Part shown: positions 1-64,000 of the stretch, one piece after another | How the letters are laid out: each line of letters begins with the position of its first letter | Position numbering within the stretch: position 1 is the stretch's first letter | NCBI RefSeq assembly: GCF_026241855.1 | Contig: NZ_JAPJDC010000001.1 | Span: forward strand, 1,240,001-1,304,000 | Length of the DNA stretch: 64,000 nt | Direction of reading: 5' to 3' | Origin: Curtobacterium flaccumfaciens pv. betae | GTDB lineage: Bacteria; Actinomycetota; Actinomycetes; Actinomycetales; Microbacteriaceae | Notes under the pieces: generated by a model | What the model was told of the DNA's origin: nothing | What the model saw: the letters and a program-made list of their open reading frames with translations, nothing else | Database searches by the model: none | Program-made: the position numbers and the translations under genes

Positions 1-690
1 GTCGAGGACCGGCCGGAGTCGTCCGTACTGGATCGCGAGGTCCTCGGATCGCAGGACGCGCTGCGCGGGCCGCTCGTCGGTGACCTCGACGGACAGCATC
101 CGGTCGCCCCGGAACGCCCGCACCCCGTCGCGCATCCGGCACCAGGCGATCAGGTACCACTGACCGTCCTTCCCGATCGACCCCAGCGGTTCGACGTCCC
201 GGACGGACTCCGCTCCGTCGGCGTCCCGGTACCGGAGTCGCACGACTCGATCCGCGCGCAGGGCCGCCGCGAACTCGGCCGGGACGACCGTGTCCTCGTC
301 GTCCTCCAGGAAGTGCACCCGGGAGGCCAGCGCGCTGGCTCGTGCGGCATCGCCGGCGGGCATCACCGCGAGCGTCTTCCTGGCCGCGGTGTGCGCCGCG
401 TGCCGGAACGGACTGCGCCCCAGCGAGCCGAGCCCGATCAGCACCGCGAGGGCTTCATCCGGCGTGAAGCCCGCCGGACCGAGCGTCGCGGACGCGTCGA
501 TGACGTACCCACCCGTCCGGCCGGGCTCCGCCCAGATGGGCACACCCGACTGCTGCAACGCGGAGATGTCCCGTTCGATGGTCCGGACCGACACCTCGAA
601 CCGCTCCGCGAGACGTCGCGCGCTCCGCGGTTGCGGGGAGGCGGCGCGCAACTCCTCCACGAGGCCGTAGAGCCGATCGGTGCGATTCAC
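1..690 (-). CDS. WYL-domain HTH transcriptional regulator (3' end cut by window edge)
   Basis: The reading frame runs from a GTG at 690 to the left edge (230 codons, no stop), so the C-terminus is missing. Residues 1-60 form an HTH_11-type winged helix (RLYGLVEELRAA followed by SVRTIERDISALQQSGVPI). Residues 125-230 are a WYL domain with the family tripeptide W178-Y179-L180 in GQWYLIAW. Family members (YafY/DeoR-like) are cytoplasmic DNA-binding regulators, and several sense nucleic-acid or nucleotide ligands. The GTG is preferred because an upstream ATG runs into a stop after three codons and a GAGGAT lies at a usable distance upstream. The gene is divergent from the SMI1-like gene at 791. 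Its target cannot be told from this window. Confidence 0.85.
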   Translation of the reverse strand, partial: MNRTDRLYGLVEELRAASPQPRSARRLAERFEVSVRTIERDISALQQSGVPIWAEPGRTGGYVIDASATLGPAGFTPDEALAVLIGLGSLGRSPFRHAAHTAARKTLAVMPAGDAARASALASRVHFLEDDEDTVVPAEFAAALRADRVVRLRYRDADGAESVRDVEPLGSIGKDGQWYLIAWCRMRDGVRAFRGDRMLSVEVTDERPAQRVLRSEDLAIQYGRLRPVLD

Positions 691-778
691 CTGGCCATCC
701 TCGCTGCCGTGCCGAGGGTTCCGTCAGATCCACGCCGTCTCGTCTGCCACGTGCTCGTGGGGCTCGCATCCGTCCGCC

Positions 779-784
779 TAGGCT
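779..784 (+). promoter_or_regulatory. -10 hexamer TAGGCT for a leaderless start at 791
   Basis: TAGGCT ends six bases before the GTG at 791. No Shine-Dalgarno sequence precedes that GTG, so the mRNA probably begins at the start codon. No convincing -35 box is visible. Confidence 0.6.
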
Positions 785-790
785 GCGGGG

Positions 791-1354
791 GTGTCTGCAG
801 CCCTGACCGTCGAACTCCTCCGGACGTTCGGCGTTGCGATCGAACGCGGGTTGTCCGAACGGGAACTGGCCCGGGCCGAGCGTCGGTACGGCGTCCGGTT
901 CGGCGCGGACCACCGAGCCCTGCTTTCCCTCGCAGTGCCGAGCGGGGACGGCTGGTTCGACTGGCGCGCTCGGAACGACGAACGGCTGCGACGGGCGATC
1001 CGGTGGCCGGTCGAGGGTGTCCTGTTCGACGTCCGTCACGACGCCTTCTGGCCCGGGTCGTGGGGCGAGCGACCCAGCGATGAGTCGCAGCGTCTCGAGG
1101 TGGCCGAGCGGCACCTGCTGCAGTGGCCGCAGCTGGTGCCGTTGTACTCGCACCGCTACCTGCCTGCCGCGCCGGTCGGCAGCAGGGCGCCCGTCTTCTC
1201 GGTGTACCAGACGGACGTGGTCATCTACGGCGATGATCTCGTCGACTACGTCAAGCGGGAGTTCCGGCCGGATCGTACCGAGCGGGAGACCAGCGTCGGG
1301 ATGCACGACCTGGAGCCGTGGACGCTGCTCGCCTTCGGCGAGGACGTCCCCTGA
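791..1354 (+). CDS. SMI1/KNR4-like hypothetical protein
   Basis: A 187-residue soluble protein of unknown role. Residues 20-50 (LSERELARAERRYGVRF, then DHRALLSL) match the opening helix pair of SMI1/KNR4 (SUKH) domains. The later tryptophan-rich segments (GWFDWRARND, HDAFWPGSWG, FSVYQTDVVIYGDDL) also fit that fold. SUKH proteins often act as immunity proteins to contact-dependent or polymorphic toxins, but no toxin gene is next to it, so immunity is not claimed. The GTG start is fixed by the hexamer at 779-784. It is followed by a palindromic repeat and then corA. Confidence 0.75.
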   Translation: MSAALTVELLRTFGVAIERGLSERELARAERRYGVRFGADHRALLSLAVPSGDGWFDWRARNDERLRRAIRWPVEGVLFDVRHDAFWPGSWGERPSDESQRLEVAERHLLQWPQLVPLYSHRYLPAAPVGSRAPVFSVYQTDVVIYGDDLVDYVKREFRPDRTERETSVGMHDLEPWTLLAFGEDVP

Positions 1355-1400
1355 ACGCAACGAGCGGATCCGGCTGCCGGCGGTTCTGAACGCAACGGCT

Positions 1401-1448
1401 GACGGACTGGAGGCGCGGTGCCAGCCGGCACCGTGCCTCCCGTCCGTC
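1401..1448. repeat. Palindrome family 1, copy 1 (hybrid arms)
   Basis: A 48-bp imperfect palindrome centred at 1424.5, between the SMI1-like gene and corA, both reading right. The core reads GTGCCAGCCGGCAC instead of the usual GTGCCAGCTGGCAC. The left arm carries GGACTGGAGG (subtype A) while the right arm carries CCTCCCGTCC (subtype B), so this copy mixes the two subtypes and has three mispairs, one of them a possible G-U. Confidence 0.9.
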
Positions 1449-1593
1449 CCGGGGTCGCGCCCAGGGCGTGTCAGGACTCCGACAGGAATCCGGCGCGCAG
1501 CGTGAGGGGTCCGTCAGGGAAGCGCTCGCGCCGTCGGCGGTCCGGCATGCTCGGCAGGTTGCCCGCACGCACCACGGAACCAGGAGGACACCG

Positions 1594-2664
1594 GTGGCCC
1601 TCATCGACAACGGCATCTACGTCAACGGAACGCGGACGGACTCGCCCGCGGACCTCGGGCGCACGTACGAAGCGCTCGACGCCGCCGGGAGGGGCGCGAT
1701 GGCCTGGATCGGGCTGTTCCGACCGACCGCCAACGAACTGGCCTCCGTCGCCGACGAGTTCGGGCTGCACCCGCTCGCCGTCGAGGACGCGCACAAGGGG
1801 CACCAGCGGGCGAAGCTCGAGCGGTACGGCGACACCCTGTTCGTGGTGCTGCGACCCGCCTGGTACGACGAGGACGAGGAGACGGTCGAGTTCGGTGAGG
1901 TGCACCTGTTCACCGGGCGCGACTTCGTCGTCACCGTCCGGCAGGCGGAACGGCCGAACCTCGCCGACGTGCGGAAGCGACTCGAAGCCGACCCGGACGC
2001 CCTGGGGCGCGGGTCCGAGGCGGTGCTCTGCGCGGTCCTCGACGAGGTCATCGACAGCTACGCCCCGGTCGTCGCCGGGCTGCAGGACGACATCGACGAC
2101 ATCGAGGACGACCTGTTCGACGGCGACGTCGACCCGGCGTCCTCGCGGCGGATCTACCAGCTGCTCAGCGAGGTCATCGGGTTCCAGCGTGCCATCGGCC
2201 CGCTGCCCGGGATGCTCAACGCGTTGCTGCGGGGTGCCGAGAAGTACGGCACGGACACCGAGGTGCAGAACCAGCTGCGGAACGTCCTCGACCACGCGAT
2301 CCGCGTCACCGAGCGGGTGGACACGTTCCGGACGCTGCTCGAGAACGCCCTCACGCTGCACTCGACCCTGGTGACGCAGGAGCAGAACGACGCGATGCGC
2401 CGGATGACCAGCGCGAGCCTGGCACAGGGGGAGGAGAGCCGGCGGCTGGCTCGGGCGTCGATGGAGCAGGGCGAAGAGGTGAAGAAGATCTCGTCGTGGG
2501 CGGCGATCCTGTTCGCCCCGACGTTGGTGGCGTCGATCTACGGCATGAACTTCGAGCACATGCCCGAGCTGCGGTGGGCGTGGGGGTACCCGGCGGCGAT
2601 CGTCGCGATGGTCCTGCTGGCGGTCGTGCTGTGGGCGGTGTTCAAGCGGCGGCACTGGCTCTGA
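1594..2664 (+). CDS. corA: CorA-family magnesium/cobalt channel
   Basis: A 356-residue CorA family protein that carries Mg2+ (and Co2+) across the cytoplasmic membrane as a pentamer. The long acidic N-terminal cytoplasmic domain is followed by two C-terminal membrane segments (about residues 295-315 and 327-348), separated by the signature G317-M318-N319 (YGMNFEHMPEL) and ending in basic KRRHWL. The GTG start is chosen because AGGAGG at 1582-1587 stands six bases upstream; a longer frame from 1468 lacks such a site and adds non-homologous residues. Length is normal for actinobacterial CorA. It is flanked on both sides by palindromic repeats and is probably transcribed alone. Confidence 0.93.
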   Translation: MALIDNGIYVNGTRTDSPADLGRTYEALDAAGRGAMAWIGLFRPTANELASVADEFGLHPLAVEDAHKGHQRAKLERYGDTLFVVLRPAWYDEDEETVEFGEVHLFTGRDFVVTVRQAERPNLADVRKRLEADPDALGRGSEAVLCAVLDEVIDSYAPVVAGLQDDIDDIEDDLFDGDVDPASSRRIYQLLSEVIGFQRAIGPLPGMLNALLRGAEKYGTDTEVQNQLRNVLDHAIRVTERVDTFRTLLENALTLHSTLVTQEQNDAMRRMTSASLAQGEESRRLARASMEQGEEVKKISSWAAILFAPTLVASIYGMNFEHMPELRWAWGYPAAIVAMVLLAVVLWAVFKRRHWL

Positions 2665-2675
2665 GCGTGCGTGAC

Positions 2676-2723
2676 GACGGACTGGAGGCGCGGTGCCAGC
2701 TGGCACCGTGCCTCCAGTCCGTC
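2676..2723. repeat. Palindrome family 1, copy 2 (subtype A)
   Basis: A 48-bp palindrome centred at 2699.5, starting 11 bases after the corA stop. Outer arms are GACGGACTGG and CCAGTCCGTC, the core is GTGCCAGCTGGCAC, and there is one G-T wobble in the stem. Confidence 0.95.
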
Positions 2724-2837
2724 CGCTGGTCGCGTCGCGCGACCGACGCCGGCTTGTTCACCCAACCGACGCATGCGCGTGGCAGGGTGGTCCGGGGCAT
2801 CGTCGCCCGCAGCCCAGCCAGCCGCCAGCGGAGCACG

Positions 2838-3650
2838 ATGCCAACACCCGACCTGATGATCGTCACGGACCTCGACGGGACGTTCCTCGACCACCACGAC
2901 TACTCGTTCGACGCGGCCCTGCCGATGCTGGAACAGCTGCGGGCGGACGACGTCCCCGTGGTGTTCTGCAGCAGCAAGACGCGTGCCGAGATCACGGCGC
3001 TGCAGGCGCGCACCGGGCTCGACGGGCACGCGTTCGTGGCGGAGAACGGCGCGGTCGTGGTCGGATCGGCGGGCGAGGTGCTGGTCGGACCGGTCGACGG
3101 CGACCTCGAGCGGCTGCACGCCGAACTCGCTCGCGTCCGCCGGGCACTGCATCTGCGGTTCGAGACCTTCGGCGGCGTGACCGACGCGGTCGTCGCCGCG
3201 TGGACCGGCCTCGACCTCGAAGCGGCCGGACGCGCGCAGCAGCGCGAGGCGTCCGAGGTGCTGCTCTGGCACGCCGAGGACGACGACCGGGCCGACGCGT
3301 TCCGCGCGGCGCTCGCCGCGGTCGGCCTCGACCTGGTGCGGGGCGGCCGGTTCTGGCACGTGCTGCCGGCGGGCCGCGACAAGGGTGCGGCGGTCCGGAC
3401 GCTGATCGCCGACCGCGAGCGTCGGACGGGGACCACCCCGCGCACGATCGGACTCGGTGACGGCCCGAACGACACCGCGTTGCTCGACGCGGTCGACTTC
3501 GCCGTCGTGGTCCGCGGGCACGGCCCGGCACCCGGACCACTCGCCGACGACCGCCCCGAGCGCGTCCACCGCACGACCGCCCCCGGCCCGCAAGGCTGGA
3601 CCGAGGGCCTCACCCGGTTCACCACCCCGTCCGTCAGGAGCCACCGATGA
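2838..3650 (+). CDS. HAD phosphatase of the mannosyl/glucosyl-3-phosphoglycerate phosphatase family
   Basis: A 270-residue HAD-superfamily Cof-type phosphatase. The nucleophile motif is D11-L-D13-G-T. Further family motifs are CSSKTRAEI (motif II region), a GRDKGAAV lysine segment and GLGDGPNDT (motif IV). The sequence resembles MpgP/GpgP enzymes, which remove the phosphate from mannosyl- or glucosyl-3-phosphoglycerate to give the compatible solute mannosylglycerate or glucosylglycerate. The stop codon overlaps the start of the synthase gene by four bases (ATGA at 3647-3650), so the two proteins are probably translationally coupled and act in sequence in the cytoplasm. The sugar is inferred from the partner enzyme. 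Confidence 0.85.
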   Translation: MPTPDLMIVTDLDGTFLDHHDYSFDAALPMLEQLRADDVPVVFCSSKTRAEITALQARTGLDGHAFVAENGAVVVGSAGEVLVGPVDGDLERLHAELARVRRALHLRFETFGGVTDAVVAAWTGLDLEAAGRAQQREASEVLLWHAEDDDRADAFRAALAAVGLDLVRGGRFWHVLPAGRDKGAAVRTLIADRERRTGTTPRTIGLGDGPNDTALLDAVDFAVVVRGHGPAPGPLADDRPERVHRTTAPGPQGWTEGLTRFTTPSVRSHR

Positions 3651-4861
3651 GCGACTTCCACCAGAACGGCGTCATCACGACGTTCCACGACCTCGGTCGC
3701 CGCAGCACCGCGAGCCTCGAGGAGGACCTGCGGGGCTTCGCCGAGAAACGCCCGATGAGCCTGATCCTGCCGGCGCTGTACTCCGAGCTCGAGCGTCCGG
3801 CCCTGTCGCGGATCGTCGACGAGCTGGCCGAGGCCGACTGGCTCAGCGAGATCGTGATCGGGCTCGACCGGGCCGACCGCTCCCAGTTCGAGCACGCCCG
3901 CGAGTTCTTCTCGCGGCTGCCGCAGCGGCACCGCATCCTGTGGAACGACGGGCCGCGGCTGCGCGAGCTCGACGCCGAACTGGAGCGCGCGGGACTGGCG
4001 CCGGGGGAGCCGGGCAAGGGCCGGAACGTCTGGTACTGCACCGGGTACGCCCTGGCGTCGGAGCGAGCGGACTGCATCGCCCTGCACGACTGCGACATCA
4101 CCACGTACGAGCGGGGCATGCTCGCGCGGCTGTTCTACCCGGTCGCGAACCCCGCGTTCGACTACGAGTTCTCGAAGGGCTACTACGCCCGCGTCGCCGA
4201 CGGTCGGATCAACGGCCGCGCCGCGCGGCTGCTCGTCGGGCCGCTGCTCCGCTCGCTCCGCCAGGTCTACGGGGAGTCCGAGTACCTGGAGTACCTGAGC
4301 AGCTTCCGGTACCCGCTGTCCGGCGAGTTCGCGATGCGCGCCCACGTGCTGAACGGCCTGAAGATCCCCGGCGACTGGGGACTCGAGATCGGCATGCTCT
4401 CCGAGGTGTACCGCGACTACGCGACCCGGCAGGTGTGCCAGGTGGAGATCGCCGACGCGTACGACCACAAGCACCAGCCCCTCGCCGAGGCCGACGGCAC
4501 CGGCGGCCTCGCCCGGATGGGCAACGACATCGTGCAGTCGCTGCTCCGGAAGCTCGCGACCATGGGCGTCCCACTCACGTCCGACTCGTTCCGCGTGCTC
4601 AAGGCGACGTACTACCGGAACGCGCTCGACATCGTCGAGGTGTACCGGCACGAAGCCGAGATGAGCGGGCTCACGTTCGACCAGCACGCCGAGGAAGCCG
4701 CGGTGGAGCTCTTCACCAAGGCGATCCTCGATGCCGGCGGCGCCTTCACGGCGCGGCCGAACGACAAGCCGTTCATCCCGAGCTGGAGCCGGGTGCGCTC
4801 AGCGGTGCCGGACGTGCTCGACCGGCTGCGGGACGCGGTGGAGGCGGACCAGCAGGACTGA
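3647..4861 (+). CDS. gpgS: Glucosyl-3-phosphoglycerate synthase-like glycosyltransferase
   Basis: A 404-residue GT-A fold, retaining glycosyltransferase. Visible motifs are LPALYSE (residues 41-47), GKGRNVW (123-129), the metal-binding D148-C-D150 in ALHDCDITTYERG, and GDWGLEIGML. The length and these motifs match bacterial GpgS, which joins glucose from NDP-glucose to 3-phosphoglycerate. The upstream overlapping phosphatase would then release glucosylglycerate, a solute made under salt stress or nitrogen limitation in several bacteria. Mannosyl specificity remains possible because the donor cannot be read from sequence. The gene ends 33 bases before a perfect palindrome that also faces the end of the convergent monooxygenase gene. 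Confidence 0.85.
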   Translation: MSDFHQNGVITTFHDLGRRSTASLEEDLRGFAEKRPMSLILPALYSELERPALSRIVDELAEADWLSEIVIGLDRADRSQFEHAREFFSRLPQRHRILWNDGPRLRELDAELERAGLAPGEPGKGRNVWYCTGYALASERADCIALHDCDITTYERGMLARLFYPVANPAFDYEFSKGYYARVADGRINGRAARLLVGPLLRSLRQVYGESEYLEYLSSFRYPLSGEFAMRAHVLNGLKIPGDWGLEIGMLSEVYRDYATRQVCQVEIADAYDHKHQPLAEADGTGGLARMGNDIVQSLLRKLATMGVPLTSDSFRVLKATYYRNALDIVEVYRHEAEMSGLTFDQHAEEAAVELFTKAILDAGGAFTARPNDKPFIPSWSRVRSAVPDVLDRLRDAVEADQQD

Positions 4862-4894
4862 TCTGGCGCCGTGAGCGCGCCCTGGGCGCGGGTC

Positions 4895-4948
4895 AACGGC
4901 GGACGGGAGGCACAGTGCCAGCTGGCACTGTGCCTCCCGTCCGCCGTT
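4895..4948. repeat. Palindrome family 1, copy 3 (perfect, 54 bp)
   Basis: A perfect 54-bp palindrome (AACGGC ends, centre 4921.5) between convergent gpgS and the luciferase-like gene. The stem reads ACAGTGCC on the left and GGCACTGT on the right: a G-to-A change on one side is matched by C-to-T on the other, so pairing is kept. Confidence 0.97.
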
Positions 4949-4960
4949 CTGGCGCCGTTC

Positions 4961-5992
4961 TCAGACCGCGCGCTCCGGCGCCCAGCCGAGTTCCGGACCC
5001 AGCCGCTCGGCGATGTCCGTGATGATCTGGGCGTAGTCGTCGGGCTCGAACGAGAACGGGAGTGCGAAGGCGACCTCGGTGACCGCCTGGTAGCCGACGT
5101 CGGCACGGAGCCGGTCCGCGATCTCGGCCGACGTGCCCACCAGGTCGGCGGCGAAGAGCATCCCGGCGGGGCCCTGCGGCACGCCGACGCGACCCGAGCG
5201 GCTGTCGACGTAGGCGCGGTAGCGGGCCTCTTGCTCGGCGGTCGCGGTGTCGGTCGGGATGACGACCAGGCCCTGCGAGACGCGGGCGCCAGCGGGGTCG
5301 GGGTGGACGTCGAGGTAGGCGTCGATCTGAGCGCGCTGGTTCGTGGCGAAGTCCGTGCCGTTCTCGCTGCGGGTGACGCTCGAGGTGAGCAGGTGGAAGC
5401 CGTTCTCACCCGCCCAGACGGCCGACTTCGTGCTGCCGGTGCCGTACCAGATCCGTTCGGCCAGGCCGGCGCTGTGCGGCTGGACGGTGCTCGCGAACTC
5501 TTCGATGCCGCGGCGTTCGACGGTCTCGGTGGCCGTCACCGGGTCACCGCGCACCAGGGCACGGAAGCGCAGGAGCCGGTCGTTGCCGAGGTCCTCGTGC
5601 TCCAGGGTGTCGGGGTAGATCGCGTCGCGGTACAGGTCGAAGTTCATCGGGGTGCCGACCGAGAACCCCGGGTTCAGGCGGCCGCCGAGCAGGACGTCGA
5701 CCGTGCTGAGGTCCTCCGCGAGGCGGAACGGGTTCTCCGCGCCGATCGGGGTGACGGCGGTGCCCAGGTCGATGCGCGAGGTGCGCTGCGAGGCGGCGGC
5801 CAGCACCGCGACGGGGGAGGAGATGCCGTGCTGCAGGTGCCGGTGGCGCAGCCAGGCGCTGTCGAAGCCCAGGGCCTCGGCGCGCTCGATCACGCGCAGG
5901 GTGTCCTCGTGGCCCTCGGACGGTCGTGCGGGGTCGAACGACCCGATCGTCAGGAAGCCGATCCGGTGCAGGGGAGTTCCGTCGAGGGGCAT
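4961..5992 (-). CDS. LLM-class flavin-dependent monooxygenase
   Basis: A 343-residue bacterial luciferase-like (LLM) TIM-barrel oxidoreductase, expected to use FMNH2 or F420H2 supplied by a separate reductase. Typical features are the N-terminal IGFLTIG strand, the GFDSAWLRHRHL segment, the LGTAVTPIG strand and the GGRLNPGFSVG loop. No signal peptide is present. The ATG at 5992 is preceded by CACGAT six bases upstream, a weak leaderless-type promoter. It lies next to the VOC-protein gene on the same strand but is separated by about 60 bases. The substrate is unknown. Confidence 0.85.
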   Translation of the reverse strand: MPLDGTPLHRIGFLTIGSFDPARPSEGHEDTLRVIERAEALGFDSAWLRHRHLQHGISSPVAVLAAASQRTSRIDLGTAVTPIGAENPFRLAEDLSTVDVLLGGRLNPGFSVGTPMNFDLYRDAIYPDTLEHEDLGNDRLLRFRALVRGDPVTATETVERRGIEEFASTVQPHSAGLAERIWYGTGSTKSAVWAGENGFHLLTSSVTRSENGTDFATNQRAQIDAYLDVHPDPAGARVSQGLVVIPTDTATAEQEARYRAYVDSRSGRVGVPQGPAGMLFAADLVGTSAEIADRLRADVGYQAVTEVAFALPFSFEPDDYAQIITDIAERLGPELGWAPERAV

Positions 5993-6055
5993 GGGTCGAT
6001 CGTGCCAGATGCGTCGTGCCGTTCGTCCGTCGGTGACCGTTCCGCAGCCGCCGGC

Positions 6056-6448
6056 TCAGACACCGGTCTCCTTGATCAGGGCCTCGACGTTGTTGCCGTC
6101 CGGGTCGGACACGAACGCGGTGTACGCGCCGTACTCCGGCCAGTAGCGCGGCTCGTGCCGTGACACCCCGCCGGCGGCGACGGCTTCGCGGTGGAAGGCG
6201 TCGACCTCGCTCCGTGACCCGGCCTCGAACGCCAGGTGGAGTCCGCGCGTCGTCGCCTCGGGGGTCCGGGCGGTCTCGAGCGAGACGCTCGGGGTGTCGT
6301 CCCCGTGCTGCCAGAACTCGGCGACGGCATCCGTGCGGTAGCCCACTCCGATGCCGAGGGGCGCGAGGGCGGCGGTGTAGAACGCGTCGCTCGCGGCGAA
6401 GTCGCTGGCGAAGACGCCCAGGTGGTGCATGAGGTGACGACCCGGCAT
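6056..6448 (-). CDS. VOC-family (glyoxalase/dioxygenase-like) protein
   Basis: A 130-residue vicinal-oxygen-chelate protein. It opens with MHHLGVFASDFAASDAFYTAAL and ends with the paired strands AYTAFVSDPDGNNVEAL, the usual betaalphabetabetabeta halves. The metal ligands expected in active members are plausibly H8 or H9 and the glutamate of NNVEAL. Such proteins may be lyases, dioxygenases or fosfomycin/bleomycin-type resistance proteins; nothing here decides which. The gene starts leaderless from the hexamer at 6455-6460 and is divergent from the SMP-30 gene. Confidence 0.82.
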   Translation of the reverse strand: MPGRHLMHHLGVFASDFAASDAFYTAALAPLGIGVGYRTDAVAEFWQHGDDTPSVSLETARTPEATTRGLHLAFEAGSRSEVDAFHREAVAAGGVSRHEPRYWPEYGAYTAFVSDPDGNNVEALIKETGV

Positions 6449-6454
6449 GGGACG

Positions 6455-6460
6455 ACCCTA
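6455..6460 (-). promoter_or_regulatory. -10 hexamer TAGGGT for a leaderless start at 6448
   Basis: On the minus strand TAGGGT is followed by six bases (CGTCCC) and then the ATG of the VOC gene. Confidence 0.6.
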
Positions 6461-6518
6461 GGCCGCCGTCACGGCATCCGTCCGGGCAGCGTCCCGGTCC
6501 CGCTGGCAGGCTGGGTCC

Positions 6519-7385
6519 GTGCACATCACCCTGGACTCCGCAACCGACATCGTCATCTCCGGCATCCGTTTCCCGGAGGGGAACCGCTGGCACGACGGGC
6601 GGCTCTGGTACTCGGACATGCACACCGGCGAGGTGTTCTCGGTCGACCCGTCCTCGACCGACGGCCCCCGGCTCGAGGCCACCGTCGACGGGCAGTCGTC
6701 GGGGCTCGGGTGGCTCGCCGACGGGCGGTTGATCGTCAGCTCGATGGAGTCCCGCACGGTCGTCGCCGTCGACCCGGACGGCAGCACCTCGGTGTTCGCC
6801 GACCTGTCCACGATCGAGTCGTCGCTCGTGAACGACCTGGTCGTCGACGCCCAGACCGGCCGGACCTACATCGGTGCCTTCGGCTACGACCTGTACGCGG
6901 GCGAGGAACTGCGCCCCGGCCCGCTCTACGTGATCGACCCTGACGGCTCGGTCCGCCTCGCCGCCGAGGGCCTGGTGTTCCCGAACAGCGCCAACATCCT
7001 GCCCGGCACCCGGACCCTGGTGGTCAGCGAGACGTGGGGTGGCCGCCTCACCGCCTTCGACATCGAGGACGACGGCTCACTGACCGGACGTCGCGAGTGG
7101 GCAGCCCTGCCCGGCGGCGTGACCCCGGACGGCAGCACCGTCGACCGTGACGGCGCGATCTGGGTCTGCTCGGTCGACACGGGGGAGTTCCTGCGGGTCG
7201 TCGAGGGCGGCGAGGTGACGGACCGCATCGACGCACCCGGGGACTGCGCGATCGACTGTGCGCTCGGCGGCGAGGACGGTCGCACCCTCTACCTGGCGAC
7301 CGCCGACAGCTACGACCCGGCCGTGACGGCGCAGACGCGTGCCGGCCGGATCAGTTCGGTGCGGGTCGAGGTTCCGGGGTGGTGA
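6519..7385 (+). CDS. SMP-30/gluconolactonase/LRE-like beta-propeller enzyme
   Basis: A 288-residue six-bladed beta-propeller of the SMP-30/gluconolactonase family. It begins GIRFPEGNRWHDGRLWYSDMHTGEVFSVDP, where the glutamate of PEGNRW is the usual metal ligand. SSLVNDLVVDAQTGRTY supplies the conserved Asn-Asp pair, and further blade motifs include PNSANILPG and GTPDGSTVDRDGAIWV-like repeats. Family members hydrolyse sugar lactones in a Ca2+- or Zn2+-dependent way in the cytosol. The GTG start is fixed by CAGGCT six bases upstream. No other lactone-pathway enzyme is adjacent, so the substrate is open. Confidence 0.85.
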   Translation: MHITLDSATDIVISGIRFPEGNRWHDGRLWYSDMHTGEVFSVDPSSTDGPRLEATVDGQSSGLGWLADGRLIVSSMESRTVVAVDPDGSTSVFADLSTIESSLVNDLVVDAQTGRTYIGAFGYDLYAGEELRPGPLYVIDPDGSVRLAAEGLVFPNSANILPGTRTLVVSETWGGRLTAFDIEDDGSLTGRREWAALPGGVTPDGSTVDRDGAIWVCSVDTGEFLRVVEGGEVTDRIDAPGDCAIDCALGGEDGRTLYLATADSYDPAVTAQTRAGRISSVRVEVPGW

Positions 7386-7487
7386 ACCCGAGCGACCTCG
7401 CCGAGGCGACACGTCGTGCGGAGTACTGACGTCTGACCCCCGACGCGTGGCCGGGCGGGCGGCTCGGGGTCGATGGATGCACGCTCG

Positions 7488-7548
7488 GTGCGAGGTTGCA
7501 CTCCTGGTGCGAGGCATCGAGGGTCGCACCAGGTGCGCAACCTCGCAC
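7488..7548. repeat. Hairpin family 2, copy a
   Basis: Inverted repeat with 25-bp arms (7488-7512 and 7524-7548, three mismatches) and an 11-base loop. The left arm opens GTGCGAGGTTGC and the right arm closes GCAACCTCGCAC. It sits between two rightward genes and runs directly into the 16-bp tandem array. Confidence 0.9.
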
Positions 7549-7611
7549 CAGACGACACGGACGCCAGACGACACGCGCACCAGGCGACACGCGCACCAGA
7601 CGACACGGACC
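7548..7611. repeat. 16-bp tandem repeat, four units
   Basis: Units start at 7548, 7564, 7580 and 7596 with consensus CCAGRCGACACG followed by four variable bases. The first unit overlaps the terminal CC of the hairpin just upstream, so array and hairpin form one composite element. The period is not a multiple of three and no gene covers it. Confidence 0.9.
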
Positions 7612-7666
7612 CCGCACCCCTCCGGGTACGGCAGACTGCACGGACAAGCATCCAGGAGTGATCGTC

Positions 7667-8674
7667 ATGTTCGTCGCCGCCATCGTCTTCCTCGTCATCG
7701 CGCTCGTCGCGCTCTTCTTCCGAACACGCACCTACTCCACCCCCGCACGACCGGCCACACCCGGTCGCGAGGCACGCCCCGCCGTCCCGACCCGCCGCCC
7801 GAACCTCATCGCGACGTGGACCGCGGTCGCCGCCGGCGTCCTGTTCGTCGGGCTCACGCTCGGCAGCACCCTGTACGCGCAGGACACGGGTGAGTCGAAG
7901 GTGCAGGTCGACATCTCCGGCAACATCGTCGGGCAGAGCACGGACTCCGGGTTCCACTTCAAGGCGCCGTGGGCCACGCTGCACACGTTCAACATCCGCA
8001 ACCAGACCGTCACCTACATCAACGCGGTCAACGGCTCCGACTCGGACAACAACGGCAACGTCCGCTCCGGCCCGTACGTCACGGTGCAGGACCAGGACGG
8101 CGTCTCGTCGAACGTCAGCCTCAACCTGCAGTACAGCATCGACGCGAAGTCGGTCACCGACATCTACCGGTCGTACAAGACCGAGGAGAACTTCAAGACG
8201 CAGTTCATCGGCAACTCGGTGCGCAGTGTCGTGCGCCAGGTGCCGAACGACTTCACCACCATCGAGCTGATCACCAAGCGCGGCACCGTCGAGAAGGCGA
8301 TGATCCAGGCGCTCGAGAAGCGGTGGAAGGGCTCGGGCGTGCACGTCGACAACTTCGCCCTGCAGGAGATCACGCCGCCGAAGTCGGTCATCGACGCCTA
8401 CGCCACCGCGCAGCAGGCGCAGATCCAGGTCACGAAGGAGCGCGCGCTCCTGGACGCCAAGAAGGTGCAGGCGCAGCAGCAGGTCGCCGAGGCACAGGGT
8501 CAGGCCGACGCCAACGAGGTCCTCAACGAGCACCCGCTCTCCGACGCCGCCCTCAAGCAGCGCGAGATCGAGGCGCTCAAGAGCGCCGGCGACAACGGCT
8601 CGCTCATCGTCGTGCCGCAGGGCACGGACAACATCCTCAGCCTGCCGGGGACCTCGGGTTCGAAGAGCAAGTAG
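7667..8674 (+). CDS. SPFH/band-7 (prohibitin-like) membrane protein
   Basis: A 335-residue protein with an N-terminal membrane helix (about residues 2-19), a second helix (about 46-66), then an SPFH domain (about 70-250). The domain features include TDSGFHFKAPW, VTVQDQDGVSSNVSLNLQYSID and the IYRSYKTEENF segment. It is followed by an Ala/Gln/Glu-rich helical region (TAQQAQIQVTKERAL through AEAQGQAD) likely to form a coiled coil. SPFH proteins build ring-like scaffolds on membranes and influence proteases or membrane order. ATG 7667 is chosen because AGGAG (7654-7658) is eight bases upstream; an in-frame GTG at 7658 overlaps that site. It is followed by a nested hairpin. Confidence 0.88.
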   Translation: MFVAAIVFLVIALVALFFRTRTYSTPARPATPGREARPAVPTRRPNLIATWTAVAAGVLFVGLTLGSTLYAQDTGESKVQVDISGNIVGQSTDSGFHFKAPWATLHTFNIRNQTVTYINAVNGSDSDNNGNVRSGPYVTVQDQDGVSSNVSLNLQYSIDAKSVTDIYRSYKTEENFKTQFIGNSVRSVVRQVPNDFTTIELITKRGTVEKAMIQALEKRWKGSGVHVDNFALQEITPPKSVIDAYATAQQAQIQVTKERALLDAKKVQAQQQVAEAQGQADANEVLNEHPLSDAALKQREIEALKSAGDNGSLIVVPQGTDNILSLPGTSGSKSK

Positions 8675-8684
8675 CGCGCGCCGA

Positions 8685-8746
8685 GACGCCGCCCAGTCGC
8701 CGAGACGCCTCCGTTTTCGGAGGCGTCTCGCACACGGGGCGGCGTC
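8685..8746 (+). terminator. Nested hairpin after the SPFH gene
   Basis: Inner perfect 13-bp stem (CGAGACGCCTCCG, loop TTTT, 8701-8730) enclosed by a 10-bp outer stem GACGCCGCCC/GGGCGGCGTC (8685-8694 with 8737-8746). It begins 11 bases after the stop codon. There is no T-tract, as is common for actinobacterial terminators. Confidence 0.75.
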
Positions 8747-8789
8747 GGGGGAACACGACGGCGTCTTCCGGATCCGAGACGCGCGCCGC

Positions 8790-8837
8790 GACGGACGGGA
8801 GGCACGGTGCCAGCTGGCACCGTGCCTCCTGTCCGTC
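8790..8837. repeat. Palindrome family 1, copy 4 (subtype B)
   Basis: A 48-bp palindrome centred at 8813.5 between the convergent SPFH and ABC permease genes, 25 bases from the permease stop. Arms are GACGGACGGGAGGC and GCCTCCTGTCCGTC, with one mispair. Confidence 0.95.
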
Positions 8838-8862
8838 GGTGTGGCGGGGTCCAGAGCCCCGC

Positions 8863-10131
8863 TCAGGCCGCGCCGTGACTGGCGCGGCTGCGCCGCGAGA
8901 GCGAGTCGATGATGACGGCGAGCAGCAGGACCGCGCCGGTGATCATGTAGCGGATCGACGAGTCGAGGCTCAGCAGGGTGAGCCCGTTCGAGATCGACTG
9001 GATCACGATGATGCCGAGCAGCGCCGACCAGGCGCTGCCTCGGCCACCGAACAGGCTGGTCCCGCCGATGACGGCTGCGGCGATCGCGTTGAGGTTCGTG
9101 TCTCCGGCGCCGGACGACAGGCTCGCCGAGTTCAGGCGGGCGGCGGCGAGGATGCCGCCGACGGTGGCGAAGAGCGAGGTCAGCATGAACACCGAGATGT
9201 AGATGCGGTTCACCCGGATGCCGGAGCGCCGTGCGGCCTCGACGTTGCCGCCGACCGCGAAGACCGAGCGGCCCCAGCGGGTGCGCTTCAGCACGAAGTT
9301 CATCAGCACGACCAGCACGACGAAGAACACGAACGAGGTGCCGGTGCCGAAGTCGCGCGACAGGTACCAGACCATCAGCGCGAGGCCGAGGAACAGGGCG
9401 ACGGCCTTCACGACGGTCAGGGACATCGCTCCGGTCGACAGTCCGGCACGACGGCGACGGGCAGCACGGCGGACCTCGGTGAAGAAGAGCCCGCCGGCGG
9501 CCAGGACGGCGAGCAGGTACGCGAGCCACGGCGGCAGGTACGAGGCCGAGGCGAACTGCACGATCGGCGAGTCGTACGGCAGGTTGATCGAGCCGTTCGG
9601 CCCGAGGATGAGCAGCTGCAGCCCGAGGAACCCGAGCAGACCGGCGAGGGTGATGACGAAGCTCGGCACCCCGAAGCGGGTGAACAGCAGGCCGTAGAGC
9701 AGGCCTGCGGCGGCACCGACGGCCAGGGCGACGGTGAGCACGAGCCACAGCGGCCAGCCGAGCGTCGTGAGGCCCTGGCCGAGGATCGCGGCGGAGAGTC
9801 CGCTGACGCTGCCGACGGACAGGTCGATCTCGCCGAGCAGCAGCACGAGGACGATGCCGATCGCGATGGTGCCGACCGCGGCGCACTGCAGGGCGAGGTT
9901 GACCAGGTTGCCCGGGGACAGGAAGTCGGGGGAGAGCGCCTGGAACACCGCCCAGATGACGATGAGCCCGACGACCACCGGCAGCGAGCCGATGTCACCG
10001 CCGCGGACCCGTCGGACGAACGCCTTCGCCGCGCCGCCGAGCCCGGCGTCACGCAGGAGCCGCTCGTCCTGCAGGTCCGCGGCCGAGGGCGTCGGGGTCG
10101 CTGCGGTGAGGGTCTCGTCGGTCTTGCTCAT
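8863..10131 (-). CDS. Sugar ABC transporter permease (XylH/RbsC type)
   Basis: A 422-residue inner-membrane permease with about ten hydrophobic segments. It carries the family stretch LLLGEIDLSVGSVSGLSA, typical of BPD_transp_2 permeases, and the ATPase-coupling loop NVEAARRSGIRVNRIYISVF. The length and the GEIDLSVG motif fit the xylose/ribose/galactose (CUT2) class. It is the last gene of a three-gene operon: its ATG overlaps the ATPase stop by four bases (10128-10131). Together with the lipoprotein at 11022 it imports a sugar, probably a pentose such as xylose; the exact sugar is inferred only from family resemblance. Confidence 0.9.
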   Translation of the reverse strand: MSKTDETLTAATPTPSAADLQDERLLRDAGLGGAAKAFVRRVRGGDIGSLPVVVGLIVIWAVFQALSPDFLSPGNLVNLALQCAAVGTIAIGIVLVLLLGEIDLSVGSVSGLSAAILGQGLTTLGWPLWLVLTVALAVGAAAGLLYGLLFTRFGVPSFVITLAGLLGFLGLQLLILGPNGSINLPYDSPIVQFASASYLPPWLAYLLAVLAAGGLFFTEVRRAARRRRAGLSTGAMSLTVVKAVALFLGLALMVWYLSRDFGTGTSFVFFVVLVVLMNFVLKRTRWGRSVFAVGGNVEAARRSGIRVNRIYISVFMLTSLFATVGGILAAARLNSASLSSGAGDTNLNAIAAAVIGGTSLFGGRGSAWSALLGIIVIQSISNGLTLLSLDSSIRYMITGAVLLLAVIIDSLSRRSRASHGAA

Positions 10132-10952
10132 GCGGAGGTCTCCTGCTCGGTGCGGGCGGCGGCGCGACGGGTGACGGCGTTGTCGGTGGCGCCGGTGATG
10201 GCCGCGATGATCTCCTCGTAGGAGACGTCGTCGATGCGGAAGGTGCCGTTGTTGCGGCCGAGTCGCAGGACCGCGACCCGGTCGGCGACGGCCTGCACGT
10301 CCGCGAGGTTGTGGCTGATGAGGACGACGCCGAGTCCGCGCTCGCGCAGGCGTTCGACGAGGTTCAGGACCTCGGCGGTCTGTGCGACACCGAGTGCGGC
10401 GGTGGGCTCGTCGAGGACGACCACCTGCGGGTCGCCGATCAGCGAGCGGGCGATCGCCACGGTCTGCCGCTGCCCACCGGACAGCGACGCGATCGGGATC
10501 CGTACCGACGGGATCCGGGCGGCGAGCTGCTGGAGGAGCTCCCACGATCGGCGCTCCATCTCCTCTTCGTCGAGGAACGGGTGGGCGATCTCGCGCCCGA
10601 GGAACAGGTTCGAGACCACGTCGAGGTTGTCGGCGAGGGCGAGGTCCTGGAACACCGTGGCGATGCCGAGGGTCTGGGCCGCCGCGGGGTTCGGGACGCT
10701 GACCTCGTCGCCGCCGAAGGTGATCGTGCCGCCGTCGGGCGTGTAGACCCCGGCGAGGATCTTCACGAACGTCGACTTGCCGGCGCCGTTGTCGCCGACG
10801 ATGGCGACCACCTCGCCCGGGTACACGTCGAAGTCGATGTCGCTGAGGGCCTGGACGGCGCCGAACCGCTTGGTGATCCCGCGCAGGGACATCACCGGGT
10901 CGGCGGAGGGGTGTGCTGCTGGTGACGCGTTGCTCACGGGTGTCGTGCTCAC
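10128..10952 (-). CDS. Sugar ABC transporter ATP-binding protein (single-domain CUT2 type)
   Basis: A 274-residue ATPase with Walker A GDNGAGKST (residues 53-61), Q-loop FQDLALADNL, signature LSGGQ (157-161), Walker B VVVLDE (177-182) and H-loop LISHN. CUT2 ATPases such as XylG and RbsA are normally about 500 residues with two fused ATPase domains. This one has a single domain, as in some actinobacterial xylose-type systems, so it should work as a homodimer. It lies between the binding protein and the permease and is separated from the former by a strong hairpin. Confidence 0.9.
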   Translation of the reverse strand: MSTTPVSNASPAAHPSADPVMSLRGITKRFGAVQALSDIDFDVYPGEVVAIVGDNGAGKSTFVKILAGVYTPDGGTITFGGDEVSVPNPAAAQTLGIATVFQDLALADNLDVVSNLFLGREIAHPFLDEEEMERRSWELLQQLAARIPSVRIPIASLSGGQRQTVAIARSLIGDPQVVVLDEPTAALGVAQTAEVLNLVERLRERGLGVVLISHNLADVQAVADRVAVLRLGRNNGTFRIDDVSYEEIIAAITGATDNAVTRRAAARTEQETSA

Positions 10953-10975
10953 GGGTGTCGTCCTCGATCGGTGAG

Positions 10976-11007
10976 GCCCGCCCGGTCCGCAGTCGGACCG
11001 GGCGGGC
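10976..11007 (-). terminator. Intra-operon hairpin between binding protein and ATPase genes
   Basis: A 13-bp perfect stem GCCCGCCCGGTCC/GGACCGGGCGGGC with a six-base loop. It starts 14 bases after the binding-protein stop codon and has no T-tract. Its place fits partial termination or a 3' stabiliser that lets the binding protein be made in excess of the membrane parts. Confidence 0.75.
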
Positions 11008-11021
11008 AGAGGGGGTCGGAC

Positions 11022-12137
11022 CTACTTGATGCCGGCGCTGTCGCAGGCTGCCTTGTACTGCGCGGTGCAGATCTTCGACACCTCGTACAGGCCGTCCTTG
11101 ACGACCGTCGACTGGACGTTGTCCGTGGTGACGGCGACCGGGTCGAGCAGCGTCGACTGGACGCTGGCGCCCCCGGCGGTGTCGACGGTGGTGTCGCCCT
11201 TCGGCGTCTCACCCTTCGCGAACTGGATCGCCAGGTCGGCGGCCTTCGACGCCTCGGGCTTGAAGGCCTTGTAGACGGTCATGTACTGCTCACCGGCGAG
11301 GATCCGCTGGATGCCCGCGAGCGAGGCGTCCTGCCCGGTGACGGGCGGGAGCTCGGTGACACCGGCCGACTTCAGGGCCGCGATGACGCCGCCGCCTGTG
11401 TCGTCGTTCGCCGCGTAGACGCCGGTGATCTCGTCCTTGCCGAGCTTGCTGATCTGGCCGGCTGCCCAGTCCTGCGCCTTGGCGGGGTCCCATCCGGGTG
11501 TGTCGTACTCGGCGAGCACCTTGTAGCCGCTGTCGTCGATGACCGAGTGCGCACCCTTCTTGAACTGCGAGGCGTTGTTGTCGGTGGGGGACCCGTTCAC
11601 CATGATGATGCCCGAGCCCTCCGGGACCTTCTTCGCCTTGAGGGCGTCGACCAGGGCCTGGCCCTGCAGCTCACCGACCTTCTCGTTGTCGAACGAGATG
11701 TAGTAGCTCAGGTCGGGGCTGTTGATGAGCCGGTCGTAGGAGATCACCGGCACCTTCTTGGCCTTCGCCTGCTGGACGATGGATGCTGCGGCCTCGCCGT
11801 CGAACGGGTCGAGGACCAGGACCTTGACGCCCTGCGTGAGCATCGACTGGGCCTGCTGCAGCTGCTTCGACGCGTCGCCGTCGGCGTTCGCGTAGATGAC
11901 CGAGCAGCCGCTGCACTGCTTCTTCACCTCGGCGGTGAAGAGCGGGCGGTCGGCGCTGGCGTAGCGGGCGGTGACGGAGTCGGGCAGGAGCAGGCCGATC
12001 TTGGCCTTCGACGCGTCCCCGCCGCCTCCGCCGGAACCGGTCCCGGCGTCCGCGCCGTTGGAACAGCCCGCCAGGGTGGTGATCGCGAGCAGCAGGGCGC
12101 TGACGCCCAGCATCGCTCGTGTGGTGGATTTCTTCAT
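11022..12137 (-). CDS. Sugar ABC transporter substrate-binding lipoprotein (XylF type)
   Basis: A 371-residue type I periplasmic-binding-fold lipoprotein. A basic start (MKKSTTR) and hydrophobic core lead to the lipobox LAGC with C25 as the lipidated residue, followed by a Gly-rich linker. The mature part opens with KIGLLLPDSVTARYASADRP and contains VLDPFDGEAAASIVQQAKAK and GVYAANDDTGGGVIAALK, typical of xylose/ribose-binding proteins. It should capture the sugar outside the membrane. The start is fixed by GGAGGA seven bases upstream. The ROK regulator lies directly upstream on the same strand and is the obvious candidate controller. Confidence 0.92.
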   Translation of the reverse strand: MKKSTTRAMLGVSALLLAITTLAGCSNGADAGTGSGGGGGDASKAKIGLLLPDSVTARYASADRPLFTAEVKKQCSGCSVIYANADGDASKQLQQAQSMLTQGVKVLVLDPFDGEAAASIVQQAKAKKVPVISYDRLINSPDLSYYISFDNEKVGELQGQALVDALKAKKVPEGSGIIMVNGSPTDNNASQFKKGAHSVIDDSGYKVLAEYDTPGWDPAKAQDWAAGQISKLGKDEITGVYAANDDTGGGVIAALKSAGVTELPPVTGQDASLAGIQRILAGEQYMTVYKAFKPEASKAADLAIQFAKGETPKGDTTVDTAGGASVQSTLLDPVAVTTDNVQSTVVKDGLYEVSKICTAQYKAACDSAGIK

Positions 12138-12286
12138 TGAAACGTCCTCCAACAGTGGACCGCCCCCATCGGCGGTGCCCTGAGTGTGACAGCGAGCGTT
12201 CTTGGCTGCAAGAGTTGAACGCAAGGACCGCGCGCCGTGACGAAAACGTTATCCGGAGGGCGCGGGGCGCCCCGGCTCGCCCGCGC

Positions 12287-13459
12287 CTATCGTGCGCGCG
12301 TCACGTCCACGGCTTCGATCGCCAGGGCCAGGGCGCCGGTCACCGAGGCCTTCTCGCCGAGCTGCCCCTGCACCACGTCCGGCGTGCCGTCCACGTCGAC
12401 GATCAACGACGACTCGAGGGCGTGCCGCATCGGGCCGAGCAGGAGTTCCCCGGCCCGTGCGAACTCGCCCGTGACCACGACCCGCTCCGGGTCGAGGACG
12501 TTGCAGAGCCCCACCGCCGCCGCACCGATGGCCCGCCCGGCGTCGGCCACGGCGCGCATGCAGACCTGGTCGCCGCCCATCGCGCGCAGGATCAGGTCAG
12601 CCAGCTTGAGGGTGCCGACCTCGTCGCGGACGCCCTCGAGCACGGCGGGTGCGCCGGCGATCGCCTCGAGGCACCCGCGGTTGCCGCACCGGCACAGGGG
12701 TCCGTTGGGCAGGACGGGGGTGTGCCCGAACTCGCCGGCGATGCCGTGGTGCCCACGGAACAGGTGCCCGCCCAGCACGAGTCCGGCGCCGATGCCGTTG
12801 CCGACGTCGAGCGTCACCACGGTGTCGCGGCCGCGGGCCGCCCCGCTCCGGTGTTCCGCCAGGGCGGCGAGGTTGGCCGAGTTGTCGACCTGCACGGGCT
12901 TGTCCATCCGCCGGGCGAGCGACTGGCCGAGCGCGATGCCGTCCCAACCCCGCAGGATCCCGCCGCGCGCCGTCATCCCGGTGCGGGCGTCGATCGGGGC
13001 GGCCACGGCGAGGCCGACGGCGAGCACCTCGTCCATCGACGACTCGATGGACTCCACCATGTCCAGCACGAGCAGCGCGGTCTTGTCGAGCTCGGCGTCG
13101 GCGCGGTGGTCACGGGCCAGGGGCATGTGCCGCTCGGCCAGGACGGCGCCGTTCAGGTCCGACAGTGCCAGCCGCAGGTGCCGCGGCGAGACGTGCACCC
13201 CGGCGACCAGCCCGAGGCCGTGCGGCAGGGTCACGCGGAGCGCCCGACGGCCGCTCGAGGTGCTCGGCGTCGCGTGCAGGGCACCGGTCGCGACGAGTTC
13301 CTTGACGATGTTCGAGACGGTCGCGGGGGAGAGTCCGGTCACCCCGGCGAGCTCGACCTGCGTCAGCCCGCCGTGCCGCTTCACCGCGCTGACGACCCGG
13401 CCCCGGTTGGCTTCACGCAGTGAAGCTTGGTTCCCCGGACTGCGGCGCGGCTCTGACAC
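12287..13459 (-). CDS. ROK-family transcriptional repressor
   Basis: A 390-residue ROK regulator. Residues about 15-75 form a winged helix (LTQVELAGVTGLSPATVSNIVKELV). The remainder is an actin-like sugar-binding domain with the ROK signature around VTLDVGNGIGAGLVLGG and HHGIAGEFGHTPV. The zinc motif is CRCGNRGCLEA, so the usual Cys3-His site appears intact. Such proteins repress sugar-uptake genes until a sugar ligand binds. The target is probably the xylose-type ABC operon 150 bases downstream on the same strand. The GTG start follows the hexamer at 13466-13471 with no Shine-Dalgarno sequence. Confidence 0.9.
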   Translation of the reverse strand: MSEPRRSPGNQASLREANRGRVVSAVKRHGGLTQVELAGVTGLSPATVSNIVKELVATGALHATPSTSSGRRALRVTLPHGLGLVAGVHVSPRHLRLALSDLNGAVLAERHMPLARDHRADAELDKTALLVLDMVESIESSMDEVLAVGLAVAAPIDARTGMTARGGILRGWDGIALGQSLARRMDKPVQVDNSANLAALAEHRSGAARGRDTVVTLDVGNGIGAGLVLGGHLFRGHHGIAGEFGHTPVLPNGPLCRCGNRGCLEAIAGAPAVLEGVRDEVGTLKLADLILRAMGGDQVCMRAVADAGRAIGAAAVGLCNVLDPERVVVTGEFARAGELLLGPMRHALESSLIVDVDGTPDVVQGQLGEKASVTGALALAIEAVDVTRAR

Positions 13460-13465
13460 GGGGAC

Positions 13466-13471
13466 AGCGTA
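13466..13471 (-). promoter_or_regulatory. -10 hexamer TACGCT for a leaderless start at 13459
   Basis: TACGCT, six bases (GTCCCC), then GTG on the minus strand. Confidence 0.6.
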
Positions 13472-13497
13472 ACGGGCGGGTCCGGAACGCTCGCCGT

Positions 13498-13545
13498 GAC
13501 GGACTGGAGGCACGGTGCCAGCTGGCACCGCGCCTCCAGTTCGTG
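13498..13545. repeat. Palindrome family 1, copy 5 (subtype A)
   Basis: A 48-bp imperfect palindrome centred at 13521.5, between two leftward genes: 30 bases downstream of the reductase-like gene and upstream of the ROK gene. The right outer arm (CCAGTTCGT) has decayed. Confidence 0.9.
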
Positions 13546-13575
13546 GGTGGTCGCGTCCACCGCCCGCACCCGTCG

Positions 13576-14511
13576 TCAGACGCGTCGCGCCGTCCGGTCG
13601 AGGCGCGGGGTCGGGACGCCCAGGGCGGCGGCGGTGCGCCGGACGTCCTCGAGGACCGCCAGGGGTTCCGCGGCGGTCGGGTCGTCGTGCGCGGCGAGGC
13701 TCGCCCGCGCGATCGGGACGAGCGCCGTGGCCGCGGCCACCACGGCGGCCGTCACCCCCGGGCGTCGGACGGGCAGGGTCGTGGAGCGGTGTCGGGAGAG
13801 GCCGACGCCCCGTGCCTCCAGGACCGGCAGGAGTTCCCGACCGATCAGGAACGCCTCGCGGAGCGCCTGCCGATCCCCGACCATCGTCGCCAGGCCACCG
13901 CTCTGCAGGGCCTGTGCGAACATGCCGGCGTCGAGCACGAAGTGCAGCCACAGCCACCCCCGGATGTCGTCCTCGTCCTGCACGGTGAACCCCGACTGGC
14001 GGAACACCGACCGCACCAGCTCCCGCCGGTCCGGAGCCGCGCCCGTCGTCCCGAGCCGGACCGAACGGAGGACTGCACCGTGCAGGACCCCGTCGACGTC
14101 GAACCCGCCGCCGGCGCCCGGGAACCCGAACAGCACCCGGTCCGCGGCGAGCGGTGCGACCGCGACGAGGGGTTCGTCCCACACGTTGCCGAGGACCAGC
14201 ACCGTGGCGTCGCCGATGTGGGGCGCCAGGGTGGCCACGGCCTCCTGCAGTCGGTGGTGGCCGACGCTGAGGACGACGAGGTCGTACGCGTCGCCCGTGT
14301 CGATCGACTCGACCAGTCGCGTCGGCGACGTCGATCTGATCAGCCGACCCAGGGGTCCGCGGCGGCCGTCGATGACGTCGGTCTGCACGCTGTCGCCGTA
14401 CTCGGCAGCGCGCCCGGGCCGCACCAGGTGGTCGACCTGGTGCCCGGAGTGCTGGAAGGCCTGGCCGTAGATCGTGGCGATGACGCCCCGTCCGAGCATG
14501 AGGATCCGCAT
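13576..14511 (-). CDS. Ketopantoate reductase (PanE/ApbA)-like protein
   Basis: A 311-residue protein with an N-terminal Rossmann fold (MRILMLGRGVIATIYGQAF) and VVLSVGHHRLQEAV, where PanE proteins bind NADP. A helical C-terminal domain contains LHFVLDAGMFAQALQSGG. The glycine motif is GRGVIATIYG rather than the strict GxGxxG of true PanE, so this is probably a paralogue acting on another 2-keto acid or alcohol. It is divergent from a TetR gene, with the operator-like repeats at 14533-14576 between them, which suggests control by that TetR protein. Confidence 0.8.
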   Translation of the reverse strand: MRILMLGRGVIATIYGQAFQHSGHQVDHLVRPGRAAEYGDSVQTDVIDGRRGPLGRLIRSTSPTRLVESIDTGDAYDLVVLSVGHHRLQEAVATLAPHIGDATVLVLGNVWDEPLVAVAPLAADRVLFGFPGAGGGFDVDGVLHGAVLRSVRLGTTGAAPDRRELVRSVFRQSGFTVQDEDDIRGWLWLHFVLDAGMFAQALQSGGLATMVGDRQALREAFLIGRELLPVLEARGVGLSRHRSTTLPVRRPGVTAAVVAAATALVPIARASLAAHDDPTAAEPLAVLEDVRRTAAALGVPTPRLDRTARRV

Positions 14512-14532
14512 CAGGCACCTGTCCGCTAGTCT

Positions 14533-14576
14533 GGAGACGATCTCCACTTGGAAGATATGGAGATTGTTTCCACTTG
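14533..14576. promoter_or_regulatory. Tandem operator-like repeats between reductase and TetR genes
   Basis: Two direct copies of GGAGANNNTNTCCACTTG begin at 14533 and 14559, 26 bases apart. The left copy contains the perfect palindrome GGAGACGATCTCC. They occupy most of the 78-base divergent gap. The natural reading is paired TetR binding sites covering both promoters. Confidence 0.7.
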
Positions 14577-14589
14577 TCAAGGAGTCTCT

Positions 14590-15156
14590 GTGCCGGTCGA
14601 GGAACCCCTGCCTGCCGCGAAGCCGATGCGCGCCGACGCCCGTCGGAACCGCGACGCGATCGTGGCCGCTGCCCGGACGGCGTTCGAGCGTGATGAGCAG
14701 CTGCGCTTCGACGACTTCGCCGGACGCGCCGGCGTTGGTGTCGGCACGCTCTACCGACACTTCCCGACGCGTGAAGCGCTGGCGGCGGCGGTCTACCGGG
14801 GCGAGGTCGACGTCCTCTGCCAGCGTGCTCGTGACTCGACGCGGCCAGCGGCTGAGAGCCTCGACGACTTCCTGCGCGGTTTCGTGGAGTACGTGGTCGA
14901 CCACGCGGCGCTCGCCCGCACCCTCGCCGCCGTGGTCGACGCCACCACGCAGGCCGAGGGTGGGGGCGACCTGGAGCGGACGCTCGCCGAGCTGATGGCG
15001 CGCGCGGCAGGTGACGGGACGATCCGGTCCGACGTCGCCCCCGGGACGGTGCTCATGCTGCTGCACGGCATTGGGGCCGGGATCGATCGCCCAGGGTGGG
15101 CGGTGGAAGCCCGTGCTGCCGCCGACCTGGTCTCCCGAGGGCTCCGGACCCGCTGA
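14590..15156 (+). CDS. TetR-family transcriptional regulator
   Basis: A 188-residue regulator. The N-terminal HTH spans about residues 10-60 (DAIVAAARTAFERD, FDDFAGRAGVGVGTLYRHFPTREAL) and carries the family hallmark YRHFPTREAL. The C-terminal half is an all-helical ligand and dimer domain. GTG 14590 is preferred because AAGGAG (14579-14584) lies five bases before it; an ATG at 14548 would fall inside the operator repeats. It probably represses its own gene and the divergent reductase. The ligand is unknown. Confidence 0.85.
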   Translation: MPVEEPLPAAKPMRADARRNRDAIVAAARTAFERDEQLRFDDFAGRAGVGVGTLYRHFPTREALAAAVYRGEVDVLCQRARDSTRPAAESLDDFLRGFVEYVVDHAALARTLAAVVDATTQAEGGGDLERTLAELMARAAGDGTIRSDVAPGTVLMLLHGIGAGIDRPGWAVEARAAADLVSRGLRTR

Positions 15157-15160
15157 TCCG

Positions 15161-16105
15161 TCAGCGCGGTCGCACCACCGGAGCGGTGTGGGCGCGGAGC
15201 AGGACGGCCACACTCGCGGCCGCAGCCAGTACGACGAGTGACCACGCCACCGCGGCCACCGTGCCGGCGGGGTGGACGACCGACTGTCCGACCGCGGCCT
15301 GCACCGTGAGGAGCACGGTGCCCGCCGCCCACGTGACCGCGACGACGACCACGATCCGGACCTGCGTGGTCGGGTGTGCCAGCCACGGCAGGTGCCGACC
15401 CGCAGCGGCGACGAGGAGCGCCACCAGCGGGAGCATCTGCAGGGCGTGCATGCCGACGAAGTGGGCGACCCGGTAGTCACCGCCGACGGTGCTCCACCCG
15501 AGCAGCGGAACCCCGGGTCCGCCGTCCGCGATCCCCACCGTGTGGGCGCCGACGATCCCGTCCGGCGCGGTGAGCTGGGTGGGGGTCGGGCCGGTCATCA
15601 GGAACGCGACCCCGATGCCGAGGAGCGCGATGACGGCACCGGCGCGGACGGCGACCGTCAGTGCCGGGGTGGGCAGGCGCAGGAAGAACAGTGCGATCGA
15701 GGTGACGAAGGTGCAGAGGTAGAGCGTCGTGATCGCGACCGCCATCACCGCCCACACCACCACGTGCACGCTGTTCGACACGTTGAAGTGACTCGTCGTG
15801 CCGGTCGCGGCGGCCCACCCGATGAGCACCTGTTCGACCACCAGGGCCACGGCCACCACGGTGCCGAGTCGGCGAGCGAGCGTCCGCCACTTCGGCAGGT
15901 GGGCGATGAGCCACGCCCAGGTGACGGCGTAGAGCAGGATCGACAGCGAGAACTTCAGGGGCTTCATCCACGCCGGTGCCCCGAGGATGGTCCGGGGATC
16001 CACGACGAGTCCGACGAGGCAGACCGCGGTGGAGACGACCATCAGGCCGGCGACGGCCATGAGTGCCGGGTGCCACGCGACCGCTCGACGGACGGCGGCG
16101 ATCAC
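15161..16105 (-). CDS. Hypothetical polytopic membrane protein
   Basis: A 314-residue protein with about eight hydrophobic helices: residues about 13-33, 49-68, 80-98, 113-135, 145-165, 218-238, 250-270 and 282-302. It contains the segment GAPAWMKPLKFSLSILLYAVTWAWL. I do not recognise a named family with certainty. Its GTG start overlaps the stop of the NAD-epimerase gene (16102-16105), making it the last gene of a MerR/epimerase/membrane-protein operon. A role in transport or in making a lipid product is possible but unsupported. Confidence 0.8.
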   Translation of the reverse strand: MIAAVRRAVAWHPALMAVAGLMVVSTAVCLVGLVVDPRTILGAPAWMKPLKFSLSILLYAVTWAWLIAHLPKWRTLARRLGTVVAVALVVEQVLIGWAAATGTTSHFNVSNSVHVVVWAVMAVAITTLYLCTFVTSIALFFLRLPTPALTVAVRAGAVIALLGIGVAFLMTGPTPTQLTAPDGIVGAHTVGIADGGPGVPLLGWSTVGGDYRVAHFVGMHALQMLPLVALLVAAAGRHLPWLAHPTTQVRIVVVVAVTWAAGTVLLTVQAAVGQSVVHPAGTVAAVAWSLVVLAAAASVAVLLRAHTAPVVRPR

Positions 16106-17064
16106 CGGGCCACGCTCCGGGCGTGCAGCAGGGCGGCGGCCACGACGTCGGCGGTGGGGGTCGGGTGCACGCCGAACGTCTGCTCGAACGCCGACGAGTC
16201 GAAGACGTAGGGGTCGGTGTACTGGTACCGCAGCTCGAGCGTCTCCCGGGCGGACGTGGTGAACAGCGCACCGAAGCGCAGCGTGGCCGACGACATCACG
16301 GCGGTGTCGGCGGCGGGGACCCCGGTGAGCTCGACGTACTGCCGACCGGTCAGCGCCGGAGCGGTCGGCAGGTGCCAGGTCCGGCCCGTCGCACGGTCGT
16401 CGGTACCGAGGGTCACGAGTGCGTCGCCGATGTCGGTCGTGGCGGTGAGGGAGTGCGGTTGGTCGGCGTCGAGCAGCCAGGTCGGGCGCTTGCCGGCGGC
16501 GATCCGGTCGACGACGAAACCGTTGAACGCGCTCGTCGTCGCGCCGGGGCCGGTGAAGTCGGCGCTCCGCCCGACGGTGACGGCCAGTCCGCGGTCGGCC
16601 GCGGTCCGCAGCTGCTCGAGGGCGGCCGCGCGCACCGCACCCTTCCGACCGGAGGGGTTGATCGGGGTCGCCTCGGTCATCGGCCCGGACACGCGGCCGT
16701 AGGCGTAGACGTTGTCGAGGTACACCAGGTGAGTGCCCTCGGCCAGGGCTGCTCCGACGGTGTTGTCGACGATCCTCGGCCACTGGTCCGCCCAGACCCC
16801 CGACGAGTACGGCAGGCCGGCGACGAGGTACGCGACGTCGGCGCCGTGCAGCGCGCGGCGGACGGCGGTGGGGTCGAGCAGGTCGGCGATGACGTGGTCG
16901 GTGCGGGCGTTGCCGCTCTCGCTCTCGTTGTTGCCTGCCGTTGCTGTTGTCGACGGGCGCCGGCCGACGGACACGGCGGCGACGTCGTGCTCGCGCAGTG
17001 CACGGAGTGTCTCGCGCCCGACGACACCGTTGCCGCCCAGGACGACGTGCAGCGGAGCGGTCAT
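16102..17064 (-). CDS. NAD-dependent epimerase/dehydratase-family protein
   Basis: A 320-residue extended short-chain-dehydrogenase protein. The NAD(P) motif is GGNGVVGRE near the N-terminus (VVLGGNGVVGRETLRAL). LVYLDNVYAYG supplies the tyrosine region; the classic YxxxK pair is not obvious, and SGRKGAVRAAA follows. FTGPGATTSAFNGFVVDRI fits the substrate loop. It may act as an atypical dehydratase, epimerase or NAD(P)H-binding reductase. Starts and stops overlap with both neighbours by four bases, so all three genes should share one message. Control by the MerR gene upstream is likely. Confidence 0.82.
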   Translation of the reverse strand: MTAPLHVVLGGNGVVGRETLRALREHDVAAVSVGRRPSTTATAGNNESESGNARTDHVIADLLDPTAVRRALHGADVAYLVAGLPYSSGVWADQWPRIVDNTVGAALAEGTHLVYLDNVYAYGRVSGPMTEATPINPSGRKGAVRAAALEQLRTAADRGLAVTVGRSADFTGPGATTSAFNGFVVDRIAAGKRPTWLLDADQPHSLTATTDIGDALVTLGTDDRATGRTWHLPTAPALTGRQYVELTGVPAADTAVMSSATLRFGALFTTSARETLELRYQYTDPYVFDSSAFEQTFGVHPTPTADVVAAALLHARSVAR

Positions 17065-17708
17065 GCGCCGGCCTCGTCCGTGTCGGCGACGGGGAACAGG
17101 TCGTGGGTGGCGTCCTGCTGCGCCAGGCGCCGGAGTCCCGCGAACAGCGGATCGCCGAGGACGGTCCCGATCACCATCAGCTCCGCCATCGCGGTCCGGC
17201 CGTCGCGGTGCTGCAGTGCTGCGACGTCGGCCCGTGCCGCGCTCGCCGCTGCCGACACGTAGGCGTCGAGGTAGTCGTCCGGAGCGTCGAACCCGATGGT
17301 GCGCAGCCCGTCGAGCGCCCGGGCCGCGGTCTCGAGTCCCGGGTTGTCCGACGTCGCGCACCAGCCGGCGGCCGACACCCGTTCCTCGATCCGGGCGCGG
17401 GCCTCCGGGGTCGCCTCGGACTCGGGGGAGCGCGGGGTGGTCATGGCGTACTGGGCGACGGCGAAGACCTCGGCCAGCGGTGCGGTCTCGGCGTCGAGCA
17501 CGGCCAGGACCTGCTTCGTCACGGCGACCGAGAGCCCGCCGGTCTCCAGGAGTGCCCGGACGAGCCGGACCCGTTCGACGTGCCGCTCGTCGTAGGCGGT
17601 CTGGTTCGGCGCAGACTTCTCGCCGGGGGGCAGGAGGCCTTCGCGTTGGTAGTACTTGACGGCGGTGACCGGCGTGGACGCCGCTCGGGCAAGTTCAGAT
17701 ATTCGCAC
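17061..17708 (-). CDS. MerR-family transcriptional regulator
   Basis: A 215-residue regulator. The N-terminal MerR HTH reads RISELARAASTPVTAVKYYQREGLLP, with the Tyr-Tyr-Arg-Glu-Gly-Leu-Leu-Pro wing signature. A dimerising helix (RVRLVRALLETGGLSVAVTKQVLAVL) and a helical C-terminal effector region follow. There are no conserved cysteines of a metal-sensing type, so a small-molecule or redox ligand is more likely than a metal. GTG 17708 is chosen from the hexamer TACTCT at 17715-17720. It heads the operon that contains the epimerase-like and membrane-protein genes. Confidence 0.88.
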   Translation of the reverse strand: MRISELARAASTPVTAVKYYQREGLLPPGEKSAPNQTAYDERHVERVRLVRALLETGGLSVAVTKQVLAVLDAETAPLAEVFAVAQYAMTTPRSPESEATPEARARIEERVSAAGWCATSDNPGLETAARALDGLRTIGFDAPDDYLDAYVSAAASAARADVAALQHRDGRTAMAELMVIGTVLGDPLFAGLRRLAQQDATHDLFPVADTDEAGA

Positions 17709-17714
17709 TATCGG

Positions 17715-17720
17715 AGAGTA
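17715..17720 (-). promoter_or_regulatory. -10 hexamer TACTCT for a leaderless start at 17708
   Basis: TACTCT, six bases (CCGATA), then GTG on the minus strand. Confidence 0.55.
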
Positions 17721-17748
17721 GCGGTATCCGCTCGCTCTCCACAAGGCA

Positions 17749-18930
17749 TCAGCGCAGGTTCCGGAAGGTCGCACGGACGTCGTCGACGAGTAGCTCCGGC
17801 TGTTCGAGCATCGCGAAGTGCCCGCCGCGCGCGACCTCGTTGAAGAACACCAGGTCGGTGTACCGGCGCGCTGCCCAGCGGCGCGACCGGCGGACGTACT
17901 CGCCCGGCATGATGCTCAGGCCGACGGGCAGGGTCAGTGGCTCCTCGACGGTGCCCGGGCTGGCCCAGCCGGTGCGGGTCGCCTCCCAGTAGATGCGCGC
18001 CGCGGACGCGGCGGTGTTCGGCAGCCAGTACAGCATGACGTCGTCGAGGATCTCGTCGAGCGGGAAGAGCCGCTCGGCATCGCCGTGTTCGTCGTGCGAG
18101 CCGCCGACGTCCTGGAACATCGCGTAGATCCACGACGCCAGCCCGACGGGGGAGTCCGCCAACGAGTACCCGATGGTCTGTGGGCGGGTCGACATCTGCT
18201 GCGAGTAGGCCGACAGCTCCTGCCAGTAGTGGCCGCTCTCCTGCAGCATGACCTGTTCGTCGGGGGAGGCGTTCCGGGCCTCGTCGTCCGTCGGCATGAA
18301 CAGCGCCATGTTGAGGTGGATCCCGGCGAGTCCGATGTCCCCGGCGTCCTGCAGGGCTGCGAGCTCCGCGGTGACGGTGGCGCCGAGGTCACCGCCCTGG
18401 GCAAACCAGTCCGTGTACCCGAGCCGGGACATCAGCACCGACCAGGCCCTCGCGGTCCGGGCGGTGTTCCACCCGGTGGTCGTCGGCTTCCCGGAGAAGC
18501 CGAACCCGGGCAGGCTCGGGATCACGACGTGGAACGCGTCCGCCGCGTCGCCGCCGTGCGCCACCGGGTCGGTGAGCGGGCCGATCACGTGGCGGAACTC
18601 CAGGACGGAACCGGGCCAGCCGTGGGTGAGCAGGAGCGGACGGGCACCGGGGACGGCGGACCGGACGTGCAGGAAGTGGACCTCGAGCCCGTCGATCCGG
18701 GTCGTGTGCTGGCCCCAGCCGTTCAGCAGGGCCTCGGTCCGGCGCCAGTCGTACTCCGTCGTCCAGTGTTCGACGAGGGCGCGGACCTTCTCGAGTCGGG
18801 GTCCCTGCGAGGTGTCCTCGACAGTTTCGGCATCGGGCCAGCGGGTCGCCAGCAGACGGCGGCGCAGGTCGTCGAGCTCCGCCTGGGGGACGTCGAGGGT
18901 GAACGGGGTGATGGCTGCGGTGTCCGACAT
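17749..18930 (-). CDS. Epoxide hydrolase-family alpha/beta hydrolase
   Basis: A 393-residue protein with the EHN N-terminal region (residues 8-110: FTLDVPQAELDDLRRRLLATRWP) followed by the alpha/beta-hydrolase core. The oxyanion motif is HGWPGS (103-108). The nucleophile aspartate is D181 in QGGDLGATV, and the catalytic histidine lies in ARGGHFAMLEQPE near the C-terminus. An Asp rather than Ser nucleophile supports epoxide hydrolysis to diols. It has no signal peptide. It is divergent from a MarR gene, with a MarR-type palindrome between them, so MarR control is likely. GAGGA stands before the ATG. Confidence 0.88.
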   Translation of the reverse strand: MSDTAAITPFTLDVPQAELDDLRRRLLATRWPDAETVEDTSQGPRLEKVRALVEHWTTEYDWRRTEALLNGWGQHTTRIDGLEVHFLHVRSAVPGARPLLLTHGWPGSVLEFRHVIGPLTDPVAHGGDAADAFHVVIPSLPGFGFSGKPTTTGWNTARTARAWSVLMSRLGYTDWFAQGGDLGATVTAELAALQDAGDIGLAGIHLNMALFMPTDDEARNASPDEQVMLQESGHYWQELSAYSQQMSTRPQTIGYSLADSPVGLASWIYAMFQDVGGSHDEHGDAERLFPLDEILDDVMLYWLPNTAASAARIYWEATRTGWASPGTVEEPLTLPVGLSIMPGEYVRRSRRWAARRYTDLVFFNEVARGGHFAMLEQPELLVDDVRATFRNLR

Positions 18931-18985
18931 GGGGTCCTCGGTGCTCGGCGTCTCGGCGGCTGTCCGTCTTGATCACAGATGATCT

Positions 18986-19015
18986 TTGCACAAGACGATC
19001 TTGTTCCGGTACGGT
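18986..19015 (+). promoter_or_regulatory. Promoter with MarR-type operator for the MarR-NmrA operon
   Basis: TTGCAC (18986-18991) and TACGGT (19010-19015) are 18 bases apart. The perfect palindrome CAAGACGATCTTG (18991-19003) fills the spacer. TACGGT ends seven bases before the ATG at 19023, so the message should be leaderless and a bound MarR dimer would block RNA polymerase directly. Confidence 0.7.
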
Positions 19016-19022
19016 CTCCCGT

Positions 19023-19616
19023 ATGGACAATCCGACGCCGACCGATGCACTCCCCGAGATCGACTGGGGTGCCGAGGGCATCGAATCCGAACTCGGGTGG
19101 GCGCTGCCGCTGGCGCTCCAGGGCTTCACTCGGCTGGGCAGTGAGGCGGTCGCCGACGTGCCGGGTGGTCCCCGTGGCTACCAGGTGCTCGTCGCGACCA
19201 CCACCGAGGAACCGTCGTCGCAACTCGGACTCGCGCAGCGCCTCGGGATCGACAAGACCCAGATGACCTACATCGTCGACGCGCTCGAGGCGGGCGGGTT
19301 CGTCGAACGTCGCCCCGCCCCGACGGACCGGCGGGTGCGGCAGGTCCACCCCACTGACGCCGGCCGTGCCCTGCTCGCCCGGACACGGTCCGCCCTGCGC
19401 GGCGCCGAGGGCGTGCTCATGCGGCACCTCGACGACGACGAACAGACGACGCTGCGCCGGCTGCTGGCCCGCGTCGCGCTCACCGCCGGGCACGGCACCG
19501 CCGGACCGGACCAGGCAGACCCCACGTTCCAACACCCCCTCGCCGTCCCGGAGCGATCCCGACGGCGCACCGCGACGACCACGTCGACCACCACTGCAGT
19601 GAGGCCCCGCCCATGA
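19023..19616 (+). CDS. MarR-family transcriptional regulator
   Basis: A 197-residue MarR winged-helix regulator. The core SSQLGLAQRLGIDKTQMTYIVDALEAGGFVERRPAPTDRRVRQVHPTDAGRALL contains the DxRxR wing (DRRVRQV). An unusual Arg/Thr-rich tail of about 30 residues (RSRRRTATTTSTTT) ends the protein and looks disordered. The ATG at 19023 is positioned for a leaderless message. The gene overlaps the NmrA-like oxidoreductase by four bases and is divergent from the epoxide hydrolase. A local circuit sensing reactive or aromatic compounds is inferred. Confidence 0.88.
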   Translation: MDNPTPTDALPEIDWGAEGIESELGWALPLALQGFTRLGSEAVADVPGGPRGYQVLVATTTEEPSSQLGLAQRLGIDKTQMTYIVDALEAGGFVERRPAPTDRRVRQVHPTDAGRALLARTRSALRGAEGVLMRHLDDDEQTTLRRLLARVALTAGHGTAGPDQADPTFQHPLAVPERSRRRTATTTSTTTAVRPRP

Positions 19617-20533
19617 CCACCACCATCCTCGTCGCCGGCGCCACCGGCGACCTCGGGCACCGCATCGTCCGCGAGCTCACCCAGCACGACGTGCGGGTCC
19701 GGGTCCTCACCCGGCCCGGCAGCAGGACCGCCGCAGAACGCTTCGGCGACGACGCCCGTGTCGACGTCGTCGCCGCCGAGTACGGCGACCACGACGCCCT
19801 GACCCGGGCCGTCAGCGGGGCCGACGTCGTGGTCTCCGCCGTGAGCGGGACACGTCCGGTGATCGTCGACGCCCAGCGCGCGCTGCTCGCGGCGACCGTG
19901 GCGGCGGGCGTCCGGCGGTTCATCCCGTCCGACTACTCGGCCGACTACCGGCGGATCGCACCCGGCACCAACCGCAACTTCGAGCTGCGGCGCGAGTTCG
20001 CCGCCGACCTCGACGCGGCCCCGGTGCAGGCGACCTCGATCCTGACCGGCATGTTCACCGACCTGCTGACCGGCGAGGCCCCGATGATCCTGTCTGGCCG
20101 ACGGCTCGTGCTGTTCTGGTCGTCGGCGGACCAGGTGCTCGACTTCACCACGAAGGACGACGTCGCCCGGGTCACGGCCCTCGCCGCCCTGGACGATGAT
20201 GCTCCGCGGGTGATCGAGATGGCGGGCGACCAGGTCACCGCCCGCGACGTCGCACGCACTATGAGCGAGCTGACGGGGGAGCGCTTCCGGCTGCAGTGGG
20301 CCGGCACGACCGGGACCCTGTCCGCGATGAGCGCCGTCGGTCGGCGCCTGTCGAAGGACCCCGACGAGACGTTCCCGGCATGGCAGGGGATGCAGTACTT
20401 CGTGAGCATGTTCAGCGGGCAGGCGCAGCTGCACCACGTCGACAACGACCGCTACGGCGTGCAGTCGTGGACGAGTGTCCGTGACGTGCTCCGCGCACAC
20501 CTCAGTGGGCAGGGCCACCCGGCGACGGACTGA
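19613..20533 (+). CDS. NmrA-family NAD(P)-binding protein
   Basis: A 306-residue atypical short-chain dehydrogenase of the NmrA/isoflavone-reductase group. The dinucleotide motif is GATGDLGHR at residues 9-17, followed by RVRVLTRPGS for NADP recognition. The middle region has VSAVSGTRPVIVDAQRALLAATVAAGVRRFIPSDYSADY, where RRFIPSDY is a family hallmark. It may reduce a small molecule or serve as a redox sensor. It is co-transcribed with the MarR gene through a four-base overlap (19613-19616), so MarR probably controls it by feedback. Confidence 0.85.
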   Translation: MTTTILVAGATGDLGHRIVRELTQHDVRVRVLTRPGSRTAAERFGDDARVDVVAAEYGDHDALTRAVSGADVVVSAVSGTRPVIVDAQRALLAATVAAGVRRFIPSDYSADYRRIAPGTNRNFELRREFAADLDAAPVQATSILTGMFTDLLTGEAPMILSGRRLVLFWSSADQVLDFTTKDDVARVTALAALDDDAPRVIEMAGDQVTARDVARTMSELTGERFRLQWAGTTGTLSAMSAVGRRLSKDPDETFPAWQGMQYFVSMFSGQAQLHHVDNDRYGVQSWTSVRDVLRAHLSGQGHPATD

Positions 20534-20819
20534 CGGGCGCGGTGTGCGGTCGTCGGCGGCGGAACAGGAACGCGAGACCGACGACGACGACCGGCACCAG
20601 TGCGAGCGCGGCGAGCCAGACGAGGACGTCCCACTCGGGTGAGAGCGGCACGCCGAGCGTGCTCGACGAGGTCCGCCAGACCTGATCGCCGGGCCCCTCG
20701 TGCTCGTCGGCCCCGGCGACCGGGAACAGCAGCGCCGTCACGACCGTCCAGCCCACCAGCACCACGACGGCGATCAGCGTCCACGGCCGCGGAGCGGACG
20801 GGGCGGACACCTGTGTCAC
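20502..20819 (-). CDS. Small membrane protein, two predicted helices
   Basis: A 105-residue protein with hydrophobic segments at about residues 14-36 and 64-88, the second followed by an Arg-rich stop-transfer run (FRRRRPHTAP). No family recognised. The GTG at 20819 overlaps the stop of the next small membrane gene (20816-20819), so the two are a translationally coupled pair. Its 3' end overlaps the end of the convergent NmrA gene by 32 bases. Confidence 0.65.
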   Translation of the reverse strand: MTQVSAPSAPRPWTLIAVVVLVGWTVVTALLFPVAGADEHEGPGDQVWRTSSSTLGVPLSPEWDVLVWLAALALVPVVVVGLAFLFRRRRPHTAPVSPSPGGPAH

Positions 20820-21061
20820 CGGACCGCGGCACGCGAGCGCTCGGCCCGGGCGTCCCACCACGTCGCGACCAAGGCCGCTGCCCCCAGTGCGAGCCCGACG
20901 ACGCCTGATCCGAGACACGGGATGAGGACGAGGCCGAGGCCGATGTTCGCGCCGCCGCCCTCCGGGCCGTAGGACGCGTCGTACATCAGGGCGCCGACGC
21001 CGAGGAACCCCACGGCGAGGAGCACGGTGCTGATCCAGTGGAGCGTGCGAGCTGTGGCCAT
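20816..21061 (-). CDS. Small membrane protein, two predicted helices
   Basis: An 81-residue protein starting MATARTLHWIS, with hydrophobic segments at about residues 8-26 and 42-64 and a basic tail (DARAERSRAAVR). It is the first gene of the two-gene unit with 20502-20819. The ATG at 21061 follows a modest GGGGAACGACC stretch. Function unknown; the pair could form a small heteromeric membrane complex. The 170 bases upstream, as far as the palindrome, hold no recognisable gene. Confidence 0.65.
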   Translation of the reverse strand: MATARTLHWISTVLLAVGFLGVGALMYDASYGPEGGGANIGLGLVLIPCLGSGVVGLALGAAALVATWWDARAERSRAAVR

Positions 21062-21233
21062 GGTGGTCGTTCCCCTCGGGATTGCGGTTGACGAATCCTC
21101 GCACGGCCGTTCCACCGCACATTCCCGGAGCGGCATCAGTCCCTCGGCATGCGGCCACACCGGACCGCCCGGATGATCCGCCACACGCAGACCGCGAGCA
21201 CGACTGCGCCGGTGGCTCGACCATGCCGCACGC

Positions 21234-21277
21234 CGGACTGGAGGCCCGGTGCCAGCTGGCACCGGGCCTCCAGTCCG
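21234..21277. repeat. Palindrome family 1, copy 6 (subtype A)
   Basis: A perfect 44-bp palindrome centred at 21255.5, 24 bases beyond the stop of the NTF2-like gene. The stem has GCCCGGTGCC/GGCACCGGGC in place of the common GCACGGTGCC, changed on both arms together. Confidence 0.95.
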
Positions 21278-21301
21278 TCAGCGACCTGCGGGAGGTGGTG
21301 G

Positions 21302-21658
21302 TCAGGCAGTCAGGATCGTGTAGACCTTCGCGATGACATCGCCCTCGATGAAGCAGATGTCCATGCCGGACACGACGGGCGGTGCTCCCTCGGGGCCGAA
21401 GTACCAGGCGAGGTACCCCATCCCGTGGTTCTCGTAGACCGGGCCGGCCGGCGAGAACACGAACCCGGGGGCGTCGTCGAGCAGGCGCTGCGCCTTGGCG
21501 TGCAGGGCGTCGTGGCCGGTGACGACCTCGTCGGGATCCAGGAACTCGACGTCCGGGGCGTACGTCCGCTCGATCGCGGCGCGGCGACGCTCGGGGTCCC
21601 GCTCCCCGAACACCTCGAACAGGTTGGCGTGCATGAGCGATTCGAGCGGTTGCGACAT
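21302..21658 (-). CDS. SnoaL/NTF2-like protein
   Basis: A 118-residue alpha+beta-barrel protein of the nuclear-transport-factor-2/SnoaL group. It has an N-terminal helix, ERRRAAIERTYAPDVEFLDPDEVVTGHDAL and closing strands GMDICFIEGDVIAKVYTILT. Such folds may be small enzymes (isomerases, cyclases), ligand-binding proteins or polyketide-type helpers. No polar catalytic set is certain. ATG 21658 is preceded by GGAG five bases upstream. It lies downstream of the large glucanase gene on the same strand with a 59-base gap, so read-through is possible. Confidence 0.75.
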   Translation of the reverse strand: MSQPLESLMHANLFEVFGERDPERRRAAIERTYAPDVEFLDPDEVVTGHDALHAKAQRLLDDAPGFVFSPAGPVYENHGMGYLAWYFGPEGAPPVVSGMDICFIEGDVIAKVYTILTA

Positions 21659-21717
21659 CGTGTCTCCGTCGGTTGTCGGCTGTTCGGTCGAGTGTGCGTG
21701 CAGCGGGGGCGTCAGCG

Positions 21718-24700
21718 CTACCGGATCTCGAGGTCGTACAGCGAGTAGCCGTACGGGGTCGCCCGTTCGACACCGTGCACGCGGACGTACCGCCACGAGC
21801 CGTCCAGGGCGTGCCGGTCGGTCCCGCCGTCACCGTCGGTCTCGGTGGCGAGCGTCGTCCACCCGTCGTCGCCCGCGTTCCGCGCCTCGATCCGGTAGGA
21901 GCGTCCGAAGGCGTCCTCCCAACGGAGCACCGCGCCGTGCAGGCTGTGCGGCGCGCCGAGGTCGACGGCGAGCCACTGGTCGTCGGTGTGTCCGCTCGCC
22001 CAGCGCGATCCCGGGTCGCCGTCCACGGCGTTGTGCGCGGGCACGCCGTCGCCCTCGTCGGCCGACGCCGACACGCTCGCCCGTCGTGCCAGGTCCGGGG
22101 TCGGTTCGCCCTGCGTCGAGGTGACGCGGAGCGCCCAGAGCGAGACGCCGAACGCGGTGTGCCGGCGGTCCGCGACGACCCGGACCCAGCGGCCGGTGAC
22201 GTCGTCGCCCTCCAACCGGTGGATCACCTCGCCGCCGGTCCCGTGGGCTTCTTCCACGACGGTCCGCCAGGGGGCGTCTTCGTCGTCGCGGACCTGGACG
22301 CGGTAGGCCTCGGCCCACGCGGCCTCCCAGTCGAGCTGCACCTGGTCGATCGGCACGACCTGCCCGAGGTCGACCGCCAACCACTCACCGTCGCGTGCTG
22401 CGCTCGCCCACCGGGTCCGGGCGTCGCCGTCCACCGCATTGCCGCCGGACAGGTCGCCGCGCTCGTCCGACGAGGTGGTGACGGGCTTGCCGTCGGCCAC
22501 GTCGCGAGAGCGGGCGGGTGCCGTTCCGCCGTCGTCGTCACCGTCGGTCGCCTCGTCGAGGGTCGTGACGGTGGCCGTCCCGGATGCTCCCGGCACGGTG
22601 GCCGTGACCGTCGCGGTCACACCGCCCTCGGCCGCTGCGGTGACGACACCGTCCGGTTCGACACTTCCGCCGCCGTCGACGGTCCACTCCGGACGGTCCG
22701 CGGCGAGCCGCCCACCGAACCCGTCGTGGTCGAACCCGTAGGCCACCATCCGGACCGTGTCACCGGCGCGGACGGTCGCGGTGCGCGGCGCGACGAGCAC
22801 GTCCTCGACGTCGACGGTCGAGGCCGCCGGGGTGCCGGACACGTGCACCTCCCAGATGGAGTACCCGTACCCGGTGAGGCGATCGGTCAGGTGCAGGCGC
22901 ACGAACCGGGCGGTCTCGCCCACGGCCACCGTGTCCGCGTCGGCGGTGGTCTTGTCGACGGTTCGCACGTCGCGCCAGGGGTCGTCGGCGGTGTCCCGGA
23001 CCTGCAGCACGTACCGTGCGGCGGCCGCGTTCTCCCAGTCCACCCGCACGGTGTCGACGTCGGTCAGCCGCCCGAGGTCGATCGTGTAGTCGACCTCGTC
23101 CACACCGTGCGCGCTCTCCCACCGGGTGCTGCGGTCCCCGTCGACGGCCTTCCCGGCGACGTTCCCGCCGTCCGAGGAGCTCGCGTCGACGTCGGCACCC
23201 GCTGCGGCGTCGGGGATCGACGTCACCGAGGCGACGACCGCCGAGCCCTCGACACCGCCACCGGTCGCGACGACGTACCCGGAGCCCGCGGCAGTGGTCG
23301 TCACGGTGCCGTCGTTCCCGGCGCTTCCGGCACCGGTGTACGACCAGGTGACGTCGGCGGGCAGGGACGCCGGGTCGCCGTACTGGTCGTGGCCGGCGGC
23401 ACGGAACCGCTGTGGCGTCCCGACGACGAGCCGGTCGAAACCGGGCGTGACGTCGAACCCGGTGAGGACCGGTGCCGGTGCGACCCGGAAGGCGTACGAC
23501 CCGTGCACGCCGCCGATCGTGGCGGTGACCGTCGCCTGCTCCGCGCGCTCCGATGCGCGGTGGACGCCCTCGGCGCTGATCGTGCCGGTGTCGGTCGACC
23601 AGGTGACGTTGTCCAGGGCGACGGTGGCGCCGTACTGGTCGTAGCCGGTGGCGGTGAAGGTCGTGGTCGCACCGGGGACGATCGTCTTCGGGGCTCCCTG
23701 GGCGCTGACGACCACCTCGGTGAGCCGCGCGTCCAGGTGCGAGGTGATCTGCGTCTGCGCCGGGACCGCGATCTGGCCGATCACCTCGGTGCCCTCGTAG
23801 ACGTCGTACGTGTGCTGCACGGTGTCGGGGTTGTCGAGCACGTAGCTGATCGTGCCGTCCGGTGCGCGGAACACCTGGCTGAGCGGGTCCGAGGTGTGCC
23901 GGTCGGTGACCTCGGTGCCGACGGTCCGGTTCGACATCGCCTGGTGGTAGACGAGGCCGGCCATCGACTGTCCGGTCACGGCCGGGTCGTCGGCCGCCCA
24001 CAGTGCGGCGTGCACGTCGGCGTAGGTGTCCGGGTCGTACTGCCCGAGGAACCCGAGCACGACGTTGCCGAGGGCGTCACCCATGCCGCTGAACACCCGC
24101 GCGGCGTGCTCGGTGTCCTCGCCCGGGGTGTGGTCGGTGAGGTCGACGCCGTACAGCTGGTCGATGGTCGCGGTGTCGGCGCGGAAGTCGTCCACCAGGA
24201 ACGGCATCAGCGGGGACGGCGTCGGCCAGTCCTGGGGCTTCCGGTCGGCGGTGGGACCGTCGAGCTCGGAGGGCACCAGCGAGTCGGGCAGGTTCTCCGG
24301 GGTCCAGTACCGGTCGGGGAACACCACCCGTCCGTCGTCGTCCACGCTCACCAGCAGGGTGTCGGTGGCCGGGTCGTACAGGGGGTTCGCCGCGGTTCGC
24401 CGGGTGACGTACCCGGGGTGGTTCGTCTCGACCGCACGGATCGCGTCCTGCAGCTCACCGATCGCGGCCGGGCGGTCGCGGGTGATCTTCACGTCGCCGT
24501 AGCTGCCGACGCCCCACCACTTCTTCGTGAGCATCTGGATGCGTGCCGCGTTGCCGTCCGTGACCCCGGCCTGCCCGATGGACTCCGGGCGGGCGGCCAT
24601 CATCTCGCGCATCAGGGCCTTCGAGAAGCCCGGGTCCCAGCCGAAGTAGTCGAACCACGGGGCGATCGGCATCCACTGGATGCCGGAGATCCAGGCGGGG

Positions 24701-27189
24701 TCGCCGGAGAAGTACGTCGCGTGGGCCTGCCCGGAGTCGAACAGGATCCCCGCCTGCCCGTGCTCGTACTCGTCCGGGAACGCGCCGTTGCCGTCGTACG
24801 ACGCCGAGGCGGGGTTGCCGCGGACGTTCTGCCAGTAGTCGCGGACGGCCGCGCGCTCGGTGACGTACTGCAGCGCACCGGCGGCCTGCATCTCCTCGTC
24901 GCCGAGGACCGAGCCGAGCAGGAAGAGCCCCGCCTCGGACTGGATCGCCTCGGACGACGACTCCTGGTTGTTGCCGCCGGGTGACGACACACCGCCGGCG
25001 TTCGACCGGCCCTCCCAGACGCCGAACGTGCGCATGTGCGGGAACCGGGCGTCGTCGCGGTCCCAGTTCGCGTACTGCTTCGCGACGAGCGTCGCCATGC
25101 CCTGGTACTTCGCGGCCCACTCGTGGTCGACCCGGCCGAGCATGGCCGTCGCGACGGCGAAGTACCCGTAGTGGAAGTGGTTGTCGTTGAACTGGGCCGA
25201 CCCGTACGAGTCGGCGAACCCGATCAGGGCCTTCCACGTCGGGTACATCGCGAAGAAGTGCTCTGCTTCGCCGTCCGTGTACGTGTACCAGTCGGTCAGG
25301 GCGCGTTCGAGGGTGGCCTGCAGCGTCCGGGCGTCCTCGGTGGCACCGATCTGCCGCGCGATCGTCATGTACTCGGCGAGCTGCAGGACGTCCTTGCCGC
25401 CCCAGTAGGTGTCTCCGCCGTACGTCGTCTTCGCGGCGTACTCGTGCAGGTACTCGCGCATGACCTCCTCGGAGTACGGGGCGTCGCCGACCGTCTCGGG
25501 CGTGGCACCGATCGGCGTGATGCCCGTGAACGCGTAGTCCAGGGTCCAGCCGTCGTGGCCGACGGTGGTCCGCATGGTGCCGCGCGGGGTCTCGTAGGTG
25601 GCGCCGGTGAAGCGCAGGTTCGTGGTGGCGTCGGCGTACTGGTGCTGCAGCCAGCCCTGCACGGTGTCGTGGTTGTCGCCCTGCAGCGTGTCGGTGCGGA
25701 TCGACCACTGCTGGCGGACGTTCGCCGCCGCCGGGTCGTACGAGTACGTCATCGTCGTGTCGCGGGGGACCGCGAACGCGGTGCGGTGCAGGTCGTCGAG
25801 GGACAGCCCCTGCTCGGGTACCGCGCTGAGCACCAGGTAGGGCGTGCCGGATGAGGCCTCCAGCGCGTTCCCGACCCGGGTGAAGGTCGTCCCGTCGGGG
25901 GCGTGCACGCCGAAGACGTGGGCGTCCTGGCGGATCTCGAACCGGTCCGTCGTCACCGGCAGGTCGAGCGGTTCGCCGTCTCCGTCGGTGATCTCGGCAC
26001 CGTCCTGCAGGGTGAGGCGCGGGGTCATGCCGTGGAACTCGAACCACTCGTACGGCGAACCCTGCACGCTCGTGACGTCCATGTACTGCCCGCCCGGGCC
26101 GTCCTGCGGCATCCGCCAGCTGATGTTCCAGTCGCCCCAGCGGAGCGCGTCGGCCTGCTTCGCCCGGAACGTGGTCGCGAAGCGGTCGGCGAGACCGTCC
26201 GGGGCGTCGGTGAGCAGGACCTGGTCGACCAGCACGTGTGCCCACCCGGCCCGCAGGTCGTCGACGATCCGCAGCTGCGCGGACTGTCCTCGGTGGGCGG
26301 CGACGTCCCAGCTGTCCCAGCGCAGCTGCTCGCTGTCCGTCCCGGTGCTGCTCGCCACGACGTCGCCGTCGACCAGGAGCTGCACGGCTTCGTGGTCGGG
26401 GTGCCGGCCACCGCCGACCAGGAACGCCAGGGTCGAACGGTCGATCGTGAACGCCGGCGAGGTGAGCGTGCCGGTCGCGCCGTCGCCGTCCTCGTCGCTG
26501 AACGAGTTCAGGAAGCGTCCGCCGAGCCACCCGGAGACCGCGCTCTGCCCGCTGGCCGTCCCGGTGGCGGTGGCCGTGAAGGCGTCACCGGTCGCGGTCC
26601 AGCCGTCGGGCAGGCCGTCCTCGAAGTCGGCGAGGGTGCGGTCGCTCGCGTCGGGGGTCGGCTCCACCGTCCCGCCCACCGTCACGGGGGACTCCAGGCG
26701 CATCGCCGTGCCATCGTTGTTCCACCGCGTCGGGATCGTGAGCTTCGTGCCCGCGGCACTGTTCGACGAGACGAACGGGTACGCCCACATGTCGCCGGAG
26801 TACTTGCTGACCAGCAGGTCCGTCCACCACTGGTTCGTCGGCACCGGCTCGCCGGCCTTCGACGGGTCGATGTACAGCCGCTGGTCCAGCGTCTTCCGCA
26901 CGTCGGCGATGTCCGTGATCTCGTCCGGCGGGGCCGGCGCGTAGGAGCCGAAACCCACCTGCACGCCGTCCGCGGCCGGACCGACGCGGGACGAGCCTCC
27001 AGGCTGTTCCTGCGGTGCGGCCACCGCAGCGGTCGGATCGGCCGGTGAGCGCGGGGTGTCCGAGGTCGCGGCGTGCGCCGGGGTGACGGCGAACGCCAGC
27101 AGCGTGGCGGCGGTCAGTGCGCCGGCGGTGGCGCTGACGGCCGCTCGGCGGAACGACCTGGGACGGACGGCGGGACGCGGTGAGGTCAC
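21718..27189 (-). CDS. Secreted GH81 endo-beta-1,3-glucanase with inserted lectin-like domain, Ig-like and three discoidin domains
   Basis: A 1,823-residue exported enzyme. A basic N-terminus and hydrophobic core end in a likely cleavage site after PAHA (residue 40). The GH81 catalytic region covers about 100-1,110. It contains NQWWTDLL (119-126), RWGDWNISWRM (350-360), FNDNHFHYG with candidate acid D669, and GGNNQESSSEA (738-748) with candidate catalytic E743 and E747. A roughly 145-residue beta-sandwich (about 185-330; TLTSPAFTIDR, VGGGRHPDHEAV) of the kind seen beside GH32 enzymes is inserted into the N-terminal GH81 domain. Two Ig-like domains follow (each with GxDQYG), then three F5/8-type C domains (AVDGDRSTRWES, AVDGDARTRWAS, AVDGDPGSRWAS), with another Ig-like unit between the first two. 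It should attack fungal or plant beta-1,3-glucan. AGGAG precedes GTG 27189. Confidence 0.93.
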   Translation of the reverse strand: MTSPRPAVRPRSFRRAAVSATAGALTAATLLAFAVTPAHAATSDTPRSPADPTAAVAAPQEQPGGSSRVGPAADGVQVGFGSYAPAPPDEITDIADVRKTLDQRLYIDPSKAGEPVPTNQWWTDLLVSKYSGDMWAYPFVSSNSAAGTKLTIPTRWNNDGTAMRLESPVTVGGTVEPTPDASDRTLADFEDGLPDGWTATGDAFTATATGTASGQSAVSGWLGGRFLNSFSDEDGDGATGTLTSPAFTIDRSTLAFLVGGGRHPDHEAVQLLVDGDVVASSTGTDSEQLRWDSWDVAAHRGQSAQLRIVDDLRAGWAHVLVDQVLLTDAPDGLADRFATTFRAKQADALRWGDWNISWRMPQDGPGGQYMDVTSVQGSPYEWFEFHGMTPRLTLQDGAEITDGDGEPLDLPVTTDRFEIRQDAHVFGVHAPDGTTFTRVGNALEASSGTPYLVLSAVPEQGLSLDDLHRTAFAVPRDTTMTYSYDPAAANVRQQWSIRTDTLQGDNHDTVQGWLQHQYADATTNLRFTGATYETPRGTMRTTVGHDGWTLDYAFTGITPIGATPETVGDAPYSEEVMREYLHEYAAKTTYGGDTYWGGKDVLQLAEYMTIARQIGATEDARTLQATLERALTDWYTYTDGEAEHFFAMYPTWKALIGFADSYGSAQFNDNHFHYGYFAVATAMLGRVDHEWAAKYQGMATLVAKQYANWDRDDARFPHMRTFGVWEGRSNAGGVSSPGGNNQESSSEAIQSEAGLFLLGSVLGDEEMQAAGALQYVTERAAVRDYWQNVRGNPASASYDGNGAFPDEYEHGQAGILFDSGQAHATYFSGDPAWISGIQWMPIAPWFDYFGWDPGFSKALMREMMAARPESIGQAGVTDGNAARIQMLTKKWWGVGSYGDVKITRDRPAAIGELQDAIRAVETNHPGYVTRRTAANPLYDPATDTLLVSVDDDGRVVFPDRYWTPENLPDSLVPSELDGPTADRKPQDWPTPSPLMPFLVDDFRADTATIDQLYGVDLTDHTPGEDTEHAARVFSGMGDALGNVVLGFLGQYDPDTYADVHAALWAADDPAVTGQSMAGLVYHQAMSNRTVGTEVTDRHTSDPLSQVFRAPDGTISYVLDNPDTVQHTYDVYEGTEVIGQIAVPAQTQITSHLDARLTEVVVSAQGAPKTIVPGATTTFTATGYDQYGATVALDNVTWSTDTGTISAEGVHRASERAEQATVTATIGGVHGSYAFRVAPAPVLTGFDVTPGFDRLVVGTPQRFRAAGHDQYGDPASLPADVTWSYTGAGSAGNDGTVTTTAAGSGYVVATGGGVEGSAVVASVTSIPDAAAGADVDASSSDGGNVAGKAVDGDRSTRWESAHGVDEVDYTIDLGRLTDVDTVRVDWENAAAARYVLQVRDTADDPWRDVRTVDKTTADADTVAVGETARFVRLHLTDRLTGYGYSIWEVHVSGTPAASTVDVEDVLVAPRTATVRAGDTVRMVAYGFDHDGFGGRLAADRPEWTVDGGGSVEPDGVVTAAAEGGVTATVTATVPGASGTATVTTLDEATDGDDDGGTAPARSRDVADGKPVTTSSDERGDLSGGNAVDGDARTRWASAARDGEWLAVDLGQVVPIDQVQLDWEAAWAEAYRVQVRDDEDAPWRTVVEEAHGTGGEVIHRLEGDDVTGRWVRVVADRRHTAFGVSLWALRVTSTQGEPTPDLARRASVSASADEGDGVPAHNAVDGDPGSRWASGHTDDQWLAVDLGAPHSLHGAVLRWEDAFGRSYRIEARNAGDDGWTTLATETDGDGGTDRHALDGSWRYVRVHGVERATPYGYSLYDLEIR

Positions 27190-27326
27190 CGGGACTCCTG
27201 TCGGAGGGGTTCGGCCGGACACGACGTCCACGGCCGAGACGGGCTGGTCTGGTGGTGCGGGGCCTGCACACGGACAGATCGGCAGGGCCGGTCCCGCCGT
27301 CAGTGGTCCGCGTTCTGGGGATGCCC

Positions 27327-27332
27327 TACCGT
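27327..27332 (+). promoter_or_regulatory. -10 hexamer TACCGT for a leaderless start at 27340
   Basis: TACCGT, seven bases, then the ltrA ATG. Confidence 0.55.
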
Positions 27333-27339
27333 TGGCCCC

Positions 27340-28494
27340 ATGACGACCATCGGACTCCGCCGGATGGTGCCGCGCGACCCCGACCAGCGACACCGGGCGG
27401 CGAGCCCCCTGGAGCTCCTGTTCGACCTGGTGTTCGTCGTCGCGGTGGGCTTCGCCGCCACGAACCTGCACGAGATCGAGCTCGAGGGACATGTCACCTC
27501 CGCCGTCCTGGCCTACGGGCTGGTGTTCTTCTCGATCTGGTGGGCCTGGATGAACTTCACGTGGTTCGCCACGTCGTTCGACACCGACGACTGGCTCTAC
27601 CGCGTGATGACCTTCGTGCAGATGGCCGGGGTGCTCGTCCTCGCCGCCGGGGTGCACGCGGCCATGGTCGAGAACGACTTCACGATCGGCATCATCGGCT
27701 ACGTCGTCATGCGGCTGGCCCTGGTCGGGCAGTGGATCCGCGCCGCTGCGTCCTCCACCCGCCACCGCCGGACCGCCACCCTGCACGCCGTCGGCATCAC
27801 GGTCGTGCAGCTGCTCTGGGTGGTCTCGCTGGCCCTGCCTGACGACGTCTGGGGGTACGCGGCACCGTTCCTCGTGCTCGCCGAACTGTCCGTGCCGATC
27901 TGGGCGCAGACCTCGACGGGGACGGCCCCGTGGCACACCCGGCACCTGGCCGAGCGGTTCTCCCTGTTCACCCTCATCGTCCTGGGCGAGGGGCTGGTGG
28001 CCTCGGCCGGCGCGGTGATCGACGCCGTCGCGCACACCGAGCACCTCGGAGCCCTGCTGGCGCTCGCGGGTTGCGGGCTGGTGATCACCGTCGGCATGTG
28101 GTGGATCTACTTCTCCCGCGAGCAGCACGCGCACATCCGCTCGCTGCCCACCGCGCTCGTGTTCGGCTACGGCCACTACTTCGTCTTCGCCGCCGCCGGT
28201 GCCCTGCCGGCCGGCATCGAGGTCGCGGTCAGCGCCGATGCCGGACACGTCGAGCTGTCGTCCGCCTCGGTCGCCGCGACCGTCGCGGTGCCGGTCGCCG
28301 TGTTCGTGCTGTCGATCTGGGCGCTCGCGATCCGGCCGTCGCTGTCGGCACGGGCCAATGCCGTCGTGGTGGCCCTGGTGCTCGTGGTCCTCGCGTCGAT
28401 CGCGGTGCCGGCGGTGTCGCTGCCGGTCACGGCGCTCGCCGTGGTGGCGGTCGTCGTGACCCTCGAGGTCGCGTCCGCACGGACCGACACCTGA
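27340..28494 (+). CDS. LtrA-family membrane protein
   Basis: A 384-residue polytopic protein of the 'low temperature requirement A' family. The family hallmark is at the N-terminus: RHRAASPLELLFDLVFVVAVG. About ten hydrophobic helices follow, including FFSIWWAWMNFTWFATSFDTDDWLYR and RFSLFTLIVLGEGLV with the conserved polar GE in a membrane helix. The name comes from a Listeria mutant with a cold-growth defect; the biochemical role is not established. It is divergent from the glucanase gene and starts leaderless. Four bases after its stop begins a perfect palindrome. Confidence 0.9.
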   Translation: MTTIGLRRMVPRDPDQRHRAASPLELLFDLVFVVAVGFAATNLHEIELEGHVTSAVLAYGLVFFSIWWAWMNFTWFATSFDTDDWLYRVMTFVQMAGVLVLAAGVHAAMVENDFTIGIIGYVVMRLALVGQWIRAAASSTRHRRTATLHAVGITVVQLLWVVSLALPDDVWGYAAPFLVLAELSVPIWAQTSTGTAPWHTRHLAERFSLFTLIVLGEGLVASAGAVIDAVAHTEHLGALLALAGCGLVITVGMWWIYFSREQHAHIRSLPTALVFGYGHYFVFAAAGALPAGIEVAVSADAGHVELSSASVAATVAVPVAVFVLSIWALAIRPSLSARANAVVVALVLVVLASIAVPAVSLPVTALAVVAVVVTLEVASARTDT

Positions 28495-28498
28495 CGCA

Positions 28499-28550
28499 CT
28501 GACGGACGGGAGGCACGGTGCCAGCTGGCACCGTGCCTCCCGTCCGTCAG
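28499..28550. repeat. Palindrome family 1, copy 7 (perfect, 52 bp)
   Basis: A perfect 52-bp palindrome centred at 28524.5, starting four bases after the ltrA stop, between convergent genes. This is the cleanest subtype B copy (GACGGACGGG/CCCGTCCGTC). Confidence 0.97.
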
Positions 28551-28569
28551 GTGGTCGCGTCGACGGCCC

Positions 28570-28630
28570 GTGCGCGGTTCCGTCTCCGGTGCGAGGGCAC
28601 GTTCGTCGCACCGAGAACGGAACCTCGCAC
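28570..28630. repeat. Hairpin family 2, copy b
   Basis: Inverted arms at about 28570-28594 and 28605-28630 with a few mismatches. The right arm closes GGAACCTCGCACCA. It is followed by a run of GGCGCGTGG-like units (28640-28670) before the end of the BCCT gene. Confidence 0.8.
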
Positions 28631-28688
28631 CACACGGCGCGGGTGGCGCGCGGCGCGTGGCGCGTGGCACCTGCCGCGCCGCGCCGCG

Positions 28689-30527
28689 TCAGCGTTCGGG
28701 CTGCTCCGTCGCGGGCCCGTCGTCCGACGTCGGACGCGCGTCGAGGCTCGGGTCGACCGCCGGGTCGGCCGAGACCGACGACGGCCGCACCGGGAAGTCG
28801 TCGAGCGCGCCGGCCTCCACCGTCGGCGACGTGGTTCCGCGGCCACCGCGCACGCGGTTCTTCACCGCGGCCCACGGACGGCCGAGGCCGGACCGTGCCG
28901 GACGCTCGTTCGGCGCCTCGACCTCGAGGCCGTAGTAGGCGCCGACGTGCTCGAGCAGGACCTCGCGCTCGGCCTTGTCGTAGGCACGACGCTCGCGGGT
29001 GAAGGCGATGATCGTCGACCAACAGGTGAGCAACAGGACGATGCTGAACGGCAACGCGGTCGTGATCGCCGCCGTCTTCAGCGCGTTCAGTCCACCGCTG
29101 AGCAGCAGGGCGACGGCGAGCAGCGCAGCGACACCGGCGAAGAAGACCCGCAGCCAGTTCTTCGGCTCGATGTCACCGCCCGACGCGATCATCGCCATCA
29201 CGAGCGACCCCGAGTCCGACGAGGTCACGAAGAACACGCCGATGAGCAGGATCGCGCCGTAGGTCAGGACCATGCCGGCGGGCAGGTCGCCGAGGACCGC
29301 GAACAGCGAACCCTCGATGTCGACCGAGCCGTCCGAGCCGATCAGGCCGCCCGAACCGTCGGTCTGGCGGTGGATCGCCGTGCCACCGAGGACGGCGAAC
29401 CACAGGAACGTGAGTGCGGTCGGCACGAGCAGCACACCGAACACGAACTGTCGGACGGTGCGGCCCTTGGAGATGCGGGCGATGAAGACACCGACGAACG
29501 GCGCCCACGACATCCACCATCCCCAGTAGAAGGTGGTCCAGGCGCCCTGCCAGGCCTCGCCCTCGGCACCCTGCTGGGCGGTGACGTTGAACGACAGGCC
29601 GACGATGTTCTGCAGGTAGGAGCCGATCGACTGCACGAAGTCACGGAGCAGGAACTGCGTGGGGCCGACGATGAGCACGAAGAGCAGCAGTGCGGCGGCG
29701 AGCAGCAGGTTGAAGTTCGACAGGATCTTCATGCCCTTGGTCACGCCGGTGACGAGCGACACGATCGTGACGGCGGTGATCACCGCGATGATCGCGATCT
29801 GGCTGACGATGCTGCTGTCGGCGATGCCGGCGCTCTCGAGTCCGGCGCCGATCTGGATGACCCCGAGGCCGAGCGAGGTCGCGACGCCGAACAGCGTGCC
29901 GACCAGGGCGATCACGTCGATCAGGTTGCCCCAGCCGCCGCGCACGCGGTTGCCGAGCAGCGGTTCGAGGGCCCAGCGGATCGACACCGGGCGTCCCCGG
30001 CGGTGGATCGCGTACGCCAGGGCCAGGCCGAGGACGACGTAGATCGCCCACGCGTGCAGGCCCCAGTGCAGGAACGTCTGGGTCAGTGCCTGCTGCGCGA
30101 GCTCCTTCTCGGTGCCGGTGACGCCGGGGCGCGGGGAGACGAAGTGGCTGAGGGGCTCGGAGACGCCGTAGAAGACGAGGCCGATGCCCATGCCGGCGGC
30201 GAAGAGCAGTGCGAACCACGAACCGGTCGAGAACTCGGGCTCGTCCTGGTCCTTGCCGAGCTTGATGTCACCGAAGCGGCTGAAGCCGACGAACAGCGAG
30301 AAGCCGACGAAGAACGCGGCGATCAGGACGTAGTACCAGCTGAAGTTCTTGACGATGCCGTCCTGCAGACCGAGGAACAGCGCCTCGGCGGTGGAGGGGG
30401 AGATCAGGGTGAAGGCCACGAACCCCAGCACGATGACGGCGGCGGGCCAGAACACCCACCGCCGCAACTGCGGTGTCGTGGTCACGGGTCCGGGCAGGGG
30501 AGGAGTGGTGCTTGCCATGCAGTCCAT
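28689..30527 (-). CDS. BCCT-family (betaine/carnitine/choline) transporter
   Basis: A 612-residue twelve-helix secondary transporter. Family motifs include GMGIGLVFYGVSEPLSHF, the tryptophan-rich signature WWMSWAPFVGVFIARISKGRTVRQF and FFVTSSDSGSLVM. The GMGIGLV glycine stretch follows the Na+-coupled type seen in glycine betaine carriers, so osmolyte uptake is likely. The long hydrophilic C-terminus (about 80 residues, rich in Asp, Pro and Ser) could be an osmosensing tail as in BetP-like proteins. ATG 30518 is an alternative start three codons in. Together with the glucosylglycerate genes it suggests osmotic-stress capacity. Confidence 0.92.
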   Translation of the reverse strand: MDCMASTTPPLPGPVTTTPQLRRWVFWPAAVIVLGFVAFTLISPSTAEALFLGLQDGIVKNFSWYYVLIAAFFVGFSLFVGFSRFGDIKLGKDQDEPEFSTGSWFALLFAAGMGIGLVFYGVSEPLSHFVSPRPGVTGTEKELAQQALTQTFLHWGLHAWAIYVVLGLALAYAIHRRGRPVSIRWALEPLLGNRVRGGWGNLIDVIALVGTLFGVATSLGLGVIQIGAGLESAGIADSSIVSQIAIIAVITAVTIVSLVTGVTKGMKILSNFNLLLAAALLLFVLIVGPTQFLLRDFVQSIGSYLQNIVGLSFNVTAQQGAEGEAWQGAWTTFYWGWWMSWAPFVGVFIARISKGRTVRQFVFGVLLVPTALTFLWFAVLGGTAIHRQTDGSGGLIGSDGSVDIEGSLFAVLGDLPAGMVLTYGAILLIGVFFVTSSDSGSLVMAMIASGGDIEPKNWLRVFFAGVAALLAVALLLSGGLNALKTAAITTALPFSIVLLLTCWSTIIAFTRERRAYDKAEREVLLEHVGAYYGLEVEAPNERPARSGLGRPWAAVKNRVRGGRGTTSPTVEAGALDDFPVRPSSVSADPAVDPSLDARPTSDDGPATEQPER

Positions 30528-30572
30528 GGTGCCTGCTCGCGATCCTGTGTGTTCGCCCAGGCGTGTCGTGGT

Positions 30573-30857
30573 TCAGAAATCGCGCGCAGACTCGGTGGGG
30601 TTCCCCCGGCCGACCCGTCCGAGGTGGAGTCTCCGCGACAGCCGGATGACGGGACGGATGAGCAGCTGGATGCTCCCGATCAGGAACAGCCACGTGCCGG
30701 CCGTCGTGGTGCTCTCGGAGAAGAAGAGGACGCTGCCGACGATGAACCAGAGTGCGACCATCACGTCGTTGATGATGCTGATCGTCTCGTAGACCCCGCG
30801 GATGCGGAGCTCCTCGTGCCCCACCCGGAGTGCGATGTCCCGTTCGTCCTGAGCCAT
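30573..30857 (-). CDS. YrhK-like small membrane protein
   Basis: A 94-residue protein matching the YrhK pattern: a hydrophilic start GHEELRIRGVYETISIINDVMVALWFIVGSVLFF, then TWLFLIGSIQLLIRPVIRLSRRLHL. Two membrane helices (about residues 28-48 and 56-75) are followed by a basic tail. Family function is unknown. ATG 30857 has CAGGAT six bases upstream and no Shine-Dalgarno. It lies just upstream of the BCCT gene on the same strand with a 45-base gap, so it may be the first gene of that unit. Confidence 0.75.
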   Translation of the reverse strand: MAQDERDIALRVGHEELRIRGVYETISIINDVMVALWFIVGSVLFFSESTTTAGTWLFLIGSIQLLIRPVIRLSRRLHLGRVGRGNPTESARDF

Positions 30858-30929
30858 CAGACGATCCTGCCAGCTCCGTGCCGTGTCCGTCCCAGCGGCC
30901 GTGCTCGTCCCGAGGGCGGGGTGCTCTCC

Positions 30930-30990
30930 GTGCGAGGTTCCACACTCCGTGCGGCGCTGCGGGCGCCGCACGGAGTGCGCAACCTCGCAC
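30930..30990. repeat. Hairpin family 2, copy c
   Basis: Arms of 28 bases (30930-30957, 30963-30990) with only two mismatches around a five-base loop; outer motif GTGCGAGGTT/AACCTCGCAC. It is the best preserved member of its family. It lies in the 317-base gap between the divergent YrhK-like and sugar-binding-protein genes, which otherwise holds one decayed palindrome and a promoter. Confidence 0.92.
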
Positions 30991-31024
30991 CAGGCGGCGG
31001 CTCGCGGCCGTGGACGCGTGGTAC

Positions 31025-31071
31025 GGCGGCCGGGAGGCGCGGGGCGGGCTGGCACCGTGCCTCCCGTCCGT
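31025..31071. repeat. Palindrome family 1, decayed copy
   Basis: The right half (GGCTGGCACCGTGCCTCCCG) is intact while the left half has lost the core (GGGAGGCGCGGGGCGGGCTGG). It is the only copy between divergent genes, that is, not at any 3' end, and it is decayed. Confidence 0.7.
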
Positions 31072-31107
31072 GGGGCGCACCGCCCACTGCCACATGCGAT
31101 TACAACG

Positions 31108-31136
31108 TTGACGTACGCTTTACAGCGCTGTAAACA
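31108..31136 (+). promoter_or_regulatory. Promoter with LacI-type operator of the CUT1/GH31 operon
   Basis: A -35-like TTGACG (31108-31113) and TAAACA (31131-31136) are 17 bases apart. The perfect 16-bp palindrome TTTACAGCGCTGTAAA (31119-31134) overlaps the -10 box. Its central CG and even length are typical of LacI/GalR operators. The LacI gene at the far end of this operon is the likely binder. Confidence 0.8.
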
Positions 31137-31174
31137 GGACCCTGCGCGACGATGCGCAACGAGGGAGAGACCCG

Positions 31175-32482
31175 ATGGTGGGAAGCAGGACCGCAACACT
31201 CCAGGCGGCGGTGAGCCGGCGGGGGTTCCTCGCGGGCGCGGCCGGTGGCATCGCACTCGGCACGATGGCGCTCGCCGGGTGCGCGACCCCGGGGCGTGCC
31301 GCCGGTGGTGCCACGACGCTCCGCTTCTACGAGCAGAAGCAGGAAGTCATCGCGTACTTCGACAAGCTGCTGCGGCAGTTCGAGGGGGAGCACACCGGCA
31401 TGTCGGTCGTGCACGACAGCACGGCGGCCATCGCCCCGCAGTTCGTGCGTGGCGAACCGGCGGACGTCGGGTGCTTCAACGACAACCTCGAGCTCGCCCG
31501 GTACATCTCGCGCGGCGTACTCAGCGACCTCAGCGACCTGCCGTCGGCAGCGCGGGTCCGACCGGACATCGACACCCTGACGAACCAGTACGCGAAGTTC
31601 GAGGACCGCACGAGCGTGCTGCCGTACTCGCTCGCGGCAGCCGGGGTGATCTACAACAAGCGGATCTTCGCCGAGCACGACCTGCCGGTCCCGACGACGT
31701 GGGACGAGTTCGTCGAGGTCTGCCGGACGCTGCAGAAGGTCGGCATCACGCCGATCTACGCCACCGACCGGGACACCTGGACGCTCTGGCAGGGCCTGTT
31801 CGACTACTCGGTGGGCAGCCTCGTCGACACCGGCTCGTTCTTCCGCAAGATGAAGGCCCTCGGCGCCGACGTCGGCCCAGACTCCGAGGTGTCGTTCGAG
31901 AAGGACTTCGCGGTGCCGATGGAGCGCGCGAAGACCATCTCGTCGTTCTTCAACCGCGACCACGCCACCCGGGCCTACGCCGACGGCAACCTGGCGTTCG
32001 GCAAGGGCGAGGCCGCGATGTACCTGCAGGGCCCGTGGGCGCTCGGGCAGATCGCGCTGATCGACGAGAAGCTGCCCGTCGGCACCTTCGCCCTGCCGGT
32101 GTCGAACGACCCGGCCGACCGCAAGGCCCGGGTCAACATCGACCTCGGGCTCTGGATCCCCACGGCGTCCGAGCACCCGGAGCAGGCGAAGGAGCTCGTC
32201 GAGTTCCTCATGCAGCCCGACGTCATCGACGCCTACAACCGCGACAACCTGGCGTACTCGCCCCGCATCGACGCACCGCCGCAGCAGGACGAGCGCCTCG
32301 CCGGCCTGCAGCAGTACGTCGACGACGCGGCGTTCTACCAGGGCGCCGGCACCTTCATCCCCACGTCGATCCCGCTCGGCAACTACCTGCAGTCGGCGAT
32401 CCGGAGCGGGGACTTCACCTCGATGCTGCAGCGGCTCGACTCGGACTGGCGGCGGCTCGCCGGCCGTTCCGCGACGGTCTGA
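31175..32482 (+). CDS. CUT1 sugar ABC transporter substrate-binding lipoprotein
   Basis: A 435-residue extracellular solute-binding protein (family 1). The signal has a twin-arginine motif SRRGFLAGAAGG and a lipobox LAGC (lipidated Cys near residue 35), so it is probably exported folded by Tat and anchored. The mature part has family segments VPTTWDEFVEVCRTLQKVGITPIY and FGKGEAAMYLQGPWALGQIA. It should deliver an oligosaccharide to the two downstream permeases. The start follows AGGGAGAG. The LacI-type operator 40-56 bases upstream implies induction by the transported sugar. Confidence 0.92.
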   Translation: MVGSRTATLQAAVSRRGFLAGAAGGIALGTMALAGCATPGRAAGGATTLRFYEQKQEVIAYFDKLLRQFEGEHTGMSVVHDSTAAIAPQFVRGEPADVGCFNDNLELARYISRGVLSDLSDLPSAARVRPDIDTLTNQYAKFEDRTSVLPYSLAAAGVIYNKRIFAEHDLPVPTTWDEFVEVCRTLQKVGITPIYATDRDTWTLWQGLFDYSVGSLVDTGSFFRKMKALGADVGPDSEVSFEKDFAVPMERAKTISSFFNRDHATRAYADGNLAFGKGEAAMYLQGPWALGQIALIDEKLPVGTFALPVSNDPADRKARVNIDLGLWIPTASEHPEQAKELVEFLMQPDVIDAYNRDNLAYSPRIDAPPQQDERLAGLQQYVDDAAFYQGAGTFIPTSIPLGNYLQSAIRSGDFTSMLQRLDSDWRRLAGRSATV

Positions 32483-32507
32483 GCCGGACCAGGACACAGG
32501 AGTCACC

Positions 32508-33464
32508 ATGACCATGCAGACCCCGCTCTCCCGCGACACCGACCCGGCAACGTCCGGACCGGCGACCGCGGCGTCCCGTACGCACCGCCGTGTGGGTTCC
32601 CTCCACCGGACGGAGGGCATGTACTACCTGTTCCTCGTGCCGGCCCTCGTGCTGTTCACGGCGTTCGTCGTCGCCCCCGCCTGCGTCGGCGTCTTCTACA
32701 GCTTCACCGACTACCTGGGGTTCGGGCAGTGGGACTTCATCGGCGTCGAGAACTACAGGGCGCTCGTCTCCGACCCGGCGATCCTGGCGTCGTACGGCTT
32801 CACGCTCGGCTTCGCGGCCGTCACCGTCGTCGTCACGCAGGTCGTCGCGCTGTCCCTGGCGATCGCCCTGGCCAAGAGGATCCGGTTCGCTGCCGGGTTG
32901 CGGTCGGTGTTCGTCATCCCGATGGTGATCTCGGGGATCATCGTCGCCTACGTGTTCAACTTCCTGTTCTCGAACACCGTGCCGGCCCTGGCCACGAGCG
33001 TCGGTTTCGGCCCGCTCGAGCAGAGCATCCTCGGCGACCCGAACCTCGCCTGGCTCGCGATCGTGATCGTGTCCGCCTGGCAGACCGTGCCCGGCGCGCT
33101 CCTCATCTACACGGCGGGCCTGACGTCGATCCCCGAGGAGCTGTACGAGGCCAGTGCGCTCGACGGTGCGACCGGCTGGAAGCAGCTCCGCTCGATCACG
33201 CTCCCGCTGCTCGGCGGCTTCATCGTCATCAACACCGTGCTCGGCGTGAAGGGCTACCTCGGCGCCTACGACGTGATCGTCGGTCTGACCAACGGCGGCC
33301 CCGGCAGCGCGACGAGCAGCGTCGCGATGACCATCTTCGGCGGCTTCACCGGCGGCGACTACGCCTACCAGATGGCGAACGCGACCGTGTTCTTCATCAT
33401 CACCGTCCTCATCTCCGTGCTGCAGCTCGCGGCGACCCGCGGAAGGAACCTGCGACTCGCATGA
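32508..33464 (+). CDS. CUT1 sugar ABC transporter permease (MalF type)
   Basis: A 318-residue permease with six hydrophobic helices and the coupling-loop EAA motif PEELYEASALDGATGWKQLRSITLPLL. An N-terminal hydrophilic segment of about 35 residues precedes helix 1 (YYLFLVPALVLFTAFVVAP). It pairs with the MalG-type permease encoded immediately downstream (overlap 33461-33464). AGGAG lies six bases before ATG 32508. Confidence 0.93.
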   Translation: MTMQTPLSRDTDPATSGPATAASRTHRRVGSLHRTEGMYYLFLVPALVLFTAFVVAPACVGVFYSFTDYLGFGQWDFIGVENYRALVSDPAILASYGFTLGFAAVTVVVTQVVALSLAIALAKRIRFAAGLRSVFVIPMVISGIIVAYVFNFLFSNTVPALATSVGFGPLEQSILGDPNLAWLAIVIVSAWQTVPGALLIYTAGLTSIPEELYEASALDGATGWKQLRSITLPLLGGFIVINTVLGVKGYLGAYDVIVGLTNGGPGSATSSVAMTIFGGFTGGDYAYQMANATVFFIITVLISVLQLAATRGRNLRLA

Positions 33465-34378
33465 CCACCATCGACACACGACCCCCGACCGACACCCGCG
33501 CCGTGACCACCGGCGGCACCGGTCGCTCCGGCCGCGGCCGCGGCCACCGCCGACGACTCGGCGGCACGAACTGGACGCTGACCGTGGTCCTCGGCCTCGC
33601 GTCGCTGACCGTGCTCATCCCGCTGTACGTGACGCTCTCGATGGCGTTCAAGACGACCGAGCAGTCCGTCGACGGCAACGCGCTCTCGCTGCCGTTCCCG
33701 TTCAACCCGGGCTCCTTCGCCGAGGCCTGGCAGCTGACCCGGTTCCCGGTGTCCTTCTCGGTGTCGCTGGGCGTCGCGGCGCTCACCGTCGTCGCGACGC
33801 TGCTGCTCAGCTCGTTCGCCTCGTACGCGATCGTCCGGAACTGGCACAAGCGATTCTTCCGGTACTCGTTCGTCTACCTGCTCGCGGCGATGTTCCTGCC
33901 GTTCCCGGTGGTGGCGCTGCCGCAGATCAAGCTGACCGCCGAGATCGGCCTCGACAACCCGATCGGCGTCGGGATCCTGCACGCCATGTTCCAACTGTCG
34001 TTCAGCGTGCTGCTCTACTCGGCGTACCTGCGGTCGATCCCGGTCGAACTCGAGGAGAGCGCCCGCATCGACGGGGCGTCCACGTGGCAGATCTTCTGGC
34101 GGATCATCCTGCCGCTCCTCGGCCCGATGAACGCGACGGTCGGCATCTTCGCGTTCCTGGCATCGTGGAACGACTTCATGATGCCGTCGCTCATCACGGC
34201 GGATCCGGGGTTGCAGACCCTGCCCGTGGTGCAGAACATCTTCCAGAGTCAGTTCGGCACCAACTACAACGTCGCCTTCGCCTCGTACCTGATGGCGATG
34301 GCGCCCACGATCATCGTCTACCTGTTCGCGCAGCGCTGGGTCATCAGCGGCGTGACGCAGGGCGCGGTCAAGAGCTGA
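33461..34378 (+). CDS. CUT1 sugar ABC transporter permease (MalG type)
   Basis: A 305-residue permease. A Thr/Gly/Arg-rich N-terminus of about 35 residues is followed by six helices and the EAA loop PVELEESARIDGASTWQIFWRIILPLL. No ATPase gene belongs to the operon. Actinobacterial CUT1 systems commonly share one MsiK-type ATPase encoded elsewhere, and that is the expected partner here. Confidence 0.93.
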   Translation: MTTIDTRPPTDTRAVTTGGTGRSGRGRGHRRRLGGTNWTLTVVLGLASLTVLIPLYVTLSMAFKTTEQSVDGNALSLPFPFNPGSFAEAWQLTRFPVSFSVSLGVAALTVVATLLLSSFASYAIVRNWHKRFFRYSFVYLLAAMFLPFPVVALPQIKLTAEIGLDNPIGVGILHAMFQLSFSVLLYSAYLRSIPVELEESARIDGASTWQIFWRIILPLLGPMNATVGIFAFLASWNDFMMPSLITADPGLQTLPVVQNIFQSQFGTNYNVAFASYLMAMAPTIIVYLFAQRWVISGVTQGAVKS

Positions 34379-34388
34379 GAGGCACCAC

Positions 34389-36890
34389 GTGAGCAGCAGC
34401 ACCACCGGCAGCAGCACCACCGGCACCACCGGGGCGGTCCTCCCCACCATCCGTCCGTTCCCGGGTTCGGACCCGGTCGCCGACCCCGCAGCCGTCGTCA
34501 CCGGCGACCACTGGCGCATCACCGTGCTCGACGCCGGGGCCTTCCGCATCGAGTGGAGCGACGACGGCGGGTTCGAGGACCGCGCATCGACCTTCGCGAT
34601 GCGCCGCCGCCTGCCCGTGCCGGCGTTCACCGTGGAGCGGACGGCCGTCGCCGACGGCACCGGCACCGCCGCAGGCGTCGTCGTCACCACGGACCGCGCC
34701 CGCCTGCGCTACGACGGCCGCCCGTTCAGCCCGAGCGGCCTGGTCGTCGAGACCACCGGCCCGGACGCCAACCGCTGGCGCTGGGGGCAGGAGCCGCGCG
34801 ACCTCGGCGGCACCGGCCGCACCCTCGACGACGTCGACGGCCGGATGCCGCTCGAACCGGGGATCCTGGCCCGCGACGGCATCACCGCGCTCGACGACAG
34901 CGAGTCGTTCCTGTTCGCCGACGACGGCTGGATCGGCACGCGGGTCCCCGGGCGCCGCGACGTCACGGTCTTCGCGTACGGCCGCGACTACGACGCTGCG
35001 CTCCGCACGTACCACGCCGTCTCCGGGCCGCCGTCACGGATGCCGCGGTGGGCACTCGGCAACTGGTGGAGCCGGTACCACCCGTACAGCGACACCTCGT
35101 ACCTCGAGCTGCTGGACCGCTTCGCCGACGAACACCTGCCGTTCTCGGTCGCCGTCATCGACATGGACTGGCACCGGGTGGACTCCGTCCCGCCGCGCTT
35201 CGGCAACGGCTGGACGGGGTACTCGTGGGAGCCGTCGCTGTTCCCGGACCCGCGGGCGTTCCTCGCCGAACTGCACCGCCGGGGGATGCGCACGACGCTG
35301 AACCTGCACCCGGCCGACGGCGTCCGGGCGTTCGAGGACGCCTACCCCGCGGTGGCCCGGGCGATGGGCGTCGACCCGGAGACCGAGCAGCCGATCCCGT
35401 TCGACCCGACCGACCGGCGGTTCCTGCAGGCCTACTTCGAACAGCTGCACCGCCCGCTCGAGGAGCAGGGCGTCGACTTCTGGTGGATCGACTGGCAGCA
35501 GGGTCGTGAGACCGGGCTGCCCGGGGTCGACCCGCTGTGGCTGCTCAACCACTTCCACCTGCTCGACTCGGCGCGGCACGCGGCATCGGGTGACGCCGAC
35601 GCAAGGCCTGACGACGGCGCGGACACGGCTCCAGACGACGAAGGAACAGCAGCCCCCGTCGACGGCATGACCTTCTCGCGCTACGCCGGCCCCGGCAGCC
35701 ACCGGTACGCCGTCGGGTTCTCCGGCGATGCCGTCGTGTCGTGGGCGTCCCTGGCGTTCCAGCCCGAGTTCACCGCCACCGCCGCGAACATCGGCTACCC
35801 CTGGTGGAGCCATGACATCGGCGGCCACACCCGCGGCGTCCGCGACGACGAGCTCGCCACCCGCTGGGTGCAGTTCGGGGTGTTCTCACCGATCATGCGC
35901 CTGCACTCCGCGAACAACCCGTTCATCCGCAAGGAGCCGTGGGTGTTCCCCGCTGAGGCCCGCGCCGCGATGGGCGAGGCACTCCGCTTCCGTCACCGCC
36001 TGGTGCCGTACCTGCACACCATGAACCACGGCACCGCCGAGGGCACCGCGCTGGTCCGGCCGATGTACCACCTGGAGCCGCGCCGCGACGAGGCGTACCG
36101 GGTGCCGAACACCTACGCGTTCGGTTCGGAGCTGCTCGTCGCCCCGATCGTGACGCCGCGCGACCCGGTGAGCCGGCACGGGGTCGCCCGGGCCTGGCTG
36201 CCGCCGGGCACCTGGACCGACGTCTTCACCGGCACGGTGTACGCGGGCGACCGGTTCGTGGACCTGCACCGCACGCTCGACACGGTGCCGGTCCTGCTGC
36301 GCGCCGGTGGGATCCTGCCGCTCGCGGCGGCCGACCAGCTCGACGCCACCGTCAACCCGACGGCGTTCGAGGTCCTCGTCGCGCCGGGTGCGCCCGGCGA
36401 GTTCACCCTGGTCGAGGACCACGAGGGCGAGGGCAGCCGCACCGCCCGGACCCGCCTGACCTGGGACCCAGCGCACGCCGAGTTCCGGGTGCACGCCACC
36501 ACCGGGGCCCTCGACGTCGTTCCCGCCCACCGCGACTGGCGGGTCACGTTCCTCGCCGCGCCGGCCGACGGGCAGCCGACGTCGGCACGTGCGGCCGACC
36601 GGTTCTCGGTCGACCTGTCCGTCGACTCGGCGTCGGGCGGATCGGTCACGCTGGTCGGCGCTCCGATCGTCGGTGTCGACGCTCGGGAGGCCGTGCGGTG
36701 GGTCCTCGAGGGCGCGCAGGCCGGCAACCCGGAGAAGCTCGAGGCGTGGGAGGTCGTGGCGAAGGACCTGCCGCGTGCGGACCGCATCGTCGAGCTCGGC
36801 ACCGTCGGGCTGCCCGACGCCCTGCGGGACGTCGTCGTCGAGCTGCTCGGCAGCGTGCACCCGGGGGAGTCGGCTCCCGCAGGCCGCTGA
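34389..36890 (+). CDS. GH31 alpha-glycosidase (alpha-glucosidase/alpha-xylosidase group)
   Basis: An 833-residue glycoside hydrolase family 31 enzyme without a signal peptide, so it acts on imported sugar. The nucleophile is D368 in WWIDWQQG and the acid/base is D447 in GFSGDAV. WWSHDIGGHTRG and the MRLHSANNPF helix complete the barrel. Between the two catalytic residues sits an acidic, low-complexity stretch (about residues 400-423, rich in Asp, Ala and Thr). The C-terminal beta domains include APGAPGEFTLVEDHEG. Substrate could be an alpha-glucoside or an alpha-xylosyl oligosaccharide. GTG 34389 follows GAGAGG and lies 10 bases after the permease gene. Confidence 0.92.
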   Translation: MSSSTTGSSTTGTTGAVLPTIRPFPGSDPVADPAAVVTGDHWRITVLDAGAFRIEWSDDGGFEDRASTFAMRRRLPVPAFTVERTAVADGTGTAAGVVVTTDRARLRYDGRPFSPSGLVVETTGPDANRWRWGQEPRDLGGTGRTLDDVDGRMPLEPGILARDGITALDDSESFLFADDGWIGTRVPGRRDVTVFAYGRDYDAALRTYHAVSGPPSRMPRWALGNWWSRYHPYSDTSYLELLDRFADEHLPFSVAVIDMDWHRVDSVPPRFGNGWTGYSWEPSLFPDPRAFLAELHRRGMRTTLNLHPADGVRAFEDAYPAVARAMGVDPETEQPIPFDPTDRRFLQAYFEQLHRPLEEQGVDFWWIDWQQGRETGLPGVDPLWLLNHFHLLDSARHAASGDADARPDDGADTAPDDEGTAAPVDGMTFSRYAGPGSHRYAVGFSGDAVVSWASLAFQPEFTATAANIGYPWWSHDIGGHTRGVRDDELATRWVQFGVFSPIMRLHSANNPFIRKEPWVFPAEARAAMGEALRFRHRLVPYLHTMNHGTAEGTALVRPMYHLEPRRDEAYRVPNTYAFGSELLVAPIVTPRDPVSRHGVARAWLPPGTWTDVFTGTVYAGDRFVDLHRTLDTVPVLLRAGGILPLAAADQLDATVNPTAFEVLVAPGAPGEFTLVEDHEGEGSRTARTRLTWDPAHAEFRVHATTGALDVVPAHRDWRVTFLAAPADGQPTSARAADRFSVDLSVDSASGGSVTLVGAPIVGVDAREAVRWVLEGAQAGNPEKLEAWEVVAKDLPRADRIVELGTVGLPDALRDVVVELLGSVHPGESAPAGR

Positions 36891-36907
36891 CGGCAGTCGA
36901 CGGGGGA

Positions 36908-36959
36908 AAGGCGGACGGGAGGCGCGTGGCCGCACCGCCACGGGCCTCCCGTCCGCCGT
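36908..36959. repeat. Palindrome family 1, variant copy
   Basis: Arms GGCGGACGGGAGGC and GCCTCCCGTCCGCC are intact (36910-36923, 36944-36957) but the core is replaced by GTGGCCGCACCGCCAC. It lies between the convergent GH31 and LacI genes; the right end abuts the LacI stop codon. Confidence 0.85.
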
Positions 36960-38006
36960 TCACGCGCGCTGGTGCGCCGCCCGGTCGGACGTGCCGTCCG
37001 CGTACGGCGCGCTCTCGCCGACGAGCAGGCGGTGGCCGACCGTGACCAACCGGCCGGGCACGTCGGAGCCGTCCATCCGCTCGACCAGCAGGTCGAGCGC
37101 GGTGTCGGCGAGGGCAACCGTGTCGGGCGCGACGGAGGTCAGGCTCGGCACCAGGCTCGACCCGAGTCCGACCGCGTCCCACCCGACGACGGCGACGTCG
37201 CCGGGGGCGTCCAGGCCGCGCAGGCGCATCGCCCGGAGCGCCCCGAGCGCGGCCAGGTCGTCGCGGCAGAGCACACCGTCGACGCGGAGTCCGGCGTCGA
37301 GCGCGGCGCCGAAGGCGACCTCGGCGCCGGCGGCGTCGCCGACCTCGCGGGGGACCAGCAACGCGTCGTCGAGCGGCAGGCCCGCGGCGACGAGTCCGGC
37401 GCGGTAGCCGTCCAGACGCAGTCCGGACGTGCGCGACGACGGGCCGGTCTCGTGCCCGAAGAACCCGATGCGGCGGCAGCCGAGCGCCACCAGGTGCGCG
37501 ACGGCCTCGGTGGCGGCCCCGGCGTTGTCGATCACGACCTGGTCGGCGTGCGGGGGCCGGACGTCCTCGCCGAGGAACACCACGGCGGTGTCCCCGCGGA
37601 TCCGGTCGATGGCCTCGGGTGTGAGCACCTGCGGGTGGATCACGACCCCGTCGACCACACCGGCCTCGCGTCCCCGCACCGCTGAGCGTTCACCGTCGGG
37701 GTCGCCGCCGGTCTCCTCGAGCAGGAGCTGGTAGCCGCGGTCAGCGCACACCCGCGAGAACACGTGGGCCAGTTCGGCGAAGTACGGACGCCGCAGGTCG
37801 GGGAACGCGAAGGCGAGCATGTTCGAGCGTCCGGTCGCCAGGGACCGGCCCGAGACGTTCGGGCGGTAGCCCAGCTCGTCGATGGCGGCCTGCACCCGGC
37901 TGCGCATCGGGTCGCTGACGTGCTGGTAGCCGCGGACGACGTTGGACACGGTCTTCATCGAGACGCCGGCGTGCGCGGCGACGTCCTGCAGCGTGACCTT
38001 GCCCAT
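36960..38006 (-). CDS. LacI-family transcriptional repressor
   Basis: A 348-residue LacI/GalR regulator. The HTH is VTLQDVAAHAGVSMKTVSNVVRGYQHVSDPMRSRVQAAIDELGYRPN, with the hinge helix. A periplasmic-binding-like sugar domain follows, including VLCRDDLAALGALRAMRLRGLDAPGDVAVVGWD. It is convergent with the CUT1/GH31 operon and should bind TTTACAGCGCTGTAAA at 31119-31134. No second copy of that operator was found near its own start, so autoregulation is not evident. It starts leaderless. Confidence 0.92.
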   Translation of the reverse strand: MGKVTLQDVAAHAGVSMKTVSNVVRGYQHVSDPMRSRVQAAIDELGYRPNVSGRSLATGRSNMLAFAFPDLRRPYFAELAHVFSRVCADRGYQLLLEETGGDPDGERSAVRGREAGVVDGVVIHPQVLTPEAIDRIRGDTAVVFLGEDVRPPHADQVVIDNAGAATEAVAHLVALGCRRIGFFGHETGPSSRTSGLRLDGYRAGLVAAGLPLDDALLVPREVGDAAGAEVAFGAALDAGLRVDGVLCRDDLAALGALRAMRLRGLDAPGDVAVVGWDAVGLGSSLVPSLTSVAPDTVALADTALDLLVERMDGSDVPGRLVTVGHRLLVGESAPYADGTSDRAAHQRA

Positions 38007-38012
38007 CCGCTC

Positions 38013-38018
38013 ACCGTA
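38013..38018 (-). promoter_or_regulatory. -10 hexamer TACGGT for a leaderless start at 38006
   Basis: TACGGT, six bases (GAGCGG), then ATG on the minus strand. Confidence 0.6.
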
Positions 38019-38060
38019 GCGGGCGGAGGGTCACCGGACCCGGCGGACCGGCCGGGGTCG

Positions 38061-38774
38061 TCAGGGGACGAGTCGGCGCTGCACGATCGCGCGGGCGACC
38101 TCGGAGAGCGGCTCGTGGTGCTCGAGCGCGTACCCACGGATCACCGCGAAGGCGTCCTCGATGGAGACACCGCGCAGGTACGACACGACGCCCTTGGCCT
38201 GCTCGATGACCTCGCGTGACCCGATGGTCCGCTGCAGCTGCGCGCGGACGACCTCGTGCTCGCGCAGGGAACGTTCGTGCAGGATGCCGATCGTCGCCAC
38301 GTCCGCCAGGGCGCGGGCGACGCGCAGGTCCGACTCCGCGAGCGCACCGACGCCGGCCCCGAACAGGTTGAGCGTGCCGATGACGTTGCTCCCCAGCCGG
38401 AGCGGGACGGCGTGCACGGACCGGAACCCGAGCGCGAGCGCACCCGTGCGGAACATCGCCCACTCCGCCGGGGCGACCTCGATGTCCGGGCACGTCACGA
38501 CCCGTCCGGTCGCGAACGAGGTCATGCAGGGGCCGGCCTCGGCGTCGAGCTGCAGGACCTCGACGAGCCGGGTCGCCTCGGAGGTGGAGGCCACGACCTC
38601 GAGCTCCTGGTCGTCGTTCGCCAGGAGGATGCCCGCGGCGTCGATGCCGAGCACGTCGGCGCAGGTCTCGACCAGGGTCTGCAGCAGTTCCACGACGTCG
38701 TAGGCGTCCACCAGGGTGTCGGCGAGCGACGTGAACGTCTCCAGGATCCGGGCTTCTCGGCCTGCCGTCGTCAC
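38061..38774 (-). CDS. GAF-ANTAR protein (second of a pair)
   Basis: A 237-residue cytoplasmic protein. A GAF domain (about residues 20-160: VELLQTLVETCADVLGIDAAGILLANDDQ, GPCMTSFATGRVVTCPDI) is followed by a C-terminal ANTAR domain (about 175-230: SREVIEQAKGVVSYLRGVSIEDAFAVIRGYA). ANTAR domains bind paired RNA hairpins and prevent transcription termination. GAF domains sense small molecules or redox state. The GTG start overlaps the stop of the sister gene (38771-38774). The closest partner is that sister protein, with which it may form a heterodimer. Confidence 0.9.
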   Translation of the reverse strand: MTTAGREARILETFTSLADTLVDAYDVVELLQTLVETCADVLGIDAAGILLANDDQELEVVASTSEATRLVEVLQLDAEAGPCMTSFATGRVVTCPDIEVAPAEWAMFRTGALALGFRSVHAVPLRLGSNVIGTLNLFGAGVGALAESDLRVARALADVATIGILHERSLREHEVVRAQLQRTIGSREVIEQAKGVVSYLRGVSIEDAFAVIRGYALEHHEPLSEVARAIVQRRLVP

Positions 38775-39484
38775 TGGACCTCCTCGATCAGGTCGCCTCG
38801 CTTCTCGAACCGGACCGTGCCGTCGAGGATCTCCTCCGCCACCCGCCGCATCGTCGTCCGACGCGCGAAGGCGTGGCCCTGCAACAGCAGGTAGGCGTCC
38901 TCGGGGCTGATGTCGAGCTGCGCGAGCACGACCCCGGTGGCCTGGTGCACCACGCGCCGCGACGACGGGCTCCGATCCAGCAGGGCGTCGTCCTCGTCCG
39001 CGATGGAGCGGAGCGCCCGGCGCAGGACCCGGCGGCTGACGGCCGAGGCGAGGGTCATGGCCTGCCGCACGGTGTTGTCCTCGATCGTCGCGGGCTCCGG
39101 CACGTACACGTCGACGGCGCCGAGCGGGAACGGTCCGAACGCGACCGGGAACGCGAAGACCGCCCCGACGGGTTCGCTGCGCACGGCTTCGTTGAAGGCG
39201 GGCCACGCGGCGTTCGGTCGACGGACGACGTCGGTCTCCAGGACCGGGGCATCGTTCGCCAGTGCGGTCCAGCAGGGTCCCTCGGACAGGTCGAATTGGA
39301 TCTCGTCGACGCGGGTGGCGACCTCGTCCGTCGCGGACACGGTCTCGCTCGGGCACAGTTCACCGAACGTCGAGATCGAGACACCGCCCATCGGCAGCGC
39401 GAGCGCGAACGGCCGACTGAGTTCGTCGTCGGCGATCTCTGCCGACCGGAGCGCACGGAGTGCACGCTCGAATGCGTCATCCAT
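38771..39484 (-). CDS. GAF-ANTAR protein (first of a pair)
   Basis: Also 237 residues. The GAF-like region covers about 10-160 (ISTFGELCPSETVSATDEVATRV, SEGPCWTALANDAPVLETDV) and the ANTAR region about 175-225 (SRRVVHQATGVVLAQLDISPEDAYLLLQGHAFARRT). It differs clearly from its neighbour in sequence, so duplication is old or the two were assembled. Its ATG lies inside the end of the AraC gene (overlap 39477-39484), so the three genes are one operon in the order AraC, GAF-ANTAR, GAF-ANTAR. Confidence 0.88.
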   Translation of the reverse strand: MDDAFERALRALRSAEIADDELSRPFALALPMGGVSISTFGELCPSETVSATDEVATRVDEIQFDLSEGPCWTALANDAPVLETDVVRRPNAAWPAFNEAVRSEPVGAVFAFPVAFGPFPLGAVDVYVPEPATIEDNTVRQAMTLASAVSRRVLRRALRSIADEDDALLDRSPSSRRVVHQATGVVLAQLDISPEDAYLLLQGHAFARRTTMRRVAEEILDGTVRFEKRGDLIEEVQ

Positions 39485-40265
39485 GGGCGCCTTCCCTGCC
39501 GTCTCTCGATCCTACGCGCTGGTCGGTGTCGGACGATCCGGACGGCGCAGGCACGTTCGGCGGTGGGCCGGCGCGCCAGGCCGGCAGCTCTGCGGGCGGG
39601 TACGACCCCTGCTCGTCCTGCACCCGGAGCATCGCATCGAGGGCGACGAGGCTCACGCCCGGGGTCTCACGCACCACCGTCCGCACCGCGTTGCCGAGCA
39701 GGAACGCCATCAGGTCCTCGCTGCCCCCATCCGGTCGGTAATCACGCCACGGCCCGGCCCCCGCGCGTTGCAGGGCACCGGCGAGCACCGCCTTCGCGTC
39801 GTCGACGTCGACCTCGCAGTCGAGCACCAGGCGGAAGCGTCGCTGGCTCCGGTCCGACAGGCTCGGTGCGCCGTCCTCGTCGTCCTCAGGCACGAAGGAG
39901 CGCAGCGCCGACGACGGCGCGATGCCGTACGCCGCGCGGAACGCCGCGGCCATCCGGCCCGCGTTGCTGAACTGCCAGCGCTCGGCGATCTCCGCGATGG
40001 TCCGCCGGTCCGGCGCACCGGACGCCGCCTGCAGGTCACGACGGACCCCCTCGAGGCGCACGGCGCGCAGGAAGGTTCCCGGAGACTGCCCGATCTCGGC
40101 CTGGAACCGCTTCTGCAGGCTCCGCGGCGACAGCTGCACGGCCGCGGCGACGTCGGCGACGGTGATGTGGGTCGCCGCCTGCTCGTGGACGAACCGCATC
40201 GCATCCCGGACCGCACGCGAGAGTCGGGGCGGGCCGTCCTGGGTCGCGCTGCTCCCGTCGCTCAT
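39477..40265 (-). CDS. AraC-family regulator with N-terminal HTH
   Basis: A 262-residue protein. Unlike most AraC regulators, the double HTH is at the N-terminus (about residues 15-125: ITVADVAAAVQLSPRSLQKRFQAEIGQSPGTFLRAVRLEGVRRDL, then IAERWQFSNAGRMAAAFRAAYGIAP). The 135-residue C-terminal part (DCEVDVDDAKAVLAGAL, FLLGNAVRTVVRETPGVSLVALD) has no family that I recognise and may sense a ligand. It is first in the operon with the two GAF-ANTAR genes and starts leaderless. It is divergent from a second AraC locus. Confidence 0.85.
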   Translation of the reverse strand: MSDGSSATQDGPPRLSRAVRDAMRFVHEQAATHITVADVAAAVQLSPRSLQKRFQAEIGQSPGTFLRAVRLEGVRRDLQAASGAPDRRTIAEIAERWQFSNAGRMAAAFRAAYGIAPSSALRSFVPEDDEDGAPSLSDRSQRRFRLVLDCEVDVDDAKAVLAGALQRAGAGPWRDYRPDGGSEDLMAFLLGNAVRTVVRETPGVSLVALDAMLRVQDEQGSYPPAELPAWRAGPPPNVPAPSGSSDTDQRVGSRDGREGAHG

Positions 40266-40271
40266 GTGCCG

Positions 40272-40277
40272 ACCGTA
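40272..40277 (-). promoter_or_regulatory. -10 hexamer TACGGT for a leaderless start at 40265
   Basis: TACGGT, six bases (CGGCAC), then ATG on the minus strand. Confidence 0.6.
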
Positions 40278-40450
40278 CGGGACCCGCCGATGGCGCGCTC
40301 CCAGGGCTCCGATCGAGGCCGCGGATGATCCACCTTGCGCGGTACGAAGTCAACCCCTGACATGACCGGAATCGTCCTGTCGATACTGAAAGTGTCTCGT
40401 GCACCGCCGTCGAAATCGGTGCGCCACATCGAACCGACAGGGAGGGCGCG

Positions 40451-40783
40451 ATGGGACACCGCCAGGGATCCACGACCGTGATGACCGAGGCTGCCGTCTG
40501 GCAGCAGGTCGTCCACACCGATCGGATCCGTGCGCTCGCCGCGACGGACCCGACGGACATCCGTGTCCAGCCGGTCGACGCCGGGTGCTGGCGGGTCGTC
40601 GACGCCGCGGCCGCCTGGGGGGACCCGGACATGCTCCTCGGCTTCATCGAGCGCACGGTGGACGGTTTCGACTGCACGCTCATGGCGGCGCTGCACGAGC
40701 ACGACCGGCGAGCGAGCCTGCAGGACGCCCGCGCCTGGTTCGAACACCGCTGCGGACAGCACGTCGACGAGGCACCGTGCTGA
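40451..40783 (+). CDS. Small hypothetical protein upstream of AraC gene
   Basis: A 110-residue acidic soluble protein with no recognised domain. It contains TDIRVQPVDAGCWRVVDAAAAWGDPDMLLGFIERT and FDCTLMAALHEHD. Two cysteine-bearing segments near the C-terminus (HRCGQHVDEAPC) could bind metal or be redox active, which is speculative. A GGGAGGG stretch precedes ATG 40451; ATG 40481 is a second possible start. Its stop overlaps the following AraC gene (40777-40783), so the two are co-translated. Confidence 0.65.
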   Translation: MGHRQGSTTVMTEAAVWQQVVHTDRIRALAATDPTDIRVQPVDAGCWRVVDAAAAWGDPDMLLGFIERTVDGFDCTLMAALHEHDRRASLQDARAWFEHRCGQHVDEAPC

Positions 40784-41817
40784 CCGCGGTCCACGGGACC
40801 GACGCCGCCCGGACCGTCACCGCGAGGATCGACGCGCAGCGACGCCGCACCGAACGATCCGGTACCGACCGGGCCTTCGCCGCACGCGTGCTCGCCCAGG
40901 CCGGGCACGGCCGTGACGTGCGGTTCGACGTCGAGGACGACGCCTTCCGGCTGCCGTTCCGGTTCCGCTACCGGACCCGACGGGACGGTTGCGTGAGCCT
41001 CGTCACGGCATCGGCGACCTCCGGCTTCTCCGGGGTCTTCGAGCCCATCGACCGCATCGTCGTCGGGTGGTCGAGCACCGGCGGTGTCCGCATCGCCGTC
41101 GAGGACGGCGTCGTGCTCGAGACCCGCCCGGGCACGCCCGTCCTGATGCCGACGTCCGGCGAGTTCTCGGTGCGCGCTCCGAAGGGCACGCTGCAGCTCG
41201 TGAGCATCGACCGGTCGCTCCTCGACCAGGTGCGCTCGTCGCTGGGAGCAGCGTCCGAACTGCCGACGCGGGGTGCCGAGCCCGCCGTCGCGGCCCTCGA
41301 ACACCTCCGCCGGTGCGTCGAGCAGGTGGCCGTCACCGCGACACGCGACGGGTTCACCTCCGGCGCCCGGACCGGTGCGCAGGTCGCGCTGGTCGAGGCC
41401 GTGCTCGGAGCCTTCGGGGTGCGGACGCCCGCGGTCCTCCGCCGTGCTGTGACGCCGTCGACGGTCGAGCTCGCCGAGGCCTACCTCGAAGGACACTGCG
41501 AGCGGACGTTGTGCCTGGCCGACATCTGCGATGCCGTGGGTGTGAGCCCGCGGACCCTGCAGACGGCCTTCATGCGGGAACACGGCGTCTCACCGATGAC
41601 GTTCCTGCTACGGATGCGGCTCGACCGGGTGCACGCGGTGCTGGAATCCGGCAGCCGGCACGAGACCAGTGTGAGCGAGGCCGCGATGGCCTGGGGCTTC
41701 CGGCACCTCGGGCGGTTCTCGGGGACGTACTTCCGCCGGTTCGGGGAGTACCCGGGGCAGACGTTGCGTGCATCGTCCGGTCGGTGCGCGGACGGTCCGG
41801 AGCGCCACGCGGGCTGA
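40777..41817 (+). CDS. AraC-family transcriptional regulator
   Basis: A 346-residue regulator. The N-terminal half (about residues 20-190) fits the AraC-binding-like domain, including FRLPFRFRYRTRRDG and LMPTSGEFSVRAPKG. The C-terminal double HTH (about 235-335) reads LCLADICDAVGVSPRTLQTAFMREHGVSPMTFLLRMRLDRVHAVLE, then SVSEAAMAWGFRHLGRFSGTYFRRFGEYPGQTL. GTG 40777 is chosen because it overlaps the upstream stop; frames extending further upstream would run through the small gene. Its target is unknown; the desaturase gene lies 134 bases downstream. Confidence 0.85.
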   Translation: MLTAVHGTDAARTVTARIDAQRRRTERSGTDRAFAARVLAQAGHGRDVRFDVEDDAFRLPFRFRYRTRRDGCVSLVTASATSGFSGVFEPIDRIVVGWSSTGGVRIAVEDGVVLETRPGTPVLMPTSGEFSVRAPKGTLQLVSIDRSLLDQVRSSLGAASELPTRGAEPAVAALEHLRRCVEQVAVTATRDGFTSGARTGAQVALVEAVLGAFGVRTPAVLRRAVTPSTVELAEAYLEGHCERTLCLADICDAVGVSPRTLQTAFMREHGVSPMTFLLRMRLDRVHAVLESGSRHETSVSEAAMAWGFRHLGRFSGTYFRRFGEYPGQTLRASSGRCADGPERHAG

Positions 41818-41874
41818 GTTCGTGCACTACGCAACGTGTTCTGGACACCACGGTGAACACGCAAGTTCGGCCCC

Positions 41875-41880
41875 TAGGGT
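41875..41880 (+). promoter_or_regulatory. Candidate -10 box of the desaturase operon
   Basis: TAGGGT lies 71 bases before the desaturase ATG and would leave a 5' leader of about 65 bases, unlike the leaderless genes nearby. A leader of this length could be a temperature-responsive element; no clear structure was identified by eye. Confidence 0.4.
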
Positions 41881-41951
41881 CGCCGCAAGCGCAATCGCGT
41901 GAACTCCCTCGAACCGGTTGAAGGACCGATCCGTACCGGAAGGCGGTCCAC

Positions 41952-43061
41952 ATGACCACCACTCCGCTCGCTCCGGGTTACACCCGCACTCGTCCCGCTA
42001 CGGGGGCCCGCAAGGGCACCTCGACCTACTCCGCGCTCCTGGCGCAGGTGAAGGAGAACGGCCTCCTGCGCCGTCGTACCGGTTTCTACTGGGCACTCTT
42101 CGGCGCACTCGTCGGCAGCCTCGCCCTCGCCTGGGTCGCGTTCGCGTTCCTCGGAGACTCGTGGTTCCAGCTCATCGTGGCCGGCGCGCTGGGCGTGCTC
42201 TTCACACAGTTCGCGTTCCTGTCGCACGAGGCTGCGCACCGTCAGGTGTTCGAGTCCCAGAAGTGGAACGACCGCGCGGGCCGCTGGCTCGGCACGTTCC
42301 TCGTGGGCCTGAGCTACTCGTGGTGGATGAACAAGCACACCCGCCACCACGGCAACCCCAACACCGTCGGCAAGGACCCGGACATCGCCCCCGACGGCAT
42401 CCGGTTCCTGCCCGAGGACGCCGCCGCCGTCAAGGGCGGCGCGATGAAGACCTTCATGCGCTTCCAGGGGTGGCTCTTCTTCCCCCTCCTCACGCTCGAG
42501 GGCCTGAACCTGCACCGCTACGCCGTGATGTCGATCGTCACCGGCAACGGCACCAAGGCCGACAAGAAGCACCGCCTCATCGAGGGCGCCCTGCTCGTGG
42601 CGCGTTTCGCGATCTACCTGACGGTCGTGTTCTGGTTCCTGCCGTTCGGGATGGCGTGTGCGTTCCTCGGGGTGCAGCTGGCCGTGTTCGGCGTGATGAT
42701 GGGTGCTTCGTTCGCCCCGAACCACAAGGGCATGCCGACCATCGCGCACGACGCGAAGGTCGACTTCTTCTCCCGTCAGGTGCGCACCTCGCGCAACATC
42801 CGTGGCGGCTGGTGGGTGTCGTTCCTGATGGGTGGGCTGAACTACCAGGTCGAGCACCACCTGTTCCCGTCGATGCCGCGTCCGGCGCTGAAGCAGGCCC
42901 GCCTGCTCGTCCGTGACCACTGCGACACCCTGGACGTGCCCTACACCGAGACCACGCTGCTGCGTTCGTACGGGATCGTCGTCCGGTACCTCAACCGCGT
43001 CGGTCTCGCCGCCCGCGACCCCTTCGCGTGCCCCATGGTCGCGCAGCTGCGCATCCACTGA
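41952..43061 (+). CDS. Membrane fatty-acid desaturase (acyl-lipid/acyl-CoA type)
   Basis: A 369-residue membrane di-iron desaturase. The three histidine boxes are H92-EAA-H96, H129-TRHH133 and QVEHH at about residues 299-303, the last spelled QxxHH as in front-end and omega-type acyl-lipid desaturases. Four hydrophobic stretches (about 48-66, 73-90, 200-222, 225-243) fit the family. It introduces a double bond into membrane lipid acyl chains and so keeps membranes fluid in the cold. GGAAGG lies before the ATG. A cold-shock gene starts 16 bases after its stop. Confidence 0.92.
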   Translation: MTTTPLAPGYTRTRPATGARKGTSTYSALLAQVKENGLLRRRTGFYWALFGALVGSLALAWVAFAFLGDSWFQLIVAGALGVLFTQFAFLSHEAAHRQVFESQKWNDRAGRWLGTFLVGLSYSWWMNKHTRHHGNPNTVGKDPDIAPDGIRFLPEDAAAVKGGAMKTFMRFQGWLFFPLLTLEGLNLHRYAVMSIVTGNGTKADKKHRLIEGALLVARFAIYLTVVFWFLPFGMACAFLGVQLAVFGVMMGASFAPNHKGMPTIAHDAKVDFFSRQVRTSRNIRGGWWVSFLMGGLNYQVEHHLFPSMPRPALKQARLLVRDHCDTLDVPYTETTLLRSYGIVVRYLNRVGLAARDPFACPMVAQLRIH

Positions 43062-43077
43062 CGCCGTGCTGACCGCC

Positions 43078-43287
43078 ATGCCGACGGGCACCGTCAAGTG
43101 GTTCGACCACAGCAAGGGGTTCGGCTTCATCCACCCCGACGACGGGTCCCAGGACCTGTTCGCGCACTTCTCCAGCATCGTCGCGGCGACCGGCTCCCCG
43201 CCGCTCGCCCAGGACGACCACGTGCAGTACGAGATCGGGCCCGGCAAGAAGGGCCCGCAGGCGGACAACATCTCGATCATCCGCTGA
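43078..43287 (+). CDS. Cold-shock protein (CspA family)
   Basis: A 69-residue OB-fold nucleic-acid chaperone: TVKWFDHSKGFGFIHPDDGSQDLFAHFS. RNP1 is KGFGFI; RNP2 is DLFAHFS in place of the usual DVFVHFS. The C-terminal half has an extra Ala-Thr-Gly-Ser loop. No clear Shine-Dalgarno sequence lies before ATG 43078, so translation may depend on the upstream desaturase; GTG 43066 is an alternative start. It is followed after 11 bases by a strong palindromic hairpin. Csp proteins melt RNA structure on cold shock, matching the desaturase partner. Confidence 0.93.
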   Translation: MPTGTVKWFDHSKGFGFIHPDDGSQDLFAHFSSIVAATGSPPLAQDDHVQYEIGPGKKGPQADNISIIR

Positions 43288-43298
43288 TCGGCACCACC

Positions 43299-43339
43299 AC
43301 GAGCAACGCCCCGACCGGTCCGGTCGGGGCGTTGCTCGT
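43299..43339 (+). terminator. Strong hairpin after the cold-shock gene
   Basis: Perfect arms of 20 bases around a single central T (43319), with stem sequence ACGAGCAACGCCCCGACCGG. It begins 11 bases after the csp stop. It is not a member of the repeated palindrome family and appears to be a dedicated terminator. Confidence 0.85.
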
Positions 43340-43472
43340 TGCGCGAGTGGCCGCGGCCGACCGAGTCTCGCCCTGCCGGACGGACGGCAGCTCCCGGTGC
43401 CCGCAACGTGACCGCGGAACCGAGTCTCGGCAGCGGCGCCCGCGCCCGCCCCCGCCTGCGGGCTGGGCTGTG

Positions 43473-43493
43473 TTTCGCGCTGAGCGACAGTTC
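43473..43493. repeat. 21-bp dispersed repeat, left copy
   Basis: Reads TTTCGCGCTGAGCGACAGTT plus C; the reverse complement recurs at 49757-49777 with one mismatch. It lies in the 595-base non-coding gap 43288-43882, which otherwise holds the csp hairpin, a palindrome and the 19-bp array. Confidence 0.75.
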
Positions 43494-43565
43494 TCGCGAA
43501 CGTGAGCGCGTGGGGTGTCGCCCAGCCCGTGACGACGGCGGCCGCCGGCCCGGCGCGCGACGAGA

Positions 43566-43609
43566 CGGACGGGAGGCCCGGTGCCAGCTGGCACCGGGCC
43601 TCCCGTCCG
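43566..43609. repeat. Palindrome family 1, copy 8 (subtype B)
   Basis: A perfect 44-bp palindrome centred at 43587.5 with the GCCCGG/CCGGGC stem variant also seen at 21234. It is more than 270 bases from either convergent gene end. Confidence 0.96.
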
Positions 43610-43653
43610 CCTGCGCGCCCGTTCTTTCCCATCGCAAGCGCGTTGGTTCGCAA

Positions 43654-43796
43654 GAACGGGCGTACCTGGTCGAAAGAACTCACCAGGTACGCCCGGTTCC
43701 ACCAGGCACGCCCGGTTCTGCCAGGTACGCCCGGTTCTGCCAGGTACGCCCGGTTCTGCCAGGTACGCCCGGTTCTGCCAGGTACGCCCGGTTCCA
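43654..43796. repeat. 19-bp tandem repeat array with an inverted leading copy
   Basis: Six head-to-tail units of CCAGGTACGCCCGGTTCTG start at 43683, 43702, 43721, 43740, 43759 and 43778. The three inner T-form units are identical, the first and last end in CCA, and a seventh partial unit follows. At 43654-43670 one unit lies in reverse (GAACGGGCGTACCTGGT), able to pair with any unit of the array. The period is not divisible by three and no gene is credible here. Confidence 0.92.
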
Positions 43797-43882
43797 CCAG
43801 GCGCACGACGCTCGGCGCGCAACGCAAGTCGGCCCGGACCGCGCTGCTGCGTGGTCCGGGCCGACTGTGGTGGTGCGGGGTG

Positions 43883-44563
43883 TTACTTGATCTGGGCGGT
43901 GATGGTGGCGGTGCCGACGAGCAGGCCGCGCTTGACGGCGTCGGTGCCGAAGGTCTTGTTCAGCAGGCCGGCGGCGTCTTCGGAGATGTGGACGGTGGTG
44001 CCGGTGAGGATGGCGTTGTCGCCCTCGAGCTGGAGGGGCTTGAGGGAGCCGCCGTGCAGCTCGAACAGGAACGCGTTGGCCGCGGCGACCTTGCCGTTGA
44101 CGAGGACGTCGCCGTAGAGCTTGGACGAGCCCGGGTTCACGACGAAGTTCTCCAGCGTGACGGTGGTGTCGCCGGCCTTCAGGGTCAGCCCCGAGTCGTC
44201 GTGGTTCAGCAGCCCCTGCACGTACGGGCGGTAGTTGCCATCCGGGGACCAGTAGGTGACCGATCCGGCGGTGATCGGGAACGACACCGACCCGTCAGCC
44301 AGGGTCGCATCGCCGGAGACGCCGGGGGTGAGCTTCAGGGCGGTGAGGGCGTCGGTGAAGCCGGAGTCGAGCTTCACGGCGGTGGAGCCACCGAGGACCT
44401 CGGGGACCGAGGCGACGGGTGCGGGGATCTTCGACGACGACGAGGACACCGTGTGCACGTTCGGGGTCGCGGCCTGGGCGGAGGAGATCCCGAACGCGGC
44501 ACCGCCGAGGACGAGGGCGCCGGTCGTGGCGAGGGTGAGGGAGGTCTTGAGGCTCTTACGCAT
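43883..44563 (-). CDS. Secreted hypothetical protein
   Basis: A 226-residue exported protein. The signal peptide MRKSLKTSLTLATTGALVLGG ends at SSAQA (likely cleavage after residue 31). The mature part is beta-rich: FPITAGSVTYWSPDGNYRPYVQGLLNHDDSGLTLKAGDTTVTLENFVVNPGSSKLYGDV, and a later GTDAVKRGLLVGTATITA. The G-x-x-x-H-x-x-S-G-L-T-L pattern resembles a group of actinobacterial secreted beta-sandwich proteins of unknown function. There is no cysteine, no cell-wall anchor and no recognised enzyme motif. AAAGGA precedes ATG 44563. It stands alone, facing the csp gene. Confidence 0.8.
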   Translation of the reverse strand: MRKSLKTSLTLATTGALVLGGAAFGISSAQAATPNVHTVSSSSSKIPAPVASVPEVLGGSTAVKLDSGFTDALTALKLTPGVSGDATLADGSVSFPITAGSVTYWSPDGNYRPYVQGLLNHDDSGLTLKAGDTTVTLENFVVNPGSSKLYGDVLVNGKVAAANAFLFELHGGSLKPLQLEGDNAILTGTTVHISEDAAGLLNKTFGTDAVKRGLLVGTATITAQIK

Positions 44564-44749
44564 CGTGATCAGTCCTTTGCTGTTGTCGCGCTCGGCGCGG
44601 TTGCTGTGTGCGCGCCGAACACACCCTTGGTGGGGTGGAGAACCAGCGATGTGCGGCTGGTGAGCGCTCCGGGTGTTTCCCGGTCGTTGCAGGTGATTCG
44701 GCGTCGTCCGCCAGACGGATTGGAACGAGTTCTCCGGGCCTGTCGCCCC

Positions 44750-44755
44750 TAGGCT
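44750..44755 (+). promoter_or_regulatory. -10 hexamer TAGGCT for a leaderless start at 44762
   Basis: TAGGCT, six bases (CGGGTC), then ATG. Confidence 0.65.
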
Positions 44756-44761
44756 CGGGTC

Positions 44762-45277
44762 ATGCGGGGAACAACGATCCGACCGACCACGGAGGACGAC
44801 TGGGAGTCCGTCCGGGCACTGCGGCTCGAGATGCTCCGGGACACCCCGAAGGCGTACGGGGAGCGGCTCGCCGACGCGGAGCGGCTGCAGGAGCGTGACT
44901 GGCGTCGACGCGGCCGCCGTGAGCACGACGTCGGCGGGACCACCCTCGCCGCGATCGACGCCGACGGCCGGTGGCTCGGGACGATGGGGGTGTTCGTGCC
45001 CGGCCCCCGAGTCGGGCCGCTCCTGGTCGGCGTCTACGTCGCACCGTCGCACCGGGGTCGCACCGCCGGTGTCGCCGATGCGCTGCTCGACGAGATCGAG
45101 GTGTGGGCGGCTGCACACGGGTCGGCACTTCGGCTGCACGTGCACGAGGGGAACACCCGTGCGCAGGCCTTCTACGCCCGACGTGGCTACGAGCCGACGG
45201 GGGCGACCGAGGCGTACGTCCTCGAACCGAGCGAACTCGAGGTCGAGATGATCCGGCAGCTGCGGGGATCGCTGTGA
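44762..45277 (+). CDS. GNAT-family N-acetyltransferase
   Basis: A 171-residue acetyltransferase. Motif A for acetyl-CoA is VYVAPSHRGRTAGVADALLDE (the R/Q-x-x-G-x-A-like loop is HRGRTAG). The typical end LHVHEGNTRAQAFYARRGYEPTG carries motif B. The acceptor is unknown. Its stop overlaps the HAD gene by four bases (45274-45277). The start is given by the hexamer at 44750. Confidence 0.88.
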   Translation: MRGTTIRPTTEDDWESVRALRLEMLRDTPKAYGERLADAERLQERDWRRRGRREHDVGGTTLAAIDADGRWLGTMGVFVPGPRVGPLLVGVYVAPSHRGRTAGVADALLDEIEVWAAAHGSALRLHVHEGNTRAQAFYARRGYEPTGATEAYVLEPSELEVEMIRQLRGSL

Positions 45278-45945
45278 GCGGCGGGACGGCCGGAGCTGCC
45301 GGGCCCGCCGTGCGGTGGCTGCTGCTCGACGTGGGCGGGGTCCTCGAACTCGTCGACGACGCCGCCTGGCCCGGACGCTTCCGAGCGCGGTGGGCCGAGC
45401 GTCTCGGGATGACGACGGACGACTTCTCCGCTCGCCTCGTCGCGGCCGACCTGCCCGACGCCTCCCGTCGGACCGGCGTCGTCGACCGGTACTGGGGCGC
45501 GATCGGTACGGCGCTCGGGCTGGGGGCCGACCAGCTCGCCGTCATGCGGGCCGACTTCTGGGATGCGTACTGCGGAACCCTGAACCAGCCGTTGTACGAC
45601 TTCCTCGCCGGACTCCGCGGCACGATCGGCCTCGCGATCCTGTCGAACTCGGGCGATGGTGCTCGAGAGGAAGAGGAGCGGCGCTTCCGGTTCTCGGCGG
45701 TGTTCGACCCGATCTGCTACTCCCACGAGATCGGTGTGAACAAGCCCGATGCCGACGCGTTCCGGATCACCCTCGAGCGCCTCGGGGCTGACCCGGACGA
45801 GGTGTTCTTCGTGGACGACGTGCCCGAGAACATCGAGGCCGCACGTGCGCTCGGCATCGGGGCGCACCTGCACGTCGACACCGACGAGACGATCCGGGTG
45901 CTCGGTGCGGTCGTGCGGGGGAGCGGCCGGGCGACCGGGCGCTGA
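45274..45945 (+). CDS. HAD-family hydrolase
   Basis: A 223-residue haloacid-dehalogenase-type protein. Motif I reads WLLLDVGGVLEL: the second acid of the usual DxD is replaced by Gly (D-V-G-G-V), as in many HAD-IA proteins annotated as phosphatases. Motif II is AILSNSGD and motif III/IV VNKPDADAFRITLERLGADPDEVFFVDDVPENIEAA. The first Asp is kept, so activity on a phosphorylated metabolite is likely. It is coupled to the acetyltransferase by a GTGA overlap. Confidence 0.85.
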   Translation: MSGGTAGAAGPAVRWLLLDVGGVLELVDDAAWPGRFRARWAERLGMTTDDFSARLVAADLPDASRRTGVVDRYWGAIGTALGLGADQLAVMRADFWDAYCGTLNQPLYDFLAGLRGTIGLAILSNSGDGAREEEERRFRFSAVFDPICYSHEIGVNKPDADAFRITLERLGADPDEVFFVDDVPENIEAARALGIGAHLHVDTDETIRVLGAVVRGSGRATGR

Positions 45946-45992
45946 CGGCGGTCTTCGTGAGCATGCCGAGACGGATGCGGCATGATCGGTCC

Positions 45993-47735
<1,743 letters not shown>

Positions 47736-47747
47736 CGGAGATCACCC

Positions 47748-48287
47748 ATGGTCGTCGTGCTGCGCCCGTGGTCGCTCGACGATGCGGCTGCGCTCGTCGC
47801 CGCCAGCCGGTCGGACCCGGACCTCGCGACGCAGTTCCCGGACGTCGGGCTCGGCGACGATGAACAGGCCCGCGCGCACATCAGGGGCGCCCTGCGGTTC
47901 GACGAGCAGGCGAAGAACTGGGCGGTCGTGGAGGACGGAGTCGCGGTCGGCAACGTCGGACTCGCGGCGATCGAGTTCCGGCACGCCACGGCGTGGGCGC
48001 ACTACTGGTTGGCGGCCGGTGCTCGCGGCCGTGGGCTCGCCGCTCGTGCGTTGACGAGTGTGTCGACCTGGGGCTTCGATGCCGGGCTCTTCCGCCTCGA
48101 ACTCGGACACCGCTCGAACAACCCCGCGTCGTGTCGAGTCGCCACGATCGCCGGGTTCCGCGCGGAGGGCGTCGAACGGCAGAAGCTCCGGTACGGCTCG
48201 GAGCGGTTCGACGTGGAGACGCACGCCCGGCTGGCGACCGATCCGGTGCCGGACCTGTCCGGTTTCGCGGTCCGGACGACGTCCTGA
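47748..48287 (+). CDS. RimJ/RimL-type GNAT acetyltransferase
   Basis: A 179-residue acetyltransferase of the ribosomal-protein-alanine type: VVVLRPWSLDDAAALVAASRSDPDLATQFP, VGNVGLAAIEFRHATAWAHYWLAAGARGRGLAARALTSVS (acetyl-CoA motif ARGRGLA) and ELGHRSNNPASCRVATIAGFRAEG. It follows the synthetase gene by 12 bases and may be co-transcribed. Substrate unknown. Confidence 0.87.
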   Translation: MVVVLRPWSLDDAAALVAASRSDPDLATQFPDVGLGDDEQARAHIRGALRFDEQAKNWAVVEDGVAVGNVGLAAIEFRHATAWAHYWLAAGARGRGLAARALTSVSTWGFDAGLFRLELGHRSNNPASCRVATIAGFRAEGVERQKLRYGSERFDVETHARLATDPVPDLSGFAVRTTS

Positions 48288-48306
48288 CGGCTGCCCCGGT
48301 CAGTCC

Positions 48307-48312
48307 TAGGCT
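48307..48312 (+). promoter_or_regulatory. -10 hexamer TAGGCT for a leaderless start at 48319
   Basis: TAGGCT, six bases (CGACAC), then GTG. A CTGACG box 16 bases upstream (48285-48290) can serve as -35, overlapping the end of the preceding gene. Confidence 0.65.
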
Positions 48313-48318
48313 CGACAC

Positions 48319-49179
48319 GTGGAACTGATCGAGGACGCCTCGCGCGGCGACTGGTTGCTGGCCCGGGCCGGCTCGTTCGCCTCGTTCGGCGGCGTCGCGG
48401 GCACCGGGTTCGAGGCGTACGCCCGGATCCTGCACCCGCTCCGAGCGGACCGCGAGGACCGGACGACCGTGGACGAGTACGACGAGCACCCGGTCCTCGA
48501 GTCGACCGAGTGGCGCTGGGCCGACGTCGCCGAGCGCACCCGTCGGACGATCGACCCGCTCGTGTCGTGGCAGACGCTCAGCGGTCGGGACGACGAGTCT
48601 GACCTGCCCTTCGACGACGGCTGGGTCGTCCATCCACCCGAAGAGGGCTGGTACGAGCCGAGGCAACTCGCCGCGCTCACCGAGCTCCTCGCCAAGGCGA
48701 CGTCGACCCCGGACGACCTGGTCGGGGCGATCTGGGACGGATGGGGGGACCTGAACGGGACGTCGACGTTGGGCTTCGGGTGGCAGGGGAGCGGCGAGCC
48801 GACGGCGGCCGAGCGCGTTGAGATGCAGGCGCACATCGACCGGGGGCAGGCGCAGCACCGGCGGGAGCAGGCCGCGCTCCAGGAGTCGCTCGCGGGTCCG
48901 CGCTTCCTGTGGCCGGCCCGCGAGTGCTCCCTGCTCTCCATGTCCCTGCCGCAGCTCAGCGACCCGTCCTGGACGGACGACGCCCGCGTGGGCACGTACG
49001 TCGGCTTCGGGCACACCCCGCAGATGCTCTGGCCCGAGGGGCACGAGTGGGTGCTCGCCACCGAGATCGACTGGGACTCGACGATCGTCGCCGGGTCGCG
49101 GTCGCTCGTCGACGCGATCCTCGCCGATGCCCGGTTCGAGGCGTACGAGGTCGACGCGGACGCTTCCCCGTCCTCGTGA
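48319..49179 (+). CDS. Hypothetical protein
   Basis: A 286-residue acidic, tryptophan-rich soluble protein. It contains DWLLARAGSFASFGGVAGTGFEAYARILHPL, GWVVHPPEEGWYEPRQLAALTELLAKAT, ECSLLSMSLPQLSDPSW, PQMLWPEGHEWVLATEIDWDSTIVAG and SLVDAIL. I do not recognise a characterised family, though similar proteins of this length are common in actinobacteria. There is no membrane segment. The start is set by the hexamer at 48307. Confidence 0.78.
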   Translation: MELIEDASRGDWLLARAGSFASFGGVAGTGFEAYARILHPLRADREDRTTVDEYDEHPVLESTEWRWADVAERTRRTIDPLVSWQTLSGRDDESDLPFDDGWVVHPPEEGWYEPRQLAALTELLAKATSTPDDLVGAIWDGWGDLNGTSTLGFGWQGSGEPTAAERVEMQAHIDRGQAQHRREQAALQESLAGPRFLWPARECSLLSMSLPQLSDPSWTDDARVGTYVGFGHTPQMLWPEGHEWVLATEIDWDSTIVAGSRSLVDAILADARFEAYEVDADASPSS

Positions 49180-49216
49180 GGGCCCGAACATCAGCGATGC
49201 AGCCCGGCCGAGACGG

Positions 49217-49222
49217 TATCGT
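49217..49222 (+). promoter_or_regulatory. -10 hexamer TATCGT for a leaderless start at 49229
   Basis: TATCGT, six bases (CGAGTA), then ATG. Confidence 0.6.
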
Positions 49223-49228
49223 CGAGTA

Positions 49229-49714
49229 ATGATCAGGTCCATCCGCCGCGGCGAACGGCCCGCCGTGTCCGACGCCGGTCCCCAGCGTCAGCTCACCGAC
49301 CGCGCGACGCCGGAACTGTGGGGAGCGCTCGTCGGGAGTGCCGTCGCGCTGCCCGGCGTCGAAGAGGGGCACAGCCAGGTGTCGCCGGCGTCGTCACGCG
49401 CGTTGTTCCTGCGCGATCAGCTCGACCACGTCGTCCCGTGGACGTCACTGGCGCCGGACGGACGACTCGAGCCCGTGCACCTGCACGGCGTCGAGGACAC
49501 CTCGGTCCACCTCTGCCTCCCGGTCGCACGGGGAGCCGAACTGACCGAGCTCGGCTGGGCGATCCCGCACCAGTACGAGGACCACGGGACCGAGTTCATG
49601 GTCTACGGCCCGCGCAACGTCGAGGAACTCGCGGTCGTGCTGTCGATCATCGAGGAGAGCCTCGCGTTCGCTCGCGACCCTGGCGACGAACGCCCGGCGC
49701 ACCACCCCGCCTGA
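49229..49714 (+). CDS. DUF5519 (luciferase-domain) protein
   Basis: A 161-residue protein. Residues 25-150 match the DUF5519/'luciferase family' module: LVGSAVALPGVEEGHSQVSPASSRALFLRD, the histidine-rich DTSVHLCLPVARGAELTELGWAIPHQYEDHGTEFMVYGPRNVEELAVVLSIIEESLAFA. Despite the family label, no light-emitting activity is implied. It has no signal peptide. The Arg-rich head (MIRSIRRGERP) may be disordered. It stands alone upstream of an ABC exporter pair. Confidence 0.78.
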   Translation: MIRSIRRGERPAVSDAGPQRQLTDRATPELWGALVGSAVALPGVEEGHSQVSPASSRALFLRDQLDHVVPWTSLAPDGRLEPVHLHGVEDTSVHLCLPVARGAELTELGWAIPHQYEDHGTEFMVYGPRNVEELAVVLSIIEESLAFARDPGDERPAHHPA

Positions 49715-49756
49715 TCACTTCGCGTCCAGCGACACCTCACGGCCGGCCGCGCGCGT

Positions 49757-49777
49757 GAACTGTCGCCCAGCGCGAAA
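49757..49777. repeat. 21-bp dispersed repeat, right copy
   Basis: Inverted match (20 of 21) to 43473-43493, beginning GAACTGTCGCCCAGCGCG. It lies between the DUF5519 gene and the ABC ATPase gene. Confidence 0.75.
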
Positions 49778-49872
49778 ACCCGCCCGCACCCGCACCCGCG
49801 CCACCCCCGCGTCACCCTGTGGGAGCACACATCTCCCCCCAACGGCGGACGCGGCGACGCCGAGCGCTCCCG

Positions 49873-49878
49873 TAGCGT
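49873..49878 (+). promoter_or_regulatory. -10 hexamer TAGCGT for a leaderless start at 49886
   Basis: TAGCGT, seven bases, then the GTG of the ABC ATPase gene. Confidence 0.55.
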
Positions 49879-49885
49879 CGAGGCC

Positions 49886-50818
49886 GTGATCGAAGTCAGC
49901 CATCTCACCAAACAGTACGGTCCGAAGACCGCCGTGGACGACGTCTCCTTCGTCGTGCGTCCCGGCAGTGTGACCGGCTTCCTCGGGCCCAACGGCGCCG
50001 GGAAGTCCACCACGATGCGCATGATCATGGGGCTCGACCGGCCCACGTCGGGCAGTGCCACCGTGAACGGCCAGCCCTACACGAGCTTCCGCGACCCGCT
50101 CCGGCAGGTCGGCGCCCTGCTCGAGGCGAAGGCCGTGCACTCGGGGCGCAGCGCCTACAACCACCTGCTCTCCCTCGCGGCGACCCACGGCATCCCGAAG
50201 TCCCGCGTGCACGAGGTCATCGACATGACCGGCCTCGACTCCGTCGCGAAGAAGCGCGTCGGCGGGTTCTCGCTCGGCATGGGGCAGCGCCTGGGAATCG
50301 CTGCCGCACTGCTCGGTGACCCGAAGACCCTGATCCTCGACGAGCCCGTGAACGGCCTCGACCCCGACGGCGTGCTCTGGGTGCGTCAGCTCGCCCGCCG
50401 CATGGCCGCCGACGGCCGCACGGTGTTCCTCTCCAGCCACCTGATGAGCGAGATGGCACAGACCGCCGACCGCGTGGTCGTGCTCGGCCGGGGCAAGGTC
50501 CTCGCCGACGCCCCGATCGCCGAGTTCGTCGCCGGTGGTGGCGCCGCTGCCGGCACCGATGCGGCCGTCAGCCGCGTCATCGTCCGCACGCCGGACCCGA
50601 ACGCCCTGTTCACCGCGATCGGCCCGAACGCCGCGGTCACCCAGCGCGAGGACGGCTCGTTCCTCGTCGTCGGGCCCGACGCCCCGACGGTCGGCAACAT
50701 CGCCGCGCAGGCCGGCGTCCCCCTGCACGAACTCACCCCGACCGGCGCGAGCCTGGAAGAGGCCTACATGGCCCTCACCCGCGACGACGTCGAGTACCGA
50801 TCGGAGGGCACCCGATGA
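49886..50818 (+). CDS. ABC-2 exporter ATP-binding protein
   Basis: A 310-residue ATPase of the CcmA/DrrA-like class: Walker A GPNGAGKST, a signature FSLGMGQRL in place of LSGGQ, Walker B TLILDEP followed by NGLDPDG, and H-loop LSSHL. The altered signature (SLGMGQ) is normal for this class. The C-terminal 90 residues form an accessory domain. It pairs with the permease gene overlapping by four bases (50815-50818). Such pairs export lipids, peptides or antimicrobials; no specific substrate is indicated. Confidence 0.9.
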   Translation: MIEVSHLTKQYGPKTAVDDVSFVVRPGSVTGFLGPNGAGKSTTMRMIMGLDRPTSGSATVNGQPYTSFRDPLRQVGALLEAKAVHSGRSAYNHLLSLAATHGIPKSRVHEVIDMTGLDSVAKKRVGGFSLGMGQRLGIAAALLGDPKTLILDEPVNGLDPDGVLWVRQLARRMAADGRTVFLSSHLMSEMAQTADRVVVLGRGKVLADAPIAEFVAGGGAAAGTDAAVSRVIVRTPDPNALFTAIGPNAAVTQREDGSFLVVGPDAPTVGNIAAQAGVPLHELTPTGASLEEAYMALTRDDVEYRSEGTR

Positions 50819-51678
50819 GCGCCACCACCTCGCCCACCACGCCGTCGACCCGGATGAGCGGCTCGACCCGCCTGTCGTTCCCGCACCTGGTGCGGAGCGA
50901 GTGGATCAAGCTGCGGAGCATCCGGTCCACGTTCTGGTGCTACGCGATCCTGGTCGTCGTCACGATCGGCATGGCCGCGCTGGTCGGTGCGAACACGAAC
51001 AGTGGCGGGCAGGACCTGCCGACGGACGTCGCCAACGGCACGTTCGTCAACGCCAACACCGTCGGCGTCCTGCTCTCGTCGCTCGTCGTCGGCGTGCTCG
51101 GCGTCCTCATCATCACCGGTGAGTACGGCACGGGCCAGGTCCGCTCGACCTTCACCGCCGACCCCCGTCGCACCGGCGTGATCCTGGCGAAGGCCACCGT
51201 CCTCGCCGTCACGACGTTCGTGGTCAGCGCGGTCGCCACCTGGATCGGCGTCCTCATCTCGCTCCCGCTGCTCGCCGGCAACGGTGTCGAGCCGGAGATC
51301 GGTGACCCGTCGGTCTTCATGCCGATCCTCGGTTCGTCGGTCTTCCTGACCCTGCTGGCGCTCCTCGCTTACAGCATCGGTCTGCTCGTCCGTTCGAGCG
51401 CCGGTGGCATCGCGATCACGCTCGGCATCCTGTTGGTCCTGCCGGTGGTCCTGGGCCTGATGGCCGGGCTGATGAAGGTCGACTGGCCGATGGACATCAT
51501 GTCGTTCCTGCCCGACTCGGCCGGTGGCCAGCTCTACGCCTACTCGTACGACGGCGCGAGCGCCGCCGCCACCGGCGGCGTCAAGCTGAACGGCTGGGGC
51601 GGTTTCGGCGTCCTCGCGGCCGAGGTCCTGGTCATCGGCGGCCTCGCCCTGACGCTCGCGCGCCGTCGCGACGTCTGA
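50815..51678 (+). CDS. ABC-2-type permease
   Basis: A 287-residue permease with six hydrophobic helices. A Thr/Ser-rich N-terminus of about 30 residues is followed by FPHLVRSEWIKLRSIRSTFWCYAILVV and VLIITGEYGTGQVRSTFTADPRRTGVILAKATVLAV, a characteristic cytoplasmic turn of this permease class. A loop between helices 5 and 6 carries SYDGASAAATGG. The transporter is probably a dimer of two such subunits with two ATPase subunits. Confidence 0.88.
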   Translation: MSATTSPTTPSTRMSGSTRLSFPHLVRSEWIKLRSIRSTFWCYAILVVVTIGMAALVGANTNSGGQDLPTDVANGTFVNANTVGVLLSSLVVGVLGVLIITGEYGTGQVRSTFTADPRRTGVILAKATVLAVTTFVVSAVATWIGVLISLPLLAGNGVEPEIGDPSVFMPILGSSVFLTLLALLAYSIGLLVRSSAGGIAITLGILLVLPVVLGLMAGLMKVDWPMDIMSFLPDSAGGQLYAYSYDGASAAATGGVKLNGWGGFGVLAAEVLVIGGLALTLARRRDV

Positions 51679-51692
51679 CGCGACCACCCCAC

Positions 51693-51734
51693 GGCCGGGA
51701 GGCGCGGTGCCAGCCGGCACCGCGCCTCCCGTCG
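51693..51734. repeat. Palindrome family 1, copy 9
   Basis: Centred at 51713.5, 14 bases after the permease stop, upstream of a rightward gene. The outer arms are lost (GGCCGGGAGG/CCTCCCGTC) and the core has the GCCAGCCGGC variant also seen at 1401. Confidence 0.88.
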
Positions 51735-51761
51735 TTCCGCGGTGCGCGTCCACCGCGTCAC

Positions 51762-51767
51762 TAGGCT
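51762..51767 (+). promoter_or_regulatory. -10 hexamer TAGGCT for a leaderless start at 51774
   Basis: TAGGCT, six bases (CACAGC), then GTG. Confidence 0.65.
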
Positions 51768-51773
51768 CACAGC

Positions 51774-52262
51774 GTGCGTTCCGTCCCCGCCCTGCTCCTG
51801 CCCGCGATCGCGGGCGTGCTGCTGCTCGCCGCCTGCTCCGGGTCGCCGCCCGTCGACGAGGCCGCGCTGTCCGCCTGGGAGAAGCGCCAGATGGCCACCC
51901 ACTCGGACCGGGAACTCGGGGCGATGTACGCCGAGGAATCCGCCGGGCAGAGCGCGACGGGGAACGACGACGAGATCGACCGTGGCGTCACGATCACGTT
52001 CGCGCACCCGGAAACGGTCGACCACCTCGAGTTCTCGTGCTTCGGTGACGGGCACATGAGCGGTTCCGTCACGGTCGTCTCCGGGAGCACGTCGCGGAAC
52101 GACATCACCGAGTCGATGCCCTGCGGCGACGGAGCGCAACGCATCGACTTGCGGCGGACCTGGCGTGCCGACGTCGACAGCATCTCCTTCAACGGGTTCG
52201 ACAGCGACCGCGACAGCGCCTGGAACGTCCGCGTGATCGGCGCAGAGCCCGTCGAGGACTGA
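51774..52262 (+). CDS. Hypothetical lipoprotein
   Basis: A 162-residue protein with a short signal (MRSVPALLLPAIAGVLLL) and lipobox LAAC, lipidated at C21. The mature domain is acidic with two further cysteines (FSCFGDG and ESMPCGDG) spaced for a disulfide, in a beta-rich arrangement (DHLEFSCFGDGHMSGSVTVVSGS). No family recognised. It should be anchored on the outer face of the membrane. Leaderless start. Confidence 0.8.
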   Translation: MRSVPALLLPAIAGVLLLAACSGSPPVDEAALSAWEKRQMATHSDRELGAMYAEESAGQSATGNDDEIDRGVTITFAHPETVDHLEFSCFGDGHMSGSVTVVSGSTSRNDITESMPCGDGAQRIDLRRTWRADVDSISFNGFDSDRDSAWNVRVIGAEPVED

Positions 52263-52270
52263 CCGAGCGC

Positions 52271-52876
52271 TCAGGACCGCCGGACGTCGTACCGGTGCAG
52301 GGTGACGCCGTTGTCGTAGCGCTGCTGCTCGAGCAGGTCGAGCTGCACGAGCGGGCGGTGCCCCGAGCGCGGCGGATCGAACAGCGGCCGACCGGCGCCG
52401 AGCACCGACGGGTGTGTGAAGAGCATGACCTCGTCGAGCAGCGCGGCATCGAGCAGCTGACTCGCGATGCTCGGTCCGCCCACTCCGATGTCGCCGTCGC
52501 CGGAGGCACGGATCGCGGCCAGCTCGGTGATCGCGTCGCCGTCGCCACCGATGACCCGGGTGTCGTGGTCGGCGGTGGTCCGGGTGCGGGACACCAGGAC
52601 CTTCGGCTGCGCGGTCCAGATCTCGCCGTACTCGCGCAGGTACTGCGGCATCGACTCGTCGTGCCGGGCGTCGGGCCAGAACGGGTCCATCATGTCGCGC
52701 ACCACCCGGCCCTCGACGGACAGGGTCATCGCGGCGGCGCGGGCGTTGAACTCGCGGTGCAGCGGTTCGTCGATCCGGATCCAGTCGGGTCCGTCCAGGC
52801 CGTCGTGCTCGCCGGGGGCCCGTTCGACGAACCCGTCGACGGAGACGTTGATCCAGTAGACGAACCTCGCGGGCAT
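52271..52876 (-). CDS. RibD C-terminal/dihydrofolate-reductase-like protein
   Basis: A 201-residue DHFR-fold protein of the RibD_C group: RFVYWINVSVDGFVE at the N-terminus, GGDGDAITELAAIRASGDGDIGVGGPSIASQLLDAALLDEVMLFTHPSVLGAGRPLFD (the GGxxxxxxL NADPH loop and VLGAGxPLF end). Family members reduce pyrimidine intermediates of riboflavin or related substrates; these stand-alone genes usually have unknown targets. AGGAG lies seven bases before the ATG. The gene converges with the lipoprotein gene. Confidence 0.85.
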   Translation of the reverse strand: MPARFVYWINVSVDGFVERAPGEHDGLDGPDWIRIDEPLHREFNARAAAMTLSVEGRVVRDMMDPFWPDARHDESMPQYLREYGEIWTAQPKVLVSRTRTTADHDTRVIGGDGDAITELAAIRASGDGDIGVGGPSIASQLLDAALLDEVMLFTHPSVLGAGRPLFDPPRSGHRPLVQLDLLEQQRYDNGVTLHRYDVRRS

Positions 52877-52980
52877 GGCATGACTCCTTCGTCGAGCCGA
52901 GCGTACGCTCGCGCACGTCGCCCGTCGACACCCGCAGTCCCTCCAACAGCACCTCCCTCAACGACGAGAGCAGGTCAGGC

Positions 52981-54924
52981 ATGCGCCGATCGTCCACCGC
53001 ACTCCTCGCCGTCGTGACGTTCCTCGGCGTCGCGACCACGGGCCTCCAGGCTGCACCAGCGGATGCGTCCGCGGTGCCGGGCGGAACCATCCGGGCGACC
53101 ACCACCACGACCGTGGCGTCGAGCGCCGCCAGCCGGCACGGCCGCACGGCACCCAACCACCAGAACCCGGTCGCGCTCAGCCTGCCCGACGGGCAGACGG
53201 CCGCGAGCTGCGCGGACCCGACCGTGATCCACGGAGCCGGACGCGACCGCAACTGGTACCTCTACTGCACCACCGACGCGCTCACCGCGACGGAGCAGAA
53301 CCCGGACGGGTCACTCGTGCAGCACGCCGTCCCCACGTACCGGTCGACCGACCTGACCCACTGGACGTACGTGAACGACGCGTTCCCGACGAAGCCCGCC
53401 TGGGTGGGCGACGCGAACGGGATCTGGGCGCCGGACGTCGTGTACCGCGCCGGAGACCGTGGTCGGGCCGGCACCTGGTACCTGTACTACGCGGCGTCGG
53501 ACACCCCGTCGGCGACGGGGCCGAGCGGCGGCGGCTCCGCGGTCGGGGTGGCGACGAGCTCGAGCCCGACGGGGCCGTGGAAGGACTCCGGCGGACCGGT
53601 CGTGGCACCGCAGACCGCGCCGAACGGCGACGGCGCGCGGTGGGCCTTCGACCCCGAGGTCATCACCGACGGCGGCACGACCTACCTGTACTTCGGCAGC
53701 TACTTCGGCGGCGTGAACGTCCGGCGGCTCAGCGCGGACGGCCTGCGCTCCGACCCGTCGACCGAGCGGCAGATCGCGATCGACAACCGCTACGAGGGCG
53801 CGTACCTGATGCGGCACGGCGGCTGGTGGTACTTCATGGGCTCCGCCACGAACTGCTGCAACGGCGCCCTGACCGGCTACGGCGTCTTCGTCGCCCGGTC
53901 ACGGAGCCCGCTCGGGCCGTTCACGGACCGCGACGGTGTGGCGATCACGAGCACCCGGGTCGGCGGCACGCCCCTGCTCGCGCAGAACGGCAACCGGTGG
54001 GTCGGTACCGGTCACAACACCGTGGTCACCGACTTCGCCGGCCAGGACTGGGTCATCTACCACGCGGCCGACCGCACCGACCCGTACTACGCGGGGCAGC
54101 CGACCTACACGAAGCGGCCGGCGCTGATCGACCCGCTCGACTGGCAGGGCGGCTGGCCGGTCGTCCGCGGTGGTGCCGGGCCGTCCGACACGGTGCAGCC
54201 GGGGCCGGTCGCGCAGCCCGGGCAACGGCCGACGTACCGGGCATCCATCGCCCCGCTCGACGTGCCGGGTCGGACGATCCGCGGGCTGTCGACCTCCTTC
54301 GACGGTGCCGCGCTGCCCGGGGAGGAGCCCGGAGCGCTGCCCGCCGCGCTCACGTGGACGCGTGCGCCCGACCCGTCCACCTGGACCGTCGCCGACGGCA
54401 CGTTCCGCTGGCAGACGCAGGACGCCGACATCCACCCGCCGGCGACGCCGCTCGCGTCGGTGTTGTCCGAACCGGCGCCCCGTGGGGACTACGTGCTCCA
54501 GACCACGGTCGGGGTGGACACCCCGGCCACCGGCGACGGGCTGAACTACGTGCAGGGCGGCCTGATCGTCTGGGGTGACGACGGCAACTACGTCCGGCTC
54601 ACCTCGAACTCGATCTTCAACACGCGCCAGACCGAGTTCGGCAAGCAGGTGTCCGGGCAACCGGCCGGGGCGCCGAGCTACGGCAACATGGTCGTCGGTC
54701 CGGTCGGGGACACCACCACGCTCCGGATCGTCCACCGCGAGTTCCGGGGCGAGGACCGGTACACGGCGTACACCAGCCTGGACGGGCGGCACTTCGTCCG
54801 GGGCGGGACCTGGACGGCGGACCTCGGCAGTGCACCCCGAGTCGGGCTCATCTCGCTCGGAGGCTCCGGCTTCACCAGCACCTTCGAGGACCTCCGCGTG
54901 AGCACGGTCGCGACGCGTCGCTGA
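52981..54924 (+). CDS. Secreted GH43-family glycosidase (arabinanase-like) with C-terminal beta-sandwich
   Basis: A 647-residue exported enzyme. The signal peptide ends near PADASA (residues 1-31). A five-bladed beta-propeller (about 60-400) contains the base D79 in SCADPTVI, D224 in RWAFDPEVI and the acid E272 in NRYEGAYL. WAPDVVY (149-155) and MGSATNCCNG (286-294) are typical of this family. The C-terminal 210 residues (STSFDGAALPGEEPGALPAALTW through FTSTFEDLRVS) form a concanavalin-like sandwich. It should attack arabinan or arabinoxylan side chains. ATG 52981 follows GAGAGCAGG. Its 3' end is followed by repeats and the kinase gene. Confidence 0.88.
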   Translation: MRRSSTALLAVVTFLGVATTGLQAAPADASAVPGGTIRATTTTTVASSAASRHGRTAPNHQNPVALSLPDGQTAASCADPTVIHGAGRDRNWYLYCTTDALTATEQNPDGSLVQHAVPTYRSTDLTHWTYVNDAFPTKPAWVGDANGIWAPDVVYRAGDRGRAGTWYLYYAASDTPSATGPSGGGSAVGVATSSSPTGPWKDSGGPVVAPQTAPNGDGARWAFDPEVITDGGTTYLYFGSYFGGVNVRRLSADGLRSDPSTERQIAIDNRYEGAYLMRHGGWWYFMGSATNCCNGALTGYGVFVARSRSPLGPFTDRDGVAITSTRVGGTPLLAQNGNRWVGTGHNTVVTDFAGQDWVIYHAADRTDPYYAGQPTYTKRPALIDPLDWQGGWPVVRGGAGPSDTVQPGPVAQPGQRPTYRASIAPLDVPGRTIRGLSTSFDGAALPGEEPGALPAALTWTRAPDPSTWTVADGTFRWQTQDADIHPPATPLASVLSEPAPRGDYVLQTTVGVDTPATGDGLNYVQGGLIVWGDDGNYVRLTSNSIFNTRQTEFGKQVSGQPAGAPSYGNMVVGPVGDTTTLRIVHREFRGEDRYTAYTSLDGRHFVRGGTWTADLGSAPRVGLISLGGSGFTSTFEDLRVSTVATRR

Positions 54925-54936
54925 CGGCGTGGGTGC

Positions 54937-55006
54937 GCAAAACACCGGTGTTCGCAGGCTGAACCGCGGTCTGCGCGTGTTCGACCCGCGAACACCGGTG
55001 TCTTGC
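54937..55006. repeat. Hairpin with CACCGGTG arms, downstream of GH43 gene
   Basis: Arms of 19 bases (54937-54955 and 54988-55006) match except at one position; each arm contains the smaller palindrome ACACCGGTGT. Sequence is unlike the other two families, but size, position and trailing tandem repeat are similar. Confidence 0.8.
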
Positions 55007-55008
55007 AA

Positions 55009-55053
55009 GCCGCACGGCCGCGCCGCCGCACGGCCGCGCCGCCGCACGGCCCC
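55009..55053. repeat. 16-bp GC-rich tandem repeat, nearly three units
   Basis: GCCGCACGGCCGCGCC starts at 55009, 55025 and (truncated) 55041, immediately after the hairpin at 54937-55006. Confidence 0.85.
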
Positions 55054-55141
55054 GTTCAGCCGCGAAACGTCGCCCGTCAACGAGATACCCGTCGGGATGC
55101 GAAGATGCATCGTTGGTGCCGGAGCCGAGAACGAGGGTTGG

Positions 55142-56554
55142 ATGATCCCGACGGAAGAACACGACGCGAGCGCGCCGCTGCTCGACGGTCGGTACCGCGT
55201 GGAGCAAGCGATCGGCCAGGGCGGCATGTCCGTCGTCTACCGGGGTGTGGACGAGAGCCTGCACCGCCCGGTCGCGATCAAGCTTTTCCACGCGGGCATC
55301 GTCGACATCGCTCGGCAAGAGGCCGAACTCGGCGTGCTGGCGTCGCTCGAGCACCACAACCTCGTCAGCCTGCTCGACGCCGGTGTCGTCACCGGGCAGG
55401 ACGGCACGCAGCAGCGCTACATCGTGATGTCGCTCGTCGTCGGGCAGGACCTCGAGGAGCGCCTGGCCGTCGGCCCGCTCGCCTCGCGGCACATCGCCGA
55501 GATCGGCTACGACATGGCCGAGGCCCTCGACTACATCCACGCCCACGGCGTCGTGCACCGCGACATCAAGCCGTCGAACATCCTGCTCGTCGACTACGGC
55601 AACGGCTCCGACCGGGCCCGCGCGCGCCTGACCGACTTCGGCATCGCGCTCGCCGCCGGCGTCGAACGCCTGACCGCCGACGGCGTGACCACCGGCACCG
55701 CCGCGTACCTCAGCCCCGAGCAGGCGCGCGGCGGCGAGGTCGGCCCGCCGAGCGACGTCTACTCGCTCGGCCTCGTGCTGCTGCAGTGCTTCACCCGCCG
55801 TCGCGAGTTCCCGGGCTCCCTCGTCGAGTCAGCCGTCGCCCGGCTGTCCCGCGACCCCGTGGTCCCCGAGCCCCTGCCCGAGCACTGGAAGCACCTGCTC
55901 CGTGCCATGACCGCGCAGGACCCCGCGGCCCGCCCGCTCGGCGCCGAGCTGGTCACGATGCTCCGCGACGTCGTGATCGCGGAGACCGCCACGAGCGATC
56001 ACGTGGTCGAGCCGACCGACGAGACGGCTCCGGTACCGATGCGCCCCGAGACGGACCGCCCGGCGACCCTCGACACCCTGCCCGACGAGTCGCTGCAGCG
56101 CACCACGGCGATGGCGGCCCGGCTCTTCGACGCTCCGATCGCCCTGGTCGAGGTCCTCGACGAGGACCGCGAGTGGTCCCAGTCGTACATCGCCGAGGGC
56201 GTCGACGAGGCGGCCCGCAGCATCAGCTTCCGCAACGGCTTCGCCCCGGTCCCCGTCCCCGTCGTGATCCCGGACGGCTCCGCGCACCCCGAGATGCGGA
56301 ACAGCCCCCTGGTCACCGGCCCGCTCGGCATCCGCTTCTACGTCAGCGTCCCGCTCGTCAAGCACGACGGCGCACCGATCGGGACCCTCGCCGTGCTCGA
56401 CACCCGCCCGCGGCAGGCCACCGAGGACGACCTCGCGAACCTCCGCGACCTGGCGGCGCTCGCCGTCTCGCAGCTCGAGATCCGCCAGGAGTCCCTGCGC
56501 ACGACCAGCGACTCGCTGCCGGTCCCACGGGTGGTCGGCGACCACACCGCCTGA
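55142..56554 (+). CDS. Soluble Ser/Thr protein kinase fused to a GAF domain
   Basis: A 470-residue protein. The Hanks-type kinase occupies about residues 18-275: glycine loop GQGGMS, K47, HRDIKPSN with catalytic D141, DFG 166-168 and SPE (191-193) in the place of APE. After a linker rich in acidic and Thr residues, a GAF domain (about 318-445: TAMAARLFDAPIALVEVLDEDREWSQSYIAEG, YVSVPLVKHDGAPIGTLAVLDTRPR) ends the protein. There is no membrane helix and no PASTA repeats, unlike PknB. ATG 55142 follows GAGGG; a start at 54929 would span the repeats. Sensing a ligand or redox state by GAF and passing it to the kinase is inferred. Confidence 0.9.
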   Translation: MIPTEEHDASAPLLDGRYRVEQAIGQGGMSVVYRGVDESLHRPVAIKLFHAGIVDIARQEAELGVLASLEHHNLVSLLDAGVVTGQDGTQQRYIVMSLVVGQDLEERLAVGPLASRHIAEIGYDMAEALDYIHAHGVVHRDIKPSNILLVDYGNGSDRARARLTDFGIALAAGVERLTADGVTTGTAAYLSPEQARGGEVGPPSDVYSLGLVLLQCFTRRREFPGSLVESAVARLSRDPVVPEPLPEHWKHLLRAMTAQDPAARPLGAELVTMLRDVVIAETATSDHVVEPTDETAPVPMRPETDRPATLDTLPDESLQRTTAMAARLFDAPIALVEVLDEDREWSQSYIAEGVDEAARSISFRNGFAPVPVPVVIPDGSAHPEMRNSPLVTGPLGIRFYVSVPLVKHDGAPIGTLAVLDTRPRQATEDDLANLRDLAALAVSQLEIRQESLRTTSDSLPVPRVVGDHTA

Positions 56555-56592
56555 CGGGAGGCCCGGTGCCAGCCCGCACCGCGCCTCCCGAC
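56553..56592. repeat. Palindrome family 1, copy 10
   Basis: Centred at 56572.5. The left arm begins inside the kinase stop codon. The core has changed to GTGCCAGCCCGCAC, and pairs at the ends are lost, so this is a decaying copy (GACGGGAGG/CCTCCCGAC). Confidence 0.85.
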
Positions 56593-56751
56593 CGCGTGGT
56601 GGTCGCGCCCACCGCCGCGCCCACGCCGTCCGCCGAGCGGTCACGATCCGTCGCCTGGCGCGCTCCCGCGCGACGGTCCGTGACCGCTCGACCACCTGCC
56701 AGCGGTGCGTCGTGACCACTCGCGGATCCGATGCCCGGCTGACCGACTCCC

Positions 56752-57093
56752 GCCGAGCGGGCGAAATGCCCGGGTGCGTCCGTGTGCCGACCCGGGTGTT
56801 CCGCCCGTTCGTGGTGGTGGGGGTTCGCGCGTCGGTTGGTGCTGCCGAGCGGGCGGAATGCCGGGGTGCCTCCGTGTGCCGACCCGGGTGTTCCGCCCGT
56901 TCGTGGTGGTGGGGGTTCGTGCGCGTCGATTGGCACTGCCGAGCGGGCGGAATGCCGGGATGCGTCCGTGTGTCGACCCGGGCGTTCCGCCCGTTCGTGG
57001 TGGTGGGGGTTCGTGCGCGTCGGTTGGTGCTGCCGAGCGGGCGAAATGCCGGGGCGCGTCCGTGTGCCGACCCGGGTGTTCCGCCCGTTCGTG
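56752..57093. repeat. Four-copy tandem repeat of about 94 bp
   Basis: Copies start at 56752, 56844, 56938 and 57032 (GCCGAGCGGGC), with spacings of 92, 94 and 94; the last copy ends after its hairpin part. Each copy contains an inverted repeat GAGCGGGCGGAA ... TTCCGCCCGTTC that can form a hairpin, then a T/G-rich tail (TTCGTGGTGGTGGGGGTTCG). The reading frames through it show no codon bias consistent with a gene. It lies 160 bases after the kinase and 10 bases beyond the SDR stop codon. Confidence 0.9.
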
Positions 57094-57103
57094 CGGCGCG
57101 CGC

Positions 57104-57901
57104 TCAGCCGAGGCGGGTCGCGGCCAGGCCGCCGTCCACGTCGATCGTGGCGCCGTGCACGAAGGTCGCCTCGTCGGAGGCCACCCAGCGCACGGCGAAG
57201 GCGACGTCGACGGGGCGGACGGGTGCTCCGGCGGGGGTGCCCGCCGTCATCTGCGCGAGGACGTCGTGCGAGTCCGCGTTGCCCGGTGTCACGGTGGCCC
57301 CGGGCGACACGGTCGACACCCGGACGCCGTGCGGTCCGAACTCGGCTGCCCAGGCGCGGGTCAGCTGCTCGACCGCGGCCTTCGTCGCCGGGTAGAGCGC
57401 CGTGAACGGGACACCGACGCGGGACATCCACGAGCCGACGTTCACGACGACGCCCGAGCCGCGTTCGACCATCGCGGGAGCCAGCGCTCCGACCAGCACG
57501 TGCGGCGCGCGGACGTTCGTGGCCCAGAGGGCTTCGGCGTCCTCGTCGGCGAGCAGCGCGGTGGGGCCGACCGGGTAGACGCCGGCGTTGTTGACGAGCA
57601 CGTCGACCCGGCCGCCGAGGGCCTCGGTTGCGCGGGCGGCGAGGTCACGGACCGCGTCGGGGTGGGTGTTCAGGTCGCCGATCACGGCCACGGCGGTGCC
57701 TCCGGACGCGGTGATGGTGTCCACCACGGCCTGCGTGCGCTCCGCGTCGCGGCCGGCGACCGCGACGGTGGCGCCGGATGCGGCGAGGACACGGGCGACG
57801 GCTTCACCGATGCCGCTCGAGGCGCCGGTCACCAGCGCGGTGCGGCCGACCAGTCGGTCGTCGGTGGTCAGGGAGTCGAGGAGTGCTTCGTTGGTCTGCA
57901 T
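57104..57901 (-). CDS. SDR-family oxidoreductase
   Basis: A 265-residue classical short-chain dehydrogenase. The NAD(P) motif is TGASSGIG (residues 25-32), NNAG lies in VLVNNAGVYPVG, and the catalytic Ser-Tyr-Lys is in VGSWMSRVGVPFTALYPATK (the Y-x-x-x-K is YPATK). The C-terminal HGATIDVDGGLAA is typical. The substrate is unknown. It is divergent from an AraC gene, so control by that regulator is likely. Its 3' end abuts the 94-bp array. Confidence 0.9.
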   Translation of the reverse strand: MQTNEALLDSLTTDDRLVGRTALVTGASSGIGEAVARVLAASGATVAVAGRDAERTQAVVDTITASGGTAVAVIGDLNTHPDAVRDLAARATEALGGRVDVLVNNAGVYPVGPTALLADEDAEALWATNVRAPHVLVGALAPAMVERGSGVVVNVGSWMSRVGVPFTALYPATKAAVEQLTRAWAAEFGPHGVRVSTVSPGATVTPGNADSHDVLAQMTAGTPAGAPVRPVDVAFAVRWVASDEATFVHGATIDVDGGLAATRLG

Positions 57902-58011
57902 GCTCCGATGCTCGGTCCGACGGACCCGGCGGTGATTGCCCAGGACTCCGGAGTGCTTGCCGGATCCCGCACGGGCACCACTCGCGTCGGATGCCTCGAC
58001 AGAATGGGCAC

Positions 58012-58917
58012 ATGGACGACGTCACCTCGGACCGGCTGGACCGTGCGCTGCAGAGCGTCCTCGCCCACCTCGACGACACGGAACGCGCCGGACGGCTCGG
58101 CCTCCGCCTGGCCCGGGTCGACCGTCCGACCGACCTCGGGTACCAGCGCTACACGCCGTCGGTGTCGGTGGTGCTCGCCGGACGGAAGCGCTCGATAGTG
58201 GGGGATGACGACCAGCTCTGGGGTCGGGAACGCTTCATCATCACGCCCGTCGACCTGCCCGTGATCGCCGGGGTGGTCGAGGTCGAACCACCCGCGGGGT
58301 TCGTCGCGGTCGTCTGGCAGCTCGACCCCGCGGTGGTGGCCGAGGTCGCGACGGCGATGTCCCGCCCGCACCAGGACGAGGCGCCGCCGGCACGACTCGG
58401 CAGCTGGACCCCGGCCCTGGCGGACGCGTTCGCCCGACTCGTCGGACTGCTCGATGCTCCGGAGGACATGGCCGTCCTCGCCCCGCTCGTCACCCGCGAG
58501 GTGGTGCTCCGCCTGCTGCAGACGGACCAGGCACCGCGCATCCTGGCCGCGATCGGCAACCGGGACGGCGACGTCGTCGCCGCGGCAACCGCCCTGCTCA
58601 CAGAACGGCTGGCGGACCCGTGGTCGGTGGCGGTCCTGGCTGCAGCGGTCCGGACGAGCGAGTCGACGCTGTTCGCGCGCTTCCGGCAGGTCACCGGGAT
58701 GAGCCCGGTGCAGTACCTGCGGCGGCTGCGGCTCGGGGAGGCACGGCGGCGGATGATCGTGCTCGGTGACACCGCCGCCCAGGCTGCTGTGGCGGTCGGG
58801 TACCGGAGCGCCTCGCACTTCTCGCGCGACTACCGCGCGCTGCACGGTCGGCCACCGGCTGCCGACGCCGGTCGGGCCCGTGCACTGCTCGCACGGGGTG
58901 TGGTCGCGATCGCCTGA
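58012..58917 (+). CDS. AraC-family transcriptional regulator
   Basis: A 301-residue regulator with an N-terminal cupin-like sensor (about residues 20-190: YQRYTPSVSVVLAGRKRSIVGDDD, FIITPVDLPVIAGVVE) resembling the AraC_N group. The C-terminal double HTH reads SVAVLAAAVRTSESTLFARFRQVTGMSPVQYLRRLRLGEARRRMI, then AAVAVGYRSASHFSRDYRALHGRPPAAD. ATG 58012 is used because CAGAAT is six bases upstream. It is divergent from the SDR gene, its probable target. Confidence 0.87.
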   Translation: MDDVTSDRLDRALQSVLAHLDDTERAGRLGLRLARVDRPTDLGYQRYTPSVSVVLAGRKRSIVGDDDQLWGRERFIITPVDLPVIAGVVEVEPPAGFVAVVWQLDPAVVAEVATAMSRPHQDEAPPARLGSWTPALADAFARLVGLLDAPEDMAVLAPLVTREVVLRLLQTDQAPRILAAIGNRDGDVVAAATALLTERLADPWSVAVLAAAVRTSESTLFARFRQVTGMSPVQYLRRLRLGEARRRMIVLGDTAAQAAVAVGYRSASHFSRDYRALHGRPPAADAGRARALLARGVVAIA

Positions 58918-58923
58918 GGCGCG

Positions 58924-59409
58924 TCAGTCCTCGGTGAGGGCCGCAGCGTAGGCCCGGACGGACCGGTGGTACCGGGGGAGCGTCGGCTCGACGGCTTCGA
59001 TCGCGACGCGCAGGGCCTCGGCGGAGCGTCCCGCGCTGTGCAGTGCGAGCGCGAGGAACACCCGCGGTGCCGCCCCGGTGGCGGGGTGCTCCGGCGCGTC
59101 GCGGAGCATCGCGATGGCCTCGTCGATCCGGCCGAGGTTCCGCAGCGTCGAGGCGTGCTGGACGACCATCCTGGCTGCGCGGTCCGGGTCGACTCTGCCC
59201 AGACCGGCTGCGGTCGCGGCGGCGTACTGCACGTCGGCCTCGGCCTCGTGGCCGCCCGAGTCGAAGGCGCCGCCGAGCTCGAACGCGCCGAGCGCTGCGT
59301 GCGGAGCGTCGGCGGCGAGGTCGCGCATCCGCTCGATCCGCTGCTGGTCGTCGATCGTCTCGTCGTCCCACAGCGCCGCGACGCGTGACTCCCAGTCCCC
59401 GGTGCTCAT
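58924..59409 (-). CDS. TPR-type (tetratrico-peptide group 5) protein
   Basis: A 161-residue helical protein of two to three TPR-like hairpins: DEAIAMLRDAPEHP, APRVFLALALHSAGRSAEALRVAIEAVEPTL and an N-terminal ALGAFELGGAFDSGGHEAEADVQYAAATAAGL. Related bacterial proteins often belong to the TPR_5 group, with unknown partners. Its ATG overlaps the stop of the PmoA-like gene (59406-59409), so it is probably translated with it. A TAGGCT six bases upstream lies inside coding sequence and may be chance. Confidence 0.8.
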   Translation of the reverse strand: MSTGDWESRVAALWDDETIDDQQRIERMRDLAADAPHAALGAFELGGAFDSGGHEAEADVQYAAATAAGLGRVDPDRAARMVVQHASTLRNLGRIDEAIAMLRDAPEHPATGAAPRVFLALALHSAGRSAEALRVAIEAVEPTLPRYHRSVRAYAAALTED

Positions 59410-60215
59410 CCAGCGAGCCTAGCGCCATCGGTGATCGTCGCGCGGAACGAGCGGACCAGCGGTTCGCCGGGCTGCACGACGGCGGGGGTGTCCCACGCCA
59501 GGGCCGAGCCGATCGCGGGGTACTCCTCGGCGCGGACGAACCAGGGGTCGTGGTGGTCGACGGCCTCGATCCGGATCGTCGCCGGACCGCCGTCGAACAC
59601 CGCCGACCAGGTGATCCAGGGTGTGACCGAGCCGTGCACGGCGGTCTCGCCCTCGGCGTCGGCGGTCCGGACGGCGACCCCCGTGCACTCGGGGAACCGC
59701 CAGAAGAAGCCGCCGTAGCCGGCTCCGGTCCGGCCGTTGCTGCCCGGGCCCCCGAGGTGCACCGGGGTGTCACCCGGGGTGCGGAACGTCGACGACCAGG
59801 ACAGCTCCCACCCGCTGGTGACCGCGCGCCAGCCGAGGGTGCGGTCCTCGCGCAGGACCACCGCGCGGTCCGGGGCCCGCCAGACGAGTGCCTCGGCGGA
59901 CATCGTGTCGTGCTGCTCCGCGTGCACCAGCTCGACCGAACCGTGGTCGTCACGCCACACGTAGCCGAGCCCCGCGACGTAGGTTCGGCCACCCCAGCAG
60001 TTCACGCCGTCGACGTCCGGGATCGCGACGCCGACGCCACAGTGCCAGTCGTGGTCGCCGGGGTGGTGCGCGCTGACCACGGTGCCGCCGAGGGTCCGGA
60101 CCGGGTGCAGGTACGGCCGAGGGGACGACGTGGCGATCGTGCCGGCGCCGCTGCGTTCGACGGCGACCTCGACGCCGTCCACGACGAGTGCGCGGATGCC
60201 GTCGTCGGTGCTCAC
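59406..60215 (-). CDS. PmoA-like (DUF6807) protein
   Basis: A 269-residue all-beta protein of the 'methane oxygenase PmoA' label group (DUF6807), found beside sugar-metabolism genes and unrelated to real methane oxygenase. Its fold resembles aldose-epimerase-like enzymes: SSPRPYLHPVRTLGGTVVSAHHPGDHDWHCGVGVAIPDVDGVNCWGGRTYV (the HPGDHDWHxG motif) and NGRTGAGYGGFFWRFPEC. The two histidines in HHPGDHDWH may be catalytic. The GTG start is set by TAGCGT seven bases upstream. A role in sugar-derivative catabolism is inferred. Confidence 0.82.
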   Translation of the reverse strand: MSTDDGIRALVVDGVEVAVERSGAGTIATSSPRPYLHPVRTLGGTVVSAHHPGDHDWHCGVGVAIPDVDGVNCWGGRTYVAGLGYVWRDDHGSVELVHAEQHDTMSAEALVWRAPDRAVVLREDRTLGWRAVTSGWELSWSSTFRTPGDTPVHLGGPGSNGRTGAGYGGFFWRFPECTGVAVRTADAEGETAVHGSVTPWITWSAVFDGGPATIRIEAVDHHDPWFVRAEEYPAIGSALAWDTPAVVQPGEPLVRSFRATITDGARLAG

Positions 60216-60222
60216 GCCACCG

Positions 60223-60228
60223 ACGCTA
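60223..60228 (-). promoter_or_regulatory. -10 hexamer TAGCGT for a leaderless start at 60215
   Basis: TAGCGT, seven bases, then GTG on the minus strand. The box overlaps the stop codon of the upstream methyltransferase gene. Confidence 0.55.
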
Positions 60229-60915
60229 CCCGCGCGTCAGCCGGGCGAGCACGACGCTGTCGAGCACCTCGTGCGGATCACCCTCCGGTGTCGTCGCGGT
60301 GCGCGGCCGGACCTCGGCGACCAGGACGTCCCACCGGTCGTCGAGCTGCAGGGCGGCGAGGTCGTCGGCCGGCGCGGGGAACCGGTACTCCCGCAGCTCC
60401 GGCGGCAGGTCATCGTGCGGGGGAGCGGCGTGTGCGGTGACGAGCAGGTGCCCACCGACGTCGACGAAGCCGGCGGCCCGACGCAGGATGTCGGCTCGGG
60501 GGATCTCCACCGGCCACGACTGCAGGAACGACGCGGTCACCAGGTCGAACCGCGCGGCGGTGTCCCACCGGCCGAGGTCAGCGGCGACGAACGCCGTCCG
60601 CTCCTGGACCCCGGCGGCGACGGCAGCCCGCGAACCACGCTGGAGCGCCGTCACGGACAGGTCGATGCCCGTCACGTCCCAGCCCTGCTCGGCGAGCCAC
60701 ACCACGTCGCCGCCCTCGCCGCAGCCGAGGTCGAGCGCCCGCCCCACCGGCAGCCCCCACGTCACCGAGGCGAGCACGGCGTTCACCCGGCCGGACCAGA
60801 TGCCGTCGCGCTCGGCGTAGCGGCCCTCCCACCACTCCCGGGCGGACGGTGCGGCGGTGACATCGGTGACATCGGTGGCAGATCCGGCGGCGGAGCCGTC
60901 GTCATGGGTGTGCAT
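60226..60915 (-). CDS. Class I SAM-dependent methyltransferase
   Basis: A 229-residue methyltransferase. The SAM site is ALDLGCGEGGDVVWLAEQGWDVTGIDLS (motif I GCGEGGD), followed by RFDLVTASFLQSW and GFVDVGGHLLVTAHA. Sequence around SAREWWEGRYAERDGIWSGRVN resembles the thiopurine/tellurite-type (TehB-like) methyltransferases. The target is unknown. ATG 60915 follows GGAG seven bases upstream. It is followed by the PmoA-like gene with a 10-base gap. Confidence 0.87.
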   Translation of the reverse strand: MHTHDDGSAAGSATDVTDVTAAPSAREWWEGRYAERDGIWSGRVNAVLASVTWGLPVGRALDLGCGEGGDVVWLAEQGWDVTGIDLSVTALQRGSRAAVAAGVQERTAFVAADLGRWDTAARFDLVTASFLQSWPVEIPRADILRRAAGFVDVGGHLLVTAHAAPPHDDLPPELREYRFPAPADDLAALQLDDRWDVLVAEVRPRTATTPEGDPHEVLDSVVLARLTRG

Positions 60916-61023
60916 GCACCTACTCCAGCGCACGTGCCGGGCCGGACCCAAGCGGTGTTGCCGACCCGGCAACACCGCACCGTGCGAGGCGGGCGCGACC
61001 CGGGCCTCCCGTCCGCCCCGATC

Positions 61024-61074
61024 GTGAGCAGAAGGTGTCGGGTCGGCTCGACGGACCCGACCATTCCTGCTCAC
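61024..61074 (-). terminator. Imperfect hairpin after the FadR-type gene
   Basis: Arms GTGAGCAG...GTCGGGTC (61024-61044) and GACCCGAC...CTGCTCAC (61054-61074) with a few central mismatches and a nine-base loop. It begins 23 bases beyond the regulator stop codon. Upstream of it (60985-61020) lies half of a decayed family 1 palindrome (CGGGCCTCCCGTCCGCC). Confidence 0.65.
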
Positions 61075-61097
61075 GAAGCGGGCGAAGCGAGCACCCC

Positions 61098-61847
61098 CTA
61101 CTCGTCGGCGGGCAGCGGCTCGGCGTGCTCGATGCGTGCGCTCGCCGTGGCCATGTGCGCGTCCATCGCGCGCTGCACGGCGGACACGTCGCGGACGCGC
61201 AAGGCCTCGAAGACCGCGCGGTGCTCGTGGAACGCGGCCTCGGTCGCCTGCCGGGTCTGCACGCGCCGCGCGACCCAGACGCTCAGCATCGAGCGCAGGC
61301 TCTGCAGCAGGTCGGCGAGCACGTCGTTGCCCGACGCCCGCGCCAGCAGGACGTGGAACCGGACGTCGGCGTCGATGAAGGCCTGCGGGTCGTCGAGCGT
61401 CGCCTCCTGCCGGACCAGGTACTCGCCGAGCTCGGTGATCTGCTCATCGGTGGCGCGCTGCGCGGCGAGGATCGCGGCCGTGCGCTCCAGCGAGGACCGG
61501 ATCTCGAGCAGCTCGCGGGTGCGGTTCGACGCGAGCATGAGGCCCCACGACAGGGTCGTCGGGAGCAGGTCCGAGGTGCCTCCGCGCAGGTAGGTGCCCG
61601 AGCCGGGGCGGATCTGCACGATGCCCAGGATCTCGAGGGCGGCGAGGGCCTCACGGACGGCCGAGCGTCCGACGCCGAGCCGCTCGGACAGGATCCGCTC
61701 CGAGGGTAGCCGTGAGCCGGGGGCCAGCTCGCCGGCGGTGAGCAGCGAGACGAGCTGTCGGGCGACCACCGAGGCGGGGGACCCGACGGGCACGGACTCG
61801 AGTTCGAGTCGGATGTTGAGGGGGTCGTCCGGGCTGAACGCGGGCAT
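61098..61847 (-). CDS. FadR-subfamily GntR transcriptional regulator
   Basis: A 249-residue GntR regulator. The N-terminal winged helix contains LAPGSRLPSERILSERLGVGRSAVREALAALEILGIVQIRPGSGTYL. The C-terminal FCD domain (about residues 95-240) includes DADVRFHVLLARASGN with metal-binding His/Asp residues and HRAVFEALRVRDVSAVQRAMDAHM. Such proteins usually respond to a sugar acid or small metabolite. It is divergent from the MFS/DhaK operon, with two perfect operators between them (61867-61954). ATG 61847 is leaderless from TACGCT. Confidence 0.92.
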   Translation of the reverse strand: MPAFSPDDPLNIRLELESVPVGSPASVVARQLVSLLTAGELAPGSRLPSERILSERLGVGRSAVREALAALEILGIVQIRPGSGTYLRGGTSDLLPTTLSWGLMLASNRTRELLEIRSSLERTAAILAAQRATDEQITELGEYLVRQEATLDDPQAFIDADVRFHVLLARASGNDVLADLLQSLRSMLSVWVARRVQTRQATEAAFHEHRAVFEALRVRDVSAVQRAMDAHMATASARIEHAEPLPADE

Positions 61848-61853
61848 GCAGTG

Positions 61854-61859
61854 AGCGTA
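61854..61859 (-). promoter_or_regulatory. -10 hexamer TACGCT for a leaderless start at 61847
   Basis: TACGCT, six bases (CACTGC), then ATG on the minus strand. Confidence 0.6.
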
Positions 61860-61866
61860 CCGGTCG

Positions 61867-61954
61867 GTCAACCGGTTGCGTGCGGAGCGGCGCCGAGGCG
61901 ACCGACACCGTGCAACAAGCAGCGCGGAGCGCGTGGAATGGTCAACCGGTTGAC
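61867..61954 (+). promoter_or_regulatory. Twin GntR/FadR operators and MFS-operon promoter
   Basis: GTCAACCGGTTG at 61867 and the perfect palindrome GTCAACCGGTTGAC at 61941-61954 have the same phase and lie 74 bases apart, about seven helical turns. The right copy overlaps a consensus -35 TTGACA (61950-61955), followed 18 bases later by CACACT (61974-61979). Binding of the adjacent FadR-type regulator should block this promoter, and the spacing allows a loop. Confidence 0.85.
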
Positions 61955-62087
61955 AAGTCGGCCGACCGCGACGCACACTGGATCAGGCGCACCGATGCGC
62001 CCGCTCTCGATCCGCGCAGCAGCACGGAGCGTCCCGGCGCAGCCGCCAGGACGGGAGTCGTACCAACCCCACCGAGCAGGAGTCATC

Positions 62088-63506
62088 GTGGACATCCCCG
62101 CCACGCGAGGCATCCCCACCTCGGTCGTCGAGAAGACGGCCATCCGCAAGATCGCGATCCGCATCGTGCCGTTCGTGGCACTGATGTTCTTCATCAACTT
62201 CCTCGACCGCACCGCGATCTCCTTCGCCGCCCCCAACGGCATGGAGGCCGACCTCGGCCTGACCGCCGCCCAGTTCGGCTTCGCGTCCGGTGTGTTCTTC
62301 ATCGGTTACCTCGTGCTCGAGGTGCCGTCCAACCTGGCGCTGCACAAGTTCGGCGCCCGGATCTGGCTGGCCCGCATCATGATCACGTGGGGCATCGTGT
62401 CCCTGCTCTTCACGTGGGTGCAGAACTACCCGCAGCTCGTCGGCCTGCGCTTCCTGCTCGGCATCGCCGAGGCCGGCTTCTTCCCCGGCGCGATCCTGTT
62501 CCTGTCGACCTGGGTCCCGGCCCGTCACCGCGGCAAGATGCTCGCGCTGTTCTACCTGGCGCAGCCGCTCACGAGCGTCATCGGTTCCCCGCTCGCCGGC
62601 TGGCTGATGACCCACGAGGGGATCCTCGGCGGCCTGGCCGGATGGCGCTTCATGTTCCTCTGCGTCTCGATCCCGGCGATCATCGTCGGCGTCCTGTGCC
62701 TCTTCGTCCTCAAGGACAAGCCGTCGCAGGCGAAGTGGCTCGACGAGGACGAGAAGATCTGGCTGGAGACGACGCTCGCCGCCGAGAGTGCCGCGAAGGG
62801 CGGCGGAGACGGTCACGGCAAGGGCGGCCTGCGTGCGGCCTTCGGCTCCGGCCGCGTCTGGATGCTCGCCGCGGTGTACTTCGGCTTCATCTACGGCCTC
62901 TACGCGCTCAGCTTCTTCCTGCCGACGATCATCGACGGCTTCCAGGAGCAGTTCGGCACCACGTTCGACCTGTTCCAGAAGGGCCTCATCACGGCCATCC
63001 CGTACGTGCCCGCCGCGGTGGTCCTGTACTTCTGGTCGCGTGACGCCTTCCGTCGTGGCGTCCGGGTCTGGCACATCGCCGTCCCGGCCCTGGTCGGTGG
63101 CCTGAGCATCCCGGTCGCGCTCTACATGAACAGCCCGGCCGCCACCGTCGCGGTCATCGCGATCACCGCGTGTGCGATCTTCGCGGCCCTGCCGAACTTC
63201 TGGACGGTCCCGACGCAGTTCCTGACCGGTGCCGCCGCAGCCGCGGGGGTCGCCCTCATCAACACCGTCGGCAACCTCGGTGGGTTCGCCGCCCCGTACA
63301 TCACGGGTGCGGTCAGCGAGTGGACCGGCGGGTACCAGGTGCCGATGTTCATCGTCGGGTTCTTCATGGTGCTGTCGAGCGTGCTCATGTTCGTGCTCGG
63401 CCGGAACACGAAGCGCAACGAAGCGGCCGCCGCGGCGTCCGCAGCCGACACCGCGGTCGCCGCCACGGACGGACCGACCGCCATCGCGAAGGAGGCCGGC
63501 GCATGA
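62088..63506 (+). CDS. MFS transporter (anion:cation symporter type)
   Basis: A 472-residue twelve-helix transporter of the ACS family, which includes tartrate, galactonate and phthalate carriers. It has LMFFINFLDRTAISFAAPNGMEADLGLTAAQFGFASGVFFIGYLVLEVPSNLAL, GLRFLLGIAEAGFFPG and WVPARHRGKML between helices 4 and 5. The C-terminus (Ala-rich) is hydrophilic. The 5' part follows the operator-controlled promoter with a long leader of about 100 bases. AGGAG lies five bases before GTG 62088. It is coupled to the DhaK-type kinase by an ATGA overlap (63503-63506). Confidence 0.9.
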   Translation: MDIPATRGIPTSVVEKTAIRKIAIRIVPFVALMFFINFLDRTAISFAAPNGMEADLGLTAAQFGFASGVFFIGYLVLEVPSNLALHKFGARIWLARIMITWGIVSLLFTWVQNYPQLVGLRFLLGIAEAGFFPGAILFLSTWVPARHRGKMLALFYLAQPLTSVIGSPLAGWLMTHEGILGGLAGWRFMFLCVSIPAIIVGVLCLFVLKDKPSQAKWLDEDEKIWLETTLAAESAAKGGGDGHGKGGLRAAFGSGRVWMLAAVYFGFIYGLYALSFFLPTIIDGFQEQFGTTFDLFQKGLITAIPYVPAAVVLYFWSRDAFRRGVRVWHIAVPALVGGLSIPVALYMNSPAATVAVIAITACAIFAALPNFWTVPTQFLTGAAAAAGVALINTVGNLGGFAAPYITGAVSEWTGGYQVPMFIVGFFMVLSSVLMFVLGRNTKRNEAAAAASAADTAVAATDGPTAIAKEAGA

Positions 63507-64000
63507 CCCGCCTGTTCAACGACCCGGCGGACTTCGCCGACGAGATGGTGGACGGCTTCGTCGCCGCCAACCGCGCCCGGGTCCGCAGGGTGCACGGCGG
63601 CGTCGCCCGCTCCACCACCAGCCCCGAGGGCACCGTCGCGCTGGTCGTCGGCGGTGGCTCCGGCCACTACCCGGCCTTCGGTGGCCTCGTCGGGCACGGC
63701 CTGGCGGCCGGTGCCGCGATGGGCAACCTGTTCGCCAGCCCGAGTGCCCAGCAGGTCACCGCGGTCGCGAGGGCGTCCGAGCACGGCGGCGGCGTGCTGC
63801 TGAGCTACGGCAACTACGCGGGTGACGTCCTCAACTTCGACGCGGCGGCACGGGCACTCGAGGCACAGGGCATCGACGTCCGCACGGTCCGCGTGACCGA
63901 CGACGTCGCGTCCGCGCCCGCCGACCAGGCACACAAGCGCCGCGGCATCGCGGGGGACCTCTGCGTGTTCAAGGTGGCCGGCGCGGCCGCTGAGCGCGGC
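63503..64000 (+). CDS. DhaK-family kinase (dihydroxyacetone/erythrulose-type), cut by window edge
   Basis: The first 166 codons of a Dak1-domain kinase. The glycine-rich stretch is VVGGGSGHYPAFGGLVGHGLAAGAAMGNLFASPSAQQ, followed by LLSYGNYAGDVLNFDAAARALEAQGIDVRTVRVTDDVASAP. Standard DhaK enzymes have GHEPAHAG at this site; GHYPAFGG is more like the erythrulose kinases of sugar-alcohol pathways, an inference from memory. The histidine that binds the substrate covalently lies further C-terminal and outside the window. GGAGG overlaps the MFS coding end. Together with the carrier and the FadR regulator it suggests a tetritol or ketose pathway. Confidence 0.88.
   Translation, partial: MTRLFNDPADFADEMVDGFVAANRARVRRVHGGVARSTTSPEGTVALVVGGGSGHYPAFGGLVGHGLAAGAAMGNLFASPSAQQVTAVARASEHGGGVLLSYGNYAGDVLNFDAAARALEAQGIDVRTVRVTDDVASAPADQAHKRRGIAGDLCVFKVAGAAAERG

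Follow-up and report, generated by a model that had tools for sequence, protein, structure and literature searches.

A recurrent palindromic hairpin element at gene 3' ends in Curtobacterium

Features of the window

The window is a stretch of 64,000 nucleotides from contig NZ_JAPJDC010000001.1 of Curtobacterium flaccumfaciens pv. betae. It contains 11 full copies of a GC-rich palindrome of the form GGAGGC-(20 nt)-GCCTCC, a poorer copy and a half-decayed one, as listed below. The arms of all 11 full copies span exactly 32 nt.

1401..1448, unstranded: copy with core GTGCCAGCCGGCAC, arm start 1409; tandem gap (+ +), 54 nt from the stop codon
2676..2723, unstranded: copy with exact core, arm start 2684; tandem gap, GGAGGC 19 nt beyond the stop codon of a CorA-like gene
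4895..4948, unstranded: copy forming a perfect 54-nt palindrome, arm start 4906; convergent gap
8789..8838, unstranded: copy, arm start 8798; convergent gap between a Band_7 gene (+) and a permease gene (-)
13498..13545, unstranded: copy, arm start 13506; tandem gap (- -)
21234..21277, unstranded: copy forming a perfect 44-nt palindrome, arm start 21240; tandem gap (- -)
28499..28550, unstranded: copy forming a perfect 52-nt palindrome, arm start 28509; convergent gap between an LtrA gene (+) and a BCCT gene (-)
31025..31072, unstranded: decayed or hybrid copy with arms from two different inner types, arm start 31033; the only copy in a divergent gap of the window
36910..36957, unstranded: copy with another inner stem (CGTGGC..GCCACG type; GGAGGCGCGTGGCCGCACCGCCACGGGCCTCC), arm start 36918; convergent gap between GH31 and LacI genes
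43564..43611, unstranded: copy with exact core, arm start 43572; convergent gap, the called stop codons lying about 280 nt away on either side
51690..51737, unstranded: copy with core GTGCCAGCCGGCAC, arm start 51698; tandem gap, GGAGGC 19 nt past the stop codon
56549..56596, unstranded: copy with core GTGCCAGCCCGCAC, arm start 56557; convergent gap, at the stop codon of a protein kinase gene
60985..61017, unstranded: half-decayed copy with a single intact GCCTCCCGTCC arm, found by sequence inspection

All copies listed in an earlier note on this DNA are thus present, and perfect palindromes reach the 44 to 54 bp given there. Independent gene calls place six copies in convergent gaps, where the note had counted five or six, and five in tandem gaps; the sole divergent copy is the poor one, as had been noted. 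One of its statements needs correcting: the copy at 36908 carries GGAGGCGCGTGGCCGCACCGCCACGGGCCTCC instead of the GTGCCAGCTGGCAC core. The note put nearly all copies within about 35 bases of a stop codon; those with arms at 43572 and 1409 lie farther away, at about 280 and 54 nt. The core GTGCCAGCTGGCAC has 10 matches in the window at up to two mismatches (seven exact, two with one and one with two mismatches), compared with 0.49 expected from 100 shuffles.

Abundance and make-up of the family

The whole Curtobacterium genome contains 298 exact-arm matches (control, 16), in agreement with the projection of hundreds of copies per genome. The family comprises several inner-stem types, of which GTGCCAGCTGGCAC is the commonest. 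The span is 32 nt in 47 of 53 copies of the genome, counted with a mismatch-tolerant scanner that also picks up a few other hairpins (e.g. with GAAGGC arms) and that underlies the tandem-array and strain-slot counts as well. Length variants differing by one base and by five bases exist, and a version of the element in another genus has spans of mostly 36-37 nt. The spread of the element is genus-specific. Single genomes are dominated by one inner type, for example the GGTACC type among the matches listed for genome G018; hybrid copies account for 23 of 188, and tandem arrays occur whose copy number varies between strains. The outer arm GACGGACGGGAGGC is conserved beyond the needs of base pairing. 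On inspection, the outer GACG/CGTC ends pair symmetrically with each other, and no unpaired GTAG or CGTC tag is found at one end. Rfam matches to the element in the window (miRNA and ar35 models) all fell below the family cut-offs, and no Rfam match on the element was obtained in L040-L046 (140 kb).

Placement relative to genes

Gene calls come from a home-made caller; the window has 71% GC. The placement at gene 3' ends proposed in the note was borne out over 824 kb, in which 45 of 79 strict copies (Markov control, 4) lie in convergent gaps and 28 in tandem gaps; of the other six, 3 are between divergent genes and 3 outside any gap. Over 464 kb, 24 copies occupy 23 of 66 convergent gaps, 21 lie in 262 tandem gaps and one in 65 divergent gaps, and two were unplaced; this count kept 48 of 57 hits (11 in a codon-shuffled control). 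The nine left out, one of which was removed manually, had unusual spans or two or more mismatches. GGAGGC lies 18-21 nt past the stop codon in 41 of the 79 tandem copies collected genus-wide; the following start is found at that spacing in five. A minority of copies are farther than 50 nt from a stop codon.

Among 76 convergent gaps of 50-900 nt, 43 contain the element type when one mismatch is allowed, a different strong hairpin occupies 19, and 14 have none, so that the element makes up 43 of the 62 with a strong hairpin; 94 of 103 divergent gaps are without any. The other gene-end hairpins are given as a sum, since clustering by 11-mers chained them into one mixed cluster of 165 that was unusable for a split into repeated and unique hairpins. 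At tRNA 3' ends the element was found in none of the 14 inspected (17 tRNAs found).

Hairpin properties

Six predicted folds of four window sites have z-scores of -5.8 to -11.0. For an 86-nt piece with the copy at 28499..28550, the two strands are predicted to fold at -67.3 and -69 kcal/mol (z -8.4 and -7.8). Like canonical (L-shaped) intrinsic terminators, the element has a GC-rich hairpin a short distance past the stop codon; unlike them, it is not followed directly by a U-tract. The lack of a T-tract reported in the note was confirmed, with a mean of 1.87 T in the 10 nt beyond the full stem over 108 strand-sides, of which only 8 have four or more, at an intergenic T content of 16.4%. Counted after GCCTCC the mean is 2.35 T, and other gene-end hairpins are equally poor by the same script (1.6).

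G-U and A-C mismatches in sense-oriented tandem copies are balanced at 54:54, with 24:14 for the inner part and 7:1 for the inner part in the genome itself. In a pool of all loci, which repeats orthologous sites, inner stems are perfect in 86 of 110 convergent and 28 of 68 tandem copies; in the genome alone the figures are 24 of 39 and 10 of 24, a difference that is not significant (p 0.19). Two RNA-strand tests were neutral. A requirement of the mycobacterial polymerase for a U-tract was reportedly described by Czyz in 2014. A strong hairpin without poly-U at most 50 nt from the stop codon corresponds to the I-shaped terminators of a mycobacterial review (PMC12288462), and such a hairpin is what was found here.

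Slots across strains and species

Slots are stable within the species. In two of its strains every site that could be compared is filled in both (38 of 38 and 40 of 40; 9 of 47 and 3 of 43 were not comparable), with no insertion polymorphism in this one strain pair. In other Curtobacterium species the 3' slots of fumC, greA and the non-coding rnpB hold the element or, usually, an unrelated hairpin and not an empty site. The fumC and greA counts were corrected by eye, locus L188 of greA being counted as not the element and the fumC loci L145, L155 and L164, cut by contig ends, as the element. The element follows rnpB at 7 of 30 loci, a slot close to which a convergent coding gene also ends.

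The orthologous slot between gshA and ffh carries the element at 21 of 23 loci, and seven gshA/ffh gaps of just 67-73 nt are occupied by the element alone. At one slot the inner type switches at least seven times. Both sides are altered in 11 of 24 stem pairs of the gshA/ffh slot, and paired-change cells number 48, compared with 21.2 (sd 3.0) in shuffles that keep the relatedness of rows and 4-20 in slid controls. Position, hairpin potential, the exchange of slot contents, paired arm changes and types common within genomes are direct observations.

Interpretation

The element is probably a bidirectional 3'-end hairpin, serving as a terminator or as a trimming barrier after Rho, which is kept uniform by copying from copy to copy. 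The earlier note had left this function, a REP-like mobile element and a protein binding site equally open; these are no longer equal, since the position at gene ends, the exchange with unrelated hairpins and, in some species, the occurrence downstream of rnpB speak for a 3'-end or terminator function in both directions. From the sequences we infer that transcripts fold into an RNA hairpin at which they end or are trimmed, and that copies are overwritten by one another. Once the polymerase passes a gene end, the transcript would fold into a GC-rich hairpin of 20-26 bp, whose base, at the spacing seen most often, is about 11 nt past the stop codon. As a near-perfect palindrome, the DNA would give rise to this hairpin in the transcript of either gene of a convergent pair. 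It may terminate without a U-tract, as an I-shaped terminator, or, where Rho terminates, may fix and protect the 3' end. The slots would stay in place while their sequence is overwritten repeatedly from other copies, the two arms being restored to register by ectopic conversion and/or hairpin template switching, and through this overwriting the hundreds of copies in one genome would stay similar. The note was right that conservation exceeds what a hairpin needs; copying between copies would explain it, and recognition by a protein is another possibility. Several hundred genes of this bacterium of plants and soil would then probably end in near-alike folding cassettes that stop or protect the message in both directions. 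Against this explanation stand the missing U-tract, the neutral strand tests, the tRNA 3' ends without the element and the few copies in divergent gaps or in no gap.

Within the preferred explanation, the branch in which Rho or another factor terminates downstream and the hairpin merely blocks 3'-to-5' exonucleases, thereby setting the mature 3' end, is a possible but less favoured one. All 30 genus genomes searched for Rho have it, the stems are followed by no U-tract, and Rho is credited with about 54% of mycobacterial termination sites in a review (PMC12288462); in Streptomyces griseus Term-seq, structured 3' ends without the motif are taken to be either I-shaped terminators or ends trimmed back after termination by Rho (PMC8914203). 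The short gshA/ffh gaps filled by the element, the one observation here that separates the two branches, leave scant room for Rho before the opposite gene is reached. A REP-like element spread by a transposase and tolerated where it lands at gene ends would fit the abundance, palindromy and genus-specific spread, the inner types dominating single genomes, the hybrid copies and the strain-variable tandem arrays. The transposase search suggested by the note found no Y1/RAYT gene (PF01797) in 66 genus genomes, yet the same search was positive in 5 of 14 known control genomes; slots are shared by two strains, are usually filled elsewhere by another hairpin and not empty, and outer pairs vary with compensation. 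The mobile reading is weakened accordingly and is improbable.

A binding site for a nucleoid or supercoiling DNA-binding protein, with the hairpin incidental, could account for the conservation of the outer arm beyond pairing and for the regular 32-nt span, but offers no obvious reason for the scarcity in divergent gaps and the anchoring at stop codons. The inner stem also covaries, unrelated hairpins replace the element in its slots, and the one-base and five-base length variants, together with the longer spans of the other-genus version, speak mildly against fixed helical phasing; we consider such a site unlikely. Slightly less probable still is a signal like the Neisseria-type DNA uptake sequence that has settled in terminators. 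In its favour, the genus-specific arms are conserved and face each other as inverted repeats within hairpins at gene ends, as is the case in Neisseria and Pasteurellaceae (PMC1852404), and one of five arm words, CGGACTGGAGGC, stands alone four times against one expected. The main arm GACGGGAGGC, however, shows no excess outside hairpins: it occurs 67 times with its partner arm and 11 times alone where 18 are expected in all (first-order Markov, 824 kb), and three other arm words are not in excess alone.

The preferred explanation, of a bidirectional 3'-end hairpin kept uniform by copying, may be carried further, tentatively and with considerable doubt: Curtobacterium might end its genes with a few interchangeable standard hairpin cassettes, the element dominant among them, recognised without a U-tract and kept uniform by recombination. 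This would amount to a genus-specific termination code of fixed slots and swappable cassettes, read either by RNA polymerase together with NusG or by an RNA-binding factor dedicated to the near-invariant GGAGGC/GCCTCC stem.

Comparison with known systems

Whether hairpins without U in high-GC actinobacteria are terminators or protectors of Rho ends appears unsettled in the literature (PMC8914203, PMC12288462). About 300 near-alike copies with natural variants (perfect, imperfect, with hybrid arms and with different inner stems) are at hand here, and the unrelated hairpins in slots of sister species provide a natural comparison for termination versus protection. The pattern of fixed slots and shuffled cassettes is likewise a natural record of hairpin-arm copying and of kept complementarity.

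REP, BIME and REPIN sequences of the GTAG and CGTC families are likewise short, abundant extragenic palindromes present in hundreds, and the CGTC families are said to be without a dedicated transposase (PMC3733652). Unlike those accompanied by a RAYT, the element has no Y1/RAYT gene in the genus genomes searched, is symmetric with paired GACG/CGTC ends, where REPs carry an unpaired tag at one end, and occupies slots that are stable in the species. Terminators derived from DNA uptake sequences in Neisseria and Pasteurellaceae are similar in that a genus-specific sequence, present as an inverted repeat, makes up a large proportion of the hairpins at gene ends (PMC1852404), but here the main single arm is not in excess, the arm pairs change together and there is no T-tail. 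Bacterial stem-loop sequence families (PMC2267715) resemble the element as repeated families with one secondary structure; that paper makes no mention of Leifsonia or Streptomyces, and no Microbacteriaceae are among the table entries looked at.

Close parallels are also the hairpins without U within 50 bp of stop codons in mycobacteria, as reviewed in PMC12288462, and the long, U-poor hairpins that act as intrinsic terminators in Streptomyces according to PMC12207403. The element resembles both: its hairpin is long, stable and rich in GC, closely follows the stop codon and has few or no U after it. As far as these two sources go, the mycobacterial and Streptomyces terminators are not presented as members of a single repeated family of sequences (PMC12288462, PMC12207403), whereas in Curtobacterium most strong hairpins of convergent gaps (43 of 62 gaps) are one sequence, palindromic and alike across the genus.

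Structure of the element

An earlier note on the window had described a family of palindromes at gene 3' ends. The core GTGCCAGCTGGCAC does recur there, with 10 occurrences at no more than two mismatches as compared to 0.49 expected. The complete element consists of GGAGGC, 20 nt and GCCTCC, flanked by GACGGACG and CGTCCGTC, which makes a palindrome some 48 nt long; perfect palindromes in the window reach 54 nt. The copy listed at 36908 has a different inner stem. Folding of four window sites (six folds) gave z-scores of -5.8 to -11.0 against shuffled sequences. Several inner types (kinds of inner stem between the arms) are found: GTGCC..GGCAC, TGGCG..CGCCA and GTACC..GGTAC, as well as longer ones of 33 nt (with GCACGACGTGC) and of 37 to 43 nt. 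Hybrids, with two arms from different types, account for 23 of the 188 copies of 32-nt span in Curtobacterium loci.

Copy number and distribution

The source genome (3.78 Mb), assigned to Curtobacterium through named relatives of its lipB gene, contains 96 matches per strand to the first core at up to three mismatches (control 1 and 0). Exact arms with any inner sequence occur 298 times (control 16), in line with the hundreds of copies per genome expected from the window. The genus survey by the first core comprised 119 genomes, including 64 further Curtobacterium and 54 of other genera. As a count across related Microbacteriaceae it showed the core to be numerous in Curtobacterium, with at least one match in all 64 genomes and at least 37 in 61, and 0 or 1 match in each genome of other genera. 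The genomes G040, G051 and G063 have only 1-5 common-core matches, versus 37-131 in the remaining genus genomes.

With a wider arm pattern, more than two matches were found among 199 family genomes solely in the four Curtobacterium genomes and in two of the three genomes of g65, another genus of the same family. Forward matches numbered 8 in G040 (inner stems diverse), 67 in G056, 73 in G052 and 150 in the source genome, and 16, 4 and 1 in the g65 genomes G146, G276 and G220. The g65 version (loci L238-L257; G146 and G276) has the same CGGGAGGC arms, a span of mostly 36-37 nt and diverse loops, and lies at gene ends. In stretches of G146 selected around matches, 25 of the 29 detected copies occupied gaps between convergent or tandem genes; divergent gaps had none, and the other 4 lay elsewhere. 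Among the matches listed for the source genome, some copies lie about 190-225 bp apart (G000:C1:1156566, 1156783 and 1157000; further pairs 819450/819663, 520195/520388 and 258358/258583).

Placement relative to genes

Genes were called with our own script, some neighbours being compared with Pfam, and the calls are not a curated annotation. A 464-kb sample of the source genome (the window plus 20 stretches at even intervals) gave 57 raw hits (codon-shuffled control 11), of which 48 were retained. Of the 66 convergent gaps, 23 held a total of 24 copies; the 262 tandem gaps held 21 and the 65 divergent gaps 1, with 2 copies unplaced. The proposed position at gene 3' ends was borne out by 79 strict copies in 824 kb, of which 45 were convergent, 28 tandem, 3 divergent and 3 other (Markov control 4). 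The pooled Curtobacterium loci, which contain orthologous sites more than once, gave 116 convergent, 79 tandem, 2 divergent and 15 elsewhere. GGAGGC lies 18-21 nt after the stop codon in 41 of these 79 tandem copies (9 of 23 in the source genome). The following start codon is 18-21 nt away in 5 of the 79; in the rest its distance ranges up to 1,719 nt, and 5 copies overlap a called start. On stop sides the hairpin is preceded by a flank resembling [stop]-aCGCgACCac, which is less marked on start sides.

Occupation of gene-end slots

Fixed gene-end positions (slots) were compared across the genus, those of fumC and greA by eye in 30 loci each. The fumC slot holds the element in 21 loci, three of them truncated at contig ends, an unrelated strong hairpin in 7, a low-complexity run in one (L159) and a degenerate element start in one (L153). 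The greA slot holds the element in 20 of 30 loci and another hairpin in 10. On the 3' side of the non-coding rnpB RNA the element is present in 7 of 30 loci, with a near copy in one more (L287); another hairpin is present in 19, and in 3 the script found no strong hairpin within 140 nt. Among the 19, locus L268 (corrected by eye) has another hairpin first and an element copy further on. In the element-bearing rnpB cases the opposite gene, judging from the sequence, also has its end in this gap, so the slot may serve two transcripts. Of 17 tRNAs found, 14 were inspected at the 3' end; none has the element, and 8 have by inspection a short hairpin followed by a tail of varying T content.

Further repeated gene-end hairpin families, lower in number, are present in the source genome. 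They are listed here by window position, with the number of strict matches in 824 kb; the control gave 0 in each case (a Markov control for the first):

7487-7549 and 30930-30990, hairpin GTGCGAGGTT..AACCTCGCAC, 6 copies (2 tandem, 2 convergent, 2 divergent); similar hairpins lie 3' of rnpB in some Curtobacterium species
61014-61084, hairpin like GTGAGCAG..CTGCTCAC, 7 copies of the strict pattern, every one in a tandem or convergent gap; a like hairpin lies in the greA slot of locus L187
43650-43740, inverted repeat around CGTACCTG..CAGGTACG, 7 copies; the gshA/ffh gap has several related units, directly repeated, next to the element
54937-55006, hairpin ACACCGGTGTTCG..CGAACACCGGTGT, 3 copies; longer relatives occur in four other gaps

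Variation at fixed slots

Of 38 loci entered into the gshA/ffh survey, four not named Curtobacterium, 23 have both genes side by side (the source genome and 22 named Curtobacterium records). The convergent gap contains the element in 21 of the 23; L079 has a hairpin with outer arms altered on both sides, and L068 another hairpin. Seven gshA/ffh gaps, 67-73 nt long, are filled by the element alone. On the ffh+gshA+lipA DNA tree the inner type (A or B) changed at least 7 times, 3 changes being forced by well-supported branches. Shuffled labels gave a mean of 7.2 changes (262 of 500 as low), so the changes equal the shuffled expectation. Both sides of the stem changed in 11 of 24 pairs; double-change cells numbered 48, versus 21.2 (sd 3.0) when shuffled and 4-20 with slid partners.

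In 400 kb each of the source genome and the same-species genome G119, all comparable slots were occupied in both (38/38 and 40/40), a slot counting as occupied if an element lay anywhere between anchors some 2 kb from each other; 9 of 47 and 3 of 43 slots were not comparable. Only 4 of 34 resolved sites were identical over 48 nt, 3 of the others being extraction artefacts. The 29 paired copies, a few of which may be non-orthologous given low flank scores, showed 12 double stem-pair changes versus 5.9 (sd 2.0), the maximum of 2,000 permutations being 14. At site 15 the entire inner stem was switched, and tandem copy number differed at sites 2 and 16 (1 vs 3 and 1 vs 2).

The hybrid copies, the switches of whole inner type within fixed slots and the coordinated changes in the two arms suggest how copies may stay alike: copying from other element copies would overwrite the cassette (the hairpin sequence filling the slot), and hairpin template switching, proposed for RNA hairpins in the part of PMC8794818 consulted, would repair the pairing of the two arms.

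Likely function and comparison with known systems

The element most likely acts as a hairpin at which transcripts arriving from either side acquire their 3' ends. This fits its position after stop codons, its rarity in divergent gaps, the seven gaps it fills, its exchange with unrelated hairpins and its presence after a non-coding RNA. The lack of a T-tract noticed earlier was confirmed, and the U-less element would then be an I-shaped terminator (a hairpin terminator without U-tract) or a barrier to trimming after Rho, which is encoded in all 30 Curtobacterium genomes searched. Two further comparisons speak neither for nor against this reading. On the sense strand of tandem copies, G-U and A-C mismatches stand at 54:54 overall, 24:14 in the inner and 28:40 in the outer part. 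Perfect inner stems are found in 86 of 110 convergent versus 28 of 68 tandem copies in all loci pooled; in the source genome alone the difference (24/39 versus 10/24, p 0.19) is not significant.

A REP element driven by RAYT, the REP-associated Y1 transposase, would also be a repeated palindrome, but the search suggested earlier for such a transposase detected PF01797 in none of 66 genomes of the genus, the control being positive in 5 of 14, and this origin is unlikely. A role as a DNA uptake signal is likewise unlikely, because the main arm alone is not in excess. The site of a putative DNA-binding protein is a further alternative to the two-sided 3'-end hairpin.

Among the top-ranked listings of a literature search that covered few subscription journals, no report of such a hairpin family in Curtobacterium or Microbacteriaceae was found, and the word Curtobacterium is absent from the main text of RepRanger (PMC12306157) and of the GTAG/CGTC paper (PMC3733652). 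Streptomyces Term-seq, in the sections consulted, describes 3-4 U within the first 10 nt, with the longest and most stable hairpins (PMC12207403). For mycobacteria, hairpins that lack a U-tract and lie no more than 50 bp from stops are described alongside Rho dominance in the sections consulted of a review (PMC12288462). The present element can be described as a gene-end hairpin that has no U-tract, probably works in both directions and belongs to a repeat family whose copies appear to be homogenised.
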